The notes under the pieces are model-generated. The model was given only the letters and a program-made list of their open reading frames with translations. It had not been told where the DNA came from and made no database searches. Below are positions 1 through 64,000 of a stretch of DNA of 64,000 nt, piece after piece; position 1 is the first letter of the stretch, and the number at the start of each line of letters is the position of its first letter. Source of the DNA: Frankia casuarinae (GTDB lineage Bacteria > Actinomycetota > Actinomycetes > Frankiales > Frankiaceae); NCBI RefSeq assembly GCF_000013345.1, contig NC_007777.1, positions 1,054,001 to 1,118,000 on the forward strand, in the 5' to 3' direction. Made by a program: the position numbers and the translations under genes.

Positions 1-1
1 G

Positions 2-1528
2 TGGGCGAGTCGCCCGATCTCGATCAACAAGATTGGCGAGATGCTGCGTGACCGCTACTACCTCGGCTACGTCCGCTACGACGGCGAGGAGTACGAGGGG
101 CGGCACGAGCCGCTGATCTCCCAGGAGCTCTTCGACCGGGTACAGCGGGTGCTGTACGCCGAGCGGCGGGCCGGCACGCGGCACCGGACTCATGATCACT
201 ACTTGAAGGGTCTGGTCTGGTGTGACCGTTGCCGACGGCGGCTGATCATCATGCCTGGCAAGAGCAAGAGCGGCGTCCGGTACTTCTACTACATCTGCCA
301 GGGCCGGCTCGATCACCAGTGCGACTTGCCATACATGGCCGTCAGCAGGGTCGAACGGGCCATCGAGGACTTCTACGTCAACGTCCGGCTGACGCCCGAC
401 TTCCGCGCGACGGTCCAGGCCCACCTCGACGAGATGATGGCCAGCACTTCGGACGCCAGTCGCCGCCTGCGGGCCCGGTACGAACGGCAGCTCAAGGAGC
501 TGGACGTCCGGGAGGACGGTCTGCTGGACCTCGTGGGCGATCCCGACTGGCCCAAAGAGAAGTTGACAGCCAAGATCCGTGCCGTACGCGAGGAGCGCAC
601 CCGGCTGGAAGATCGGCTGGCCGAGAGCGACCGGCCGCTGGACACCGGGCACGAGGTGCTGGCCACCGTGCTCCGGCTGCTCGAAGATCCGCAGACACTG
701 TACCGGCGCGCGGGTGTCCGTGCCCGCAAGGTCCTCAACATGGCGATCTTCACCAAGCTGCACGTCGATGTACAAGGCGAGCCGGTGGTGACCTCCGATG
801 ACCTCAAGGAGCCGTTCGCGGCCACGGTCTCGGCGCACCGCGCCTGGAGTCTCACCGAAGCCGTGGACGGCGTGCTGGCCGATCGGGAGCGCCAGGTTGC
901 CCCGGCACGACAAAGCGGCGCTCCCCAGGGGGATGACGCCGCTCTCGATGATCTTTCTGACCGTGACCTCTTGATCACTGCTCTTTCGGGCGGGTGTTCA
1001 AGTACGGGGGTTCTGGTGCGGGAGGGGGGACTTGAACCCCCACGCCCGAAGGCGGCAGATCCTAAGTCTGCTGCGTCTGCCATTCCGCCACTCCCGCGTC
1101 ACCTCCAGAGTAGCGATCGCCTCACCTGGGGGGCGCTCCGCCTCCCGCCGGGTTATGCCCCGCATCCTCACCAGGACCGCGGACAACCGCGGACAACAGT
1201 GGACAACCGCGGACAACAGTGGGCAGCCGTGGACGACCGTGGGCAGCCGCGGGTAGCCATGGAGGCTGCCCCAGTCCGGCCACGAACCTTCGTAGTGAGC
1301 CATTCACGAGGTTTACCGGTATCGGCCGGGTTTGGTGGACGCCAGGGCGGACAGATATCGACAGTCCAGAGGGCTCACGCCGCCGGTCGCCGAGGCTCGT
1401 CCCGCGGTCGTCGGGACGACAACCGTGAGAGGGCCGTTGTCGTCAGCCTGACTCGCACGGCTATCCGACCGGCGGCAGGGTTGTTTCGCGCCGGTTTGGC
1501 CAGGACGACTGGGAGACGATTCATATGA
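2..1528 (+). CDS. Large serine recombinase / site-specific integrase, 5' end outside window
   Basis: The frame is open from base 2, so the N-terminal catalytic domain lies upstream of the window. What is visible is the end of the recombinase domain (INKIGEMLRDRYYLGYVRYDG-type segment), a zinc ribbon (Cys61, Cys64, Cys86, Cys94 counted from the Met at 41) and a charged coiled-coil helix (about residues 130-205). These are the hallmarks of large serine integrases that move phages and integrative elements. Homology appears to end near base 1000, yet no stop occurs. The frame runs on, antisense through the tRNA-Leu at 1014-1097 and through a 10-bp tandem repeat, and stops at 1526-1528 by sharing ATGA with the next gene. 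The C-terminal tail after about residue 320 is therefore probably flanking-chromosome sequence and not native protein. The element itself should extend to the left of the window. Confidence 0.85.
   Translation, partial: WASRPISINKIGEMLRDRYYLGYVRYDGEEYEGRHEPLISQELFDRVQRVLYAERRAGTRHRTHDHYLKGLVWCDRCRRRLIIMPGKSKSGVRYFYYICQGRLDHQCDLPYMAVSRVERAIEDFYVNVRLTPDFRATVQAHLDEMMASTSDASRRLRARYERQLKELDVREDGLLDLVGDPDWPKEKLTAKIRAVREERTRLEDRLAESDRPLDTGHEVLATVLRLLEDPQTLYRRAGVRARKVLNMAIFTKLHVDVQGEPVVTSDDLKEPFAATVSAHRAWSLTEAVDGVLADRERQVAPARQSGAPQGDDAALDDLSDRDLLITALSGGCSSTGVLVREGGLEPPRPKAADPKSAASAIPPLPRHLQSSDRLTWGALRLPPGYAPHPHQDRGQPRTTVDNRGQQWAAVDDRGQPRVAMEAAPVRPRTFVVSHSRGLPVSAGFGGRQGGQISTVQRAHAAGRRGSSRGRRDDNRERAVVVSLTRTAIRPAAGLFRAGLARTTGRRFI
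1014..1097 (-). tRNA. tRNA-Leu, anticodon UAG, CCA encoded
   Basis: On the minus strand the sequence folds as a class II tRNA. The acceptor stem GCGGGAG pairs with CTCCCGC. The D-arm contains the GGCGGAATGGCAGACGC core, and the anticodon arm is GCAGA-CTTAGGA-TCTGC with anticodon TAG. A short variable arm (CGCC-TTCG-GGCG) follows, then the T-arm GGGGGTTCAAGTCCCCC. The discriminator is A, and CCA is genome-encoded at 1016-1014. The gene decodes CUA and other CUN leucine codons. It lies directly beside the integrase and may mark the attachment region of the element. Confidence 0.95.
1177..1256. repeat. 10-bp tandem repeat, eight units
   Basis: Eight contiguous 10-bp units follow the CCGCGGACAA consensus. 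Variants include CAGTGGACAA, CCGTGGACGA and CCGTGGGCAG, and the array degenerates toward the right. The period of 10 keeps each unit near the same face of the helix. It lies 80 bp beyond the tRNA-Leu, between the integrase and the first chromosomal gene. Confidence 0.85.
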
Positions 1529-2037
1529 CCCTCACCGAGGTCCCGCGCTCCGCCCCCGCCGATGTTCCGCCCACCGGCGAGGCACCGGCACAGGTCGAGA
1601 GCCCGCCGGCCAAGATCAGGGCCAAGATCAGGGCCGAGGCCAACGTCAGGGCCGGGAACGAGACCGGGAACGAGGCCCAACGGCTGGTCGGCCCCGGCCC
1701 CCGCCACGCCGCCCAGCGTGCCCTCCTCGAACGGAACCGGGCGTTGAAGCTCATCGACACCGGTCGGGCGACGACCGCGGCCGTCTGCGCGGTCCGTGAC
1801 ACGGGCCTGCGGGTGAACGGCAGGCCGGTCGCCGAGGTTCATCTGCTCATCGAACGCCCCGGCGCGTGGGGCAACGTGTATCCGGTGGTGCGCAGCACGG
1901 TCCTTCCCGACCCGGACGTCGACCTGAGCGAGGCGGCGACGGCTTCGTCGGGCCGCCCGCGTCGTATCCCCGTGCTGGTCGATCCGCACCGTCCGGAGAA
2001 CGTGCTGCTGGGCTGGGATCTGCGGCCGGCGAGCTGA
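1525..2037 (+). CDS. Conserved actinobacterial hypothetical protein (170 aa)
   Basis: The ATG at 1525 is preceded by GGGAGA at 1511-1516 and overlaps the stop of the recombinase frame (ATGA). The first 55 residues are Pro/Ala/Lys-rich and low in complexity. The remaining ~110 residues form a compact domain: a short helix (RALLERNRALKLIDTGR), a strand with A-V-x-D-T-G-L-x-V-N-G, a V-x-L-L-I-x-x-P-G strand, and a final VLVDPHRPENVLLGWD segment. This pattern recurs in small actinobacterial proteins of unknown role. No membrane segment, signal peptide or catalytic motif is visible, so I assign no function. Confidence 0.6.
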   Translation: MTLTEVPRSAPADVPPTGEAPAQVESPPAKIRAKIRAEANVRAGNETGNEAQRLVGPGPRHAAQRALLERNRALKLIDTGRATTAAVCAVRDTGLRVNGRPVAEVHLLIERPGAWGNVYPVVRSTVLPDPDVDLSEAATASSGRPRRIPVLVDPHRPENVLLGWDLRPAS

Positions 2038-2108
2038 CGAAGCCGTCAACGAAGCGGCCGACGAAGCCTGCGGGATGGGTCGGCCAGGCGCCTCAGGGAC
2101 GGTCCCGG

Positions 2109-2600
2109 TCAGGCGGCTGCGAGGCCCAGATCGCGCAGCAGCTTGGCGACATGACCGGTCGCGCGGACGTTGTACTGCGCCACCTCGATCGTGCCGTCCG
2201 TGCCGATCACGAACGTCGAGCGGATCACGCCGATGGTCTTCTTCCCGTACATTGTCTTCTCGCCGAAGGCGCCGTACGCGGCGAGCACCTTCCGCTCCGG
2301 GTCGGAAAGCAGCGGGAACGTCAGGGCTTCCGCGTCGCGGAACTTCACCAGCTTGGCGGGCTTGTCGGGAGAGATCCCGAGCACGTCGATGCCGGCGTTG
2401 TCGAGCTGGGCGAGGCTGTCCCGGAAGTCGCAGGCCTGCTTCGTGCACCCCGGGGTCGACGCGGCCGGATAGAAGTAGACGACGACCCGCCGTCCCCGGT
2501 AGGACGCCAGGGACACCTCGTTCCCCTCGGAGTCGGGCAGGGTGAAGTCGGGTGCGATGTCGCCGGGGACCAGACGGGCGGCGTTGGCGGTCTCAGTCAT
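2109..2600 (-). CDS. bcp: Thioredoxin-dependent peroxiredoxin, Bcp/PrxQ type
   Basis: The 163-aa cytoplasmic peroxidase reduces hydrogen peroxide and organic hydroperoxides using thioredoxin. The AhpC/TSA fold starts at GDIAPDFTLPDSEG. The peroxidatic Cys52 and resolving Cys57 sit in STPGCTKQACDFR, the 1-Cys/atypical 2-Cys spacing of the Bcp subfamily, and length matches the family. The start is the ATG at 2600; further in-frame sequence upstream has no family similarity. It is the distal gene of a minus-strand redox block but is separated from the DsbA-like gene by a perfect hairpin (2674-2722), so it may be transcribed independently. Confidence 0.93.
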   Translation of the reverse strand: MTETANAARLVPGDIAPDFTLPDSEGNEVSLASYRGRRVVVYFYPAASTPGCTKQACDFRDSLAQLDNAGIDVLGISPDKPAKLVKFRDAEALTFPLLSDPERKVLAAYGAFGEKTMYGKKTIGVIRSTFVIGTDGTIEVAQYNVRATGHVAKLLRDLGLAAA

Positions 2601-2673
2601 GGCCCGAAAAGTAGCCGTGGCCCGCGCGGGACGGCAAACCCCCGGCGGACAGATCCCCAACGTGGCGAGGTTC

Positions 2674-2722
2674 GGGGGACCTGGGCACGGTCTGTGCACC
2701 GTGGACCGTGCCCAGGTCCCCC
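2674..2722 (-). terminator. Perfect 19-bp inverted repeat, probable terminator
   Basis: The arms at 2674-2692 and 2704-2722 are exact reverse complements (core GACCTGGGCACGGTC) around an 11-nt loop. The hairpin starts 33 bp past the stop of the DsbA-like gene on the minus strand and lies before bcp. No U-run follows, as is usual for GC-rich actinomycete terminators. Confidence 0.7.
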
Positions 2723-2754
2723 ATCTGCTCAGGCTGCCCTGCTCAGGAGCCCGG

Positions 2755-3567
2755 TCAGGCTGCCGCGTCGACCGCCGCGCGGAAGCCCTCCGGGGTGAGC
2801 TGCTCCCCGGACAGCCGCTTGCCGTTGACGAAGACGGTCGGCGTGCCGGTGACGCCGGCCTTCGATGCGTCCTCGTCAACCTTGGCGACGTACCCGTCGT
2901 AGGTCCCCTCGTTGACCGCTTTCCGGTACGCCTGCGAGGTCAGCCCCGCTTTCGCTCCGAGCGTGATGAGCGTGTCGTTGGTGAAGCCGCCGGTGCGCTC
3001 CTCGGGCTGGTTCGCGTACAGCACATCGTGCAACTGCCGGAACCTGCCCTCGTTGGCGGCTGCCGCCGCCGCGTTCGCTGCCCGCTTCGACTCCGGCCCG
3101 ATGAACGACATCATGTGGTAATCGATCTTGATTTTGCCGTCGTCAAGGAGCTTGCCGATGGTCGGCCCGGTTGTCTTCTCCAGCGTCCCGCAGATGGGGC
3201 ACTGGAAATCCTCGTACAGGTCGACGGTGACCGGCGCGGACGCCTTGCCGACGACGATGCCGTGATCGGTGCCGGTGGCGCTCGCTGGCAGGACCACCGG
3301 CTTCGACTCCTCGCGGGAGTTCTGGACGGCGAAGCCAATCACGCCGACCAGGACGAGAACGGCCAGCACCACGCCGGTGATGATGCCGCGCCGCCGTCGC
3401 CGTTCCCGCGCTGCCGCCGCGGCCCGCGCCGCCGCGGCCTTGGCCCGTCGCTCCTGTCCGCTGACCGTCTTGCCTCCACTTGCCGGGGGGGTCGCGTCGG
3501 GCCTTGCGCCGCCGCCAGGGGCCCTACCGCCGGTCGTCAACGGTGCCTTCTTCGACTTCGCAGCCAT
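2755..3567 (-). CDS. Membrane-anchored DsbA-family thiol-disulfide oxidoreductase
   Basis: The 270-aa protein has a basic Ala-rich N-terminus, one membrane helix (about residues 61-81) and an extracytoplasmic thioredoxin-like domain. The active site CPIC is at Cys123/Cys126 (EDFQCPICGTLE) and the cis-proline loop is GVTGTPTVFVNG. This is the thioredoxin_4/DsbA-like family, which oxidises or isomerises disulfides in exported proteins. The start at 3567 overlaps the end of the MauE-like gene by 44 bp, so the two are likely co-transcribed and translationally coupled. With the SCO1-like and MauE-like proteins it probably forms an electron-transfer path for envelope cysteines. Confidence 0.88.
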   Translation of the reverse strand: MAAKSKKAPLTTGGRAPGGGARPDATPPASGGKTVSGQERRAKAAAARAAAAARERRRRRGIITGVVLAVLVLVGVIGFAVQNSREESKPVVLPASATGTDHGIVVGKASAPVTVDLYEDFQCPICGTLEKTTGPTIGKLLDDGKIKIDYHMMSFIGPESKRAANAAAAAANEGRFRQLHDVLYANQPEERTGGFTNDTLITLGAKAGLTSQAYRKAVNEGTYDGYVAKVDEDASKAGVTGTPTVFVNGKRLSGEQLTPEGFRAAVDAAA

Positions 3568-4090
3568 CAGCGGTACTCCCGGAAAGATCGTTCACTGGTT
3601 GGTCGAGGAGACGGTCCACCGCCAGGTAGCCGCTCGGCCGCCAGGCCAGCAGCCCGGCGGCGGCGAGCAGCAGGCTGTCGCGGATCAGCTCGGAGGTGTA
3701 GTGCGTCGGGGCGTCGGCAGTGAGATCACCCCCAGAGGAGAAGCAGCCGCAGTCGATCCGCAGCCCCCGGGTGGCGGCCGACGCGATCGCTGCGATGTAG
3801 ACGGCGAACATCACCGCGGACACGACGGCGGACAGCCGCACGGCGAGCCCCACGACGAGCAGCATCCCCAAGGCGATCTCCAGGAACGGGACGCCGTACG
3901 CGATCGGCTGCACGAGGGCATCGGGCAGGATGCGGAACGCCCGCACGGAGCGCACCATCCCGTCCGGGTCGTTGACCTTCAACAGCCCGGCGACCAGCCA
4001 GACCACGCCGAGGCCGAGGCGCAACACTGTGGAGACGGCGCGACTGGCCGGCTGCATGGGGGTGACAAGGCTGTAGGTGATCGGATTCAA
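3524..4090 (-). CDS. MauE/DoxX-type membrane protein
   Basis: About four hydrophobic helices are visible (VVWLVAGLLKVNDP, VPFLEIALGMLLVVGLAV, VVSAVMFAVYIAAIAS and LLLAAAGLLAW). A Cys-Gly-Cys pair (RIDCGCFS) lies in the loop before the last helix. MauE/DoxX-family proteins with such a pair move electrons across the membrane to extracytoplasmic thiol proteins, which fits the adjoining DsbA-like gene. The chosen start is TTG at 4090, overlapping the stop of the SCO1-like gene by 4 bp (TTGA). An ATG at 4057 is a possible alternative. Confidence 0.8.
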   Translation of the reverse strand: MNPITYSLVTPMQPASRAVSTVLRLGLGVVWLVAGLLKVNDPDGMVRSVRAFRILPDALVQPIAYGVPFLEIALGMLLVVGLAVRLSAVVSAVMFAVYIAAIASAATRGLRIDCGCFSSGGDLTADAPTHYTSELIRDSLLLAAAGLLAWRPSGYLAVDRLLDQPVNDLSGSTADGCEVEEGTVDDRR

Positions 4091-4857
4091 GACCGTGCTT
4101 CTTCTGATCCGGACCGCTCGGCGGTCAGTTTGGGCAGGTCGTCGATGTATTCCTGGACGCTGGTCCCCGCCAGGTACAGCGCGCGGATCCTGTCATCCCG
4201 AGAGAAGACGATGACCTGGGCGCCATGGGTGACCAGAACGGAGCCGTCGGCCTGGACCTCCGGTTTCTCCAGGGGAACGCCCAAGGCCTCGGCCTCGGTA
4301 CGGATCCGGTCGAACGGGCCGCGGACGCCGATGAAGGTTGCGTTGAACTGTTTAAGCCAACGGCTGAGGACCGCCCCCGTATCCCGATCAGGGTCGGTCG
4401 TCACGAAGACGACCGTCACCTGGTCACGCACGTCCGGTTTCACCTCGCCGAGTGCCGACGCGAGGTCCGCCATCGTGGTCGGGCAGACGTCCGGACAGTG
4501 GGTGTAGCCGAAGAACAGCATAGTGATCTTCCCCTGCGTGCGTGTGCGCAGGTCGAAGGGACGGCCGTCGGCGTCGGTGAGGTTGAGGGCCGGCTTGGCC
4601 AGCCGCCTGGCCGGGACGGTGCCGTGCAGGCTGCCGTCGCCGCCGTTGCCCACATCGACGATCTTCACTCCGGTGTCGGTTCCCGAGCCGGCGCAGGCGG
4701 TGAGCAGCGCCATCGAGGAAGCGACCAGGACCGTGGCAATGGTTCCGGCCAGCGCCGGACGGCGCCGCCGGGAGCGCGACGGGGGGAACTGTCCAGGCGG
4801 GGAACCGGCGTCGTGACGGGAACCCGTGTCGTGACGAGGATGGTGGACTGGGGACAT
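4087..4857 (-). CDS. SCO1/SenC copper-chaperone lipoprotein
   Basis: The ATG at 4857 gives 256 aa. A basic segment and hydrophobic stretch end in the lipobox LLTAC (Cys55), predicting a membrane-anchored lipoprotein. The SCO copper site is complete: Cys121 and Cys125 in THCPDVCPTTM and His211 in VTHGAQ. FVTTDPDRDT is the usual family motif. SCO proteins deliver copper to the CuA site of cytochrome oxidase and/or keep its cysteines reduced. It is first in a tightly packed minus-strand unit with MauE-like and DsbA-like genes. Longer starts (to 4962) add sequence with no signal-peptide logic. Confidence 0.92.
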   Translation of the reverse strand: MSPVHHPRHDTGSRHDAGSPPGQFPPSRSRRRRPALAGTIATVLVASSMALLTACAGSGTDTGVKIVDVGNGGDGSLHGTVPARRLAKPALNLTDADGRPFDLRTRTQGKITMLFFGYTHCPDVCPTTMADLASALGEVKPDVRDQVTVVFVTTDPDRDTGAVLSRWLKQFNATFIGVRGPFDRIRTEAEALGVPLEKPEVQADGSVLVTHGAQVIVFSRDDRIRALYLAGTSVQEYIDDLPKLTAERSGSEEARS

Positions 4858-5050
4858 GACGCTCCAGGGCAGGGCCGGGCAGGACGGATCGGGGCCACGG
4901 AAAACGTGTCCGCCTGACTGCGGCAGGTGCTGACGGTGGGAGTCGCCCGGGGCGACTCCCACCCGGGCCAGAGCACCGCTGGCCGTCGCGCACAGCGTTC
5001 AGCGTAATGTCCCGCCGGACGGATTCCGGTGTGCGGTTGCTTCCGCCTGT

Positions 5051-5090
5051 GGCGCCAGCTGCGCGGTGTCTGCGGCGCCAGCTGCGCGGT
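5051..5090. repeat. 17-bp direct repeat in a 450-bp gene-free region
   Basis: GGCGCCAGCTGCGCGGT occurs at 5051-5067 and again at 5074-5090 (offset 23 bp). It lies between the SCO1-like gene and the divergently oriented DUF3618 gene (4858-5310 holds no gene I recognise). It may be a regulator site or simple duplication. Confidence 0.55.
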
Positions 5091-5310
5091 ACGGAGACCG
5101 GGACCGGACGGGGCGAGACGCCGCGCGTCAGGGCGCCCGCGTGACGTGTCGCGCCACTGGCGGTTTGGTCTCGCCGGGCGGTGATGTGTCTGGCACGATC
5201 GTTGCAGGCCGGTCGCACCCGACGGAGATGTCCGTGGCGTCCATCGACGCCGATCGACGCCAGCCGCGGGAGCGCGTCCGCCATTCGCAACGGACGAGAG
5301 GGCGACATCG

Positions 5311-5736
5311 GTGCCGCAGGACCCGGCCGTGATCCAGCAACAGATCGAAGAGACCCGCGCCGAACTGGCGGAGACGATCGATTCCATCACGGAGATCGTC
5401 AGCCCGCGCCGCGTCGCCGAGCGGGCCCAGATGCAGCTGCGGGTGAAGACCGCCGAACTGCGCCACAGGTACGGTCCGGCCCTCGGGATCGGCCCGGGGC
5501 CGGCGCTTCCCGAACTGGAGGCCGGCGTCGGAGCCGATGGCGTGGACCGGCGGGGGGATGCGGGCACGCTGACCGGGGGTGCGCTGGACGGCAGGGCGGT
5601 GCCCGGCCCCTCTGGCGGCGCCACCGTGGTCCGGGTGGTGCGCTGGGAGCGGGTCGTTCTCGTGGGTGGAGGTGTGCTGCTCCTGGTGGGTGGGATCCGT
5701 CATCGCCGTCGTCGCCGGTCGTCCCGGCGCGGGTGA
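5311..5736 (+). CDS. DUF3618 membrane-associated protein
   Basis: The GTG at 5311 is preceded by GAGAGGG. The 141-aa protein opens with the DUF3618 signature (IQQQIEETRAELAETIDSI, followed by SPRRVAERA). It ends in one hydrophobic helix (VVLVGGGVLLLVGGI) and an Arg-rich tail that should face the cytoplasm. Family members are common in actinobacteria, often beside phage-holin-superfamily or stress envelope proteins, but their biochemical role is unknown. The middle section is Gly/Pro-rich and variable. Confidence 0.75.
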   Translation: MPQDPAVIQQQIEETRAELAETIDSITEIVSPRRVAERAQMQLRVKTAELRHRYGPALGIGPGPALPELEAGVGADGVDRRGDAGTLTGGALDGRAVPGPSGGATVVRVVRWERVVLVGGGVLLLVGGIRHRRRRRSSRRG

Positions 5737-5796
5737 GCGGCCCGCCCGCCCGCCTGGGCCGCTCCCGGGCCGGTCGCGCCGACTCCCTGCCCCCGC

Positions 5797-7155
5797 TTAC
5801 AGGTCGCCGGTGCGGCGCAGCCAGGCCAGCATGAGGATCCCCGGCAGCACCGGCAGCCAGAAGCTGATCAGGCGGTAGACGAGGACCGCGGTGAACATGG
5901 ACGCCGCCGTACCGCCCGCGGCCGCGAGCCCGAAGGCCAGTGCCGGTTCGATCGCGCCGATGCCGCCGGCTGTCGGCGCCGCGCCGGCTACCATCGAGCC
6001 GATGAGGTAGACCGCGGCAACGGACAGCAACGTCATGCTGGTGCCGAATGCCCAGACCGTGCAGGCGAGCGCGAGGATCTGGAAGAAGCGTGTCCCTGTT
6101 TGGGACAGCAGCAGCAGCAGAGCCCGGCACGGGGAACGGGCGAGGATCTTCAGATGGGTGTCGAAGGCCCGCACCGCCGGCCGGGCCTTCGACCGGATCC
6201 GTGGATGGGCCACGGTGCCCGTCACGAGCGCGCAGACCGCCCCACAGCCGAGCACGAACGGCCCCGGCCCGAGCCCCTGGACAGTGGACCGCAGCGGGTT
6301 GGCCACGGCAGCCCCGATGCCCGAGTCGCTGAGGGTGCCGGCGACCAGGACGATGCCCCCGAGGTGCGCCACCCCGCCGGCCACCTTGATCGACGTGATG
6401 GCCGCCAGGGCCGCGGGACGCGTCATCCCGCGCCGTTCCAGGAAACGCAGATGGATCGCGATGGCCCCGAGACCCGCGGGCACGATCCGGTTCGCCGCCG
6501 CTGCCGCGACCTGCAGGCCGGTCACGGTGCGTAGCTCGATCCGCAGGCCGCTGGCCGCCCGCGTGGACAGGCCGTTGGCGAAGTAGAACAGGACCGAGGA
6601 GAGCGCGCAGATGACGAGCCAGTGCCAGCGGGGCGTGGGAACGCCGGCCAGCCGTGAGGCCATGTCGCCGCGGAAGCGCACGGCCAGGATGGTGAGGGGC
6701 ACGGCGAGCACGCCGGCGAGCAGGACGTTGCGCCGCCGGGACCGGGACGATCGAACCGGTCCGAGACGGAGCGCGAGCGGTTCGGCGAAGACGTGGACGT
6801 CACCGGCCGGGGATGCGACGAGCTCGCCCCTCGGTGTCGTTGTAGAGCTCGGTTTCGTTGTAGAGCTCGGTGTCGTTGCAGCCACGTCGTCGGAGTTGTC
6901 GTCCGGGTGGGCACCGGGGCGTCGTAGTAGCTGCCGGGTCAGCACCACCGGCGGTGGAAGCGGGGGCGCGGGCGCGGCGGCGCTCTCGGCGCTGACAGCG
7001 CCGAGCAGGACCGGAGTCTCGATGACTACCCCCGTAGGATCGACAGGCGCGATCACGGTCGTGATGCAGAGGAGACGTACGTCACGGTACGCGGCTTGAC
7101 GGTATGCGGCTTGGCTGAACAGCAGCTGAAGCAGTCTCATTGCCAACCTGGCCAC
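5797..7155 (-). CDS. UPF0104 / lysylphosphatidylglycerol-synthase-type flippase-like membrane protein
   Basis: After a long, poorly conserved N-terminus (residues 1-140, Ser/Thr/Pro-rich, containing an 18-bp DNA repeat around 6835-6880), the protein has about 7-8 membrane helices. These carry family features: NRIVPAGLGAIAIHLRFLERRGM, the GGVAHLGGIVL helix, and the APTAGGIGAIEPALAFGL loop. These define the LPG_synthase_TM/AglD-like fold seen in lipid or lipid-linked sugar flippases. No LPG-synthase catalytic domain is attached, so the substrate is unknown. The first possible start is GTG 7155; ATG 7140 is equally plausible. Confidence 0.8.
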   Translation of the reverse strand: MARLAMRLLQLLFSQAAYRQAAYRDVRLLCITTVIAPVDPTGVVIETPVLLGAVSAESAAAPAPPLPPPVVLTRQLLRRPGAHPDDNSDDVAATTPSSTTKPSSTTTPRGELVASPAGDVHVFAEPLALRLGPVRSSRSRRRNVLLAGVLAVPLTILAVRFRGDMASRLAGVPTPRWHWLVICALSSVLFYFANGLSTRAASGLRIELRTVTGLQVAAAAANRIVPAGLGAIAIHLRFLERRGMTRPAALAAITSIKVAGGVAHLGGIVLVAGTLSDSGIGAAVANPLRSTVQGLGPGPFVLGCGAVCALVTGTVAHPRIRSKARPAVRAFDTHLKILARSPCRALLLLLSQTGTRFFQILALACTVWAFGTSMTLLSVAAVYLIGSMVAGAAPTAGGIGAIEPALAFGLAAAGGTAASMFTAVLVYRLISFWLPVLPGILMLAWLRRTGDL

Positions 7156-7203
7156 CGGAAGTCGCGCGACGACGCTTCGGGAGGAATCGGTCGGCGGCCC
7201 TGG

Positions 7204-7632
7204 TCAGGAGCCGCAGACCGCCTCGATCGGATCCTGTTGGCGTGGCAGGTCGAACCAGACCTGCTTGCCTGACCCCCGGGTGTCCGGTACCTCGACGACA
7301 CCCCACTGCATTGCCAGCGCGGCGACCAGATGCAGGCCCCGGCCCGACTCGTCGTCGTCGTGGGCGGGCTTCAGCACCGGCCACAGCGAGCTTCCGTCGT
7401 CGACCGCGATGCGGATCCGGTCGTCGCGCAGGGACAGTGTGAGGCACAGGGCGGCGCGGGCGCCGACGAAGCGCACCGCGTTCGTCACGACCTCACTGAC
7501 GAGTAGCTGCGCGACCTCGACGGTCTCCGGGCGGCCCCAAGCGGCGAGCAGCTCGGTGACCAGCCGGCGGGCTCGGCTGGCGGCGCGGGGATCGGCGGGC
7601 AGGTCGAAGCGTGCGCTGAGAGCTTCGGCCAC
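7204..7632 (-). CDS. RsbW-type histidine-kinase-like ATPase (anti-sigma/regulatory)
   Basis: The 142-aa protein is a single HATPase_c_2 domain. The N-box helix is SEVVTNAVRF, the G1 box is VDDGSSLWP and the G2 box is SGRGLHLVAALA. Stand-alone domains of this type act as serine kinases or anti-sigma factors toward STAS proteins and sigma factors, and streptomycete-like genomes carry dozens. No partner STAS or sigma gene adjoins it, so its target cannot be named. Confidence 0.85.
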   Translation of the reverse strand: MAEALSARFDLPADPRAASRARRLVTELLAAWGRPETVEVAQLLVSEVVTNAVRFVGARAALCLTLSLRDDRIRIAVDDGSSLWPVLKPAHDDDESGRGLHLVAALAMQWGVVEVPDTRGSGKQVWFDLPRQQDPIEAVCGS

Positions 7633-7861
7633 GCCTCACCTTCCGGGGGGTTGTCAGTCACGGTCGTCGTTCCGGTGCGGGGGTCTGCCGCGTCGCGTTA
7701 CTGCCACCATGACCGCCCCCCAAACCTGACCCTCTGTGGTCGTCGAGCCGGGCAACGGCCACGCGACGCATCTGGATACCGCGACCGGGACGTCCGGGCG
7801 ACGCGACGCGCCGAGGACGGCATCGGCGCTTCCCCCGCCGGGGTGCCGGGCCGGGGTGGCA

Positions 7862-7905
7862 GGCCGTCCCAGCGGGGCGGGTCGGCCTGCCCCGCTGGGA
7901 CGGCC
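7862..7905 (-). terminator. Perfect 17-bp inverted repeat, probable terminator
   Basis: The arms at 7862-7878 and 7889-7905 (core CCGTCCCAGCGGGGC) are exact reverse complements around a 10-nt loop. The hairpin lies 27 bp beyond the stop of the minus-strand gene ending at 7933. The rest of the 7633-7932 gap shows nothing recognisable. Confidence 0.7.
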
Positions 7906-7932
7906 GGGCGGGTGACCACGTCGGGGATGGCG

Positions 7933-9405
7933 TCAGATGACGTCGATGCCGTCCAGCACCGACTCGCGGCGAGCCATCCAGGCCCGCGTGACCTCGTCGA
8001 CCGCGGTCTGGTCGATGCGGGCCGCCGCCGCCGACAGATCGCTGCGGGGGGACGGCACCATGTCCGCATCCGCATCCGCTCGCGCGGCTGTTCGCGGCAT
8101 GGCAGCCCGACCGGGGTGTGACGAGTTCGGCGGGTCGATCCCAGGTTGCGCGTACCGGCTACCGTAGCCATGCGGTACACCACCGGTTCCGTCCGGGGCG
8201 CGCCCGTCGGGCGGGGTCGGGTTCCGATCGAAGGCCGGCCCGGGGTGGTCGGGACGGCCGATGGGCCGTGGGCCGGGCTGGTCCCTCGTCGGCTGCCCAC
8301 CCGGTTCCGCGCGCCGCTGCGGTGCTCGGGGACGGTCTGCCCAGGCTCTCGCCCCGTTCCCCGCGGGGCGTCCCGGGGACTCGGCCGGGCCCGGCCGTCC
8401 GCGGTCGGGCTGTCCGCGGTCGGGCTGTCCGCGGTCGGGCTGTCCGCGGTCGGGCTGTCCGCGGTGTGTGGATCCCGGCTGCATGGATCCCGACCGGGTG
8501 GATTCCGGCGGCGTCGGCCCCGGCTGGGGTGATGGCCGGCCCTGGTGGCGTCCGGGCCCCGGCAGCGCGGGACCGGGGTCCGACGGGCCGCCTGGCCCGG
8601 TTCCGGTGCCGGTCATCGAGCGCGGCGTCTCGACCCTGGCCGTGGCCATCTCGACCGGACCGGAGATCGAGGGAGCGGGCCGGGATGACGGCACGACGAC
8701 ATCGTCCCGGGCCACCGACGGGTTTACGGCCGGCGGGTAGCCGTCCGCGGCGGACCGGTCCCGGTCCGTGGGGTACCCGCCCGTCGGATACCGGTCCGAG
8801 GAGTATCCGTTGGGAGCATGTTGCCGCCCGCCGGGCAGTCGTGGCCGGGCACCGGTTGGCCGCGGAGCACCCCGCTGGGCGGGATGGGCAGCCGGGGGCG
8901 GGTAGCCCGAACGGTCGGAGTATCCGCCGGACGGCGGGTGGTCGGAGTCTGCCGGGGACCCCATGGGCAGGTGGGCAGCCGCCCCGGGCATCGGCTCGGG
9001 GAACTGTCCAGGAACCGGGACAGGCGGCCTGACCGGTGACTGTGGTGGCGGGGGTGACTGTGGTGGCGGGGGTGACTGTGGTGGCGGGGGTGACTGCGGT
9101 GCGGGCGGTCTGGCCGCGGGGCGAGCCGGAGGGAACATCCTGGCCTCGTCAACCGCCCGGCTGTCCGGTGCGGCGCCCGGCGACATGCCGGTGATCGCGA
9201 TGATCGACGCGCAGGGCCAGAGACGGTCGCAGCTCAGGCAGAGGTCGAACTCATTCGGCTGATGAAGGTCGATGAGGGTGATCAGCGAGTGAATATGCTC
9301 GACGATCTTCGGGCCGACCAGGACCGGCCCACGGGCGATGACGTCGAGCTCCGAGCGCAGTCGCCCGTGATACTGCTCGACGTCAGCAAGGCGCGGATCC
9401 TCCAT
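7933..9405 (-). CDS. Hypothetical Pro/Gly-rich protein with Cys-containing N-terminal domain
   Basis: The first ~80 residues form a structured unit (VEQYHGRLRSELDVIARGP... helix) followed by a compact cysteine motif, CLSCDRLWPC, which could bind a metal. From about residue 85 the sequence is low-complexity and Pro/Gly/Arg-rich. It contains two internal repeat blocks: a Pro-rich PPPPQS block (three and a half 18-bp DNA units) and a RGQPD block (four and a half 15-bp units). A helical ~40-residue C-terminus (VDEVTRAWMARRESVLDGI) closes it. The function is unknown. ATG 9405 is used; GTG 9441 is also in frame, and neither has a clear ribosome-binding site. Confidence 0.6.
   Translation of the reverse strand: MEDPRLADVEQYHGRLRSELDVIARGPVLVGPKIVEHIHSLITLIDLHQPNEFDLCLSCDRLWPCASIIAITGMSPGAAPDSRAVDEARMFPPARPAARPPAPQSPPPPQSPPPPQSPPPPQSPVRPPVPVPGQFPEPMPGAAAHLPMGSPADSDHPPSGGYSDRSGYPPPAAHPAQRGAPRPTGARPRLPGGRQHAPNGYSSDRYPTGGYPTDRDRSAADGYPPAVNPSVARDDVVVPSSRPAPSISGPVEMATARVETPRSMTGTGTGPGGPSDPGPALPGPGRHQGRPSPQPGPTPPESTRSGSMQPGSTHRGQPDRGQPDRGQPDRGQPDRGRPGPAESPGRPAGNGARAWADRPRAPQRRAEPGGQPTRDQPGPRPIGRPDHPGPAFDRNPTPPDGRAPDGTGGVPHGYGSRYAQPGIDPPNSSHPGRAAMPRTAARADADADMVPSPRSDLSAAAARIDQTAVDEVTRAWMARRESVLDGIDVI
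8397..8465. repeat. 15-bp coding tandem repeat
   Basis: GTCCGCGGTCGGGCT is repeated four times exactly plus a partial copy. It is read on the minus strand as a five-residue RGQPD repeat inside the hypothetical protein. Exact unit identity suggests recent slippage. Confidence 0.9.
9037..9099. repeat. 18-bp coding tandem repeat
   Basis: TGACTGTGGTGGCGGGGG occurs three times exactly plus a diverged fourth unit. On the minus strand it encodes a Pro-rich hexapeptide repeat (PPPPQS). Confidence 0.9.
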
Positions 9406-9637
9406 CACCGGCAGCATGCACCATAGCGGGCCAGCGGGCACGAAGGGTGTAGCCCGTTCGGGTTCACCGTCACCGCTGACTCACGTTCCGTTTCTGACTC
9501 GCGGTGCCAGACGCCGCTGATGGTTCCCTCTCCCTTACGTGCGGTGAGGGCGGGAAGTGGGTTCGCCGGGACGGGCCGCATGGTCATGCCGAGCCGGAGT
9601 CCGGACGGCGTGGCCGCGGGGAGGCGCTGATCGCAGA

Positions 9638-10303
9638 TCAGGACCGGTCCGGCCGGACCTCGTCCGTGCGGCGGACCTGCCGCATCAGACCCTCCTGAAG
9701 CCTGGCGAACTCCTCGATGTAGGGACTTTCGACCTGCCCGGGGGCACCTCCGGGCTCCTTGCCCGGCGCGGACCGGTCGAACGGCTCGAAACCCGCGAAC
9801 TGCCCGCCGGCACCCGGCGGCATGCGGTCGGGCTGGCCGTCGAACGCGGGATAGTGCCCACCCCCCGCCGCCTGAGCGCCCCGCTCGGCGGGTCCGTCGT
9901 ACCCGGGTCCGTAGGAGGACGGCAGGCCGTTGCTGCTCTGCGGGACCGCACGGTCCGCGGCGTTGTCGAACGCCGGGTAGTGGGCACCGTTGGCCGAGGC
10001 CGCGCGGTCGGTGGGACCGTCGTAGGCGAACCCCGAGCCGTTGGGACTGCCGGCCCCGGGGCTGATCGAGAGCGGGGCGCCGCGCATGCTGTCGCCGGAG
10101 GTGTCCGGCTGCTCCGTGGAGAGGAACCCCTCGGATGCCGGGTAGATGCGGGCCGACAGGCTGACCGACATCGGGTCACTGCCGTAGGTGATGACGTCAA
10201 CCTGGTCCTCCGCGCTGATGCCGCCGCTGCGGGCGAGATCGACGAAGCGGAACAGATCGGCCCACCGTAGCCCATCGAGGTCGACGCTGATACGCAGTGC
10301 CAT
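9638..10303 (-). CDS. Hypothetical protein with conserved N-terminal 60-residue domain
   Basis: The 221-aa protein begins MALRISVDLDGLRWADLFRF and continues through a D-Q-V-D-V-I-T-Y-G segment. Together these look like a small alpha/beta domain. Residues 65-190 are Gly/Pro/Ser-rich with two similar HYPAFD blocks (NGAHYPAFDNAADR and GGHYPAFDGQPDR). A C-terminal helix follows (EEFARLQEGLMRQVRRTDE). It sits just upstream of, and in the same direction as, the other disordered protein at 7933-9405, so the two may be co-expressed. I do not recognise a function. Confidence 0.6.
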   Translation of the reverse strand: MALRISVDLDGLRWADLFRFVDLARSGGISAEDQVDVITYGSDPMSVSLSARIYPASEGFLSTEQPDTSGDSMRGAPLSISPGAGSPNGSGFAYDGPTDRAASANGAHYPAFDNAADRAVPQSSNGLPSSYGPGYDGPAERGAQAAGGGHYPAFDGQPDRMPPGAGGQFAGFEPFDRSAPGKEPGGAPGQVESPYIEEFARLQEGLMRQVRRTDEVRPDRS

Positions 10304-10713
10304 GATCGTGCCCCATCCCTGAGGTTCGTTACGTGCCGACGGTTACCTGGGCGCCAACGGACGATCGAGGGGTGACCGGCTCGCCCCCGTCAGCGCCAGC
10401 CCGGGCGGCGATGGGCGGCAGCTTATACCGCGTTGGGAGACCATTCCCCATCCGGGGAGGTTCGGCTGGCTCTGCTCCGATAAGGCGAAGTGGGGGTATC
10501 GCGTTCTTCGTCGCGTCCCGTCACCCGAGGGCATTCCCGGGCGGAACGTTGGCGGGGAATCAGGACGGCCGGGCTGGCCCCTCCGGTGAGGAGGTGTGGG
10601 GTGCGTGGATGCCGGCCGGGAGGCGTGGAAAGTCTCGGCCGGCGGACGTGGTCGGTCGATCGGGCGGTCGTGAAATGCCGCCTGGGGTGTCACCGGTGAT
10701 TGGAAGGCGGGTA
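10304..10713. other. Gene-free intergenic region
   Basis: This is the divergent promoter region between the hypothetical gene (minus) and the GroES-like gene (plus). Frames through it show no protein-like pattern, and I see no recognisable site. Confidence 0.5.
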
Positions 10714-11115
10714 GTGTCCGACCCTGTGAACGTTGTGTCCGGCGGTGTCAACGGGGTCGGCGCGGCTGGGGTGGGCACGCAATCGGGTGTCATGCAGTCC
10801 GGCGCGCTGCCAATCAGGCTCCTGCACGACCGCGTGCTGGTCGAGCCGCGTGAGGATTCCGTGGACCGGCGGTCGAAGGCGGGCATCGTCATCCCCCCGA
10901 CCGCGCATATGGGGAAGCGCCTGTCCTGGGCGGACGTCGTCGCGGTGGGGACGGCCGTGCGGACCATCCAGGTTGGCGATCGGGTGTTGTTCGACCCCGA
11001 GGACCGGGCCGAGGTGGAGCTGCACTCGACCACCTACGTTCTGCTGCGGGAGCGGGACGTGCACGCCGTCGCGGCGGAGCGGTTGGACGACGGCCTGACG
11101 GGTCTGTATCTCTAG
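10714..11115 (+). CDS. GroES/Cpn10-like co-chaperonin family protein
   Basis: The GTG at 10714 is placed six bases after GGAAGG. The protein is 133 aa, longer than true GroES (~97 aa) because of a ~30-residue Gly/Val-rich N-terminal extension. The Cpn10 fold is clear: IRLLHDRVLVEPRED, RRSKAGIVIPPTA, the VVAVGTAVRTIQVGDRVLFDPED segment and a C-terminal YVLLRERDVHAV strand. No groEL is adjacent. Actinobacterial genomes often carry such stand-alone GroES-like proteins in addition to the groESL operon, so I leave the gene symbol open. Confidence 0.82.
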   Translation: MSDPVNVVSGGVNGVGAAGVGTQSGVMQSGALPIRLLHDRVLVEPREDSVDRRSKAGIVIPPTAHMGKRLSWADVVAVGTAVRTIQVGDRVLFDPEDRAEVELHSTTYVLLRERDVHAVAAERLDDGLTGLYL

Positions 11116-11547
11116 ATCCGGCCGGTCGGCCCCCAGGCTTGCGTGGCCCTTTCCGACCATCCGATGACGGCGCGGCGTCCAGGTGGTGTACGGTGCCGCA
11201 TCGATCGAGATGCGGGCGGTCCACCGGAGTCGTGATGTTTGATCATGGCTGTGGCGGGAGTGACACCGCGCCAGCCAGGCGCTGCCTGGCCTGACGCGGT
11301 TCCGCCCCGTATCCTTCGCTCGGCTCTGGAGATCCGCGTTCCGGCCGGGACCCTTGGATGTGGTGGAGGCACCCGGAAATGCGGACACAGGGCATCGCGT
11401 CACCTCAATCTTTGGGGTCACTGCGTACTGTAACCAGCCGATGTCCTGAGGTGCAGTGTTTCATGGCTCCTCACGCTCGGTCGAACCCAAGACCGATGGG
11501 TTGGCATACCCATTGGGTGAACGACGGCAGGGAAAGGAAGGAGACGC
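11116..11547. other. Intergenic region upstream of the DUF4193 gene
   Basis: No gene is seen. Shortly before the next gene there is a small inverted repeat, ATGGGT-TGGCAT-ACCCAT (11498-11515), then a strong purine-rich ribosome-binding site (GGAAAGGAAGGAG) ahead of the ATG at 11548. Confidence 0.5.
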
Positions 11548-11847
11548 ATGGCTCGTGACTTCGACGCTCGGCGAAGCACGGATGTCGAGGAGGACGAGCT
11601 CCAGGAACAGAGCCTGGAGACGCTCAAGGCGCAGCGCGCCGGTGCGGCGGCGGACCTGGGGGACGACATGGACGCCCTCGAGGCCGAGCTGGACCTTCCG
11701 GATGCGGAGGTGCGCGACGAGGAACTGTCGCTGCGGGTACTTCCCCGGCAGGCCGACGAGTTCACCTGCACTCGATGCTTCCTGGTGCAGCACCGCAGCC
11801 AGCTCGCAGACGTCCGTCACGTCGTCTGTTCGGACTGCGCGGCCTGA
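11548..11847 (+). CDS. DUF4193 zinc-ribbon protein
   Basis: The 99-aa acidic protein ends in a four-cysteine zinc ribbon (Cys74, Cys77, Cys94, Cys97; FTCTRCFLV and VVCSDCAA). The N-terminal half is helical and strongly negative (DVEEDELQEQSLETLKAQR). DUF4193 proteins are conserved across actinomycetes and are small, soluble and uncharacterised. Acidic zinc-ribbon proteins of this type may contact RNA polymerase or ribosomes, but that is speculation. A strong ribosome-binding site suggests high expression. Confidence 0.85.
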   Translation: MARDFDARRSTDVEEDELQEQSLETLKAQRAGAAADLGDDMDALEAELDLPDAEVRDEELSLRVLPRQADEFTCTRCFLVQHRSQLADVRHVVCSDCAA

Positions 11848-11970
11848 GGGCCGGGTCCCGGGGCGGGGTGTCCCTCGACGGCGGGCGGTGCGGACCGGTT
11901 GCCCGGTTGCCCGGTCGTCTGAGTAGGCGTACCACTACCTAGCGCGAGTTTGTCGCTGGGGGTGGTGCGG

Positions 11971-14900
11971 ATGCTCGACGAACAGTCACCGATGTCCGGT
12001 TCCGTCCGGTCCCGTCCCGCCGCATTTGAGGGTCGACGGCCCCTCCGCCCGGAGGATGCCGCTCCCCGTCCCGGGGAGGAGGATCCCGCGGACGGTCCCG
12101 AAAGCCTGCCGCTGCTCCTGAACCGGTTCGTCCCCCCGCCGGCCCCGCCGGGTCATGTCGATCGACCACGGCTGCTCGACGCACTCGACGCCGCCACCGT
12201 CCTGCCCCTCACGGTGGTGCGGGCTCCGGCCGGCTCGGGCAAGACGGTGCTGGTCGCGGCCTGGGCCGCGGCCCGGCGGGGGGAGACGCCGATCGTGTGG
12301 GTGCGGGTCGATCCGGCGGTCGTCCCCGGCCCGCGTGGCGGGGGGCCGGGCCTCCCACTGTGGCCGCAGCTGCTGCACGGGCTGGGACGACACGGTCTGC
12401 TCCCGGCCGGTGAGGGCTTTGGGAGCCGGTACGGTCCCGCGGCCGACGATCTTTATGATCGGCGTTACCGACGGCTCGCCAACATCCTCGCCGACCTCCC
12501 GACGTCCTTCATACTGATCCTCGACGACGTGCATCTGATCACCCGGCGTTCGGACCTCGACGGCCTCGAACTGCTGATCGACGGGGCCGCGGATCGGGCC
12601 CGGATCATTCTGATGGGCCGGATGGTGCCCGTGGCGCTGCACCGGCTGCGGGCCGCCGGGTGGATCACCGAGATCGGTCCGGCAGATCTCGCCTTCACCC
12701 GGGCGGAGGCCGCCGCGCTCCTGGGCCGGCAGGAGATCACGGGCCGGCAGGAGATCACGGCGTCGCCCGCGACGGTGAGCGGTCTCGTGCACGTCACCGA
12801 GGGCTGGGCGGCCGGGCTGCGGCTGGCGGCCGGGGCGCTCGCCGCACGGGAACGACGACCACTGCCGGGGGCGGATGGGCGGTGGGAAGCGGCCGTCGCA
12901 TCCCCGTCCGGTGGCCTCGGTGACACGGCTGGTTTCTCCGGCGCCGTGGCCGGCCATCCCGCGATCGCCGATTTCCTGCGGGCCGAGGTGCTAGCCGGTA
13001 AGCCGTCGCCGGTACGCCGCTTCCTCCTGCGGACCAGTGTCCTGGAGCGCATGACCGGGCCGCTGGCGGACGCCGTCGCGGCCGAGCGGATGGACGCGGG
13101 CGTCCTGGCGGCGGCTACCGGCTCGCGTGCCGCGCCGGCACCCACGGTGGGCGCACGGGTGAGCGGGAAGGAAGTTCTGGCGGCACTCGCGCATGCCGAC
13201 GGCTTCGTGGTCGAGCTCGACCACGACGGCGGATGGTTCCGCTTTCACCGGCTGCTTGCCGCGGTGCTGCGTTCCGCGTTGGCCGCGGACGGCGACGAGG
13301 ACACCGCTGAGCTCCACTTGCGAGCCGCGATCTGGTTCGCCGCGCACCGTCGGACGACGGACGCGGTACATCACGCCGCGCATGCCGGGGATTGGTGGTA
13401 CGCGGCCTGCCTGCTCGTCGATGGGACCGAGATGGTGGACGCCCTGCATGGCGGCGTCGCGGGGTTCAGCCCGATCATGACGGGGATGCCGGACTCCCCG
13501 GCCTCGTGGTCGCCGGAGTGCGCACTGGTCGCCGCCGTGGGCCGGCTGGGCCGGGGACAGGTGGGGGCGGCCACCAGATACCTGCAGGTGGCCCGGGGGA
13601 GCATCGCCGCGGCGGTCGTGTCCCGTCGTCGCGCGCTCGCGGTCCGGGCTGATCTCGTCGACCTGCGCCGGGCGGAGCTCGCCGGGGCGTGCGAGGAGAT
13701 GCTGAGCATCACCCGCCGGTTGCTACGGTCCCCGGGCAGGCCGGGCGCCGTGCCGCAGCCGGTTGGTCCGGTGGTTGCCGGTGTGACGGGGCGGGCGGAG
13801 GCTGCGGGGAAGGGCCGGCCACGACCGCCCGCCGACATGCGGCCGCCGGGAGATCCCCGGTTCCTGCCCGCCGGCCCCGTCGGGGGCGCCGAAGGTCCCG
13901 GACGGGAGCCGGGCGGTGTTCGACGTGATCACGTCGGGGGAGACGTGGCCCGCCCCGGCTCCGTCGTCGGTGGGGCCCCGCCGGACCGCCCGGCCGGGAT
14001 CGTCGCGCGATCGACCGGTGGTGGCGTGGATGGGGGCGTGGATGGTTCCGACAGGATCGCGGCAGCCGTGGCCTGGTGTGCGCGCGGGCGGGCGGAGCTC
14101 TGGCTCGGCCGTCCCGACCTGGCGCTGGAGGCGTTGCGGGAGGCGATGACGGCGGCCCGGGATACCGGTCTGCGGACGGTCGAGGCATCGGCGTCCGGGG
14201 CGATGGCTCTCGCCTACGTGCTACGGGGTCGGTTGCGGCAGGCCGAGTCCAGCGCGGCAGCGGCGGTCGCCACCGCCGCTGTGATCACTGCCAGCCCGGT
14301 CGATCCCACGGCCGTCCCCGCATCCTCGGATGGTCGGACCGACATGCCGGCAGGCCTGGTCGAGGCCCATCTCGCCCATGCGATGGTGGCGGCAGCCCGG
14401 GTCGACGACGTGCGTGTCACGCACCATCTCGACCTCGCGCGGATGGCCTTCACCCCGGCGCATCCTCCCTACCTGCTCGATCTGATCGTCGTGCTGGAGG
14501 CGAGGGCGCGATGCCGGCGTGGGGAGGCGGACGATGTGCGGGCTGCCCGCCGTCTCCTGGCGTCGCGAGGACGGCCGGCCGGACCGCCGCTGTGTCTGTC
14601 GCTGTGGCGCGCCGCCGAGACCGACCTGCTGATCGCCGTCGGGAACGCCCAGGCTGCCCGGCAGCTGCTGGGCCAGCTGGCCGACACCCGCCGGCCGGAC
14701 CATGCTCTCGCGCTCGCGGCGGCCCGGGCGAACCTCGCGTGCGCTGATCTAGAGGGAGCGGAGCACGCGGTGGCGGCTCTGCTGCGGGCGGACGGTGGCG
14801 GAGGCGGTTCGGTGGTGTCGGCATGTGTGGTGGCAGCGGTGGCGGCCGCGCGGCGTGATGACCATGCGCGGGCCACCGACCTGCTGGCGCGTGCCCTCGC

Positions 14901-15678
14901 GCTCGCCGAGGACGAGGGACTCGCTGGCCCGTTCCTCGAATTCGGCGGCGAACCGTTGGCGATCTTGGATGCCCATCCCGGCCTCTCCGCCGCACATCCG
15001 TTCTTCGTGTCGACTTTGCGGGCCATGGCCACGACGGAGTCCGCCGCCGCGGTGAACCCGCGGACGCCGACCGACGGCGGACCGGTCATGGCCGTATCCG
15101 GGGCGGGGGTGCCGCCTCTGGGGGTGCCGCCTCTGGGGGCGGCCGGCCTGGAGGTGCCGAACGGGGGGACGCCGAGCGGGGGGATGCCGAGCGGAGAGGT
15201 GGCGGTGCCCGCGCCCGCGTGGCCGGCCACCCCACGTCGATCCGTCATGAGCGGGCGAATGGCACGTCCGGCCCTCATGACCCCCGCGGCGCGCTCGGCG
15301 CCGCCTGACCGTGACAGGCAGGGGGCCGACGTCCCGCGCGGCCCCTCCGGCCCCTCCGGCCCCTCCGGCCCCTCCGGTCCGGCGGGCTACGGCCTTGGGA
15401 CGGGAACAAGTCCGATCTCCCTAGGGCAGCCGGGGGCGCGTGAGCGCTCACCCGGTTCCAGGGACGGGCGGGGACCCGGTGCGGGTGGCCGGCTCAGCGA
15501 CCGGGAACTCGCGGTCCTCAGCTATCTGCCGACGATGTTGACGACCACCGAGATCGCCGCCGAGCTCTTCGTCTCCGTGAACACGGTGAAGACGCACCTG
15601 AAGAGCATCTACCGCAAGCTCGACGTGCCACGGCGTCGCGACGCTGTACATCGCGCGCGCGAATTGCGTCTATTGTAA
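11971..15678 (+). CDS. LAL-type (large ATP-binding LuxR) transcriptional regulator
   Basis: The ATG at 11971 has GGGGTGG about seven bases upstream; TTG 11950 and two GTGs are alternatives. The protein of about 1235 aa follows the MalT/LAL plan. An N-terminal STAND-type ATPase has Walker A APAGSGKT (Lys91) and Walker B FILILDDVHLI. A long helical TPR-like sensor region follows, then a Gly/Pro-rich hinge with 9- and 15-bp DNA repeats. A C-terminal LuxR helix-turn-helix closes it (LSDRELAVLSYLPT, SVNTVKTHLKSIYRKL). LAL regulators activate catabolic or secondary-metabolite operons. It could control the downstream polyketide cluster, but two genes and several kilobases intervene. Confidence 0.88.
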   Translation: MLDEQSPMSGSVRSRPAAFEGRRPLRPEDAAPRPGEEDPADGPESLPLLLNRFVPPPAPPGHVDRPRLLDALDAATVLPLTVVRAPAGSGKTVLVAAWAAARRGETPIVWVRVDPAVVPGPRGGGPGLPLWPQLLHGLGRHGLLPAGEGFGSRYGPAADDLYDRRYRRLANILADLPTSFILILDDVHLITRRSDLDGLELLIDGAADRARIILMGRMVPVALHRLRAAGWITEIGPADLAFTRAEAAALLGRQEITGRQEITASPATVSGLVHVTEGWAAGLRLAAGALAARERRPLPGADGRWEAAVASPSGGLGDTAGFSGAVAGHPAIADFLRAEVLAGKPSPVRRFLLRTSVLERMTGPLADAVAAERMDAGVLAAATGSRAAPAPTVGARVSGKEVLAALAHADGFVVELDHDGGWFRFHRLLAAVLRSALAADGDEDTAELHLRAAIWFAAHRRTTDAVHHAAHAGDWWYAACLLVDGTEMVDALHGGVAGFSPIMTGMPDSPASWSPECALVAAVGRLGRGQVGAATRYLQVARGSIAAAVVSRRRALAVRADLVDLRRAELAGACEEMLSITRRLLRSPGRPGAVPQPVGPVVAGVTGRAEAAGKGRPRPPADMRPPGDPRFLPAGPVGGAEGPGREPGGVRRDHVGGDVARPGSVVGGAPPDRPAGIVARSTGGGVDGGVDGSDRIAAAVAWCARGRAELWLGRPDLALEALREAMTAARDTGLRTVEASASGAMALAYVLRGRLRQAESSAAAAVATAAVITASPVDPTAVPASSDGRTDMPAGLVEAHLAHAMVAAARVDDVRVTHHLDLARMAFTPAHPPYLLDLIVVLEARARCRRGEADDVRAARRLLASRGRPAGPPLCLSLWRAAETDLLIAVGNAQAARQLLGQLADTRRPDHALALAAARANLACADLEGAEHAVAALLRADGGGGGSVVSACVVAAVAAARRDDHARATDLLARALALAEDEGLAGPFLEFGGEPLAILDAHPGLSAAHPFFVSTLRAMATTESAAAVNPRTPTDGGPVMAVSGAGVPPLGVPPLGAAGLEVPNGGTPSGGMPSGEVAVPAPAWPATPRRSVMSGRMARPALMTPAARSAPPDRDRQGADVPRGPSGPSGPSGPSGPAGYGLGTGTSPISLGQPGARERSPGSRDGRGPGAGGRLSDRELAVLSYLPTMLTTTEIAAELFVSVNTVKTHLKSIYRKLDVPRRRDAVHRARELRLL
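15341..15376. repeat. 9-bp coding tandem repeat in LAL hinge
   Basis: GCCCCTCCG is repeated four times, encoding a Gly-Pro-Ser tripeptide repeat in the disordered linker before the DNA-binding domain. Confidence 0.85.
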
Positions 15679-15750
15679 ATAGTCATACCGTTTATCGTAA
15701 AAATAAATTTTAGGTGGGAGGTCAACGGTCCGGTGGTCGGGGCGCCGCGA

Positions 15751-16224
15751 TCAGGATGACGGTGATTCAGTGAATCGCGGCGGGCACGGGGGTGGGTACC
15801 CTCCCCCCGAGCCGGGTCCGTCGTCCACTGCGTCCGCATAGCCGGCATCGGTGCGGTCGCTCTCCGTGTGACCGGGGCCCGTGTGACCGGCATCGAGGTA
15901 GCCGGCATCCCTCTGGATCCTGTTGGACCCGGGCTGCGGTGGGCCGTACCGGTATGTGCCGAACGCCGCCGTTCGTTCGATGCGCCGCCCGATCGGGCCG
16001 GGACCAGGCCCGATCGGTGTCCGCCCCGCTCCGCGGGTACGTGCGGTGGCCCGTGCCGGTGCCGGCAGGAAGGCGCGGAGCAGGCAGATCATCGATGTCA
16101 CGATCCCCGTGATCATCAGGATCAGACCCAGAACCTGGAGATCCACTCCGGTGGTGTGCCAGGTGAGCGCGTAGCGCAGGATGGCACCCACCACGACCAG
16201 GAAGACCGACCGCCCCAAGGTCAT
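15751..16224 (-). CDS. DUF6458-like small membrane protein with disordered tail
   Basis: The first 52 residues hold two membrane helices (SVFLVVVGAILRYALTW and LGLILMITGIVTSMICLL) with the VGVDLQ-type linker seen in DUF6458 proteins. Residues 53-157 are Arg/Gly/Pro- and Asp-rich and probably cytoplasmic and disordered (DAGYLDAGHTGPGHTE-type runs). The role is unknown. It converges with the LAL gene. The 70-bp gap between them contains an unusually AT-rich stretch (15675-15715) for this genome. Confidence 0.65.
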   Translation of the reverse strand: MTLGRSVFLVVVGAILRYALTWHTTGVDLQVLGLILMITGIVTSMICLLRAFLPAPARATARTRGAGRTPIGPGPGPIGRRIERTAAFGTYRYGPPQPGSNRIQRDAGYLDAGHTGPGHTESDRTDAGYADAVDDGPGSGGGYPPPCPPRFTESPSS

Positions 16225-16905
16225 CGCCTTCGTACCTCCGCCTCTCTCCTACCGTGGCTTTGGTCTCCTGCTGTGGCTTCGACCTGTGGCTTCGGCCGGT
16301 CGATGATCGGTGCATGGCCACATCGCGCCCCGGCCGCGCTCGATGGTGTCCGCGCTCGATGTGTCGTCGTCGTGGAGCGGCACCATGGGATGGGTGGTCC
16401 GTGCGGGGAGCGGAGAACTCCACCCCTCCGGGGCGGGCCGCGGACCGCTGGCGAAACCGTGCACTGCCGCCGTGGATACCCTGCGTGACCAATGTTCATG
16501 CTGTCGATGTCGGTCGGGATCCAGGGCTCACCCGCGCCGGAGGACGTTTTCCGGCTTCTTTCGCGGCCGCGATCGAGGCCGGGGGAGCCAATCTCGTACT
16601 TGTGAGGTAGCCCCGACGGGCGGTGCCAGCGGGAGGGAAAAATCACCTCGAGCCACTGCCGGGGGGCCGCCGGACGCCGTCATCCCAAACGTTTACGTGC
16701 GTTAAGGTCGCGTTTTCCCCGGCTGAGCCGAAGATGCGGGGTGAGTGTGATCGGGGGGGCGTGGGCGACTGCTGGCGTAGCGAGGGAGGTGGGCCCTACG
16801 CTTGCCGAACCTGTCCAACTTCGCCGGAAATCAACCTGGCGGCATCGTCCCTAGCGGACGAGGCCTGGCGTCGGTTCTGAGTTCTGACCCCCCCCGGAGG
16901 CACGT
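16225..16905. other. Gene-free region upstream of LuxR-type regulator
   Basis: Several frames are open here on both strands, but none has protein-like composition, a ribosome-binding site or a recognisable domain. It probably serves as the divergent promoter region for the membrane protein (minus) and the LuxR gene (plus). Confidence 0.5.
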
Positions 16906-18054
16906 GTGACCGACCGAGTTTCCCGCCCGCATGATGTTATCGGTGAGGACGCACTACATCGGCCGCGAATTGGCGTGACCGTCGACACATCCGCCGAGGC
17001 CGCTGCGGCGGGCCGGGTCGCGAGGCGTGTCTCCGCGAGCTCACCCGCACCGCTGACCCCGCCGCACCGCTCGCCGGCCACCCGGCATTCCGCCGCCACC
17101 GGCGCCGGTGCGGGGCGACCGCTGCACCAGCGCTCCGGCCCGCCGGGGAGCGGCGTGCCGATGGGCGGCTCGCCGATGGGCCGCGGCGACGTGCCGAGCG
17201 CCACCGGCCGCGCGGTCCCGGCCGGTGGCCCGCCCGTCCGGTCCGCTCCGGTGGCGCGTACCGCGCCGATGCCGCGGGACCTGGCTCTCGGCGCGGCCGA
17301 GCTGCGCGGCATCCTGCGCGTGGTGGAGGACTGCGAGCGGGCGTCGTCGCTGGCATCCTTCCGCGAGCTCGCCCTGGACGGCATGGCCCGGCATCTCGGT
17401 TACCGGCATTCCGCCTTCTTCCTGGGCTCCTCGCTCGAGACCGCCTTCCAGGACGCCCGGCCCACCGGTCGCGGGCTGGCGCTTCGACTCGCGGGCCCCT
17501 ACCTGGAGCGTTACCGGGAGCTGGAGGCCCTCAGCAATCCGGACAGCCTGCGTTCGGTCCGCGAGCGGGGGCTCGCCACCCTTGACGATCTCGGCGTCCC
17601 GGAACGCCCGGAGGTGCGGATGCGCCTGGAGCGGTTTCTGCGGGCACACGGCATCCACGCGAAGCTGCTCATCCGCCTGTTCGGTCCGTCGAACGTGGGC
17701 GCCGTGGTGTCCCTGCTGGATTCTCGGCCGGGCGCGTTCGGACCGCGGGACCGCGCCGTCGGGGCAGTTCTCGGGCGGCATCTCGGTAATCTCCTGCGTT
17801 TCTACATCCGGGCGGACCCGGGCCCGTCGGTCGCGGGCAAGCTGTCGGCGCGCGAGCGCGACGTCGTCCGTCTCGTCGCCGAAGGCCGTTCCAACCGCCA
17901 GGTCGCCGAGGCGCTGTGCATCAGCATCGACACGGTCAAGCACCATCTCACCCATGCGCTCGTGGCGACGGGGTGCACGAACCGGACCCAGCTGGCGATC
18001 GCGTGGCAGCGGGAGACGAGCGCGTTCGCGGCCCCCGGCAACCCGCGGCCCTGA
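16906..18054 (+). CDS. LuxR-family transcriptional regulator
   Basis: The GTG at 16906 has CGGAGG five bases upstream. The protein is 382 aa. Residues 1-120 are Pro/Ser/Arg-rich and probably disordered. Residues 125-300 form a ligand- or partner-sensing domain (RHLGYRHSAFFLGSS, LERYRELEALSNPDSLR) that resembles the autoinducer-binding/GAF-like domains of LuxR proteins. The C-terminal HTH is clear (KLSARERDVVRLVAEG, SIDTVKHHLTHALVATGC). It is the nearest regulator to the polyketide/glycolipid cluster and reads toward it, making it a candidate pathway regulator. Confidence 0.85.
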   Translation: MTDRVSRPHDVIGEDALHRPRIGVTVDTSAEAAAAGRVARRVSASSPAPLTPPHRSPATRHSAATGAGAGRPLHQRSGPPGSGVPMGGSPMGRGDVPSATGRAVPAGGPPVRSAPVARTAPMPRDLALGAAELRGILRVVEDCERASSLASFRELALDGMARHLGYRHSAFFLGSSLETAFQDARPTGRGLALRLAGPYLERYRELEALSNPDSLRSVRERGLATLDDLGVPERPEVRMRLERFLRAHGIHAKLLIRLFGPSNVGAVVSLLDSRPGAFGPRDRAVGAVLGRHLGNLLRFYIRADPGPSVAGKLSARERDVVRLVAEGRSNRQVAEALCISIDTVKHHLTHALVATGCTNRTQLAIAWQRETSAFAAPGNPRP

Positions 18055-19530
18055 AACTGTGACGTCATAAGGTCATGAGGCCGCTGCCGTGGATGTTCGA
18101 TCGGTGGGATCCGTGGGATCCGCGGCGGTGCCGATGATCTACGACCTCAGATTCGAGCCGCGAACCCCGGTGCGCCACCGCGCGGGACGCGGTCGCCGGC
18201 ACCTGATCCTCCGATGACGGCGATCATGATCGACCTCTCCATCGGGGCCGCCGGCATTTCGGCGCGAAGGGATGAGGCGAGAGGCCGGTCCCGATGATCG
18301 AGCAGTGGCGGGAACGGACACCCTGCGTGTCCGTTCCCGGTGCCGACGGCCGCGTGCCGATGATCCCACCCGGGTGACAAAGCCGGTCCGTGGTAATCGA
18401 TCTGGCCTCGCCTGACCGGTCCCGAGGGTCATGTCCTGCACGCCCCGCGACGACTGTCGCTTATTGTGGCTGAAATGTTGCCATTGGCATCCCTATTGAG
18501 GTCGTTGCCGGAAAGTTGATCGGATAAGCTTGCGATCGACGGCGCGCTGTGACTAGGTTGGCCGATGTCCCTTCTGGTCCGCATGGGGTCTGAAGGAGTC
18601 AGTCTCCGTCCGTCAGCGCCTGACCCGGCCGGCGGCGACCACGATCGATTTTCAGGACGGTGTCCGCCCGTGGTTCCATACCTCCCGGGGCGTCGTCCTC
18701 GCATCCGATTTCTCCAGGCCCTGCGCGTGCGGGCGTGTGTTGCCGGAAAGTAGCCACATCTGTTCATCGCCGCATTAGATGATCGATTCTGAAGAGAAAC
18801 CGCCGCGACCGGCGACCGGGATAGCGACCTGCGTGATACTCATTCGTAACCTCCATCGATGGCCGCAGCGATTGATGACGTCGCCCGGTGCACACCCCTG
18901 CGGGCTCTGTGTAATCCCGATCCGCGACATCGTCATCGATGTCCGGCGGTGGGCGAGCCGGCGACTGGATGTCGTCCGAACCTGGTCACGGCGACCGCGC
19001 CAGTGGTCCGATGGGCCCACGATCACCGCTGTGGTCCGGCACCGCGCAATGATCCCAACCGAGCCGGCTAGTATTCCGCGCACGTTGGCAATCCCGTGTC
19101 GGCTAATCGGATGCGGCCGCCGTGGGACCGGGGGACACCAGTTCCGCGACAGCCTGTTGGGGGTTGGTTCGTTTTTCGCATACTCAGGGCGGATGCGGCT
19201 TCCCGGATGTCTGCCGTCCCGACGGCACTGACCAGGAGGTCTGGATGGTGCGGGCGGTCCTGTCGTCCGAAACAAGTCGATCATGCTGGTTCGGTGGGTG
19301 AGTTCCATGGCCTCGATGCGCCGCCGCGACGATCGTGCGGCAGCGGACGCGCTGCCGGCCACGGGTCTGCCGGCTGCCCGCCTGCCCTTGAGGTGCCCGC
19401 CCACGCGGACCAGCGATTACCCGCCCATCCGGACCAGCGATTGCCCGCCCATGCGGACCAGCACAGCTCCCTCAGCCTCTGCCCCCTCAGCGCCCTGCCT
19501 CAGGCGGGGACCGGTCGGGAGGACCAGCCG
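18055..19530. other. 1.5-kb gene-free leader before the polyketide cluster
   Basis: No frame here resembles a protein. The region has several lower-GC pockets (about 18460-18560 and 18770-18800), which could contain promoters, and a 24-bp triple repeat at 19395-19466 close to the polyketide synthase start. The length suggests a long 5' leader, a small RNA or a decayed gene. I cannot distinguish these by eye. Confidence 0.5.
19395..19466. repeat. 24-bp tandem direct repeat upstream of polyketide synthase
   Basis: Three units of 24 bp share the core GCCCAC/TnCGGACCAGC and end 64 bp before the ATG at 19531. They keep an in-frame reading (PAHADQRL) with the synthase frame, but the strong ribosome-binding site lies downstream of them. 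I read them as non-coding, either a possible regulator-binding array or the relic of an extended N-terminus. Confidence 0.8.
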
Positions 19531-22500
19531 ATGACCACTGCACCCAGCGCGTCACCCGTGGCCTCGCCGGCCAATCCCGCCGACCGCGATCCGCTCGACG
19601 CCCGCGAGCTGGTCGTGGTGATCACGCCGTTCGCCGAACCGTCCGCGTCCCTGGTCGCCGCGGTGCAGCGGGCCGGAGGGCTCGGGGTGCTGGATCTCGG
19701 GCTGCTGGCCGGACCGGCGCGTGATGCGCTGCGGGACGCCGCGCGGTGGGCGCCGGGCCGGTTCGGGGTGCGGGCTGCCCCCGGCTGCCCCCTCGATCCC
19801 GACGAGCTGCCCGCGAGCGTCGGGACCGTCGTACTCGTCGCCCGATCCGGTCCGGATCCCCGATCCGGCCCCGTCGCGTGGGCGGATGCCGGGCCGGGCC
19901 CGGGGAGCCGCTGGGACATCGGCGCGCTGACGAGCCGGTGGCGGACGAGCGGGCCGCGTGGAGAGGCGCGGCGCCGGGTCTGGGCGGAGGTCACCTCGGT
20001 TGCGCAGGCGCGCGACGCGGTGGCGGCGGGGGTCGAGGGACTGATCGCGCGAGGCAACGAGTCCGGGGGGCCTGTGGGCGACCTCACCACCTTCACCCTC
20101 CTGCAACATCTGCTCGCGCAGGCGTTCGTCACCACCGAGGGCGCGCCGCTGCCCGTGTTTGCCGCTGGCGGGATCGGTCCGGCCACCGCGGCGGCCGCGG
20201 TGGCCGGCGGCGCGGCCGGTGTGGTCCTGGACTCCCAGCTCGCCCTGGTGCGTGAGATGGAGCTGCCGGCACAGGTCGCGGCGGCGATCCGCGCGATGGA
20301 CGGCAGCGAGACCACCCTCCTCGCCGGCTACCGGGTGTACACCCGCCCCGATCTGCCCGTCGCCGCCATGACGGGCGCCGCCATGGCCGGCGCTGCCACG
20401 GCGATCCCGTTCCGGCTGGGTGCGCGTGATCTGCGTAACCAGTTTCTCCCGGTCGGCCAGGACGGAGCGTTCGCCGCCGATCTCGCCGACCGCCACGTGA
20501 CCGCGGGCGGTGTCGTACGGGCCGTGCGTCAGGGCATCCGCGAGGGCATCGCTGCCGCCGCCCGTACCCGTCCCCTCGCCCCCGGTGCGCCCTTCGCCGC
20601 TGCCCGCGGCCTGCGCCACCCGGTCGCGCAGGGACCGATGACGCGGGTCAGCGACCGGGCGGCGTTCGCTCATGCCGTCGCCGACGAGGGCGGGCTGCCT
20701 TTCCTCGCCCTGGCGCTGATGAGCGGCGAGGACAGCCGCGCCCTGCTGGAGGAGACCGCGGACCTGCTCGGGGACGCGCCCTGGGGGGTCGGGGTCCTCG
20801 GGTTCGCCCCGGCGCCGCTGCGGGCCGCCCAACTCGCCGCCGTGCATGACGTGCGTCCTGCCTGCGCGATCGTCGCCGGAGGTCGCCCGGCACAGGCGGC
20901 CCCGCTGGAGGCCGCCGGCATCGACACGTTCCTGCATGTCCCGTCCCCGGGGCTGCTGAACCGTTTCCTGGCCGACGGCGCGCGCAAGTTCGTCTTCGAG
21001 GGGCGTGAATGCGGCGGGCACGTCGGGCCGCGGGCGAGCTTCCCGCTGTGGGAGGCGCAGATCGCCGGCCTGCTGGAGTTCGGCACGACCGATCAGGCCG
21101 GTCCGGACTTCTTCGCGGGCCTGCATCTGCTGTTCGCCGGGGGCGTGCATGACGCCCGTTCCGCTGCGATGGTCGCCGCGGCGGCCGGGCCGCTCGCCGA
21201 GCGGGGCGCGAGCGTCGGCGTGCTGATGGGCACCGCGTACCTGTTCACCGCCGAGGCCGTCGCGTCCGGGGCGATCCTGCCGGGTTTCCAGCAGGCCGCT
21301 CTCGACTGCGAGCGCACCGTGCTGCTCGAGACCTCTCCCGGTCATGCCACCCGGTGCGTGGAGTCCGCGTACGTCCACACCTTTCTGGGCCGTCGCCGTG
21401 AGCTGATCGCCGCCGGCAACTCCCGCCAGCAGATGTGGGAGGAGCTCGAGGCGCTCAACCTCGGCCGGCTGCGGGTCGCGAGCAAGGGCCTGCGCCGTGA
21501 GGGCAGCGAGGTCGTCACGGTCGATCCCGCGACCCAGGCCCGGGACGGCATGTACATGATCGGACAGGTCGCCGCCCTGCGTTCGCGGCGGACGAGCATC
21601 GCCGAGCTGCATGACGAGGTCACCGCGCAGGCCACGGCCGGGCTCGCCGCCCGCTCCGCCGAGCTGCGCTCCGCCGAGCCGCGGCCCGCCGACAGGAGCG
21701 CGGCGCCCGGCCGCCCGGCCGCCCGGCCGCTCGACATCGCGATCGTCGGGATGTCCGCGATCTTCCCGGACGCCCCGGACCTGGCCAGCTTCTGGGCGAA
21801 CATCGTCGCCGGCAACGACGCCATCCGCGAGGTCCCGGCCGATCGCTGGGATGCCGAGGTCTACTACCACCCGGACGCGGTGCTCAGGGACGCTGGCCGC
21901 AGGACGCCGTCGAGATGGGGCGGTTTCCTCCCGCAGGTGCCGTTCGACGCGCTGGCCTACGGTATCCCGCCGAAGTCGCTGCGCAGTATCGAGACCAGCC
22001 AGCTCCTCGCGCTGGAGGTCGCCGCCCGCGCGCTGCGCGGCGCCGGGTACGACGCGGGCCAGAAGGACGTGGGCCAGAAGACCGCCGGCGAGAGTCGGGC
22101 GTTCGACCGCTCCCGCACGTCGGTGGTCTTCGGCACGGAGGCCGGGACGGATCTCTCCGGTGCCTACAGCTTCCGCTCCCTGTGGCCGGCGCTGCTCGGG
22201 GACCTGCCGGCCGAGCTGGAGGAGTTCCTGCCGGAGCTGGACGAGGACTCGTTCCCGGGCATGCTCGCGAACGTCATCGCTGGCCGGGTCGCCAACCGGC
22301 TGGACCTCGGCGGGGTGAACTTCACCGTGGACGCGGCCTGCGCGTCGTCGCTCGCCGCCCTCGACGCCGCCTGCAAGGAGCTCGTCGCGGGCACCTCGGA
22401 CATGGTGCTGTGCGGCGGCGTGGACACCCACGCGGGCGCCCACGACTTTCTGCTGTTCTCCTCCGTCCATGCGCTGTCTCCGGGCGGTCGGTGCCGCAGC

Positions 22501-25500
22501 TTCGACGCGGGCGCCGACGGCACCAGCCTCGGTGAGGGGGTGGCCGTCGTCGTGCTCAAGCGGCTCGCGGACGCCGAACGGGACGGCGACCGGATCCACG
22601 CCGTCATCCGGGCCGTCGCCGGTTCCTCCGACGGGCGGGCCCTGGGGCTGACCGCGCCGCGCAAGGCCGGCCAGGTGCTCTCCCTGGAACGGGCCTACGG
22701 GCGGGCGGGGATCTCGCCCAGCGAGATCGGTCTGCTGGAGGCGCACGCGACCGGAACGGTCGTGGGGGACCGCACCGAGCTCGCCACCCTCACCGAGGTC
22801 TTCACCAACCACGGTGCGACGCCGGGCCAGTGCGCGGTGGGTTCGGTGAAGTCGCAGATCGGGCACACGAAGTGTGCGGCGGGCCTGGCCGGTCTGATCA
22901 AAATGGCCAAGGCCGTCGAGACCGGGGTACGGCCGCCGACCCTGCACATCGACACGCCGAACGCCTATTGGGACGCCGAGAGCAGCCCGTTCTACTTTGA
23001 CGACGTCGCCAAGCCGTGGGTTGCCCCGGCCGAGCGGCGCCACGCCGGCGTGTCGGCCTTCGGATTCGGCGGCACCAACTTCCACGTCGTGCTGTCCGCC
23101 TATGACGGCGGGCCCGAGCCCGCCCACGGCCTCGACAGCTGGCCCGCGGAGTTGTTCGTCGTCCGCGGCACCGACCGGGCGGCGGCCACCCGGGCGCTGG
23201 ACCGGCTGGCCGAGCTGATCGTCGCGAACGACGCGGCCGGACGGCCGTTCCGCCTGCGTGACCTCGCCTCCACCGTCTGCGCGGAACGCGGCGGCCCGGT
23301 CCAGCTCGCGTTCGTCGCCGACGACCTCGACGCGCTGCCCACCGCCATCGACCAGGCGCGCACGTTCACGTCGAACCCTCGGGCGGGTCTGTTCGTCCGG
23401 GACCAGGACGCGGATCCGGGTGCCACCGCGTTCCTCTTCCCCGGTCAGGGCAGTCAGCGGCCCGGCATGCTCGCCGACCTGTTCATCGCCTTCCCACGGC
23501 TGCGGTCCGTGCTGGACCTCGCCCCCCGGTGGGCGGACACGATGTTCCCGCCGGCGGCCTTCTCCCGGGAGCAGAAGGCCGCCCAGGCGGCCGCGATCAC
23601 CGACACCCGTGCGGCCCAGCCGACGCTGGGGCTCGCCGGGCTTGCCGTCCACGACCTGCTGACCAGCCTCGGGGTGCGCCCGGACCACGTCGCCGGGCAC
23701 TCCTACGGCGAACTGGTCGCGCTGTGCGCCGCCGGGGCGCTGGACCGGCGGGACCTCATCGGCCTGAGCGAGGCCCGTGCCGCGGCGATCCTGGCAGCCG
23801 CTGGCGACGACCCGGGCACGATGGCGGCGGTCTCCGCGTCGGTCGAGCAGGTCCGCGCCGCGCTCGACGGGGCCGTTACGGGTGGGGAGGCCGGACCGGG
23901 CCGGGTCGTCGTGGCCAACCACAACGCCCCGCGGCAGAGCGTGATCTCCGGGCCGACGGACGCCGTTGCCGCCGCCGTGGCGGCTCTCGGCCGGGCCGGC
24001 ATCAGCGCCAAGCCGATCCCGGTCGCGTGCGCCTTCCACAGCCCGGTGGTGACGGAAGCGGCGACGGCGCTGGCCGCCCGGCTCGATGAGGTCGAGGTCG
24101 AGGCGCCGACCCTGCCGGTCTGGTCCAACACGACCGCCGGGCCCTACCCCGGCAGCCCGGACGAGGTGCGGGCGACGCTCGCCGGTCAGGTGGCGGCGCC
24201 GGTCAGGTTCGTCGAGCAGATCGAGGCGATGTACGCCGCGGGGGTGCGGACCTTCGTCGAGGCCGGGCCCGGCCGCGTCTTGGCGCAACTCGTCGGCAGA
24301 ATTCTGGCCGGTCGACCGCACCGGGTGGTGGCCACCGACGTCGCCGGCGAGCCGGGGCTGCGCCGGTTGCTGCTGGCCCTCGCCGAGCTCGCCGCCGTCG
24401 GTGTCGAGCTCGACCCCTCCGCGCTGTTCACCGGCCGCGACGCCCGGGTGGTCAGCGCGACGGACCTGCCGCGCCGTCCCGGCTGGCTCATCGACGGGGC
24501 CTATGTGCGCACGCCCGACGGCCGGTTCCTTCCTGGTGGGCTGCGGCCGCCGACCCGGCTGACGGTGCGGACGACGTCACCCGGGGTCGCCTCCGTGCCC
24601 GGGGCCGCATCCGTGCCCGAGATCGTCGGCGTGCGCGGGTTCGTCGAGGACACCGTGGCGCCGGCTCCCCCGTTCGACCGCGCCGGCGTGACCGACCACA
24701 GCGAGACGACCGACGACCCTGCGGCGGGGCCCGCCGGACTGGCCGAACTTGGAGGTGACGGACCGGTGGACGCCGTGGTGCTGGAGTTTCTGCGAACCAC
24801 CCGGGAACTGGTCGCGGCGCAACGTGACGTCGTACTGGGCTACCTGGGCATCGACCCGACCGGCCTGGCCCGGCCCGGCCAGCTCCCCGAGGGGCGGCCG
24901 GCGGACCTTGTGCGGCCGCGGCCGGGGGTCGTGTCTGACGACGTGCCGGGCTTCGTGCCGCCGCGGCCGGGGGTCGTGTCTGACGACGTGCCGGGCTTCG
25001 TGCCGCCGCGGCCGGGGGTCGTGTCTGACGACGTGCCGGACATGGCTGCCGCGAGTCGGGTGGTGCTGGACCGGGCCGCGGTGTCGGCCGCGGTGGTGGG
25101 GGTGATCGGGGAACAGACGGGTTATCCGGTGGAGATGCTGGAGCCCGATCTGGATCTTGAGGCCGACCTGTCGATCGACTCGATCAAGCGGACGGAGATT
25201 CTGGGGGAGCTGGCGCAGCGGCTGGGTCTGGTGGATGCCGGGTCGGGGGAGCTGGGCGAGGAGGCCGTCGAGGAGCTGGCGGCGATCAAGACTGTCCGCG
25301 GCATCGTCGACTGGCTGACGGACCCGCCGGGTGCGGTGTCCGGGGTGCCCGGTGCGGGGGAGGTGGATCTGGTGGCTGCGGTGGATCGGGTGGCTGCCGC
25401 GAGTCGGGTGGTGCTGGACCGGGCCGCGGTGTCGGCCGCGGTGGTGGGGGTGATCGGGGAACAGACGGGTTATCCGGTGGAGATGCTGGAGCCCGATCTG

Positions 25501-27417
25501 GATCTTGAGGCCGACCTGTCGATCGACTCGATCAAGCGGACGGAGATTCTGGGGGAGCTGGCGCAGCGGCTGGGTCTGGTGGATGCCGGGTCGGGGGAGC
25601 TGGGCGAGGAGGTCGTCGAGGAGCTGGCGGCGATCAAGACTGTCCGCGGCATCGTCGACTGGATCGTCGCGTCGGTGGATCCGGATGCCGCCGGCGCGAC
25701 CGAACCGGCCGAGCCCACCGGGCCCGGTCGGTCCGCCGGAGTCGCGAAGTCCGGGGGGGCCGGCTCGACAGCCGCGATCCCGCTACGGCGGTTCGTTGTC
25801 GAACCGGAGATCGTCCCCGTGCCCTCGACCCCGGAGCCGGTCGGACGTGCCGGGTCGCTGGCCGGGGCCCGCTTCCTTCTCGTCGAGGGTGGTCTCGGGG
25901 TCGGACTCGAGCTCGCCACGTTGCTGGAGCAGGCGGGTGCCGAGGCCCGCATCCTCGCTGCCGACGACCGGGGCCTGGTCGGTCAGGTTCGAGCCGGCGC
26001 CGGCGCGGACGGCCTGGTGTGGATCGCCTCGATCGATCCCGGTGCCGGCGACCACGCCGTTCTTCCTGCCGCGTTCGCGGCACTGCGGGCCGCGGCCCTC
26101 GGCGGCAGCCGGCGGATGCTCGTCGCGACCGGGCACGGCGGGCGCTTCGGTCGCCCGTCGCCCCACGGCACCGGAGCGCTCGCCCCGGGCGACGCCGGGG
26201 ACGAGGGGATCCAGCTGACCCCGGGGATGGGCCTCGCCGGCCTGGTGCGCACGATCGCCTGGGAGGTTCCCGACATCGCGGTCCGCCTCGTCGACGTCGA
26301 ACCGAAGGACGAACCGCGTCGGATCGCCGAGAGCCTGCTCGTCGAGCTGCTCACCCCCGGCGGGCCGTCCGTGGTGGGTTACCGTGACGGGGTCCGCGCG
26401 ACCCCGCGGATCCGGCCGGTGGAGCTGGGCGTCGCGGGCGACGTCGGCGACGTGGGTGCGGCGGGCTATGCGGGCGAACTGCCCGCCGAGCTCGGTCCCT
26501 CCTCGGTGGTGCTGCTCACCGGTGGCGCGCGGGGTATCACGGCGGCCGTCGCCGTGGAGCTCGCCCGGCGCAGCGGCTGCGCCATCGAGCTGATCGGGCG
26601 TACCCCACCGCCCACCGGACCGGAGGATCCGGTGACGGCGGATGCGCTCGACGCCCCGGCGCTGCGCCGCGCGCTTGTCGCCACCGGCGTCCGCCGGCCG
26701 GCCGAGATCGAGTCCCAGGTGGCCCGGTTGCTCGCCGAGCGGGAGGTGCGCACCACGCTGGAGGTCCTTGGTCGGCTGGCCTCGTCGGTGCGTTACCACG
26801 CGATGGACGTGCGTGACGGCGCCGCCGTTGCCTCGGTCGTGGCCGACGTCTACGCCCGCCACGGTCGCCTCGACGGCGTGGTGCACGGTGCGGGCATCCT
26901 GGCGGACCGACTCCTGCGGGACAAGACGCCCGAGTCGTTCGACCAGGTGTACCGAACGAAGATCGACGGTGCCCGGGCGCTGCTGGCGGCGCTGCGGGAC
27001 GACGTCGGCTTCGTCGCCCTGTTCGGGAGTGTCGCGGGCGTCTTCGGCAACCGCGGCCAGGTCGACTACGCCGCCGCGAACGACGCCCTGGACACGCTCG
27101 CCGGTGCCTGTGCGGGCCGCTTCGCCGGCCGGGTGGTCAGCGTCGACTGGGGTCCCTGGGGATCCGCGCGGGACTTCGTGGCACGGGCCGGCGGACCGGC
27201 CCCCGCGGTGACCGGGGGCGCGGTGGCCGGTGCGGCCGGTGTGACCGGCGGTGGGATGGTCTCCCCGGAGCTTGCCCGGGAGTACGCGCGCCGTGGCATC
27301 GGCCTGATCGATCCCGCCGACGGGGTGGCCGCCCTGCTGCGGGAGCTGGCCGCTCCGGCGGGCACGCCCGCGCAGGTCGTCTACATGTGCGCCTCGGTGG
27401 AGTCGTTCGATGCCTGA
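19531..27417 (+). CDS. PUFA-synthase-like polyketide synthase: NPD-NPD-KS-AT-ACP-ACP-KR
   Basis: The ATG at 19531 follows GGAGG by eight bases and gives 2628 aa. Domains in order are as follows. Two TIM-barrel NPD/PfaD-like flavin domains come first (about 30-300, weaker, and 360-700, with EGRECGGHVGP and LLFAGGVHDARSA), probably enoyl reductase. The KS (734-1180) has the complete Cys937, His1072, His1112 triad. The AT (1300-1600) has FPGQGSQ and GHSYGE, Ser1391. Two ACPs of the PfaA type (DSIKR, phosphopantetheine sites Ser1884 and Ser2000) are almost identical. The KR (2110-2560) has LTGGARG, Ser2500 and Tyr2513. This is the architecture of iterative PfaA/HglE-type synthases that build long acyl chains, with the PfaD function fused in front. 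It overlaps the next synthase by 8 bp, so the two are made together. Confidence 0.92.
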   Translation: MTTAPSASPVASPANPADRDPLDARELVVVITPFAEPSASLVAAVQRAGGLGVLDLGLLAGPARDALRDAARWAPGRFGVRAAPGCPLDPDELPASVGTVVLVARSGPDPRSGPVAWADAGPGPGSRWDIGALTSRWRTSGPRGEARRRVWAEVTSVAQARDAVAAGVEGLIARGNESGGPVGDLTTFTLLQHLLAQAFVTTEGAPLPVFAAGGIGPATAAAAVAGGAAGVVLDSQLALVREMELPAQVAAAIRAMDGSETTLLAGYRVYTRPDLPVAAMTGAAMAGAATAIPFRLGARDLRNQFLPVGQDGAFAADLADRHVTAGGVVRAVRQGIREGIAAAARTRPLAPGAPFAAARGLRHPVAQGPMTRVSDRAAFAHAVADEGGLPFLALALMSGEDSRALLEETADLLGDAPWGVGVLGFAPAPLRAAQLAAVHDVRPACAIVAGGRPAQAAPLEAAGIDTFLHVPSPGLLNRFLADGARKFVFEGRECGGHVGPRASFPLWEAQIAGLLEFGTTDQAGPDFFAGLHLLFAGGVHDARSAAMVAAAAGPLAERGASVGVLMGTAYLFTAEAVASGAILPGFQQAALDCERTVLLETSPGHATRCVESAYVHTFLGRRRELIAAGNSRQQMWEELEALNLGRLRVASKGLRREGSEVVTVDPATQARDGMYMIGQVAALRSRRTSIAELHDEVTAQATAGLAARSAELRSAEPRPADRSAAPGRPAARPLDIAIVGMSAIFPDAPDLASFWANIVAGNDAIREVPADRWDAEVYYHPDAVLRDAGRRTPSRWGGFLPQVPFDALAYGIPPKSLRSIETSQLLALEVAARALRGAGYDAGQKDVGQKTAGESRAFDRSRTSVVFGTEAGTDLSGAYSFRSLWPALLGDLPAELEEFLPELDEDSFPGMLANVIAGRVANRLDLGGVNFTVDAACASSLAALDAACKELVAGTSDMVLCGGVDTHAGAHDFLLFSSVHALSPGGRCRSFDAGADGTSLGEGVAVVVLKRLADAERDGDRIHAVIRAVAGSSDGRALGLTAPRKAGQVLSLERAYGRAGISPSEIGLLEAHATGTVVGDRTELATLTEVFTNHGATPGQCAVGSVKSQIGHTKCAAGLAGLIKMAKAVETGVRPPTLHIDTPNAYWDAESSPFYFDDVAKPWVAPAERRHAGVSAFGFGGTNFHVVLSAYDGGPEPAHGLDSWPAELFVVRGTDRAAATRALDRLAELIVANDAAGRPFRLRDLASTVCAERGGPVQLAFVADDLDALPTAIDQARTFTSNPRAGLFVRDQDADPGATAFLFPGQGSQRPGMLADLFIAFPRLRSVLDLAPRWADTMFPPAAFSREQKAAQAAAITDTRAAQPTLGLAGLAVHDLLTSLGVRPDHVAGHSYGELVALCAAGALDRRDLIGLSEARAAAILAAAGDDPGTMAAVSASVEQVRAALDGAVTGGEAGPGRVVVANHNAPRQSVISGPTDAVAAAVAALGRAGISAKPIPVACAFHSPVVTEAATALAARLDEVEVEAPTLPVWSNTTAGPYPGSPDEVRATLAGQVAAPVRFVEQIEAMYAAGVRTFVEAGPGRVLAQLVGRILAGRPHRVVATDVAGEPGLRRLLLALAELAAVGVELDPSALFTGRDARVVSATDLPRRPGWLIDGAYVRTPDGRFLPGGLRPPTRLTVRTTSPGVASVPGAASVPEIVGVRGFVEDTVAPAPPFDRAGVTDHSETTDDPAAGPAGLAELGGDGPVDAVVLEFLRTTRELVAAQRDVVLGYLGIDPTGLARPGQLPEGRPADLVRPRPGVVSDDVPGFVPPRPGVVSDDVPGFVPPRPGVVSDDVPDMAAASRVVLDRAAVSAAVVGVIGEQTGYPVEMLEPDLDLEADLSIDSIKRTEILGELAQRLGLVDAGSGELGEEAVEELAAIKTVRGIVDWLTDPPGAVSGVPGAGEVDLVAAVDRVAAASRVVLDRAAVSAAVVGVIGEQTGYPVEMLEPDLDLEADLSIDSIKRTEILGELAQRLGLVDAGSGELGEEVVEELAAIKTVRGIVDWIVASVDPDAAGATEPAEPTGPGRSAGVAKSGGAGSTAAIPLRRFVVEPEIVPVPSTPEPVGRAGSLAGARFLLVEGGLGVGLELATLLEQAGAEARILAADDRGLVGQVRAGAGADGLVWIASIDPGAGDHAVLPAAFAALRAAALGGSRRMLVATGHGGRFGRPSPHGTGALAPGDAGDEGIQLTPGMGLAGLVRTIAWEVPDIAVRLVDVEPKDEPRRIAESLLVELLTPGGPSVVGYRDGVRATPRIRPVELGVAGDVGDVGAAGYAGELPAELGPSSVVLLTGGARGITAAVAVELARRSGCAIELIGRTPPPTGPEDPVTADALDAPALRRALVATGVRRPAEIESQVARLLAEREVRTTLEVLGRLASSVRYHAMDVRDGAAVASVVADVYARHGRLDGVVHGAGILADRLLRDKTPESFDQVYRTKIDGARALLAALRDDVGFVALFGSVAGVFGNRGQVDYAAANDALDTLAGACAGRFAGRVVSVDWGPWGSARDFVARAGGPAPAVTGGAVAGAAGVTGGGMVSPELAREYARRGIGLIDPADGVAALLRELAAPAGTPAQVVYMCASVESFDA
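24916..25039. repeat. 45-bp coding tandem repeat in AT-ACP linker
   Basis: Two identical 45-bp units and a third partial one encode PRPGVVSDDVPGFVP repeats just ahead of the first ACP. Exact identity points to recent duplication. The repeat lengthens the flexible linker between acyltransferase and carrier domains. Confidence 0.9.
25043..25662. repeat. Duplicated ACP-coding segments, 272 bp, one mismatch
   Basis: Bases 25043-25314 and 25391-25662 are the same 272-bp sequence offset by 348 bp. I find a single difference (C versus T at 25265/25613, giving Ala or Val). Each copy encodes a whole acyl carrier domain with the DSIKR site. Synonymous positions are identical too, implying very recent duplication or gene conversion. 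Confidence 0.92.
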
Positions 27418-30400
27418 GCCCGGTGCCGGGCCGGGGGGGCGGTCGGCGTCGGGATCCCGGTCCGCGTCCGGGGGCGGCGCCCCACCCATCGCCCTGGTCG
27501 GGATGGCGGCGCTGTTCCCCGGCGCCGGCGACCTCGGCACCTTCTGGGGCAACATCGTCGGGGGTGTCGACGCGATCCGGGAGGTGTCGCCGGAGCGTTT
27601 CGACGTTGACGACTACTTCCGCCCCGACCTGTTTCGCCCCGACCCGCCCCGCGGTGACCGTCCCGGCGCCGGACCGGGCGGTGTCGGCAGACCCGGCGGT
27701 GTGGGCAGCCCCGGCGGTGCCAGCGACGCCTTCTACTGCCGGCGTGGCGGTTTCGTCGAGGAGTTCGCGTCGTTCGATCCGGCCGCGTTCGGCATCATGC
27801 CGCTGGCCGTCGACTGGGCCGAACCCGACCAGCTGCTGTCCCTGCGGCTCGCCGCCGAGGCGATCACGGACGCCGGCGGTCCCGAGCGGTTGGGGGACGC
27901 CGAGCGTGTCGGGGTGGTGCTCGGCCGCGGCGGCTACGTCGGTCCCGGGGTCGCCAAGCTCGAACAGCGGGTGCGCACCTCCCGCCAGATTGTCACGACG
28001 CTGCGCGAGATCCTGCCCGACCTGCCGGCCGAGGCCGTCGAACGGGTCCGGGAGGCGTTCGTCGCCCAGCTCGGACCGCAGCGCCCCGAGGCGTCCATCG
28101 GGCTGGTGCCGAACCTCGCCGCCTCCCGCATCGCCAACCGGCTCGACCTGCGCGGACCCGCCTACACCGTGGACGGGGCCTGCGCGTCATCGCTCATCGC
28201 CGTCGACATGGCGATGCGTGACCTCGGGTCCGGCCGGACCGACGCGATGATCGTCGGTGGCGCCCACATCGTGCACGAGGCGTCGTTCTGGAGCGTCTTC
28301 ACCCTGCTGCGGGCGTTGTCCCCGAGTGAGATCATCCGTCCCTTCGACCGGCGGGCCGACGGCATTCTCATCGGCGAGGGCGTCGGCATGGTCGTCCTCA
28401 AGCGGCTTGCCGACGCCGAGCGCGACGGCGATCGGATCTACGCGGTGCTGCGGGGATCGGGCACGTCCAGTGACGGCCGGTCCGCCTCGCTGATGGCCCC
28501 GGCCGTCGAAGGCCAGACGCTCGCCGTCCGCCGGGCCTGGGCGGATGCCGGGCTCGACCCGACGGCGCCGGGTGCGATCGGCCTCGTCGAGGCGCACGGC
28601 ACGGCCACCCCCACCGGCGACGCTGTGGAGCTCGCCACCCTCAGCCGGATCTTTGGCACCGCGTCGGGCGGACCGGCCGGGCCGGGTCGGGCGGACATCG
28701 GGATCGGTTCCGTCAAGTCCATGATCGGTCACGCGATGCCGGCCGCGGGCGCGGCCGCTCTGATCAAGACCGCGCTGGCGCTGCACCACCGGGTCCTGCC
28801 GCCCACGCTGCACTGCGACGAGCCGCATCCGGCGTTCGTGGGCAGCCGGTTCGCGCCGGTGCGCGCCGTCGTCGAGTGGGACGCCCCGGCCGGCGGCGGT
28901 CCCCGCCGAGCGGGGGTCAACGCCTTCGGGTTCGGCGGCATCAACGCCCATCTGGTGCTGGAGGAGGCGCCGGCACCCGCGGCGGTGACGGCGGCCCGTA
29001 CGTTCGCCGCCCCGGCGGTGACCACGGTGGACCGGGCAGCCGACCCGGACGTCGGTCCGGACGTCGAACCGGTGCTGCTGTTCGCCGGGGCCGACGCGGC
29101 TGACCTGCTGGCCCAGCTCGACGTCCCGGACGCGGAACTGCTCGCCCGCGACGACGCCGCGACCCCGCCGACCGGTGGGCCGTGGCGGCTGGCCCTGGTC
29201 GCGCCGACCGCCCGTCGGCTGGCGCTCGCCCGCACCGTCGTCGAGCGCGGCACCCCCTGGCGGGGACGCAACGACCTGTGGTTCACCCCGGCAGGGATGT
29301 TCGCCCCCGCGCGGGCGGGTGGGGACTCCCCGGCGCAGACCGCTTTCCTGTTCTGCGGCTTGGAGGACAAGTTCACCCCGCGGATCGACGATGTCTGCGA
29401 ACACTTCGGGCTGACGAAGCCGACCCTCGACGACACCGGGATGCTCGGCCGGCATGGCGTCGCGAGCGTTGAGGTCGGCCGGATCCTCGATGTGGCGCTG
29501 CGGCGGCTCGGGATCATCCCGGACCTCGTCGGCGGCCACAGCATCGGCGAGTGGAACGCGATGATCTCCTGCGGGCTGATCACCGACGAGTACACCGACG
29601 ACTTCCTCGCCGGCTTCGACCCGACAGCCCTGGAGGTGCCGGGGGTCGTCTTCGGCGCGCTCGGCTGCGGCGCGCAGCGCGCGACGGAGGTCATCGCCGG
29701 GCTCGACGAGGTCGTCGTCTCCCACGACAACTGCCCGCATCAGTCGATCATCTGTGGGCGGGAGGACAGCGTGCGTACCACGCTGGACCGGCTGCGCCGC
29801 GACGGCGTGCTGGGCCAGATCCTGCCGTTCCGGTCAGGGTTCCACTCCCCGTTCCTCGAACCGTACCTGGACCCGATGCGGGCGCGGCTCGCCCGCACCA
29901 CGTTCGTCGAGGCGAGCGTGCCGATCTGGTCGGCGACCACGGTGGCGCCCTACCCGAGCGACCACGACGCCATCCGCGCGCTCGCTCTTCGACACCTGGT
30001 CGAACCGGTACGCTTCCGCCAGCTCGTCGAGCGGCTGCGCGAGCGCGGGGTGCGTGCCTTCATCCAGGTCGGAGTGGGCAGCGTCGCGGGATTCGTCGAC
30101 GACACCCTGCCCGGCAACGACCATCTCTCGTTGGTCACGAATACCGTGAAGCGTCCCGGGCTGGACCAGCTGCGGCGGGTCGCGGCGGCGATGTGGGCGG
30201 AAGGCGCCGCGCCCCGGATGGACCTGCTGCCCTGCCGGTCGCGACCCGCGCCGGCGGTGCCGCCGCTCCCCCGGGCGGCCAACGGACCGCACCGCGTCGG
30301 CGCCCCGGTGCGGTTGAGCCTCGGCACCCCCCTGATCCGCCTCGGCGGCGGGGCCGGCGACCTGCTCAACCCGGGCAGTGCCGATCGGACCCACCGGAAC

Positions 30401-32632
30401 CCGCCGGCCTGGGCCGAAGGTGACGTGCCGACGCATCCGGTGATTGCCGAGCTGCGGGCCGCGCTCGCCGAGGCGGACGCGGTGATGTCCACCGTGGTCG
30501 ACCGCTGGTCGCATGGGGCGACGCCGGCTCGGGTCCCCCCGCCCGGATCGGGGGGCAGGGCGATCCCGGGCGATGCGATCCCGGGCGGCGTGCGGTCGGG
30601 CGGCGTGCGGTCGGGCGGCGTGCGCGGTGGTGCTCGGTTCCGCGCCGACGATGCTCCCCGGGGCGGTGGCACGTCCGGCGGTGCCGGCGGAAACGGCGAC
30701 GCGGGTTCGACGGGCGTCCCTCCTCGCCGCGGCGCGAGCGCGGCCGACGGCGGGGCGGCCGGTCGGGGCACGGGCGCCGATCGGACGTCCGCGGTGGGCT
30801 GGGTACCCGTGCCCCGTGACAGTCCCGAACCCGGGCCGCGGATGTTCCGGCGACGGCTGTCGCTGGCGTCGATGCCGCACATCGTCGACCACTGCTTCTA
30901 CCGTCAGCCGCCGGGCTGGGCGGACATATCCGATCTGTTCCCGGTCGTGCCGATGACCGAGGTCCTCGAGCTCATGATCGGCGAGGCCGCCGCGCTGCTG
31001 CCGGGCCGGGTGCCGGTCGGTGTCCGAGACGTCCGGGCGTTGCGCTGGCTCGCGATCGAGCCGGCGGTGGAGGTGTCCATTGCGCTCGCCCCCGCGGGGC
31101 CGGACGCGGTGCGGGTGACCGTGGACGGCTACGCCCGCGGCACGGTGCTGTTCGCGGCGGACCACCTGCCGCCGCCCGAGTCAACCGCGATCACCGCCGA
31201 TCTGTCCGTGGGCCGGACGGGCCCGACGCTGCCCGTCGAGCGGCCCCCGCGGCATCGTGGCAGGGATCTCTACGGGGCCCGGTTCCTCTTCCACGGTCCC
31301 GGCTACCAGGGCATCCATCGGATCGAGGCGATCGCCCCGACCGGTATCCGGGGGCGTCTGCGGGTGCCGTCGGCGTCCGGCGCCCTGCTCGACAACGTGG
31401 GCCAGCTCTTCGGCTACTGGGCGATGGAGCATCTGTCCGACGACTCCCTCCTGCTCCCGCAGTCCCTGGCCGACGTGCAGTTCCACGGCCCGGCACCGGT
31501 GGAGGGCGACCTGGTGGACTGCGTCGTACGGATCCGGCAGGTGGCCGAGCGCACGGTGACCGCGGACATGGAGGTGCGGCGGGCCGACGGACGTGTCTGG
31601 GCGGTCATCACCGGGTGGACCGACCGCCGGTTCGCCAACGACGACGTGCTCTGGGCGATGGTGCGTGCACCGGAGTTGAACACGGTGGCCCAGCCCTCCG
31701 GTGAGGGCTGGGTGGTCGCCGTGGACCGCTGGCCCGACGCGGCCTCGCGGGAACTGATCGTGCGCCACTACGCCGATGCCGCCGAGCGTGCCCGGCTCGC
31801 CGCGCTCAACCCCAGGGCGGCACGCGGCCGGCTGTTGGGACGGATCGCCGCCCAGGACGCAGTCCGGCGATGGCTGTGGGAACGGGGAGCGGGGCCCGTC
31901 TGGGGGATCGAGGTCGGGATCCGTAACGACGACGTGGGTGCCCCGGTCATCACCTCCCTGCCGGCGCGGCCGGGTGTCCCAGCGTTCGACCCCCCGGGGG
32001 TGTCGCTCGCCCACAAGCCGGAGCTCGCCGTGGCCTTGGTCGCCGCGGACGGGGAGGTTGGCATCGATCTTGAGCGGATCGTGTCCCGCGCCGCCGGGGT
32101 CGAGAAGGCGGCCCTGGCGCCCACCGAACTGCGCCTGCTCGACCGGGTCGCCGGCACCGATCCTCACCGGCGGGCCGTGTGGTTCACCCGGCTGTGGGCG
32201 GCGAAGGAGGCGGCGGCGAAGGCCGACGGAACGGGCCTCGCTGGCCGTCCACGTCGGTTCGTCGTGGACGGCCCCCATCCCTTCCCGGGGAAGGCCCATT
32301 CCCCGGGAAGGGATGGGCTCGCGTCCTCCCCGGTGGGGGGCACCCCGCCCGACCTGGTCCGGGTCACCGTCTACGGGGATGGTCCCGACGGGTCGGTGCC
32401 GGAGCGGACCCGGTGGGTGGCGTTGCGTACGGTGGACGCCGCCGGCCGGATTCAGCCGGAACCGACCGGCCCGGCGCCCCGCGAGGGCGGGGTATCGCCG
32501 TCGCGGCGTCAGGACGCTGTGGGCGATGACGTCTCCACCGGAAGAGTCGATATCGCTACCGTCAGTTATGTAGTCGCCTGGACCTCCCCCGAGGTCGAGG
32601 CGCATGGTCTCCAGAGCCAGAAGGAGTGTTGA
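27410..32632 (+). CDS. Polyketide synthase with fused phosphopantetheinyl transferase: KS-AT-DH-PPTase
   Basis: The ATG at 27410 overlaps the previous stop by 8 bp; the protein is 1740 aa. The KS (25-470) keeps Cys258, His396 and His441. An AT-like domain (640-950) has GHSIGE (Ser711) but lacks the usual GQGSQ loop, reading FLFCGLEDKF instead. A Pro/Gly-rich linker (1000-1140) follows. Then comes a double-hotdog dehydratase (1150-1410) with HIVDHCF (His1157) and the LLDNVGQLFG helix (Asp1328, Gln1332). A C-terminal Sfp-type PPTase (1490-1660) has GIDLE (Asp1553) and WAAKEAAAK (Lys1599, Glu1600). The fused PPTase would activate the ACPs of this locus. A perfect hairpin lies inside the PPTase-coding region. 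The partner role resembles PfaC/HglC-HglD combined. Confidence 0.9.
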   Translation: MPEPGAGPGGRSASGSRSASGGGAPPIALVGMAALFPGAGDLGTFWGNIVGGVDAIREVSPERFDVDDYFRPDLFRPDPPRGDRPGAGPGGVGRPGGVGSPGGASDAFYCRRGGFVEEFASFDPAAFGIMPLAVDWAEPDQLLSLRLAAEAITDAGGPERLGDAERVGVVLGRGGYVGPGVAKLEQRVRTSRQIVTTLREILPDLPAEAVERVREAFVAQLGPQRPEASIGLVPNLAASRIANRLDLRGPAYTVDGACASSLIAVDMAMRDLGSGRTDAMIVGGAHIVHEASFWSVFTLLRALSPSEIIRPFDRRADGILIGEGVGMVVLKRLADAERDGDRIYAVLRGSGTSSDGRSASLMAPAVEGQTLAVRRAWADAGLDPTAPGAIGLVEAHGTATPTGDAVELATLSRIFGTASGGPAGPGRADIGIGSVKSMIGHAMPAAGAAALIKTALALHHRVLPPTLHCDEPHPAFVGSRFAPVRAVVEWDAPAGGGPRRAGVNAFGFGGINAHLVLEEAPAPAAVTAARTFAAPAVTTVDRAADPDVGPDVEPVLLFAGADAADLLAQLDVPDAELLARDDAATPPTGGPWRLALVAPTARRLALARTVVERGTPWRGRNDLWFTPAGMFAPARAGGDSPAQTAFLFCGLEDKFTPRIDDVCEHFGLTKPTLDDTGMLGRHGVASVEVGRILDVALRRLGIIPDLVGGHSIGEWNAMISCGLITDEYTDDFLAGFDPTALEVPGVVFGALGCGAQRATEVIAGLDEVVVSHDNCPHQSIICGREDSVRTTLDRLRRDGVLGQILPFRSGFHSPFLEPYLDPMRARLARTTFVEASVPIWSATTVAPYPSDHDAIRALALRHLVEPVRFRQLVERLRERGVRAFIQVGVGSVAGFVDDTLPGNDHLSLVTNTVKRPGLDQLRRVAAAMWAEGAAPRMDLLPCRSRPAPAVPPLPRAANGPHRVGAPVRLSLGTPLIRLGGGAGDLLNPGSADRTHRNPPAWAEGDVPTHPVIAELRAALAEADAVMSTVVDRWSHGATPARVPPPGSGGRAIPGDAIPGGVRSGGVRSGGVRGGARFRADDAPRGGGTSGGAGGNGDAGSTGVPPRRGASAADGGAAGRGTGADRTSAVGWVPVPRDSPEPGPRMFRRRLSLASMPHIVDHCFYRQPPGWADISDLFPVVPMTEVLELMIGEAAALLPGRVPVGVRDVRALRWLAIEPAVEVSIALAPAGPDAVRVTVDGYARGTVLFAADHLPPPESTAITADLSVGRTGPTLPVERPPRHRGRDLYGARFLFHGPGYQGIHRIEAIAPTGIRGRLRVPSASGALLDNVGQLFGYWAMEHLSDDSLLLPQSLADVQFHGPAPVEGDLVDCVVRIRQVAERTVTADMEVRRADGRVWAVITGWTDRRFANDDVLWAMVRAPELNTVAQPSGEGWVVAVDRWPDAASRELIVRHYADAAERARLAALNPRAARGRLLGRIAAQDAVRRWLWERGAGPVWGIEVGIRNDDVGAPVITSLPARPGVPAFDPPGVSLAHKPELAVALVAADGEVGIDLERIVSRAAGVEKAALAPTELRLLDRVAGTDPHRRAVWFTRLWAAKEAAAKADGTGLAGRPRRFVVDGPHPFPGKAHSPGRDGLASSPVGGTPPDLVRVTVYGDGPDGSVPERTRWVALRTVDAAGRIQPEPTGPAPREGGVSPSRRQDAVGDDVSTGRVDIATVSYVVAWTSPEVEAHGLQSQKEC
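32274..32317. repeat. Perfect 17-bp inverted repeat inside the PPTase-coding region
   Basis: The arms at 32274-32290 and 32301-32317 (core CATCCCTTCCCGGGG) are exact reverse complements around a 10-nt loop. The segment is translated in frame as a Pro/Gly-rich insertion after the PPTase signature helix. It looks like an inserted hairpin element or an intragenic transcription attenuator. Confidence 0.8.
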
Positions 32633-33012
32633 TGATGTCTGCGCAGAGCACGACGAGGCAGGGTCCTCCCGGCCCGGATCCGGACGACCGCACCGACGCC
32701 GTCACGCGGGCCGAGGCCGAGGCCCGGATCCTCGGCGAGGTCACGGAGCTCCTGCGGGAGGTGATCGGGGAGGAGTACGTCGTGGACATGGAGATCACGA
32801 TGGCCACCTCGTTCAATCAGGATCTCGAGCTGGAGAGCATCGAGTTCGTGGCGCTGGCCGACCGGCTGCGTGGGCGCTACGGCGAGGCGGTGGACTTCGT
32901 CGGCCTCCTTGCCGACATGGACGTCGACCAGGTGATCAACATGCGGGTCGGCGAGGTCGTCCACTTCATCGTCGACAGCCTCCCGACGCTGGCGCCGGCG
33001 GGATCGGCCTGA
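32632..33012 (+). CDS. Discrete acyl carrier protein
   Basis: The ATG at 32632 shares its A with the preceding TGA and has AAGGAG five bases upstream. The protein is 126 aa. After a ~30-residue Gly/Asp-rich leader the ACP fold runs from about 35 to 115. The predicted phosphopantetheine serine is Ser69 in LELESIEFVALADRL. The residue before it is Glu, not the usual Asp. The protein is very acidic (VDMEITMATSFNQDLE). It is probably a carrier that receives or extends the chain made by the two synthases, or presents it to the hydrolase or transferase encoded next. Confidence 0.85.
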   Translation: MMSAQSTTRQGPPGPDPDDRTDAVTRAEAEARILGEVTELLREVIGEEYVVDMEITMATSFNQDLELESIEFVALADRLRGRYGEAVDFVGLLADMDVDQVINMRVGEVVHFIVDSLPTLAPAGSA

Positions 33013-33018
33013 AGGCCC

Positions 33019-33972
33019 GTGGCTGAGATCATCGCGAACGGGATCCGGCTGCACGTGCAGCGACTGGCGCCCAGGGGCGGAGCGTCCACGGACTCGCCGG
33101 TCGTCGTGATGGTGCACGGCATGGTGATGGACAACATCTCCAGCTTCTACTTCACGCTGGGCAACTGCCTCGCCGATGCCGGCTGCGACGTCATCTGCTA
33201 CGACCTGCGCGGCCATGGGCGCAGCGAGCGGACCCGCGGCGGCTACGAGCTGGCGGACTCGATGGCCGATCTGCTCGGGCTGCTCGACGAGCTCGGGGTG
33301 GATCGCCCGGTGCACCTGGTGGGTAACAGTTACGGCGCCACGATGGCGCTGGCTTTCGGGCTGGAGTTCACCTCCCGGGTGGCGAGCCTGACGCTGATCG
33401 AGCCGCCGTTCCTGATCGAGGGTCTTGGCGAGGAGATGGCCCGATCGCTGACCCAGATCCTCGTCGCGATGACCGACGAGGAGGTCCAGGAGTGGTTGGA
33501 CAACGGCGCCGGACGCGTGGCCAGCCGCGCCACCCGGGCCGCGCAGCGGCTGCTGCAGGAGACGACGATCGCCACCGACATGCTGGCGACTCCGCCGTTC
33601 TCCACCGAGGCGCTGGCCGCGCTGAACGTCCCGGTGCTCGCGGTGTACGGGGAGAACTCCGACATCATCGGGCAGGCTGCGGGCCTGGCCGCGCTGGTGC
33701 CCGAGTGCACCCTGATCGTCCTGGAGCACCACACGCACATGGTGCTGCGGGAGGCCGCGCACTACCTGCGGGACCTGCTGCGGTGGTGGTTGTTCCGCCG
33801 CCAGACGCCGCCGCCGCCCTACGTGCGCGCGAACGGCCGGCGCTTCGCCACCCCGGACTGGGTGACGCAGCGGGTGCCGCCGCCCGATCTCAACGCCGAG
33901 CGCCGGCCGGCCCCGATCTCGGCCGACGCGGCAGTTGCGGCCGGCGAGGGGCGTGAGGGGCGAGGGGCGTGA
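33019..33972 (+). CDS. Alpha/beta hydrolase (thioesterase or acyltransferase candidate)
   Basis: The GTG at 33019 lies 6 bp after the ACP stop; the protein is 317 aa. The fold is a standard alpha/beta hydrolase: oxyanion-hole VMVHGMVMD, GHGRSERTRGG, nucleophile elbow GNSYGA (Ser104), and the late His in LEHHTHMVLRE. A Pro/Arg-rich C-terminal tail of ~40 residues is added. In this setting it most likely releases the chain from an ACP as acid or ester, but hydrolase families are broad and the substrate is inferred from context only. Confidence 0.83.
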   Translation: MAEIIANGIRLHVQRLAPRGGASTDSPVVVMVHGMVMDNISSFYFTLGNCLADAGCDVICYDLRGHGRSERTRGGYELADSMADLLGLLDELGVDRPVHLVGNSYGATMALAFGLEFTSRVASLTLIEPPFLIEGLGEEMARSLTQILVAMTDEEVQEWLDNGAGRVASRATRAAQRLLQETTIATDMLATPPFSTEALAALNVPVLAVYGENSDIIGQAAGLAALVPECTLIVLEHHTHMVLREAAHYLRDLLRWWLFRRQTPPPPYVRANGRRFATPDWVTQRVPPPDLNAERRPAPISADAAVAAGEGREGRGA

Positions 33973-33982
33973 GAAGAGTCTG

Positions 33983-35173
33983 ATGAGCCGCGTGCTGTTC
34001 GTGGTGCCGCCCCTGACCGGGCATGTCAACCCGGCGGTCGGGGTCGCCGCCGAGCTGGCCGCCCGTGGTCACGAGGTGGCGCTCGCCGGGTACGCGGGCG
34101 TCATCGGATCGTTGATCCCGCCGGAGCTGGCCCTGCTGGCGTTACCCGAGGCGGGCCTGGGCGAGAAGTGGTCCCGGATCCAGGACGCGTCTCGGGCGCT
34201 GCGGGGGCCGGCGTCGCTGAAGTTCCTGTGGGAGGACTTCCTGCTCCCGCTCGGCTCGATGATGGCCCCGGCGATCGACAGGATCATCGACGACTTCCAG
34301 CCCGACCTGCTCGTCATCGACCAGCAGGCGGTGGGCGCCGCGCTCGTCGCCCGTCGCCGGGGCCTGCGCTGGGCGACCCTCGCGGCGACCTCCGCCGAGT
34401 TCGACAATCCTTACGGGGTGCTCGCGGGCCTGGGGCAGTGGGTCGTCGACCGCCTGCGGGAGTTCCAGACCGGGCACGGAGTGCCGCCCGACGAGGCTGC
34501 CATCGGGGACCTGCGCTTCTCCGAGGCGTTGACCCTCGTCTTCTCCGTCCGGGAAATGCTGCACAATCCCGGGATCCCGGACTACGCGGTCTTCGTCGGC
34601 AGCGCGGTCGGGAAACGGGCCGGGGCGGGCGAGTTCCCCTGGGACTGGCTCGACCCGGCCCGCCGGGCGGTGCTCGTCTCCCTCGGCACGGTGACCCGGG
34701 AGGCCGGCGGTCGGTTTCTGCGGGCGGCGGCCGAGGGGCTGCTCGGCCTGCCCGAGCGGGTACAGGCGATCGTCGTCGCCACACCCGGGCTCGTTGACGA
34801 CCTCGCCGCCGCGGCGCCCGACGATCTGCTGGTCGCGCCGTTCGTGCCGCAGGTCGCGTTACTTCCGCGGTTGTCGGCGGTGGTGTGCCACGCCGGCAAC
34901 AACACCGTCTGTGAGTCGCTGTCACACGGGGTTCCGCTGGTGGTCGCCCCGGTTCGCGACGATCAGCCGATCATCGGCGAGCAGGTCGTCCGTAACGGGG
35001 CCGGGGTGCGCGTCAAGTTCGGTCGGGCCGGACCCACCGCCGTGCGTTCCGCGGTGACGGCCGTGCTGGACGATCCGTCGTACCGGGCCGCCGCCGCCCG
35101 GATGCGGGCCGCCTTCGCCGCGGCCGGCGGGGTGGCCGCCGCCGCCGATCACCTTGAGAAGCTGGCGGTCTGA
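33983..35173 (+). CDS. GT1-family glycosyltransferase (macrolide/UGT-like)
   Basis: The ATG at 33983 gives 396 aa. The N-terminal Rossmann domain starts VLFVVPPLTGHVNPAVGVA, with the acceptor-side GHxxP motif of GT-B enzymes. The C-terminal nucleotide-sugar domain carries VPQVALLPRLSAVVCHAG, NNTVCESLSHGVPLVVAP and RDDQPIIGEQV. This is the UGT/MGT signature: HAGnnT, then the D-Q pair binding the sugar nucleotide. It probably transfers a hexose to a hydroxyl of the lipid made by the cluster. The sugar donor cannot be read from sequence. Confidence 0.9.
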   Translation: MSRVLFVVPPLTGHVNPAVGVAAELAARGHEVALAGYAGVIGSLIPPELALLALPEAGLGEKWSRIQDASRALRGPASLKFLWEDFLLPLGSMMAPAIDRIIDDFQPDLLVIDQQAVGAALVARRRGLRWATLAATSAEFDNPYGVLAGLGQWVVDRLREFQTGHGVPPDEAAIGDLRFSEALTLVFSVREMLHNPGIPDYAVFVGSAVGKRAGAGEFPWDWLDPARRAVLVSLGTVTREAGGRFLRAAAEGLLGLPERVQAIVVATPGLVDDLAAAAPDDLLVAPFVPQVALLPRLSAVVCHAGNNTVCESLSHGVPLVVAPVRDDQPIIGEQVVRNGAGVRVKFGRAGPTAVRSAVTAVLDDPSYRAAAARMRAAFAAAGGVAAAADHLEKLAV

Positions 35174-35234
35174 TGCTCGGTCTGGCGGTCCGGTGATCGG
35201 TCTCGTGGTCTGATGCTCGAACGGTTCTGACGTC

Positions 35235-37097
35235 GTGCTGACATGGTTGCCGATCCTGGTGTGTGCCGGTCTGGCGATCAACGGTGTGCGGCTGCGCGGT
35301 CGGCTGCGTCGTCTCGACACCCTGCCGGCCTCCGGTCGCCCGGTGGACCCCGCGCATGAGTTCCTCGTCGCGACCGGGGTCCGCCTCTCCGACAGCGGCC
35401 GACGGGCGGCCAGTTACCACGCCAGCCGGGACCGGCTCGACGTGCTCGACCTCGTCCCGGCGGACCTGACGGCCGAACGGGCGCTCGACCTCGCCCGGAT
35501 GGTCGACACCCGCACCTACCGGGCCGACCGCTGCGTGCCCGGCCGCGGCGCCTTCCAGGCGCTGCTGGTCCACTCCGAGATTCTCCAGCGGGCTGGGATC
35601 ACCCGCCGGGACGGTTTCGACCCGGTGGAGCTCGTCGACATCACCGAGCGGCTGAAGACCTTCGCCTCCGGCTCGACGGATCTGGCGGTGCTGCCGGGGC
35701 TGCGTGCCGCCCGGGACGACGCGGCGATGCGTGTCCGCGTCCAGCAGCGGGCCTACCGGTTCACCCGGCAGAACCAGCTCTTCCCGTTCGTACCCCAGAT
35801 CGCCACCGCGATCGGCTTCCATGTGAACCAGCCGTTCGGCCTCGCGGCCATGGCGCTGTTCTGGTTCCAGCCGTTCTTCGTCTGCGCCGGCCGGGTGCCG
35901 CTGTCCCCGCGCGATCTCATTCGTTCTCCCATCGTGCGCATCCTCGGCGGGGTGCTGTTCGTGGTCGACTCCGTGCGGGCCGGCCGGGCGCAGGCCGTGA
36001 AGGCGGCTGAGGCGAAGGCCGCCGGGCTTCCTCCGGACCCGGTCAAGCATGCGGCCAGGCAGGAGACCGCCGCCAGCCGCGCCTCCTACTCCCAGGACGT
36101 CCAGGCCGGCCTCGACCGGTTCCTGCGCCACGACCGGGCCGACTGCCCCTGGTGCGGATCGGTCGAGCTCGCCACCCGGGTGGAGTCGCCGGACCTGCTC
36201 CTGCGCAAGCCCGGTTCCTTCCGGCTGGACGGCTGCGAGCGCTGCGGGCATGTCTTCCTCAACCCGTCGTTGAGCCCGGCCGGGCGTGAGTTCTACGACC
36301 GGGACCGCTACGACGGCCTGCGCACCGATGTCGCCGAGCAGGTCCTGGCCGCGATCGCCCGCGAGCGGCGCGAGCAGGCTGCCGCCGTCCGACCGTTCGT
36401 GGTGCCACGGACCTGGCTGGACGTGGGGGCCCGGTACGGTCACTTCGCCAACGCGGCCCGAGAGGTGTGGCCGAGGACGGTGTTTGACGGGCTCGACACC
36501 TTTCCCGGCCTGGCCAAGGGCCTGGCGCGCGGCTGGATCGACCACGCCCACTACGGCCGTTTCTCCGACGTCGTCGACAGCCTCGCCGGCCGGTACGACG
36601 TCATCAGCATGTTCGACTACCTGGAACGCCGCGACGACCCGTCGGCGGAGCTCGACGCCGTCGCGAAGGCGTTGCCGCCTGGCGGGCACGTCGTCTGCGA
36701 GCTGGCCAACGCCGACTGCCGGCAGGCCCGCTGGCTCGGCCGGTTCTGGCCCGGCTGGGCGGTCCCCGAGCGCGCCCACTTCATCCCCGCGGAGAACCTG
36801 ATCGCCGCGCTGGAGGACCGGGGGCTGCGGCCGGTCGCGGTGCGCTTCGCCGCGGCGCGCCGTCCCGGTGGGCTGACCGGCGCCCTGCTGCTCGCCGTGG
36901 CCATGATCGCGCCACGCCCCATGCCGTGGCTGCCCCAGCAGGCCGGCCCGGTCGGCGCGGCCGGCCGCGTCCTGGTGATGCTTGTGGCCAGCCCCCTACT
37001 GGGACTGGCCCGCCTCCTCGACCGCCTTGCCGGCCGGTACGCGCACGACGCCCGGTACGCCGGCACCTACCTGATGATCGCCCGCAAGGAGCTCTGA
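35235..37097 (+). CDS. Two-part protein: unknown N-terminal domain, zinc ribbon and SAM-methyltransferase-like domain
   Basis: The GTG at 35235 gives 620 aa. Residues 1-290 are unfamiliar, with an N-terminal hydrophobic helix and a Trp/Phe-rich segment (FGLAAMALFWFQPFFVC). A CxxC...CxxC zinc ribbon follows (Cys304, Cys307, Cys334, Cys337), as in the methyltransferases that begin with a rubredoxin-like ribbon. The class I methyltransferase domain starts at about residue 394 (LDVGARYGHFANAA; then VISMFDYLERRDDP and LPPGGHVVCELANAD). The C-terminal ~70 residues include hydrophobic stretches. It may methylate the lipid or its sugar. The acceptor residues normal for the family are hard to assign, so catalysis is unproven. 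Confidence 0.7.
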   Translation: MLTWLPILVCAGLAINGVRLRGRLRRLDTLPASGRPVDPAHEFLVATGVRLSDSGRRAASYHASRDRLDVLDLVPADLTAERALDLARMVDTRTYRADRCVPGRGAFQALLVHSEILQRAGITRRDGFDPVELVDITERLKTFASGSTDLAVLPGLRAARDDAAMRVRVQQRAYRFTRQNQLFPFVPQIATAIGFHVNQPFGLAAMALFWFQPFFVCAGRVPLSPRDLIRSPIVRILGGVLFVVDSVRAGRAQAVKAAEAKAAGLPPDPVKHAARQETAASRASYSQDVQAGLDRFLRHDRADCPWCGSVELATRVESPDLLLRKPGSFRLDGCERCGHVFLNPSLSPAGREFYDRDRYDGLRTDVAEQVLAAIARERREQAAAVRPFVVPRTWLDVGARYGHFANAAREVWPRTVFDGLDTFPGLAKGLARGWIDHAHYGRFSDVVDSLAGRYDVISMFDYLERRDDPSAELDAVAKALPPGGHVVCELANADCRQARWLGRFWPGWAVPERAHFIPAENLIAALEDRGLRPVAVRFAAARRPGGLTGALLLAVAMIAPRPMPWLPQQAGPVGAAGRVLVMLVASPLLGLARLLDRLAGRYAHDARYAGTYLMIARKEL

Positions 37098-37174
37098 CCT
37101 CGGCGGACCGGTTGACCGGAATGTGCGGCGCGGCACAGGGATACGGGACGCGACGAACGAATGTCCCGCGGAGC

Positions 37175-38098
37175 TCAGGAGGCCAGCGCCCGCGGAGCGC
37201 GCGGCACCGACGCCGACCAGCCGCGGTCACGCAGCGCCCCGCCTACGAGGGAAGCCACCTCGGCCGGGGCGTCCCGCGCCAGGCGTGCCGGCAGACGGAT
37301 GAGGAGCTGGCCGGTCGGCTCGGCGACGACCGTCGGCCCAGGGACCGTCGCCTGGATCTCCACCCGCACGCGCCACGGCTCGTACCAGACGTCGAGGCGC
37401 GCCATCGGCTCGTCCGCGGGCCCGTTGACACTCGGGGTCCCTACCGGCAACCCCCACTGGGCCTCGATGCGACGGTACATGATCTCGGTGAGGCGCGGCG
37501 CGTCCCGGCCCAGGTCGTCCAACGTCTCGGTGATCAGCGTCCGGCGGCTGATCGGACCACGCCGGGCCAGCGCGATCCGCAGGCTCGCGACGGTGACGAA
37601 ACGTTGACGGACAGCGTCAACGAGCAGGCCCTGCGCGTCCGCGCGGGTAGCCGCCCACTCGGCCATGTCGATGACGGACCGGGCGGGGGCCGTCCGCCGG
37701 GGCAGGCGGAGGGGATCGATCTCGGTGATGTCGAGCCGAGCGCTGTGCCGCAGAAGCACGCCCGGTGGCGCGGCGATCCGGCGTTCGGTGGGCAGGAGAA
37801 CCGTCACCGGGCCGGTGCCGTAGCCGTCCAGACCCGCGAGCCCCGCCGCGCAGGCGCCCGCGAGCACCGCGTCCGGGCCGACGGCCTGCAGGGCCCCCCA
37901 CAGCTCCTGCATCCTCGTCACGGGTGTGGCGGTTGTGATCAGCACGCCGCGGAAGGGTTGCTGCCAGCGACCGTCGTTCAACCGTCGGCGGATCTCGTCG
38001 CGGGTGATGCCGGCGTTGATCGCATCGCGTATCGTGATCACGCCGGCCTGCATGGTGGCGATCTCCTGCCAGGAGAGTCGGCCAGGGTTATGGGCCAT
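37175..38098 (-). CDS. AbiEi-type antitoxin-domain / DUF559-like protein
   Basis: The ATG at 38098 gives 307 aa. The N-terminus (IATMQAGVITIRDAINAG, EIRRRLNDGRWQQPFRGV) is the winged-helix domain of AbiEi-type antitoxins and related regulators. The centre keeps the LAGACAAGLAGLDGYGTGPVTVLLP strand-helix pattern, and the C-terminal half is degraded relative to nuclease-like DUF559 forms. No AbiEii nucleotidyltransferase toxin gene is adjacent. It is the last gene of a minus-strand series with two ATPase-superfamily genes, 101 bp from the preceding stop, and may regulate them. Confidence 0.75.
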   Translation of the reverse strand: MAHNPGRLSWQEIATMQAGVITIRDAINAGITRDEIRRRLNDGRWQQPFRGVLITTATPVTRMQELWGALQAVGPDAVLAGACAAGLAGLDGYGTGPVTVLLPTERRIAAPPGVLLRHSARLDITEIDPLRLPRRTAPARSVIDMAEWAATRADAQGLLVDAVRQRFVTVASLRIALARRGPISRRTLITETLDDLGRDAPRLTEIMYRRIEAQWGLPVGTPSVNGPADEPMARLDVWYEPWRVRVEIQATVPGPTVVAEPTGQLLIRLPARLARDAPAEVASLVGGALRDRGWSASVPRAPRALAS

Positions 38099-38199
38099 GA
38101 GAAGACGATGACGGTTGTCTGTCTGTTGGGCCAGAACCTTTTTCGGGCTGTGGATAACTTTCGGCTGTCTCCTTCCTGACGGCCGCGTTCCGGACCGGG

Positions 38200-40533
38200 T
38201 CAGCCATGCCCCGGGTGGTGGTCCCCGACGCCGGGAACCCATCCCCGCGCCCCCGGGTGAGTGCTCTGGCCGCCGGGACCGCCGGGACTGCCGGGGCCGC
38301 TGGGACGCGCCTTGGGCGGGACGAGCCGGTAGACCTCCTCGTCGGCCGGCGGTTGCTGGCCGATGCCCGGAAACCCGACGGGCGGGGCAGGCTCGATCCG
38401 ACGCTGTTCCTCCGCGCCGGTCCGCGCAGGGCCGGCCTGGTCCGTACCGGCCTGGATCACGTCGGCTCCGGCGGTTCCGACGTGGTGACCCGCCAGGGGC
38501 GTGGCGGCCGCGTCAGGTACGGACCAGCGGTCGGCCGCGGAGACCCCAGGCAGCAGGACGGTGCCCGGATTGCAGTCCCCCGGCACCACCCGTCCCGCCC
38601 CATCGACCGGGTTGACCAGCAGGAACGCGGTCGCCGGCAGGGTCTGGACGGTGGTCGGCTCCACGGTGAACTCGTATACCCGCTGGGAGGTCGTGCCGTC
38701 GGTTGTCGAGTCGCTCACCGACGAGTTTGTCGTGCGCTGCCAGGTCTGCGATCGCGACGCCGTCACCGACTCCTGCCATCCGGCGTTCTTCGACGTGTTC
38801 TGCAACCAGGGCAGCAGCCGGGTGCCGTCGTAGGTCCGGCCGGTTCCGCCGCTGGTGCCGGTCGTCTCCGAGGTGCCGTCCTGGTAACCGACGCTGTCGC
38901 TGTCGCCGGCCGTGAAACTGCGCCCCACCTGGGCCGTCACCTGAGACATGACGAAGCGGTAACCACGCCCGATGAATTCCGCCGCGGTCGCGGCGTCCTT
39001 ACCGTTCCCCAATCGCATGATGATCGTCGAGCCTCCCTGGCTGCCCAGCACCCGTTCGGCGTCGTCGGCGAGCCGTTCGAAGAGCAGCACGAGCCGCACC
39101 CCGGCGAGCTCGGCGTGGCGGGTCAGCCCGGTCAGGACCGCTCGGCCGAGATGGTCCGCCCCGGCGACGACCAGCATGTCCCGGCCGGTCGGCCCGCCCC
39201 GCTGGCGGCAACGGAGCTGGTGGAGCACGGTCTGGACGAGGAGCCGGTCCGTGAGTTCCTTGCGGTGGGCGGACGAGTCCCGGCTCGACGTGGCGAGAAC
39301 CCGCAGCCCGGGTACCGGCCACCAGGCCGTCAGTGGACGGGGCGCGCTGTCGACCCTGGCCGTCGGCATCCTGGCCGTCGGCATCCTGGCCGTCGACATA
39401 TCGGCGGCGGCCGCCAACATATGGGCCTCGACCGTCGCGGCCGGTGCCGTCGCGGCCGGTGCCGTCGCGGCCGTGGCTGGTGGTGGCGGGCTGAGCGCCT
39501 CCAGCGAGGAACGCAGGTAGCGCAGCTCGTCGGCGATCCGGTCACCGCGGCCGAACGCGTCCATGTGCGCGGTGAGCTCCCCGGCCTCGGCCGTCGACAG
39601 CGACGTGGCCGCGCTGCCGTCGTCGAGACCTTCGAGGACGCGCAGGCCCTCGGCGAGACGGCGAATGCTGAGCCGTTCGTACAGAACGACGGCGACGGTG
39701 GTGACCAGGTCCGCGTGCAGGGCGCGTCGGTGCGGATCATCGCCGCTCTCCTGGGACATGCCGAACGCGTCGGCGACGAGCTCGCCGGCCTCCCGCGGCC
39801 CGAGGCCGTCGAGGAGCGCCACCTCGTCGAGCTGGCGGGGCAGGTCCCAGGACTCCACCGGCCAGCGCGCCTGGCCGGCGAGGCGTGCCAACCCCCCGCC
39901 CACCGCCCGCTCGCTGAGATCGACGAGCAGGATGCCGGTGCCGCCGGTGAGCACCGAGCAGCCCGCGGTGGCCAGCAGGCTCGCCCATCCGTCGCCGGTT
40001 CCGCCGAACACGTCGATCCTGGGGGTCGCCGCGGGGGCCGAGACGGGATAGAAGACGGCGGTGGCCTCTCGGCGTCGCAGCTCGGCCCGGTCGTGCGCGT
40101 CGACCTCGGTCTGCCAGGACGTCAACGCCTGCAGGTGGCGGGTGTATCCGTCGGCCCGGGCCGACGCGGCCCGGGATCGTGTCCGGCCCAGCCGGTAGTG
40201 CAGGATCAGCGGAGGCAGGCACGCGACCACGGCGAGCGCGAGTCCCGCCGGGACGAAGAAGAACCCCCCCTCGCCCGCGAGCAGCATGCCGAACACCACG
40301 AAGGCCATCGGCAGGACGAGCCTGGTCAGCAGGGCGCGGACGGCATGGTTTCGCCGGGCCGTGAGCGCGGTCAGATCGGGCGATTCGGGCTCCTGCCAGA
40401 CCGGTTGACGGTCGGCGAGCGGGCTCGGGGCCGATGGACCGGTGTCGACGAACTCCCAGCCCCAACGCTCCCGTGGAACGAAGAGCCCCTGGATCAGCCG
40501 GGCCTCAGTCGTGGTTAGCGTGCCCACCCCCAT
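38200..40533 (-). CDS. Membrane protein with TraG/VirD4-like region and degenerate P-loop
   Basis: The ATG at 40533 follows GGAGGG by six bases; the protein is 777 aa. Two membrane helices (70-90 and 92-113) are followed by a cytoplasmic region. At 177-185 the sequence GGTGDGWAS occupies the place of a Walker A loop but lacks the lysine. Later come MLVVAGADHLG (Walker B-like) and IIMRLGNGKDAATAAEFIGRGY, which resembles the C-terminal part of TraG/VirD4 coupling proteins. A Ser/Thr/Gln-rich disordered segment (SDSTTDGTTSQ) and a Pro-rich tail follow. I read it as a pseudo-ATPase partner of the HerA-like ATPase encoded just upstream. The family name is uncertain. Confidence 0.6.
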   Translation of the reverse strand: MGVGTLTTTEARLIQGLFVPRERWGWEFVDTGPSAPSPLADRQPVWQEPESPDLTALTARRNHAVRALLTRLVLPMAFVVFGMLLAGEGGFFFVPAGLALAVVACLPPLILHYRLGRTRSRAASARADGYTRHLQALTSWQTEVDAHDRAELRRREATAVFYPVSAPAATPRIDVFGGTGDGWASLLATAGCSVLTGGTGILLVDLSERAVGGGLARLAGQARWPVESWDLPRQLDEVALLDGLGPREAGELVADAFGMSQESGDDPHRRALHADLVTTVAVVLYERLSIRRLAEGLRVLEGLDDGSAATSLSTAEAGELTAHMDAFGRGDRIADELRYLRSSLEALSPPPPATAATAPAATAPAATVEAHMLAAAADMSTARMPTARMPTARVDSAPRPLTAWWPVPGLRVLATSSRDSSAHRKELTDRLLVQTVLHQLRCRQRGGPTGRDMLVVAGADHLGRAVLTGLTRHAELAGVRLVLLFERLADDAERVLGSQGGSTIIMRLGNGKDAATAAEFIGRGYRFVMSQVTAQVGRSFTAGDSDSVGYQDGTSETTGTSGGTGRTYDGTRLLPWLQNTSKNAGWQESVTASRSQTWQRTTNSSVSDSTTDGTTSQRVYEFTVEPTTVQTLPATAFLLVNPVDGAGRVVPGDCNPGTVLLPGVSAADRWSVPDAAATPLAGHHVGTAGADVIQAGTDQAGPARTGAEEQRRIEPAPPVGFPGIGQQPPADEEVYRLVPPKARPSGPGSPGGPGGQSTHPGARGWVPGVGDHHPGHG

Positions 40534-40787
40534 CGCCGACCCTCCGCCGTCCCACTCGCCTGCTCCCGCGTCGCAGCCCACCGTGCCGCAGCCCCGACGG
40601 CCGCAGCCCACCGTGCCGCAGCGACTCCCCGTTCCCGATCATCGTGCACCTGGAAACGATCTCGGCACGCCCGGTGTCAGTACTGGGGCGTTACGTGGCC
40701 ATTATGGCGCGCGGTGTCCACTCTGTCGCGTTCCGCCGTGCATGTCGGCCCCGCCGTAACGTCCCGACGGTCGACGGGCCCGGGCGC

Positions 40788-43700
40788 TCAGTCCCGCGCT
40801 GTCCCGAACGCGGATGCTGTCCCGAACACGGATGCTGTCCCGAACGCGGATGCTGTCCCGATGGACGGGCCGAGGGCGGTGGCCGCCGCGGTGGACTCCG
40901 GTGGGGCGCTCCCCGGTCCGCTCGGCGCGGGGCCGACGAGGTCGGAGATCTGGGTGGCCAGCTCGGCCAGTCCCTTGCCGGTGCATGCCTGGTGGAGCGC
41001 GTCCGACAGCGAGGTGGCATCCGCCGCGCCGGTGAGTTCCCGGACCGCCACGGTGAGGCCGCTGACCGCCGGATCACCGATGTTGACCTTCTCCCGGCCC
41101 GGAGCGTAGAAGGCACCGTTCTTCAGCCGGGTGAGCTGTTCGCCCACGGTCTCGCCCGGCAGGGTCAGGCCGCGCTCGCGCCAGGCCGCGGTGAGCGGAT
41201 GCGGGCCCGCGCCGGCCCCCCGCCGGCGCACTGCGTCAACCAGCGCCTGCCGGACGTCCTGCCAGCGGTACATGCCCGCGGTCAGGTGCCGGGAGTCGAC
41301 GGTGTTCGCCGTGTTCGCCGTGTCCGCCGTGTCTGCCGCGTCCGCCGCCTCTGCCGCGTCCGCCGGGGACGGCGGCAGGCCGAGGAGCCGGCGCAGCGTC
41401 GCGAGCAGGGCGGCGGTGAAGTCGTCCGGGTCGACGAAGGGGCGCAGCGCGGCGGCGCGGGCGTCCGTCGCCCGGTCGGCGGCATGGGCGAGCGCGCAGT
41501 CGAGGATGCGACCCGGCAACGCGGCGAGGGTGGTCCGCAGGGGTTCCGCCGGAGCGAACGGCGCGATCCCGAGCAGATGGGTGAAGCCCATGACCTGGTG
41601 CGCGGCCACCGCCTCGACCCACACCACCAGCAGGGGATCGCGGGCCGCGAGGGCGGACGTCTCCGTCTCCTCCAGGGTGCAGGCGGGGCCGGCGACGCAG
41701 GCCGCGCCGCAGCCGAGGCTGCGCCGTCCGGCCAGGGGCACCCGGTCGTAGCGCGCGTAGCGCGCGCTCTCCCGGTCGTCTCCGGCGACCATCCGGGCCA
41801 GCACGGGACGGTCCATGCCGTCCGCGCTTACCGCCGCCACCCCCGCCGGCAGCGCGACGACCAGTTCGGACTGATCGTCGCGCAGGTTCATTGTCGCGCC
41901 GACGGCTTCTCGGTCGTCGGCGGCCGGGAGCCGGTGCATCACCTTCAGTGCGGTGTTCTTGATAACGTCGGGAAGGATCTTCGCTGGGATCTGCTCCACG
42001 ACAACGAGCCCCTCGCCGTAGGCGCGGATCTCCGCGAGCAGTGAGGCGAACAGGTCGACGGAGGCCGCGGCCGGGCCGTCGGTGACGTTCTTGAGCAGCC
42101 GGTGGGCCTCCTCCAGGACCAGGACGTGGCGCAGTCCGCCCGCGCCCGCGGTGGCGTACCGGACCCGCAGATGCTCCACGACGCGGATCAGGACGGCGCC
42201 GAGCAGGAACGCCTTGTCCTGGTCGCTGGTGATGTCCTCCAGCTCGAAGACGACGTTGCGCGCCAGCAGGGCGCCGATATCGATCGGATGCCCGCCCTCG
42301 AAGAACCGACCGGGAGAACCCTCTCGCAGGCTACCGATGCGCACGTCGACAAAGCCCCGGACGTCCGCCGTGACCTCCACGCCGTAGCCGATGTTCTCGA
42401 CCACCCTCGTCGCGGTGCGCTGCAGGTCCCCGAGGGTCGGATATCGCCTGCGCACGTCGACCTTCGGGTCCTCCTCCGGCCCGGTCACCCGGAATCTGGG
42501 CCGGTGCGCGGGCTCCGGCCGGTCCAGCACCAGGTTCCATCCCAGGTCCTGGTAACAGACCGTCAGCGCGCGGGCGAGCACCTGGGGGAACGGCTCGTGC
42601 GCCTCGAACGCCGCCAGGAACAAGGCCCGGACGAGATCGATGTGGCTCTGCAAGGGAAAGCCGGGCTCGGGTTCCAGCGGGTTCAGTGACGCCGGTGGAG
42701 CGTCGAGCCGGCCCGGCCTGATGACGAGCACCTCGGCGAGGCCGGCGAGCCGCCCGGCCATCCGGGCGTACTCGGCCTTGGCCGGCTCCAGGACCAGCCA
42801 CGGAACGGGCGCCGGAGCACGGGTCAACGACTCCAGCAGCGACCGCACGGTCTGTGACTTCCCGGATCCGGTGGCGCCGCAGACGAAGGCGTGCCGGTTG
42901 AGCGTCGCGAGGGAAACCGAGAACGCGCCGGCCGGCATCCAGCCGGCGTCGAGCACGTCGCCGAGCCGAACGGCGCCGGGCGTTCCCCGGGGGTCCGCGG
43001 GACCGGACCGGTTCGGACCCTCGGGCGTCACGTCGAAGGCGTGCGGTGTGATCAGGGTGATGCCCGGCAGCTCACGGCCGGGCGGCCGGGCCAGCGCCGC
43101 CAGCAGCTCCGCGCTCGCCCGCGGCGAGGACCGCGGTGAGCCGGCCAGCCCGCCGGCTCCGGCTCCGACCCCGGCTCCGACCCCGCCGAGGGCCCCCGCG
43201 AACGAGGTGACCGGGCCGGTCGGACGCAACGTGTAGGGCAGCCGGTCGAGATCGCTGGAGCTGCACAGCAGGGCGGCCAGCGAGACCGCGCCGGCCGGGG
43301 TCACCCCACCGACCAGGATCTCCACGTCCCACATGCCGCTCGACGCGCCCCGGCCCAGTTCCCGGTAGCGGGCCTCCGCGCGCTCCAAGTCGAGCCGGGC
43401 GCCCTGGTCGTTCTCCCGCCGGCGCAGCACGGGGATCGATCGCGCGAGGTCCGCCCGTTCCTCGGCGAGATGCTCGGGGGGCACCGGCCACGCGAGCACA
43501 AGCCAGGCGAACGGGCCGACGAGATGCGCGGCGTAGTCGTCGAACGATCCGCGGCGGGTGTCTGGCTGCCGGGCGTCGGTGCCGGGATCGGCGGCCCACA
43601 GGGCATCCGGGAGGCCTTCGCACCGCAGCCAGTAGGGGAAGCCGGCGAGCTGGGCGGGTACGGCGTCCGGTGGCAGCGCCACCGCTGTCGATCCCGGGGG

Positions 43701-44081
43701 GTACAGCAGCGGAACCGCGGTTGCGGCTGGTGTCGACGTGGCTGTTGCGAGCGACGTGGCCGCCGCGGTCGGGTCTGTCGCGGTCGGGTCCGCTGGGAAG
43801 AAGGGCCGGCCGCCGGCGAGGAACCGGATGTGCGCCTCACCCGGGCCCCGTAGCCAGGCGACGGCGATTCCCGGCCGGGCTGCTCCCGGCACCGGGTACG
43901 GGCCGCCGCGAGTGGACGCACCGGAGGCGGTGGGTTCGTGGCCGGGCCCGAGCGAGGTCAACTGCGCGTGCGCGCCGACGAGGGCGGCGAAGAGCGCGGC
44001 CGGTACGGGATCGGGCCGGTCGGGTGTGTCGGGTCGCCGAGGGGCGGTGAGGATGCGGTGGAACCGGAAACCGGCGAGCAC
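40788..44081 (-). CDS. HerA/VirB4-like ATP-binding protein (DUF87-type)
   Basis: The GTG at 44081 gives 1097 aa. The central ATPase has Walker A GATGSGKS (Lys408), the VLEPAKAEYARM motif common in HerA/DUF87 proteins, Walker B HVLVLEEAHRLL (about 655) and VVVEQIPAKILPDVIKNT, the sensor/arginine region. This is the HerA-FtsK superfamily of hexameric DNA translocases. A long N-terminal region (1-390) and an Ala-rich C-terminal region with 9-bp and 18-bp coding repeats are unfamiliar. No NurA nuclease is beside it. The partner is the membrane protein downstream, suggesting a membrane-linked DNA-translocation or defence complex. Confidence 0.8.
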   Translation of the reverse strand: MLAGFRFHRILTAPRRPDTPDRPDPVPAALFAALVGAHAQLTSLGPGHEPTASGASTRGGPYPVPGAARPGIAVAWLRGPGEAHIRFLAGGRPFFPADPTATDPTAAATSLATATSTPAATAVPLLYPPGSTAVALPPDAVPAQLAGFPYWLRCEGLPDALWAADPGTDARQPDTRRGSFDDYAAHLVGPFAWLVLAWPVPPEHLAEERADLARSIPVLRRRENDQGARLDLERAEARYRELGRGASSGMWDVEILVGGVTPAGAVSLAALLCSSSDLDRLPYTLRPTGPVTSFAGALGGVGAGVGAGAGGLAGSPRSSPRASAELLAALARPPGRELPGITLITPHAFDVTPEGPNRSGPADPRGTPGAVRLGDVLDAGWMPAGAFSVSLATLNRHAFVCGATGSGKSQTVRSLLESLTRAPAPVPWLVLEPAKAEYARMAGRLAGLAEVLVIRPGRLDAPPASLNPLEPEPGFPLQSHIDLVRALFLAAFEAHEPFPQVLARALTVCYQDLGWNLVLDRPEPAHRPRFRVTGPEEDPKVDVRRRYPTLGDLQRTATRVVENIGYGVEVTADVRGFVDVRIGSLREGSPGRFFEGGHPIDIGALLARNVVFELEDITSDQDKAFLLGAVLIRVVEHLRVRYATAGAGGLRHVLVLEEAHRLLKNVTDGPAAASVDLFASLLAEIRAYGEGLVVVEQIPAKILPDVIKNTALKVMHRLPAADDREAVGATMNLRDDQSELVVALPAGVAAVSADGMDRPVLARMVAGDDRESARYARYDRVPLAGRRSLGCGAACVAGPACTLEETETSALAARDPLLVVWVEAVAAHQVMGFTHLLGIAPFAPAEPLRTTLAALPGRILDCALAHAADRATDARAAALRPFVDPDDFTAALLATLRRLLGLPPSPADAAEAADAADTADTANTANTVDSRHLTAGMYRWQDVRQALVDAVRRRGAGAGPHPLTAAWRERGLTLPGETVGEQLTRLKNGAFYAPGREKVNIGDPAVSGLTVAVRELTGAADATSLSDALHQACTGKGLAELATQISDLVGPAPSGPGSAPPESTAAATALGPSIGTASAFGTASVFGTASAFGTARD
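40798..40860. repeat. 18-bp coding tandem repeat at the HerA-like C-terminus
   Basis: The unit GCTGTCCCGAACGCGGAT occurs three times (the middle copy has one change) plus a partial copy. Read on the minus strand it encodes an FGTASA-type hexapeptide repeat at the very end of the protein. Confidence 0.88.
41302..41364. repeat. 9-bp coding tandem repeat
   Basis: Seven 9-bp units (GTGTTCGCC and variants) encode an Ala-Asp/Asn-Thr tripeptide array in a linker of the HerA-like protein. Confidence 0.85.
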
Positions 44082-44663
44082 GATCGGAGGGGCCTATTCG
44101 TGCCGGCCGCGCTGGGAACGGCTGCCGGCCGCCCGTACCACCATGCGGGCTCCTCGTGGTCTTCGTCTCGTCTCTCCGTGAACATACTTCTGATCATCGG
44201 TGCCGATGTGGCAATCTATCACCCTCCGCTGGGCATTGGATCCGGATCGTGTCCATCGTTGCTCGAAGTATCCGAATTCCGAGATCGGGGAGGAGTGAAG
44301 GTCGAACATGGAGGCATGGACGGCTGTCTTCGATCGTCACGGTCCCGGGCGCATGGACTCCCGTCGCCGTGATCGCGGTCTGCGGGTGTCGTGGGCCGAC
44401 GCACCGGCGGCTGCCGCGGGATACCTCCCCAGGTCGGGGTACCTCGCCGGGCTGGGCGACCTCGCCAGGCCGGCGTGAATGATACGTATTGTCATCGCCG
44501 GTGCATCATGGCCGCAGCCGGATGGCACGGGCGTGGCGGCCGTCGGGGGCGGCAAGGGTCACGGGGGTGGCAAGGGTCACGGGGGTGGCAAGGGTCACGG
44601 GGGTGGCAAGGGTCAACAGCGCGTCGCAGCCTCGCCCGTGGCGTCGTCCCGGAAGTCGGAGGC
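44082..44663. other. Divergent intergenic region with 18-bp repeats
   Basis: This region lies between the HerA-like gene (minus) and the L,D-transpeptidase-like gene (plus). No convincing gene is seen. A slightly AT-richer zone at 44170-44300 may hold the divergent promoters. The array at 44545-44616 is described separately. Confidence 0.5.
44545..44616. repeat. 18-bp tandem repeat, four units
   Basis: GGGGGTGGCAAGGGTCAC occurs four times with two single-base changes, ending 47 bp before the start of the L,D-transpeptidase-like gene. It is open in more than one frame, so coding status is unclear; I treat it as 5' untranslated sequence. Confidence 0.88.
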
Positions 44664-45605
44664 ATGGCCGATCATCGCAGGAATCGCCGCCGGACCGAGA
44701 CGCGTACGAGCCCCCCGCGGGGTCGCTCGGTCGCGGTCGGTGCCGCCGCGGTGGGTGTGACGTTGGTCGTGGGGGCGGCCAGCGCACTTCATCTCAGCAG
44801 TCCCGCTTCGGACCCGGACTCCTCGCATGACCTGTCGGTGTCCGTACCGTCCGGGCCGAGAGGCGCAGCCCGGCTCGGACGCACATCCGGGCTCGGTCCC
44901 ACCTCCGAAGCACGCCCGTCGGGCGTGGGTGGGCCGGTGAGGACGAGCCGGGTGGCCGGTACCGGCGCGGACGGCAGGGCGGGGCCCGCCTCCGACCTCA
45001 CCGCGATCCCCGGGGTCGGACCGGTGATGATGACGAAGATTCCGCAGGCCGCCCGGCAGGTGATCGTGGTGAGCGGCATCGACCGGAATGCGAACACCAA
45101 CAACGTGACGCTGTGGGAACGGGCCGATCCCGGCTCCGCCTGGAAGACCTACGGCGCCCCGCTGATCGGCCGCAACGGCGCCGATGGCTGGACGTACGAC
45201 CATCGGGAGGGCGATCTGCGCAGCCCGATCGGCGTGTTCAGTCTCACCGCCGCCGGTGGCAAGCTCGCCGATCCGGGCACCGGTCTGCCCTACGAGTATC
45301 GCCCGTCGTTCTACCGGGCGACGGGTCCGCGGGGCGAGCCGATGCCCGATGCGTTCAACTATGTGGTCGCCATCGACTACAACCGACTGCCCGGGTATCC
45401 GCCGTCGGACCCGACCCGTCCGCTGGGCCCGCAGATCGGCGGGGACATCTGGCTGCATGTCGACCACAGATCGCCGACGCGGGGCTGCATCGCGGTGGAA
45501 CAGGACGCCCTCGTGGCCATTCTCCGTTGGCTGACCCCGATGGCCCATCCCATGATCGTTATGGGAGACGTGGCGGATCTCGGCGCCGACAACGTGCGCC
45601 CCTGA
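44664..45605 (+). CDS. L,D-transpeptidase (YkuD/ErfK-like) family protein
   Basis: The ATG at 44664 gives 313 aa. A basic leader and one membrane helix (22-43) predict a membrane-anchored or secreted protein. The C-terminal domain shows the YkuD pattern: a YDHREGDLRSPIGVFSL strand region, then HVDHRSPTRGCIAV with His265/His268 and the catalytic Cys275. These enzymes form 3-3 peptidoglycan cross-links or attach proteins to peptidoglycan. The domain lacks any visible LysM or PG-binding repeat. It ends at a hairpin shared with the convergent gnd gene. Confidence 0.85.
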   Translation: MADHRRNRRRTETRTSPPRGRSVAVGAAAVGVTLVVGAASALHLSSPASDPDSSHDLSVSVPSGPRGAARLGRTSGLGPTSEARPSGVGGPVRTSRVAGTGADGRAGPASDLTAIPGVGPVMMTKIPQAARQVIVVSGIDRNANTNNVTLWERADPGSAWKTYGAPLIGRNGADGWTYDHREGDLRSPIGVFSLTAAGGKLADPGTGLPYEYRPSFYRATGPRGEPMPDAFNYVVAIDYNRLPGYPPSDPTRPLGPQIGGDIWLHVDHRSPTRGCIAVEQDALVAILRWLTPMAHPMIVMGDVADLGADNVRP

Positions 45606-45611
45606 GCCCCT

Positions 45612-45668
45612 TTCCTTGCCTATCCAGAGAGATAAATCGAGCACAAAAGCCTCTGGATAGGCAAGGAA
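45612..45668. terminator. Dispersed hairpin element, copy A (bidirectional terminator)
   Basis: Perfect 18-bp arms (45612-45629 and 45651-45668; core TTGCCTATCCAGAG) enclose a 21-nt loop containing GCACAAAAGC. It lies between two converging stop codons (45605 and 45680), ideal for terminating both genes. Nearly the same sequence, loop included, recurs at 63061 and, reversed, at 63711. Confidence 0.85.
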
Positions 45669-45679
45669 GCCGACGAGGC

Positions 45680-46696
45680 TCAGCCGGCCGGCTTCTCCGC
45701 GTGCCCACCGAACTGCTTGCGCATCGCCGACAACAGCTTGTCGGCGAACAGGCCCTCCCCGCGCGAACTGAACCGCTCGTAGAGGGACGCCGTCAGCACA
45801 TGGGCGGGAACGCCCTCCTCCACGGCGGCCAGTACCGTCCAACGTCCTTCCCCGGAGTCGGACACCCGGCCGCTGAACTCGGTGAGTCCGGGATCCTCCT
45901 GCAGCGCGGCGGCGGTGAGGTCGAGCAGCCAGGAACTGACCACGCTGCCCCGCCGCCACACCTCGGCGATCGCGGTGGTGTCGAGGTCGTACTGGTAGTA
46001 CTCCGGGTTGCCCAGCGGGGCGGTCTCGGCGTTGTGCTCGGCGGACGTCGTGCCGATGTTCGCCTTGTCGAGCACCGCGAACCCCTCGGCGAAGGCGGCC
46101 ATCATGCCGTACTCGATGCCGTTGTGCACCATCTTGACGAAGTGACCGGCGCCGTTCGGGCCGCAGTACAGGTATCCCTTCTCGGCCTGGGTGATCTCGC
46201 CGGTCCGGCCCGGGGTCCGCGGGATGGTGCCGACGCCGGGTGCGATCGTCTCGAACAGCGGCTCCAGGCGGGCCACGACCCCCGGTTCGCCGCCGATCAT
46301 CAGACAGAAGCCGCGTTCCAGCCCGAACACGCCCCCGGAGGTGCCGACGTCGACGTAGTGGATGCCCCGCTCGACGAGCGACGCGGCACGCAGGATGTCA
46401 TCCCGGTAGTAGGAGTTGCCGCCGTCGATGATCACGTCGTCCGGCGCGAAGTGCTCGGCCAGGGCCGAGACGGTCTCACCGGTCAGCCCGGCGGGCACCA
46501 TGATCCAGGCAGCCCGGGGTGGACGCAGGGCCGCGGCGAACTCGGCGAGGCTCCGTGTCTCCGTGGCGCCCTCCGCAGCCAGGGCCTTAACGGCCTCGGG
46601 GTTGACGTCGTAGACCACGCATTCGTGACCACCGCGGATCAGCCGGCGCACCAGGTTGGCACCCATCCGGCCGAGTCCGATCATCCCGAGCTGCAT
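45680..46696 (-). CDS. gnd: 6-phosphogluconate dehydrogenase, short NAD-type (GntZ/YqeC-like)
   Basis: The ATG at 46696 lies six bases from GGAGAG; the ATG at 46702 would leave no spacing. The 338-aa enzyme oxidatively decarboxylates 6-phosphogluconate to ribulose 5-phosphate. The N-terminal dinucleotide fold is [19 protein letters not shown]. The substrate motifs are [32 protein letters not shown] and the catalytic [16 protein letters not shown] helix. The length matches the short, often NAD-dependent class rather than the 470-aa NADP class. It is divergent from the LpdA-like gene. Confidence 0.92.
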
Positions 46697-46990
46697 CTTC
46701 ATCTCTCCGCTGGTTCGTCTCGATGGCCCGCTCCGGCGTGTCGCCGGGACGGGCCCGGCCTGGCGCTCCTGACGCCATTCTCCGTGCTGCATCCGTGCTT
46801 CCCCGTCCGTGGTGCACGTGCTTCTCGTCTCCGAGTCGGCGCCCGCGCCGGACCGGACCGGCCACGGACCGTCCGGACCGGGACCCCGAAAGTTCCCGAT
46901 GATCTTCAGTTGGCGTGGATCGAGCGGCAGATTGTGACGAGCAGCGACGGAGGGCTTGTGAGCGAGCCGGGTAGGGCAGGGGAGGCGGCC

Positions 46991-48472
46991 ATGGATGCCG
47001 ACGTGGACGTGATCGTGCTCGGCGCCGGGCCCGCGGGCGAGAACGTCGCCGGCCGCTGTGCCGACGCTGGTCTGTCCGTCATCGTCGTCGAACGCGAGCT
47101 CGTCGGCGGGGAGTGCAGCTACTGGGGCTGTATCCCGAGCAAAACCCTCCTGCGGCCGGGGGAGGTGCTGGCGGCGGCCCGCCGCGTTCCCGGCGCGGCG
47201 TCGGCGGTCACCGGACCCGTCGACGCCGCCGCGGCGTTCGCCCGGCGAGACTGGATGGTGGGCGACTACTCCGATTCCTCCCAGGTGCCCTGGCTGGTCG
47301 ACAAGGGCGTCGAGTTGGTGCGCGGGACCGGGCGCCTGGCGGGGCCCGCCGGCCGGGTCGCGGTGACGCTGCTGGACGGCACCCGCCGGGTGCTGACCGC
47401 GTCCCGAGCCGTGGTCGTGGCCACCGGGACGCGGGCCACTGTTCCACCGATCCCCGGCCTCGCCGACGCCGAACCGTGGGACAACCGGACCGCGACCGGC
47501 GCCTGGAAGGTCCCGCACCGCCTCGTGGTGCTCGGCGGCGGCGCCGTGGGGGTGGAACTGGCCCAGGCCTTCCGCCGGCTCGGTAGCGCGGAGGTGACCT
47601 TGATCGAGGGGTCACCCCGGCTGCTCGTCCGGGAGGAGGAGTTCGTCGGCGAGCAGTTGCGGGCCGCCTTCGAGGCGGCCGGCATCACGGTGCGGCTCGG
47701 AAGCCGGGCGGTCGAGGTCCGCCGGGCCCGGACGGGACCGGATGGCCCGGCCGGGCCGGTGACCGTCACGGTGGAGCCGGTGGATCCGGCGGATCCGGCG
47801 GATCCGGGTGAGCCGGTTGAGCGGCGGCCGCGCCGCGATGCCGTGGTCGCCGACGAGATCCTGGTCGCCGTCGGGCGCACCCCGGCGACCGGCGACCTGG
47901 GCCTGGAGACCGTGGGCCTGCAACCCGGGCGGTTCATCGAGGTCGACGACCGGCTCCGCGCGGTCGGCGTGGCGGGGGACTGGCTCTACGCGGTCGGCGA
48001 CGTCTGCGGCCGCGCGCTGCTCACCCACATGGGCAAGTACCAGGCCCGGCTGGCGGCCGACGTCATCACCGGCCGCCGGGACCTCGCCGGCGCTCCCGTG
48101 CGCGACCTGGCCGACCCGGCGGCCGTCCCGCGGGTGACCTTCACCGATCCGCAGGTCAGCGCGGTCGGACTGACCGAGCGGGCCGCGCGGGAGGCCGGGA
48201 TCGCCGTGCGGGCCGTGAGCGTGCCGACCGGATCGGTGGCCGGCGCGTCGGTGCGGGGGGAGGAGATCACGGGCACGTCGAAGATTGTCGTGGACGAGGC
48301 CCGCCGGGTGCTCGTGGGAGCGACCTTCACCGGTCCGGACACCCAGGAGATGGTGCACGCGGCCACGATCGCGATCGTCGGAGAGGTGCCGTTGGAGCGG
48401 CTGTGGCACGCGGTCCCGTCGTTCCCGACAGTCAGCGAGGTCTGGCTGCGACTGTTGGAGGTATACGGATGA
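46991..48472 (+). CDS. lpdA: Pyridine nucleotide-disulfide oxidoreductase, LpdA-like
   Basis: The ATG at 46991 has GGGGAGG five bases upstream; the protein is 493 aa. It has an FAD-binding [10 protein letters not shown], a redox pair Cys42/Cys47 in [14 protein letters not shown], an NAD(P) fold [14 protein letters not shown] and [21 protein letters not shown]. At the dimer end, where lipoamide dehydrogenases have the catalytic HPTxSE, this protein reads [10 protein letters not shown]. The base is Phe, not His. This favours a quinone or other acceptor reductase over true lipoamide dehydrogenase. Mycobacterial LpdA (Rv3303c) also neighbours a glpD gene, as here. The symbol is given on that basis. 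Confidence 0.78.
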
Positions 48473-48551
48473 CGTCGTTCCGTGGACGTCGTTGCGCGGA
48501 CCGCGGCACCGAACCGCCTGGGCGGGGCCGCGGATCGGGTTGGCCGAGCCT

Positions 48552-50339
48552 TCAGGACGGTCCGCCGGTCGCCGCCGGGGCGCGGTGGTCCGTCCGGCCC
48601 AGCCGGCGCACGTCGGGCGCGCCGAGCCGGGCCGCGTCGGCGGTCGCGTCGTCGGCTTGCCGCTGCGAGGCCCGTTCGGCCTCCACCCGGGCGAGGTAGT
48701 GCGCGACCTCGCGGGCGCGGGTCACCTGGTCCCAGCCGAGCACGGGGGCGATGAGATCGGCCACGTGCTCGGCGGCCTCCACCCCCCGGTCGATGGTCTC
48801 GATCGAGACGCGGGTCCGCCGGGTGAGCACGTCCTCCAGGTGCAGCGCCCCCTCGTGGGAGGCCGCGTACACCGCCTCCGCGGCCAGGTAGGTCGATGCC
48901 CCGCGCAGCGGCTGGGCGAGATCCGGTCGCGTCTCGATGAGGTCCAGAAGCTCCTCGGTGAGGGTGCCGTAGCGGTGCAGGAGGTGCTCGATCCAGCCGA
49001 CGTGCAGCCCCGCGCGGCGGGCGAGGGTCTCCCGGGCGTTCCACAGCGCGGGGAACCCGTCCGCGCCGAGCAGCGGGATCTTCTCGGTGCACGACGGCGG
49101 CACCGCCCGGTTCATGCCGTGCACGGCCGCGTCGACGGCGTCGGCGGCCATCACCCGGTAGGTCGTGTACTTCCCGCCGGCGACCATCGTCAGCCCGGAG
49201 ACGGGGCTGACCACGGCATGCTCGCGGGACAGCCGCGAGGTGTCCTCGGACTCCCCGGCGAGCAGCGGGCGCAGCCCGGCGTACACCCCGGTGATGTCCG
49301 CCGCCGTGAGCGGCGTGCGCAGCACCCGGTTGACCGTGTCGAGCAGGTAGTCGATGTCGGCGCTGCTGGCCGCCGGATGGGCGAGGTCGAGGCTCCAGTC
49401 GGTGTCGGTGGTGCCGATGATCCAGTGGCTGCCCCACGGGATGACGAACAGCACGCTCTTCTCGGTGCGCAGGATCAGGCCGGTGACGCCATGGATGCGG
49501 TCGCGGGGCACGACGATGTGCACTCCCTTGGAGGCTCGGACCGACAGCTGGCCACGCCCGCCTACCATCGCCTGGATCTCGTCGGTCCACACCCCGGCGG
49601 CGTTGATCGTCTGGCGGGCCCGCAGCTCGATCTCGGCGCCCGACTCGAGGTCACGCACCCGCACGCCGGCGACCCGGTCGCCCTCCCGCAGGAAGCCGGT
49701 GACCCGCGCGCTGGTCGCGATGAGCGCCCCGTAGCGAGCAGCGGTCCGCGCGACGAACACGGTGTGCCGCGCGTCGTCGACCTGGCCGTCCCAGTACTGG
49801 ATCGCGCCGACGAGGGCGTCCGGGCGCAGCGACGGGAACTCCCGCAGCGCCGCCTTGCGGGTCAGGTGCCGGTGATGGGGCATGGTGGCGTCGCCGCCCG
49901 GCCCGACGCGGGCCAGCCCCTGCCCGAGGGTGTCGTAGAGCAGCACACCACTGCCGATGTAGGCACGTTCCCAACCGTGGCGGGTCAACGGCAGCAGGAA
50001 CGGGATGGCCCGGACCAGATGGGGCGCGAGCGTGTCCAGCATGAGGGACCGCTCCCGCAGCGCCTCCCGGACCAGCGGGGCGTTGAGCTGCTCGAGATAC
50101 CGCAGCCCGCCGTGGATGAGCTTGCTCGACCGGCTGGACGTGCCGGCGGCGAGGTCGCGCGCCTCGACCAGGGCGACGGACAGGCCCCGGGTCACCGCGT
50201 CCAGCGCCACCCCCGTACCGGTGACCCCGCCGCCGATCACGGCCACATCCACCGGATCCGCTCCCATCCGGCGCAGTGCCTCGGCGCGGCCGACCTGGTC
50301 GAGTCGGGCGGTCGGGGTTCCGTGTCTGGTCGGCGTCAT
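48552..50339 (-). CDS. glpD: FAD-dependent glycerol-3-phosphate dehydrogenase
   Basis: The ATG at 50339 gives 595 aa. This peripheral membrane flavoprotein oxidises sn-glycerol 3-phosphate to dihydroxyacetone phosphate, passing electrons to quinone. Motifs include VAVIGGGVTGTGVALDA (FAD), the conserved SSRSSKLIHGGLRYLEQ, INAAGVWTDEI, GTTDTDW and the C-terminal VAGGKYTTYRVMA and DAF-type helical cap. The length matches the GlpD family. It converges with the LpdA-like gene (79 bp between stops) and is divergent from an acyl-CoA dehydrogenase pair. Confidence 0.93.
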   Translation of the reverse strand: MTPTRHGTPTARLDQVGRAEALRRMGADPVDVAVIGGGVTGTGVALDAVTRGLSVALVEARDLAAGTSSRSSKLIHGGLRYLEQLNAPLVREALRERSLMLDTLAPHLVRAIPFLLPLTRHGWERAYIGSGVLLYDTLGQGLARVGPGGDATMPHHRHLTRKAALREFPSLRPDALVGAIQYWDGQVDDARHTVFVARTAARYGALIATSARVTGFLREGDRVAGVRVRDLESGAEIELRARQTINAAGVWTDEIQAMVGGRGQLSVRASKGVHIVVPRDRIHGVTGLILRTEKSVLFVIPWGSHWIIGTTDTDWSLDLAHPAASSADIDYLLDTVNRVLRTPLTAADITGVYAGLRPLLAGESEDTSRLSREHAVVSPVSGLTMVAGGKYTTYRVMAADAVDAAVHGMNRAVPPSCTEKIPLLGADGFPALWNARETLARRAGLHVGWIEHLLHRYGTLTEELLDLIETRPDLAQPLRGASTYLAAEAVYAASHEGALHLEDVLTRRTRVSIETIDRGVEAAEHVADLIAPVLGWDQVTRAREVAHYLARVEAERASQRQADDATADAARLGAPDVRRLGRTDHRAPAATGGPS

Positions 50340-50469
50340 CGCCAGTTGCTTCCTCTCCTGCGAACGTCCTCGCGTCCCGTCGTCGTGATCGCCCGGGACG
50401 CTCCGGCGGCTCGCCACCCATCGTGCCGGCTGTCGGTGTCCGGTGTCCGGCGCCCGGGCGCGGGATCGT

Positions 50470-50499
50470 TGAACGTCCATGAACGTCTGTGAACGTCCG
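50470..50499. repeat. Three 10-bp direct repeats in glpD/acyl-CoA dehydrogenase promoter region
   Basis: TGAACGTC plus two variable bases is repeated three times at exactly 10-bp spacing, on one face of the helix. It lies between the divergent glpD (start 50339) and acyl-CoA dehydrogenase (start 50601). Possibly a regulator site. Confidence 0.65.
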
Positions 50500-50564
50500 G
50501 CCGGGGCGTGGTGGGATGCGAGTGCGACCGTCCCGGGATCCCGCGTAAGGCGACCAGATGGGCG

Positions 50565-50598
50565 ACCAGATGGAGGTCAACACCAGATGGAGGTCAAC
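50565..50598. repeat. 17-bp tandem duplication carrying the ribosome-binding site
   Basis: ACCAGATGGAGGTCAAC occurs at 50565-50581 and 50582-50598. Each copy contains GGAGG; the second is correctly placed for the ATG at 50601. The duplication has produced a spare upstream SD and an ATG just ahead of it. Confidence 0.85.
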
Positions 50599-50600
50599 GC

Positions 50601-51779
50601 ATGGACCTGACCCACCCGCCGGCCGAGGAACGGTTCCGTGCCGAGTTGCGGGCCTGGCTCGCCGAGAACATCCCCGCAGCCTGGACGGAGCCCGGGTTCT
50701 GGGCCGGCGTGGGGGAGGCCGAGGGCTTCGACCTGCGGCGGGACTGGGAGCGGCGCAAGGCGCTCGCGGGCTTCGCCGGGATCGACTGGCCGGTGGAGTA
50801 CGGCGGCCGGGGCGGTACCCCGGGGATGAGGGCCATCTACGACCAGGAGACGCAGCTCGCCCGGGCGCCGCGCTCGGTCAACACGCTGGGCCTGGCCTTC
50901 CTCGCGCCGACGGTGATGGCGGTCGGGACGCCCGAGCAGAAGCGCGACATCCTCGGGCCGATGCTGCGCAACGAGGTGATCTGGTGCCAGGGCTTCTCGG
51001 AACCCGGCGCGGGCTCCGACCTCGCGGCGCTGCGTACGTCCGGGGTACTCGACGGGGACGAGTACGTGGTCAACGGGCAGAAGGTCTGGACGACGTTCGC
51101 GAACCGCGGAGACAAGATCTTCACCCTGGTCCGGACCGAGCCCGGCAGCCGGCGCCATCACGGCATCTCGCTGCTGCTCATCGACATGCACGCTCCCGGG
51201 GTGGAGGTCCGGCCGATCCGGCAGATGAGCGGCGTCAGCGAGTTCGGCGAGGTCTTCCTCACCGACGTGCGGGTGGCGGCGTCGGAGTGCCTGGGCGGGA
51301 TCGGCAACGGCTGGGCGACGGCGATGCTTCTGCTGTCGTTCGAGCGCGGCGCGTCCGGGATCAGCCAGTACACCGGATTCCGGCGCAGCTACGACGAGAT
51401 CGTCCGGGTCGCCCGGGCGCTCGGGCGCGACACCGACCCGGTGCTGCGCCAGGAGCTGGGCCGGCGCATGGTCGAGCTCGAATGCCTGCGCTACCACTCG
51501 ATGCACGTCCTCACCCAGGTAGAGCAGGGCCGTGACCTGGGGGCCGAGTCGTCGATCACCAAACTGCAGTGGTCGGAGACGTACCAGGACCTGTTCGAGA
51601 CCTTTGATGCGCTGCTCGGCGCCGATGTGGCGCTCACCCACCCCACCGCGGACCTCGATCTGACGACGCTGCGGCAGGAGAGCTTCTGGACCCGCTCCGT
51701 CACCATCTGGGGTGGATCCTCGCAGGTACAGCGCACGATCGTCGCGGAGCGGGTCCTCGGCCTGCCACGCGGATCATGA
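50601..51779 (+). CDS. Acyl-CoA dehydrogenase, large-type partner of a FadE pair
   Basis: The ATG at 50601 gives 392 aa. Typical acyl-CoA dehydrogenase segments are visible: IDWPVEYGGRGGTPGMRAI, WCQGFSEPGAGSDLAALRTS (FAD/substrate), VVNGQKVWTTFANRGD and the C-terminal VTIWGGSSQVQRTIVAERVLGLPR. The next gene encodes a second, shorter homologue, starting 87 bp later. Actinobacteria encode many acyl-CoA dehydrogenases as such adjacent pairs that form alpha2-beta2 enzymes for steroid side chains or branched acyl-CoAs. Substrate here is unknown. Confidence 0.9.
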   Translation: MDLTHPPAEERFRAELRAWLAENIPAAWTEPGFWAGVGEAEGFDLRRDWERRKALAGFAGIDWPVEYGGRGGTPGMRAIYDQETQLARAPRSVNTLGLAFLAPTVMAVGTPEQKRDILGPMLRNEVIWCQGFSEPGAGSDLAALRTSGVLDGDEYVVNGQKVWTTFANRGDKIFTLVRTEPGSRRHHGISLLLIDMHAPGVEVRPIRQMSGVSEFGEVFLTDVRVAASECLGGIGNGWATAMLLLSFERGASGISQYTGFRRSYDEIVRVARALGRDTDPVLRQELGRRMVELECLRYHSMHVLTQVEQGRDLGAESSITKLQWSETYQDLFETFDALLGADVALTHPTADLDLTTLRQESFWTRSVTIWGGSSQVQRTIVAERVLGLPRGS

Positions 51780-51866
51780 TTATGGTCGCGATTCGGGCCT
51801 GTGCCTGTGCCCGGGCCTGTTCATCTCGCTGATCCCGCCTCGCCCCGCCTCCGGAGGTCCGAGCCC

Positions 51867-52976
51867 GTGTTCTTCGCCCTCACCGACGAGCAGCGCGCGC
51901 TCGCCGCCACCGTCCGGGACTTCCTGGCCGACCGCTTCGATCTGACCGCCGTCCGCGCGGTCTTCACCGATCCCGACGGTGACGGGCACCCCCCCGAGCT
52001 GTGGAAGGCGATCGGCGAACAGGGCTGGCTCGCGGTGTGCGTGCCCGCGCGGTTCGACGGTCTCGGGCTCGGGTTGCTCGACGCACAGATCATCGCGCGG
52101 GCGTTCGGAGCGGGGGTGATCCCGGGGCCCTGGCTGCCGACCGTGCTCGCGGGCGAGGCGGTGCGGCTCGCCGGCTCGGCGGACCAGGCGGCGGCGGTGC
52201 TCGCCCCCCTCGCCGCCGGTGACCTGGTGGCCACCGTGGCGCTGCGGGGCCCGGGCGGGGGATACGACCATACCGGCATCGCGGTCCGCGCGACCGCGGG
52301 CGGTCGGCTGGGCGGTGTCGCGTCCGGCGTCGAGTATCTCGAGGTCGCCGGGCTCGTGGTGGTCGCCGCCGTCGGCCCCGCCGGGGTCGGGCTCTATCTG
52401 CTCGATCCGCGTGGCCCGGGGGTGACGGTCACCACCCAGCGCGGCTTCGACGGCACCACCCGGCTGGCCTCGCTGTCTCTGGCCGACGCGGCCGCGACCC
52501 GGCTGCCGGCCTCCGACGCCGCGGTCGCCGCGGACCTGGTCCGTCGTGGCGCCCTGCTCACGGCCGCGGACCTCGTCGGTGTCGCGCGGGCCGCGCTGAC
52601 CCGGACCGTCGCCCACGACATCGATCGGGTGCAGTTCGGCCGGCCGGTCGGTTCGTTCCAGGCGCTCGCGCACCATCTCGCCGATCTGCATGTCGCTGTC
52701 ACGATGGCCGAGCATGCGGTGCTGTACGCGGCGCACGCGCTCGACACTGCCCTGCCCGACGCGGAGCTGGCGCTCGCGGTGGCGAAGAGCAAGGCCAACC
52801 AGGCCGCCGGGGACGCCACCGCGGCGATGATCCAGTACCACGGGGGGATCGGCTACACCTGGGAACATGACGCGCACTTCTTTTACAAGCGGGCCAAACG
52901 CCAGATTCCTGCTTTTGGTGACACCCCTGCGCATCTGGAGCGCATCGCGGTGCTGACCGTCGACGCATTGCCCTGA
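51867..52976 (+). CDS. Acyl-CoA dehydrogenase, second subunit of the pair
   Basis: The GTG at 51867 has GGAGG nine bases upstream; an earlier in-frame GTG at 51801 lacks one. The protein is 369 aa. It begins with the usual FALTDEQRALAATVRDFLAD helix. It has the LGLLDAQIIARAFGAG region and a C-terminal VQFGRPVGSFQALAHHLADL helix, then IQYHGGIGYTWEHDAHFFYKR. Conservation is weaker in the middle beta-domain, as in the non-identical subunit of FadE heteromers. It probably acts only together with the preceding gene product in beta-oxidation of an unusual acyl-CoA. Confidence 0.88.
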   Translation: MFFALTDEQRALAATVRDFLADRFDLTAVRAVFTDPDGDGHPPELWKAIGEQGWLAVCVPARFDGLGLGLLDAQIIARAFGAGVIPGPWLPTVLAGEAVRLAGSADQAAAVLAPLAAGDLVATVALRGPGGGYDHTGIAVRATAGGRLGGVASGVEYLEVAGLVVVAAVGPAGVGLYLLDPRGPGVTVTTQRGFDGTTRLASLSLADAAATRLPASDAAVAADLVRRGALLTAADLVGVARAALTRTVAHDIDRVQFGRPVGSFQALAHHLADLHVAVTMAEHAVLYAAHALDTALPDAELALAVAKSKANQAAGDATAAMIQYHGGIGYTWEHDAHFFYKRAKRQIPAFGDTPAHLERIAVLTVDALP

Positions 52977-53015
52977 CCGCCCCCGATCCCGCAGCACTCG
53001 CAGCGGTGCTGGTCC

Positions 53016-54683
53016 TTAGCGCGTCAGCGTATGGTCGAACAGCTGCCGGGCCGGGCCCAGGGCCGCCCGGCGGTCGGCGGGAGCCAGCCCGATGCGCGTC
53101 CGGCGATCCAGCAGGTCCGCCGGGTCGAGCGCGCCTTCGTCCCGCACCGCGAACAGCAGCTCCGCGCCGGTGACCGGCGTCCCCTCGGCGACGGGTGCCA
53201 GCAGGTCGGGGTCGCCGTCGGCCAGGGCCAGCACCCTCGGTGCCTCCGTCCCGTACCGCTCGACCAGACGGCGCGGCGCGGCCACCGTGGCGAGGACCGA
53301 TCGAGGTGCCGCACCGACCAGGCCGAGTCGCCGGGTACGGCAGGGGCCGGCGTCGAGGTCGCCCACCGCGACGGCGGCGTCCACCGCGTCTGCGGCCATC
53401 CGTCGATAGGTCGTCAGTTTGCCGCCGACCACCGTGACCAGGCCGCCCGGGTCGGTCCGCACCAGGTGCCGTCGGGAGAGATCGGCGGTGCGGGCGGCGC
53501 TGGTACGGGTGGCGGCGCTGTGGGGAACGACGGTGTGGTCGGTGCCGGTGTGGTCGGTGCCGGTGTCGAGCAGTGGGCGCAGGCCGGCGAAGGCGCCCAG
53601 CCGGTCCGCCGGGTCGATGGGGGTGGCCAGCACGTTCGAGACGATGCCCAGCAGCTGCGCGATCTCGTCCTCGTCGGGCACCGGGACGTCGACGACCTCC
53701 TCGACCGGCACGTCGGTCAACCCGACGTAGACGCGGCCGTCGTCCTGGGGCAGCACCAGCGCGAACCGGTTCCGTTCACCCGGCATCGGCAGGGACAGCG
53801 CCGCGCGGGTCCCGGCCAGGACGGTGGAGCGCAGCACGAGGTGGGTGCCGCGGCTCGGCCGCAGCCGGATCCCCGGAGCCAGGGCCGGCGCCCACACGCC
53901 GGTGGCGTTGACCACCGTCCGCGCACGCAGGGTGATCCGGGTACCGGTGAGGGTGTCCACCGCGGTCGCCTCGATCCCACGACAACCGTGCCGGCTCGGG
54001 CCGCGGGGTCCGCCGTCGAGGCCGCCGCCGTCGAGGCCGGTCACCCGCAGCCGGGTCAGGATCCGGGCGCCGAATCCGGCTGCGGTCCGGGCCAGCGCGA
54101 CTACGAGACGGGCGTCGTCGACGAGCCGGCCGTCCCAGTGCAGCACCCCGCCGCGCAGTCCGGCTTCCCGGAGCGCGGGAGCCACCCCGAGCGTCTCCAC
54201 GGCGGTCAGCCGGCGTGGGCCGGGCAGGACCGCGCGGGGCGTGCCCGCGCCGCGGCGCAGCAGGTCGCCGAGCCACACCCCGGCCTGGACCAGCGCGGCG
54301 TTCGACCGCGGTACTCCCGGGGTCAGCGGGGTGAGCATGGGCAGCGCCCGCACGAGATGGGGCGCGGTGTGCCGCATCAGGATGTCGCGCTCGACGGCGC
54401 TCTCCCGCGCCAGCGCCACATCTCCGGTGGCCAGGTAACGCAGCCCGCCGTGAACGAGCTTGGAACTCCATCGGCTCGTGCCGAAGGCGAGATCGTGCGC
54501 CTCGGCGAGGACGACGGACAGGCCGCGGGAGGCGGCGTCCAGGGCCACCCCAGCCCCGGTGACCCCACCGCCGATCACCAGCAGGTCCACCGGGCCGCCA
54601 GCCGCGACGGCGGCCAGCTCCCGTTCCCGCCGCCCGGCGTTCAACGAGGTCGCCGTGGTCGGCGGGAGCGTCAGAACCGTCAT
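53016..54683 (-). CDS. glpD: Glycerol-3-phosphate dehydrogenase homologue (second GlpD)
   Basis: The ATG at 54683 overlaps the TetR stop by 4 bp (ATGA), so the two are translationally coupled. The protein is 555 aa. GlpD motifs are all visible: VIGGGVTGAGVALDAASRG, FGTSRWSSKLVHGGLRYL, VVNATGVWAPAL, YVGLTDVPVEE, VVGGKLTTYRRMAADAVD. Compared with the GlpD at 48552 it is shorter at the C-terminus and has extra DHTGTDHT-type and Gly-rich insertions. The TetR-GlpD-FAD oxidase arrangement recalls M. tuberculosis Rv2249c-Rv2251. Confidence 0.9.
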   Translation of the reverse strand: MTVLTLPPTTATSLNAGRRERELAAVAAGGPVDLLVIGGGVTGAGVALDAASRGLSVVLAEAHDLAFGTSRWSSKLVHGGLRYLATGDVALARESAVERDILMRHTAPHLVRALPMLTPLTPGVPRSNAALVQAGVWLGDLLRRGAGTPRAVLPGPRRLTAVETLGVAPALREAGLRGGVLHWDGRLVDDARLVVALARTAAGFGARILTRLRVTGLDGGGLDGGPRGPSRHGCRGIEATAVDTLTGTRITLRARTVVNATGVWAPALAPGIRLRPSRGTHLVLRSTVLAGTRAALSLPMPGERNRFALVLPQDDGRVYVGLTDVPVEEVVDVPVPDEDEIAQLLGIVSNVLATPIDPADRLGAFAGLRPLLDTGTDHTGTDHTVVPHSAATRTSAARTADLSRRHLVRTDPGGLVTVVGGKLTTYRRMAADAVDAAVAVGDLDAGPCRTRRLGLVGAAPRSVLATVAAPRRLVERYGTEAPRVLALADGDPDLLAPVAEGTPVTGAELLFAVRDEGALDPADLLDRRTRIGLAPADRRAALGPARQLFDHTLTR

Positions 54684-55306
54684 GGTGATCCCCCAATGCT
54701 CTCCTTGACCGGTTCCGGCGCGAGGTAGCCGCGCAGGAGCCGGCGCAGTTCGGCGGTCCGGGTCGCCGCGGGGACACCGCAGCCGAGGGCCTCGGCGGAC
54801 AGGACGAAGGACTGCACGACGAGCAGGACCATGAGGGCCAGCGCCGACGGGTCCTCGGGCCGCACGGCGCCGTTCGCCTCGGCGGTGCGGAACTGGCTCG
54901 TCAGCAGGTCCAGGATCATCTGTTGGGTGGCGCCACGTCGCTCGATCAGGTACGGGATCAGCAGCTCGGGATCCGTCTCGATGATCCGCAGATAGAGCGG
55001 GTTGGTGCGGAACGCCTCCACCGTCGCGATGATGTGCTCGACGAGATCGTCGACCAGCCCGCCGTCCGGAGGCCCGCCGTCCGGCCCGGCCTGGGCCATG
55101 GCCGACGCGGCCGTCACAACCTGGGTCCACTCGCGCGTCATCACATCACCGACCAGCGAGCGCAGGTCCGGCCAGCGTCGATAGAGGGTCATTCGGCTCA
55201 CTCCGGCGCGGCGCGCTACCTCGGTCAGGGTGGTCCGCCGGACCCCGACCGCCAGCAGGGACGCCTTGGCCGCGTCGAGGACGGCCTCCTCGCCGGCGAG
55301 AGCCAT
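54680..55306 (-). CDS. TetR-family regulator
   Basis: The ATG at 55306 is seven bases from GGAAGGG; longer starts reach 55336. The protein is 208 aa. The N-terminal HTH is RRTTLTEVARRAGVSRMTLYRRWPDLRSLVGDV. The C-terminal ligand domain is helical (LVDDLVEHIIATVEAF, YLRIIETDPELLIPYLIERRG). It is transcribed with the downstream GlpD and divergently from the FAD oxidase. An 11-bp inverted repeat in the gap is a good operator candidate, so it probably represses both sides and responds to a lipid-derived ligand. Confidence 0.9.
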   Translation of the reverse strand: MALAGEEAVLDAAKASLLAVGVRRTTLTEVARRAGVSRMTLYRRWPDLRSLVGDVMTREWTQVVTAASAMAQAGPDGGPPDGGLVDDLVEHIIATVEAFRTNPLYLRIIETDPELLIPYLIERRGATQQMILDLLTSQFRTAEANGAVRPEDPSALALMVLLVVQSFVLSAEALGCGVPAATRTAELRRLLRGYLAPEPVKESIGGSP

Positions 55307-55392
55307 CCGGCAGCCCTTCCTCCCGCCCGTCGCCACGGGCGCGGGGAGCGGCGCCGCCGCGCGGGATGTGTCATCGTAGGACGAGACCTTGT

Positions 55393-55421
55393 GACAATGT
55401 GACGTTGGCTGTCACACTGTC
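55393..55421. promoter_or_regulatory. Inverted repeat, probable TetR operator
   Basis: The arms GACAATGTGAC (55393-55403) and GTCACACTGTC (55411-55421) match at 10 of 11 positions around a 7-bp spacer. A second outer pair, CGAGAC (55382-55387) and GTCTCG (55419-55424), partly overlaps the inner arms. The site lies between the divergent TetR and FAD-oxidase genes. Confidence 0.6.
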
Positions 55422-55475
55422 TCGTAGGAGATTCTACCGAGGCACCACCGGATCGGACAGGCGGTACGCACGCCG

Positions 55476-57113
55476 ATGACGAGCACCGACGAGGCCCACG
55501 AGAAAGCCCGTGAGATCGTCCTGGCCGAATCCGTCTGGTGGGGCTGGGGCCCCGCCGAGGCGCATGACCCACTGCCCGATTCCACCCGCCTGCTGCTGGC
55601 TCGGCTCGGCATTCCCGCCCGTCCTCGCCCGCCCGTCCCGCTCGCCGAGGTACGCCTGCCCGCGTCGCGGCTGCCGGATCCGGCCCGGGCCGCGCTCGCG
55701 GCGGTCGTTGGGGACGGCGAGGTCCGGGTGGACGATGTCGCGCGCATCCGGCACTGCCGGGGCCGCTCGACGACCGATCTGTTGCGCCTGCGGGCCGGGG
55801 ACGCCTCCGCCGCGCCCGACGCGGTCATCCGGCCCGCCGATCATGACGAGGTGCTCGGCGTGCTGCGGGTCGCGACCAGAGAGCACCTCGTGGTCGTGCC
55901 GTTCGGGGGCGGTACCTCGGTCGTCGGCGGCCTTGCGCCGCCCGAGCGTGGCGACCGTGCCGTCGTCGCCCTCGACCTCGCCCGGCTGGACCGGCTCGGC
56001 CGGGTGGATCCCGACTCCGGCACCGCGGAGCTCGGCGCCGGGCTGCGGGGCCCTCGGGCCGAGGCGTTGCTGGCCGAGCACGGTCTCACGCTCGGGCACG
56101 TCCCCCAGTCCTGGGAGTACGCCACCATCGGTGGCTACGCGGCGACCAGGTCCAGCGGCCAGGCGTCCGGGGGCTACGGCCGGTTCGACGAACTGGTCGT
56201 CGGCCTGCGGGTGGCCACGCCGGTGGGTGGCTGGGAGCTCGGCCGCGCCCCGGCGTCGGCTGCTGGACCGGACCTGCGGGAGCTGCTACTCGGCTCCGAG
56301 GGCGCCTTCGGGGTGATCACCCAGGTCGTGGTCAGGGTCCGGCCGCTGCCGGCCCGGCGCGGCTACGAGGCCTGGTCGGTGCCCGACTTCGCGACCGGCA
56401 CCCGGCTGCTGCGTTCACTCGCCGCCGGCGACCTGCGGCCGACGGTATGCCGGTTGTCCGACGAGACGGAGACCGTCGCGGGGCTCGCGCGGCCGACCCG
56501 GTCGGGCGGCGAGCGCGGGGGCGGCGCCGTCGGCTGCTACCTGGTGACCGGCTACGAAGGCGACGATCGCGCGGTGGAACAGCGTTCCGCGGCGGTCGCC
56601 GCTGTTCTGCTCGCCGGGGGCGCCAGGCGGCTCGGCGCGGCGGCCGGCCAGGACTGGGAGCAGGGTCGGTTCCGGGCGCCCTACCTGCGCGACGCGCTGC
56701 TGGACCAGGGCATCTTCGCCGAGACCCTGGAAACGGCGGGATTCTGGACGGCGCTGCCCGGGCTGTACGCGGCCGTCCGAGACGCGCTTACCACGACGCT
56801 GGCCGCCGCCGGCCTGGCACCGGTCGTCATGTGCCACATTTCTCATCTGTACGCCACGGGGGCTTCGCTCTACTTCACCGTCGTCTGCGGCGAGGGCGAC
56901 GACCCGATCGGGAGCTGGCGGGCGGCCAAGGCCGCGGCCACGGACGCGGTCGTCGCCACGGGCGGCACGATCACCCACCACCACGCGGTCGGAACGGAGC
57001 ACCGGCCCTGGCTCGACGCCGAGATCGGCGATCTCGGCGTCGAGGTGCTCCGGGCGGTCAAACGGACGCTGGACCCGGCCGGCATCCTCAACCCCGGGGT
57101 TCTCGTCGCCTGA
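55476..57113 (+). CDS. FAD-linked oxidase, alkyl-DHAP synthase-like
   Basis: The 545-aa protein has an FAD PCMH-type domain (VVVPFGGGTSVVGGLAPP; GHVPQSWEYATIGGYAAT; SSGQASGGYGRFDELVVG). It also has the cap and C-terminal motifs of alkyldihydroxyacetonephosphate synthase (HISHLYATGASLYFTVV, ITHHHAVG). That enzyme swaps the acyl group of acyl-DHAP for a fatty alcohol in ether-lipid synthesis. The GlpD-like product encoded divergently would supply DHAP. Mycobacterial homologues (Rv2251, Rv3107c) are annotated as flavoproteins or AgpS-like but are not proven synthases. No classical DHAP acyltransferase is adjacent. Confidence 0.85.
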   Translation: MTSTDEAHEKAREIVLAESVWWGWGPAEAHDPLPDSTRLLLARLGIPARPRPPVPLAEVRLPASRLPDPARAALAAVVGDGEVRVDDVARIRHCRGRSTTDLLRLRAGDASAAPDAVIRPADHDEVLGVLRVATREHLVVVPFGGGTSVVGGLAPPERGDRAVVALDLARLDRLGRVDPDSGTAELGAGLRGPRAEALLAEHGLTLGHVPQSWEYATIGGYAATRSSGQASGGYGRFDELVVGLRVATPVGGWELGRAPASAAGPDLRELLLGSEGAFGVITQVVVRVRPLPARRGYEAWSVPDFATGTRLLRSLAAGDLRPTVCRLSDETETVAGLARPTRSGGERGGGAVGCYLVTGYEGDDRAVEQRSAAVAAVLLAGGARRLGAAAGQDWEQGRFRAPYLRDALLDQGIFAETLETAGFWTALPGLYAAVRDALTTTLAAAGLAPVVMCHISHLYATGASLYFTVVCGEGDDPIGSWRAAKAAATDAVVATGGTITHHHAVGTEHRPWLDAEIGDLGVEVLRAVKRTLDPAGILNPGVLVA

Positions 57114-57178
57114 GGGCACTACCGGGCGCACCGGGTCGACCCGGGTCGACCCGAGGGGAGCCCGGGTAGACCAAGGGT

Positions 57179-57334
57179 GTGGAGACCATTGCCGCCTGTG
57201 TGGTTGTCCTGCTCTTCCTGCTGATCCCGGCGGTCATCGTCGGTGCGGCCCTGGGCTGGGCCTACCACCGTTGCGCGCCGCTGCGGGCCCGGGCAGCCGT
57301 CGAGGCCGCCCGGGAGCAGCGGGCCCACCCCTGA
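57179..57334 (+). CDS. Small membrane protein (51 aa), predicted
   Basis: GTG at 57179 to TGA at 57332-57334. One strongly hydrophobic helix (IAACVVVLLFLLIPAVIVGA) is followed by a positively charged cytoplasmic tail (RARAAVEAAREQR). The ribosome-binding site is poor (AAGG directly before the start), and the frame may be open by chance. The composition, membrane helix and 'positive-inside' tail favour a real gene. Function unknown. Confidence 0.4.
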   Translation: METIAACVVVLLFLLIPAVIVGAALGWAYHRCAPLRARAAVEAAREQRAHP

Positions 57335-57447
57335 AGACCGGGGGCGCGGCGGCTCGGAGCGGCCGACCGGCTCCGCCCGGCCCGATCAGGCCGGGCGGAG
57401 CGTCGATCCCCGGGATGTCCGGACAGCGTCTCCGTCAGGATGAGGCC

Positions 57448-58254
57448 ATGAGCACCGGACCGTGCGAGCCGGCTCCGGGTCACCCCGGCGGGCCGGGCGG
57501 TGGCGTCGACCGTGATCGTGACCATGCCGGGGACCGTGCTGGGGACCCGGAGTTCGCCCCGGCGACCCGCGGCCTCGTCGTCGTGGGACCGGGGGCGAGC
57601 TTCGGTTCCGACCTGTTGCGCCGGTTCGGCCGGGAGGGGTTCGCCCTGGGGGTCGTCTCCCGGTCTGCCGACACGCTGACCCGGGTGAGGGACGAGCTCG
57701 CCGAGGACGGCCTGGCGGTGCACGGCGCCGTCGCCGACGTCACCGACCAGCCGGCCCTCACCACGGCCATCCAGCGGGTGGCGGCCGACGTCGGGGGGCT
57801 GACGGTGCTCGTCTACAACGCCAAGCTCAGCATCCGCGGCGGCGCCCTCACGGTGAAGGCCGAGACGATGAACCAGACCCTTGCGGTGAACGTCACGGGC
57901 GCGCTCACCGCGGTGCAGGTGGCGGCAGACCTCCTCGTGGACCGGCCGGCCGCGACCATCCTGTTGACCACGGCCGGATCGCGCACCGAGCCGGTGGCCG
58001 GCCGGTTCGCGCTGGCGATCGGCAAGGCAGGCCTCGCCGCCCTCGCCGATGCGGTACGGCCGATGCTGGCCGCGCGGGGTGTCCGGCTGCGCACGGTGGT
58101 TCTCGACGGCAGGGTGGACGCCGCGGGCCCGCTACGTCCGGGGGTGGTCGCGGACCACTTCTGGCAGGCGTTCGCCGCCCCGCGGGGCGACGTTTTCCGG
58201 CTCGCACCGGCCAGACGGGCCACTCCGGTGGCGCAGCTCCCGCTGGAGGTGTGA
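57448..58254 (+). CDS. Atypical short-chain dehydrogenase/reductase
   Basis: The ATG at 57448 gives 268 aa. After a Gly/Asp-rich 35-residue leader the Rossmann fold begins GLVVVGPGASFGSDLLRRFG, with a modified glycine motif. ADVTDQPAL and VLVYNAKLSIRGG match the cofactor and NAG-like positions. At the active site, where SDRs have S...YxxxK, the sequence is AGSRTEPVAGRFALAIGK: Ser and Lys are recognisable but the Tyr is Leu. Catalysis may be lost or changed. It follows the AGPS-like gene in the same direction. Confidence 0.78.
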   Translation: MSTGPCEPAPGHPGGPGGGVDRDRDHAGDRAGDPEFAPATRGLVVVGPGASFGSDLLRRFGREGFALGVVSRSADTLTRVRDELAEDGLAVHGAVADVTDQPALTTAIQRVAADVGGLTVLVYNAKLSIRGGALTVKAETMNQTLAVNVTGALTAVQVAADLLVDRPAATILLTTAGSRTEPVAGRFALAIGKAGLAALADAVRPMLAARGVRLRTVVLDGRVDAAGPLRPGVVADHFWQAFAAPRGDVFRLAPARRATPVAQLPLEV

Positions 58255-58521
58255 GCTGGTGGCGGCTGGCGGCTGGCGGCTGGCGGCGGCTGGCGGCTGG
58301 CGGATCATGCTCCGGGCGGCGACCGATGGTATCTGGTTTGCCCGGTCTGGTCGGTCAAGTCGGTAATCCGACACCGATGTCGCACGGATAGATCGGACCC
58401 GCGGCCGTGCGGAAAGCACGGAGCATGCGACGATCCGGCAGGGCCAGGCACAGGACAACCGCCAGGCGGACATCGACAGGGCGACGGCGTGCTCCGGCGC
58501 AGCATGGCAGGAGATGGACCG

Positions 58522-59691
58522 GTGAACGACGGACGTGACGGTGACGGGCAGCAGCCTACGGACAGCACCCATGGGATGCCTCCGGACGGTGATGGGACGC
58601 GGCCCGCGAACCAGAACAGGCCGGCCCGTCCGGGCGCCCCGGTGGGACCACCGCCGCCCGCGGACTCGTTCCGGCCGGCGCGGCCGGTCGCGCCGACCCG
58701 GAGGGGCGACCGGCCTGCCGGTTATGAGCCGCCGGCCGGTTATGAGCCGTGGGCCGGCTCCGGCGCTCAGGGTGGCTACGACGGCACCACGGTCCTGGGC
58801 GCGACGCCCGGGACCATGGGGATGGGGAACATCACCGCCCGCGAGGGCGGCGGACCCCACGATCGGCTGCCCGGCGCCGTCGGCGGGGGTGGTAAAGGCC
58901 CGGAGGGATTCGCCGGGGCGCCAAGCGGCGGCACGCCCGCCGTGCCCGCCAAGCCGCGTCGCCGGCGCCGGAAACTGCTCATCGCGCTGGTCGCCCTGAT
59001 CGTCCTGTTCGTCGTGGGCGACCGGGTCAGCGTGGTGATAGCCAAGGATCAGATGCGCAAGCAGGTCGAGGCCGGCGTAGCCGAGAACATCAAGCCGGGT
59101 GATCCTGTCCCGACGGTCAAGAGCGTGAGCATCGGCGGATTCCCGTTCCTTACCCAGGTCCTGTTCGGAAAGTTCACCAACATCGGAGTAGAGATCGAGG
59201 GCATCCCGACGCCGGGCCCGAAGATCTCGTCGGTGAAGGCCAATCTGAAGGGTGTACACGTACCGCTCGGTGATGCCATCACCGACAATGTCGGACAGGT
59301 GCCCGTCGATCGCGTGCGGGCCACTGTGGGCATGACCTACAACGACCTCAACGCCTACCTCGCCGGGCAGCAGGTGCAGGTGGAGCCGGTCGACGGAGGA
59401 AAGAAGATCGAGGTGACTGGCACCGTCAACGTGCCGGTGCTGGGTACCCAGCAGGTCGGTGGGATCACGACGTTCGAGGTCCGGAACAACATGCTCACCC
59501 TGGTGCCGAGCGAGGTGAAGCTCACCGGAGCTGTGAACCTCGGATTCAGCGTCCCCGGAGAACTCCTGCCGTCCATCCCGATCCCGATCTCCGGTCTGCC
59601 ATTCAACCTCCGCATCGTCGAGGCATCCACGAACGCGACCGGTCTCTCACTCACCGCAACTGCCGAGGACGTGGTGCTCCCGGCGTCCTGA
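58522..59691 (+). CDS. DUF2993 (LmeA-like) protein with N-terminal disordered region
   Basis: The GTG at 58522 has AGGAG eight bases upstream; the protein is 389 aa. Residues 1-145 are Pro/Gly/Arg-rich and cytoplasmic. One membrane helix (KLLIALVALIVLFVV, about 151-166) places the DUF2993 domain outside. This domain has repeated beta-strand features (GGFPFLTQVLFGKFTNIGVEI; GMTYNDLNAYLAG; IPISGLPFNLRI). DUF2993 includes mycobacterial LmeA, which acts in lipomannan elongation, but members are diverse. No other glycan-assembly genes adjoin it. Confidence 0.78.
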   Translation: MNDGRDGDGQQPTDSTHGMPPDGDGTRPANQNRPARPGAPVGPPPPADSFRPARPVAPTRRGDRPAGYEPPAGYEPWAGSGAQGGYDGTTVLGATPGTMGMGNITAREGGGPHDRLPGAVGGGGKGPEGFAGAPSGGTPAVPAKPRRRRRKLLIALVALIVLFVVGDRVSVVIAKDQMRKQVEAGVAENIKPGDPVPTVKSVSIGGFPFLTQVLFGKFTNIGVEIEGIPTPGPKISSVKANLKGVHVPLGDAITDNVGQVPVDRVRATVGMTYNDLNAYLAGQQVQVEPVDGGKKIEVTGTVNVPVLGTQQVGGITTFEVRNNMLTLVPSEVKLTGAVNLGFSVPGELLPSIPIPISGLPFNLRIVEASTNATGLSLTATAEDVVLPAS

Positions 59692-60100
59692 GTCCTGAGT
59701 GGCGACCCTGAGCCCTGACATGATTTCCGCCACAGTTGTGCCGGTCCGGAATGCCTCGCGCGCGGTGGTCGAGCCGTACCGACCGCACTCCCCCCGGCCG
59801 GGGCCCGGATCGGATCCGGTCGAGGCCGCCTGTGGCCCCTCTCTTCCCGGACTACGTCCTTCCCGGAGTGCGTCGACCTGTCGACGATCGTTCGACGCGC
59901 GGCACCTCCCGGCGTTTCATCAGCCGATTTCTGGTGGTCGTCCGTTGGCTGATCGTCCGCTTTCGTGGCGTGCGTCCCGGGTGCCGCCGAGGCCTGCGGT
60001 CGCTGGTCGGATCGGCGACAGATGCCACTGTCGGGGACCGTCGGCCGTCATTCTCATAGGGTGCCGGACGGGGGACATGCGTCATCGTCGTCACTTCCGG

Positions 60101-60137
60101 GGCACGGTCACCGAGCTTTCGCGGCACGGTCACCGAG
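60101..60137. promoter_or_regulatory. 15-bp direct repeat at 22-bp offset
   Basis: GGCACGGTCACCGAG occurs at 60101-60115 and 60123-60137. The 22-bp offset is about two turns of the helix, as expected for paired binding of a regulator. Confidence 0.5.
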
Positions 60138-60410
60138 ACGATCTGATCACCCAGGGTGACGCAGCCCGGAAGGTTTCGAGCAGGGCAACCGGTAAATCGA
60201 CCGATCATGAGGCGGCAGGAACCCGAGAGATGCCCGGAAGTCGACGCGACGGCAACGATCGCCGTTCAGCTGGTGGTAAATCGTCACCCGGGGTGGATCA
60301 AGGTCATCCCTCGACGCTACGATCGGGCATCCGGCGTGATCGGGCGGCCCGAGTGGCCGCGCGACGTGGTGACCCGGCACGCCATGGTGGCACCGCAGTA
60401 CCTGGTAAAA

Positions 60411-60446
60411 CCGCACAACGTAGTGACACCGCACAACGTAGTGACA
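60411..60446. promoter_or_regulatory. 18-bp tandem repeat with near-palindromic core
   Basis: CCGCACAACGTAGTGACA is repeated twice, ending 55 bp before the transporter start. Each copy contains CAC-AACGTA-GTG, nearly its own reverse complement. It may be a regulator site. Confidence 0.5.
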
Positions 60447-60501
60447 AGGTGGAGTTCGGCGGGACATCCCGGCCAGCGTCCCGTCGCGAAGGGGGAAACA
60501 C

Positions 60502-63057
60502 GTGCAGACGACCTTCCTGAGAGTCGTCACCGAGGCCGGTGCGGCCACCGTGCCGGCCGAGGCGCAGTTCATCGTCGGCCGTGCCCGGACCGCCGACTAC
60601 GTCATAGCGGACAGCCGGGTCTCCCGTCGCCATCTCCTCCTTGAGCAGACCGGCAGCGGGTGGGTTGTTCGGGACATCAGTTCCAACGGCACCTGGATCG
60701 ACGGGCAGCGCATGCCCGAGACCGTCCCGGTGCACGGTGAGGTGCGGCTTCGTCTCGGCACTCCGACCGGGCCCGAGGTCGTCATCCATCCCCAGGTGCC
60801 GGAAGGCCGCAGGCCGCTGGACGAGCCGGAGTACGACCCCGGTTACGACATGCAGACGATGCTGCCCAATGCCGCCGGTTACTCTCCGCCACGGCCCACG
60901 GGCTCCTCGCGAGGTGGGCGCGGGACCTCGCATCAGGGGCCGACCGATCCGTCCCAGCGCGGGCACGACTACGACGACCAGGACCAGGGCGAACGGGTGA
61001 GTGGCGTCACCAGCCTCGAGCAGGAGCACGAGCGGCGAACCACCTATCGGCTGCGCCCGGGCACGATGTCGATCGGCCGTGCCCGCGACAATGACATCGT
61101 CATTACCGACCTGCTCGCCTCCCGCCGGCACGCCGAGCTCTACATCGGCCGGTCCGGCCTGCAGATCGCCGACCTCGACTCCGCCAACGGCGTGTTCGTC
61201 AACGGTCGTCGGATCAACCGGGCGTCCGTCGGCCAGGGCGACGTCATCGCCGTCGGTCACCACGTCTTCCAGCTTGAGGGCGACCAACTCGTCGAGTACA
61301 TCGACTCCGGTGACGTCAGCTTCGAGGCCGACGCCCTGAACGTCTGGGCCGGTCAGAAGCAGCTCATGCACGACATGACGTTCAAGCTGCCCGGCCGGGC
61401 GCTGCTGGGCGTCGTCGGGCCGTCCGGGGCGGGCAAGTCGACGCTGCTCAACGCGCTCACCGGCTTCCGCCCCGCGGACAAGGGCACCGTGCGCTACGCC
61501 GGCCGGGACCTCTACTCCGAGTACGACGAACTGCGGCGCCGGATCGGCTACGTGCCGCAGGAGGACCTGCTGCACACCTCGCTCACCGTCCGCAAGGCGC
61601 TCGAGTTCGGCGCCGAGCTGCGCTTCCCGCCGGACGTCACGAAGGCGGAGCGGCGCACCCGGGTCGATGAGGTGCTCGCCGAGCTGGGCCTCACCCAGCA
61701 CGCCAACACCCAGGTCTCCCGGCTGTCCGGCGGCCAGCGCAAGCGGACCTCGGTGGCCTTGGAGCTGCTGACCCGGCCGACCCTGCTCTACCTCGACGAG
61801 CCGACCTCCGGCCTCGACCCGGGCATGGACAAGAACGTCATGGAGTCGCTGCGCAAGCTCGCGGACGACGGCCGGACGGTCATCGTGGTCACCCACAGCG
61901 TCGCCCAACTCGATCTGTGCGACTACATCCTCGTCCTCGCTCCCGGCGGCTATGTGGCCTACTTCGGTCCGCCGCAGGACGCGCTGCCCTTCTTCGGTAA
62001 GCGGGACTACCCGGACGTCTTCCTCACCCTGGAGGCGACGCCCGGGGCCGAGTCGGCAGCCAAGTTCCGCAACTCGCGCTACTACGTGCCCGCCTCGATC
62101 ACCGCTCCGTCGGCCCGGCCGGCTCCCGAGGAGCTGCCGTCCCTGCGGCAGCAGTCGGTGATCTCGCAGCTCGTGACGCTGAGCCGACGAACAATGGCGG
62201 TCGTCGCATCCGACAAGTCATACCTGCGGCTCATCATCGCTTTCCCGTTCCTGCTCGGGCTGATACCCAGGGCCATCGGCGGGAACTTTGATCTCACGGC
62301 CGAACAGGCCAAACAGTTCTCGCCGAACTCGGATGCCCCGACAGTTCTTTTGATCATGGTTCTCTGTGCCTGTTTCATGGGCATGGCGAACTCGGTCAGA
62401 GAGATCGTCAAGGAACGGGCGATCTATCGAAGAGAGAGAGCCATCGGTCTGTCCCGGACCGCGTATGTCGGTTCGAAGATCCTCGTTCTTATCGTGATCA
62501 CTGTCGCCCAGGCGATCCCGTTCACGTTGATCGGTCTTGCCGGGCGAACGCCGGACAGGGGCGTCGTGCTCGGGAACGCCCTGCTCGAACTGCTCATCGC
62601 CGTGATCGTGGTCTCGCTTGCGTCGGCCATGCTCGGGCTGGTGATCTCGGCGATGGTCGACAACGCGGACAAGACCATGCCGCTCCTGGTGTTGATCACC
62701 ATGGCCCAGCTCATCTTCAGCGGTGGCATCGTGCCGGTGAAGGGCACGCCCGGTCTGGAGCAGATCAGCTACATCGCGCCGGCCCGCTGGGGCTTCGCGT
62801 CGATGGCCTCGGTCGGTGACCTGAACCGCATCACCCTGGCCGGCGTGCTGCGGCCGGACAACCAGAAGCCGGTGAACCCGAAGGTCGTTGACGACCCCTT
62901 CTTCGACCACAGCGCTTCGGCGTACCTCACCGACATCGTCGCCGGTCTCGTCGTCGGCGTCTTCCTCGTGATCATCACCTCCCTCCTGATTCGCCGGATG
63001 GACCCGAAGACCGTCAAACGCGCCGCCGCCGCACCGGTCAGCGGCCCACCCCGCTAG
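60502..63057 (+). CDS. FHA-FHA-ABC transporter with ABC2-type membrane domain (Rv1747-like)
   Basis: The GTG at 60502 has AGGGGGAA five bases upstream; the protein is 851 aa. Two FHA domains bind phosphothreonine: FHA1 (6-98; VGRA, SRRH, SSNGTWI) and FHA2 (180-262; IGRARDND, SRRH, SANGVFVNG). The ABC domain (about 275-500) has Walker A GPSGAGKST (306-314), signature LSGGQRKR and Walker B LLYLDEPTSG. About six membrane helices fill 570-840 (ABCG type). M. tuberculosis Rv1747 has this architecture, is phosphorylated by PknF and exports a lipid or oligosaccharide. MQTMLP (Thr119) between the FHA domains is a possible kinase site. No kinase gene is adjacent. Confidence 0.93.
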   Translation: MQTTFLRVVTEAGAATVPAEAQFIVGRARTADYVIADSRVSRRHLLLEQTGSGWVVRDISSNGTWIDGQRMPETVPVHGEVRLRLGTPTGPEVVIHPQVPEGRRPLDEPEYDPGYDMQTMLPNAAGYSPPRPTGSSRGGRGTSHQGPTDPSQRGHDYDDQDQGERVSGVTSLEQEHERRTTYRLRPGTMSIGRARDNDIVITDLLASRRHAELYIGRSGLQIADLDSANGVFVNGRRINRASVGQGDVIAVGHHVFQLEGDQLVEYIDSGDVSFEADALNVWAGQKQLMHDMTFKLPGRALLGVVGPSGAGKSTLLNALTGFRPADKGTVRYAGRDLYSEYDELRRRIGYVPQEDLLHTSLTVRKALEFGAELRFPPDVTKAERRTRVDEVLAELGLTQHANTQVSRLSGGQRKRTSVALELLTRPTLLYLDEPTSGLDPGMDKNVMESLRKLADDGRTVIVVTHSVAQLDLCDYILVLAPGGYVAYFGPPQDALPFFGKRDYPDVFLTLEATPGAESAAKFRNSRYYVPASITAPSARPAPEELPSLRQQSVISQLVTLSRRTMAVVASDKSYLRLIIAFPFLLGLIPRAIGGNFDLTAEQAKQFSPNSDAPTVLLIMVLCACFMGMANSVREIVKERAIYRRERAIGLSRTAYVGSKILVLIVITVAQAIPFTLIGLAGRTPDRGVVLGNALLELLIAVIVVSLASAMLGLVISAMVDNADKTMPLLVLITMAQLIFSGGIVPVKGTPGLEQISYIAPARWGFASMASVGDLNRITLAGVLRPDNQKPVNPKVVDDPFFDHSASAYLTDIVAGLVVGVFLVIITSLLIRRMDPKTVKRAAAAPVSGPPR

Positions 63058-63083
63058 GCCCCTTGCCTATCCAGAGGTATAAA

Positions 63084-63650
<567 letters not shown>

Positions 63651-63712
63651 GGTTCGAGTATCCTGCCGGGCTCGTCCGCGATCTGTGCATAACCGACTCC
63701 TCTCGCCGGCTT

Positions 63713-63765
63713 CCTTGCCTGTCCAGAGGCTTTTGTGCCTGATGTATCCCGCTGGATGGGCAAGG
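63713..63765. terminator. Dispersed hairpin element, copy C (inverted)
   Basis: The arms at 63713-63726 and 63752-63765 pair with two G-U wobbles. The sequence is the reverse complement of copy B, including the loop (TTTTGTGCC). It lies just past the minus-strand stop at 63769, as a terminator would, and upstream of the AbiEi remnant. Confidence 0.85.
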
Positions 63766-63768
63766 AGC

Positions 63769-64000
63769 TCAGCCGGCGTTCCAACGGGCGTGGCCGTTGA
63801 ACCCGCCGGTAGTGGTGAGCTTGCGGTCACCATCGTTCAGATCGTCCGGATTCAGAACGTAGAGCTGCCGGTCATCGGGGTTCGTGGGATTGCGCTGCCC
63901 GCTGAAGGCGATGCGACCGTCCGGCGCGTAGGCCGGGTCCTGGTCGTCCCCGCGCACCCGGGTGAGCTGCCGGGCGTCGGTGCCGTCCGAGTTCATCTCG
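63769..64000 (-). CDS. TolB/PD40 beta-propeller protein, C-terminal part (cut by window edge)
   Basis: The frame is open to the end of the window; only the last ~77 residues are visible. They contain WD40-like PD40 repeat features (MNSDGTDARQLTRVRGDDQD; PAYAPDGRIAFSG; DDRQLYVLN; GHARWNAG at the end). TolB-type propellers act in the envelope or as sensor domains. The N-terminal domains are outside the window, so the full function cannot be judged. It ends at hairpin copy C. Confidence 0.75.
   Translation of the reverse strand, partial: EMNSDGTDARQLTRVRGDDQDPAYAPDGRIAFSGQRNPTNPDDRQLYVLNPDDLNDGDRKLTTTGGFNGHARWNAG

Follow-up and report, generated by a model that had tools for sequence, protein, structure and literature searches.

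The six-gene cluster at positions 19531 to 37097 of the analysed window (the whole stretch of 64,000 nucleotides) may direct the synthesis of a glycosylated very-long-chain fatty acid that is mostly saturated, a reading to which a probability of about 0.5 was assigned. The glycosylated long-chain lipid of the original prediction, probably methylated and made with a PPTase of its own, is supported as the most economical product that can be deduced from the domains. All six genes lie on the + strand at the predicted coordinates, and the predicted proteins, namely NPD-NPD-KS-AT-ACP-ACP-KR, KS-AT-DH-PPTase, a discrete ACP, an alpha/beta hydrolase, a GT1 glycosyltransferase and a zinc-ribbon methyltransferase, were confirmed, with Pfam domains for all but the ACP. 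These genes, domains and active-site motifs were directly observed, as follows:

19531..27417, + strand: gene a, iterative synthase NPD-NPD-KS-AT-ACP-ACP-KR, 2628 aa (Pfam, NCBIfam, RBS)
19591..20520, + strand: NPD1, flavin-reductase-like domain, GNESGGP, no His, probably non-catalytic (motif comparison across loci)
20536..21645, + strand: NPD2, FabK/NMO-like enoyl reductase, GRECGGH (TIGR03151, 89 bits, below cut-off; motif)
21733..23217, + strand: KSa, active-site Cys present, DAACAS (Pfam, motif, KS trees)
23431..24309, + strand: ATa, GHSYGE...ACAFHS (Pfam, motif)
25043..25314, + strand: ACP1-coding repeat copy, DLSIDSIK (motif, repeat comparison)
25391..25662, + strand: ACP2-coding repeat copy (100% identical to the ACP1 copy over 272 nt)
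26506..27162, + strand: KR, GQVDYAAAN (Pfam, motif)
27410..32632, + strand: gene b, KS-AT-DH-PPTase, 1740 aa (Pfam)
27488..28975, + strand: KSb, Cys present, DGACAS, own clade (Pfam, motif, KS trees)
29462..30073, + strand: ATb, GHSIGE...RSGFHS (Pfam, motif)
31265..31642, + strand: DH, of the PS-DH type (Pfam)
32057..32254, + strand: PPTase (ACPS), VSLAH motif (Pfam, motif)
32626..33012, + strand: gene c, discrete acyl carrier protein, DLELESI (NCBIfam, weak; motif)
33019..33972, + strand: gene d, alpha/beta hydrolase, GNSYG, candidate releasing enzyme (Pfam, motif)
33983..35173, + strand: gene e, GT1 (macrolide-type) glycosyltransferase, listed ORF from 33935 (Pfam, NCBIfam, RBS)
35235..37097, + strand: gene f, membrane GT-A-like domain (aa 1 to about 290) and zinc-ribbon SAM methyltransferase (aa about 300 to 620) (Pfam, predicted fold)

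Genes a and b overlap by 8 nt, and genes b and c by 7 nt if gene c starts at GTG 32626, while gaps of 6, 10 and 61 nt separate c from d, d from e and e from f, respectively. Judging by the sequence, the most likely start of gene a is ATG 19531, which GGGAGGA precedes, rather than GTG 19096 of the longest ORF, and ATG 33983 is a more likely start of gene e than TTG 33935, where the listed ORF begins. The Pfam matches of gene a were KS, AT and KR together with two NMO and two PP-binding stretches, and those of gene b were KS (E-value 1.5e-51), AT (3.9e-17), PS-DH (3.1e-9) and ACPS/PPTase (1.4e-10). Active-site residues were in place in both KS (DAACAS and DGACAS), both AT (GHSYGE and GHSIGE) and the KR (YAAAN), with ATa presumably being malonyl-type, as judged by its motif. 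Gene c had no Pfam match and weak NCBIfam ACP matches (best 22.4 bits, far under the cut-offs); a DLxLESI-type carrier motif was found in 29 of the 32 examined relatives that have a gene c match. Overall, these domain and motif assignments support a type I synthase that works iteratively and brings its own PPTase. The locus had been called self-contained, which holds for ACP activation by that PPTase but not for sugar-nucleotide or export genes, none of which was found among the six.

The original prediction overlooked that the GGH histidine is present in the second NPD but missing from the first. Across 71 matched loci (6 further loci being unmatched), the NPD1 residue following GG was R in 50, V in 7, A in 5, L in 5, and P, W, S or H in one each, and NPD1 is probably non-catalytic. 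As for KSa, the active-site motif was missed in 30 of its 130 best matches, 17 of which were examined: 11 read DAACAAS, the pattern having been too strict, and six, all of them from Actinomadura, seem to be without the Cys. Since the Cys appears replaced in these six, KSa seems not to be essential in every relative.

Regarding the pathway, the KR, the DH and the His-bearing FabK-like NPD2 would form a full reductive set yielding an alkyl chain. KSb and ATb, together with the discrete ACP of gene c, would probably act in a final step of their own, either a condensation or a hand-over, that leaves the chain with a beta-keto or beta-hydroxy terminus, after which the hydrolase (gene d) might release or transfer the chain, the GT1 (gene e) attach a sugar and the membrane-bound fusion (gene f) methylate the product at the membrane. 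We infer in this way the chain length and saturation, the role of KSb and gene c, the order of the steps, the sugar and the methylation site. The N-terminal half of gene f, whose methyltransferase half matched Methyltransf_23 in Pfam, was also overlooked before; it is a membrane domain predicted from its modelled fold to be a membrane-anchored GT-A-like domain, for which no plasmid relative was found and Foldseek returned none under E 0.001 among the matches listed. Searches against solved structures by sequence gave generic PKS matches and a weak methyltransferase match.

Instead of a structural lipid, the cluster could yield a secreted antibiotic or signal, a polyketide or fatty acid bearing glycosyl and methyl groups, although this seems rather unlikely. 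Gene e (UDPGT/EryCIII-like in Pfam) is closest to the macrolide glycosyltransferase subfamily TIGR01426 (149.4 bits, cut-off 260), and the methyltransferase half of gene f resembles the deoxysugar methyltransferases MtmC, TcaB9 and KijD1 (Z 21.4 to 19). Moreover, as the NCBIfam matches of genes d and e fell under every curated cut-off, their substrates are not fixed and gene e could act on a polyketide. The patchy occurrence of the cluster in Streptomyces and Actinomadura and two LuxR-family genes upstream of it (Pfam) point in the same direction, but deoxysugar, exporter and resistance genes are absent among the six, the complete reductive domains point to an alkyl chain, and near-universal presence in Frankiaceae would be unusual for an antibiotic.

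That presence amounted to 32 of 35 Frankiaceae genomes for gene b. Gene order, like distribution a direct observation, was counted at the best loci of 31 other Frankiaceae genomes, 28 of which had at least 5 kb of downstream sequence: genes c, d and e followed b in 28/28 and gene f in 26/28, more than expected by chance. Outside the family, 49 loci with 6.5 kb downstream, drawn from the best 80 of at least 414 relatives and hence representing close relatives (13 Frankiaceae loci being set aside), had gene c in 43 cases, e in 42, d in 36 and f in 20. Across the phylum Actinomycetota, the cluster appeared in 7 of 296 genomes, its own included. In the KS tree, the Frankiaceae copies grouped together with the nif-minus genus outside, which fits descent, and the cluster is best read as an ancestral trait of Frankiaceae with scattered occurrence in the rest of Actinomycetota. 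Apparent broken genes in the cluster-2-like genomes G022 and G024, suggested by split matches, were dropped, the loci containing 2881 and 1922 N, respectively. If the fatty-acid glycoside reading is correct, a conserved Frankiaceae lipid pathway without a known product has been named.

It had been proposed that a synthase of the Pfa or Hgl type makes a hydroxylated or unsaturated long chain for a vesicle-envelope glycolipid of Frankia, for which KSa is indeed related to PfaA (gene a against TIGR02813, E 1.3e-281, with a compatible AU test), tandem ACPs and a glycosyltransferase lie in the operon, and gene b was present in 24 of 25 nifH-bearing Frankiaceae genomes. However, gene b was also found in 8 of the 10 genomes without nifH over the cut-off (Fisher P-value of 0.19), and a vesicle-specific lipid is unlikely because relatives without nitrogen-fixation genes carry the cluster too. 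Conversely, in G025, a complete genome with nifH, gene a was found but genes b to f were absent on the remainder of its 40-kb contig, and a genome-wide search for b and d found neither. The locus comparison further revealed the same operon in other actinomycetes, which are not known to form vesicles, and CLF, FabA-type DH/I and PfaD are lacking. In addition, Table 1 of the symbiosis phyloprofile includes no gene from the ACN14a interval that holds the cluster (PMC10252897). The vesicle-specific role was rejected as the leading idea on this distribution and phyloprofile, and is considered highly improbable; the distribution would better suit a lipid serving the envelope, hyphae or spores of Frankiaceae in general.

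A second, unlinked locus (PfaA/DH/PfaD/acetyl-CoA-carboxylase), at 3.45-3.46 Mb of CcI3, tracked nifH better, being present in 21 of 25 nifH-bearing and 3 of 10 nifH-less genomes, and is included in the published symbiosis phyloprofile (PMC10252897). It would be an alternative envelope candidate because the hopanoid operon is unchanged in several CcI3 envelope mutants (PMC12501873). A divided labour may be put forward tentatively, in which the two-KS Ars-type cluster with its GT-A/methyltransferase fusion would make an ancestral family-wide glycolipid, and the PfaA/PfaD locus a non-hopanoid lipid that nitrogen fixation or the envelope of the vesicle requires. If the fatty-acid glycoside reading is correct, the six-gene cluster would cease to be the prime vesicle-envelope candidate, the second locus being indicated instead.

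Concerning known systems, the cluster shares with PfaABCD an iterative KS-AT-tandem ACP-KR synthase with a related KS, but the 'PUFA-synthase-like' class could not be maintained. Both gene a (937.7 bits) and gene b (438.1 bits) scored under the cut-off of the PfaA model TIGR02813 (1010.1), against 1733.1 bits for the other locus of the genome as a control. No CLF or FabA-type DH was detected in gene b with Pfam, which did find a FabA domain in the other CcI3 locus; neither NPD1 nor NPD2 aligned significantly with the PfaD of this genome; and the PPTase motif is hShxH (31 of 34 loci examined) rather than FNxSH (0/34).

Heterocyst glycolipid systems include a glycosylation step, to which the earlier prediction drew a comparison, and hgl (Type F) likewise employs a type I synthase for long chains. 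In contrast, HglC is described as KS-CLF-AT without a DH (PMC3098273), differing from the KS-AT-PS-DH-PPTase of gene b, the hgl PPTase belongs to class A-L with P1b (F/S)NxSH, as opposed to VSLAH in gene b and hShxH in its relatives, and the Frankia cluster does not track nif. The comparison with Pfa and Hgl requires revision. The enediyne PKSE combines KS-AT-ACP-KR-DH-PPTase in one protein, unlike the two proteins and two KS of Frankia, and a plasmid-borne PKSE fell outside the KSa clade.

The cluster probably corresponds to the secondary lipid synthase that Shulse and Allen (2011) named 'Type M', matched by its genome list (Frankia CcI3, ACN14a and EAN1pec) and by a PPTase motif agreeing with class M-T; its product is given there as uncharacterised, the main text does not mention a glycosyltransferase for it (PMC3098273), and no characterised product was found in the open-licence literature.

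Finally, among the architectures tested, the nearest is that of the Ars-type (phenolic-lipid) type I FAS. The ArsA-like protein of Beijerinckia (pBIND02) reads NPD-NPD-KS-AT-ACP-ACP-KR, with 52% identity in NPD2 and 49% in KSa, and both there and in Methylosinus (pMSC49a) this order is followed by a DH-PPTase (ArsD-like) with hShxH, NPD1 lacking and NPD2 having the GGH His. KSa was sister to Ars with moderate support in KS trees of 73 rows (96/87; chosen loci out of >200 KS segments, three FabF-like rows dropped) and 32 rows (89/90), so the phylogeny leans towards Ars, although the alternative grouping of gene a with PfaA was not rejected in the 32-row tree (AU P-value of 0.246). Type P clusters include that of Beijerinckia, and the Azotobacter relative makes saturated chains of C22-C26 or C23-C25 (PMC3098273, PMC4824345); placing the cluster in an Ars-like class rather than with Pfa/Hgl would predict a saturated, not polyunsaturated, chain. 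By analogy with ars, the chain might be fed to a type III PKS elsewhere to give a glycosylated phenolic lipid, which the Ars-like architecture and one type III PKS-like gene in the same genome would favour. Nevertheless, none of the six genes encodes such an enzyme, the sole PF02797 match lies at 2,865,707, about 1.8 Mb away, and the cluster has its own hydrolase and extra KS-AT instead, making this very doubtful. The fatty-acid glycoside remains the preferred product, and the Frankia cluster differs from ars in having an ACP, a hydrolase, a glycosyltransferase and a membrane methyltransferase in place of the type III PKS, and in the fusion of the DH-PPTase, a separate protein in ArsD, behind the extra KS-AT of gene b.

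The cluster under study comprises six genes, here called a to f, and the original prediction that they lie on one strand and carry the domain set listed below was borne out by domain searches and gene order:

11950-15678, + strand: LuxR-family regulator gene, 5′ of the operon
16906-18054, + strand: second LuxR-family regulator gene, separated from gene a by about 1.5 kb of non-coding DNA
19396-19462: tandem repeat (24 nt, 2.8 copies), immediately 5′ of gene a
19531-37097, + strand: genes a to f, in this order
gene a: NPD-NPD-KS-AT-ACP-ACP-KR
gene b: KS-AT-DH-PPTase
gene c: ACP
gene d: alpha/beta hydrolase
gene e: GT1 glycosyltransferase
gene f: methyltransferase
24910-25039: tandem repeat (45 nt, 2.9 copies), preceding the ACP repeat of gene a
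25043-25314 and 25391-25662: perfect 272-nt direct repeat coding for ACP1 and ACP2

Active-site residues were retained in both KS domains, both AT domains and the KR. The GGH motif was kept in the second NPD domain of gene a, while the first had GGP. Likewise, nearly all relatives lacked the histidine in NPD1 (present in 1 of 71 matched loci) and most had it in NPD2, where 6 of 80 matched rows departed from the motif or its immediate surroundings (R, P or another variant); the Beijerinckia and Methylosinus homologues followed the same pattern. Moreover, the perfect identity of the two ACP-coding copies suggests a recent duplication or gene conversion.

For the gene f protein, Pfam recognized the methyltransferase domain alone. 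The AlphaFold model of the full-length protein (pLDDT 81.9) matched MtmC best (Z 21.4, 2.8 Å, 240 residues), from residue 296 onwards and taking in the zinc-ribbon part, followed by UbiG (20.4) and the sugar C-methyltransferases KijD1/TcaB9 (19-20). Since many SAM methyltransferases scored close behind, the substrate cannot be read from these fold matches. Residues 1-300, folded separately (pLDDT 78.6), resembled membrane GT-A synthases, the best being the Chlorella virus hyaluronan synthase (Z 9.7, 4.8 Å, 245 residues, 6% identity); judged by title, the listed best 50 structures were all glycosyltransferases of broad GT-A kind, and Foldseek gave no match to this part at E < 0.001. This half of the protein is therefore read as a membrane GT-A-like domain that has degenerated or diverged, and it is missing from the shorter Streptomyces-type f proteins (e.g. 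355 aa in locus L164).

Gene b, searched by its DH-PPTase part, was found in 32 of 35 Frankiaceae genomes, and its named relatives (64-76% identity) were Frankia and Parafrankia strains. Gene order was retained in 31 other Frankiaceae genomes wherever the sequence sufficed, save for f in two. The KS sequences of Frankiaceae grouped into a single clade with genus g7, which is nif-minus, at its base, as would be expected under descent. A second, diverged copy occurred in some genomes (L080 of Frankia sp. QA3, G003:C86 and G034:C58). In a sample of the phylum, 7 of 296 genomes had gene b, counting the window's own, and the operon appeared in Streptomyces, Kitasatospora, Actinomadura, Actinoplanes, Acidimicrobiales and others. 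Among 49 non-Frankiaceae loci with 6.5 kb downstream, a count biased to close relatives as it came from the best 80 of at least 414, genes c, d, e and f were found in 43, 36, 42 and 20, respectively. In Streptomyces sp. NBC_01243, the complete operon (L164) lay on a linear plasmid of 869 kb, which was typed as mobilizable and has IS elements close to the operon, a possible route of horizontal spread.

The proposed link to the vesicle envelope was not supported by the distribution. A nifH match above the family cut-off was present in 25 of the 35 Frankiaceae genomes, and gene b occurred in 24 of these and in 8 of the 10 nifH-negative ones (Fisher P = 0.19, genomes treated as independent). The nifH-positive exception (G025) lacked b-f beside gene a, which it retained as an open frame of 2634 codons. 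The table of PMC10252897 collects genes present in Frankia clusters 1-3 and missing from cluster 4. Genome G001 was treated as that of F. alni ACN14a, because its nifH, PfaD and second PfaD matches (7,420,685; 3,473,920; 1,796,252) agree with FRAAL6813, FRAAL3195 and FRAAL1675 (7,420,646; 3,473,917; 1,796,237) in Table 1 of that source. In ACN14a, the cluster occupies about 1,645,655-1,663,941, and the table has no entry within the interval holding it (1,300,029-1,792,140).

A second, true Pfa-type (PUFA synthase) locus was found elsewhere in the CcI3 genome:

G000:C1:3,446,200-3,464,000 (L096, L097): PfaA (KS-AT-ACP4-KR), FabA-domain DH protein, PfaD, AccDA and AccC

Its PfaD carries a FabD helical insert, and the acetyl-CoA carboxylase genes belong to the locus. 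The ACN14a counterpart, FRAAL3194-3196, is listed in the PMC10252897 symbiosis phyloprofile. Judged by PfaD, a count that includes fragments and paralogues, the locus was present in 21 of 25 nifH-positive versus 3 of 10 nifH-negative genomes (P = 0.004, genomes treated as independent), the exceptions being three nif-minus genomes with it and four nif-plus genomes without it. On account of the nifH distribution and the phyloprofile entries, the PfaA/PfaD locus is a better candidate for the vesicle lipid than the a-f cluster, which is a poor one.

Beyond the domains, motifs, operon and distribution observed directly, a pathway may be proposed in which a saturated very-long chain would be built iteratively on the tandem ACPs, a distinct final step would take place on KSb-ATb with carrier c, hydrolase d would release the chain, GT1 e would glycosylate it and f would methylate at the membrane. 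In six Actinomadura loci (L036, L070, L074, L086, L088 and L095), the catalytic Cys of KSa was apparently lost and d was mostly not found downstream; these two features suggest chain building supported by KSb in this subgroup, or else a different product.

This kind of synthase has probably been described before as Type M, a class that lists CcI3 and whose product is given as uncharacterised in PMC3098273; searches of open-licence papers found no characterised product for the cluster. What the present analysis adds is the placement near Ars, the association of the synthase, through conserved order, with a gene set for glycosylation and methylation, the predicted GT-A-like half of gene f and the evidence against a vesicle link.

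As for the original classification as PUFA-synthase-like, it was not supported: gene a scored 937.7 on the PfaA model, under the cut-off of 1010.1, while the separate CcI3 locus (3.455-3.463 Mb) reached 1733.1. The best non-actinobacterial matches were Methylosinus and Beijerinckia (about 45% over KS-AT; tblastn, plasmids). Beijerinckia encodes in succession an ArsA-like protein with the domain order of gene a, two type III PKS-like genes and a DH-PPTase protein, and Shulse and Allen (PMC3098273) assign this Beijerinckia species to Type P together with Azotobacter ars. The KS phylogeny leaned towards the Ars type, with KSa as sister to Beijerinckia and Methylosinus (support 96/87 in the 73-row tree, with one odd Rhodobacteraceae row between; 89/90 in the 32-row tree), although a grouping with PfaA was still allowed (cost of 5.2 log units, AU P = 0.246), and KSb formed a clade of its own. 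Furthermore, the PPTase motif hShxH, found in 31 of 34 loci examined, belongs in PMC3098273 to Types M-T, unlike that of Pfa and Hgl (heterocyst glycolipid synthase), included in Types A-L. Given the PfaA score, the Beijerinckia architecture, the KS trees, which included Ars-type and PfaA sequences, and the PPTase motif, the cluster is filed as a probable variant near Ars, the phenolic-lipid type I FAS, rather than under ars, pfa or hgl proper.
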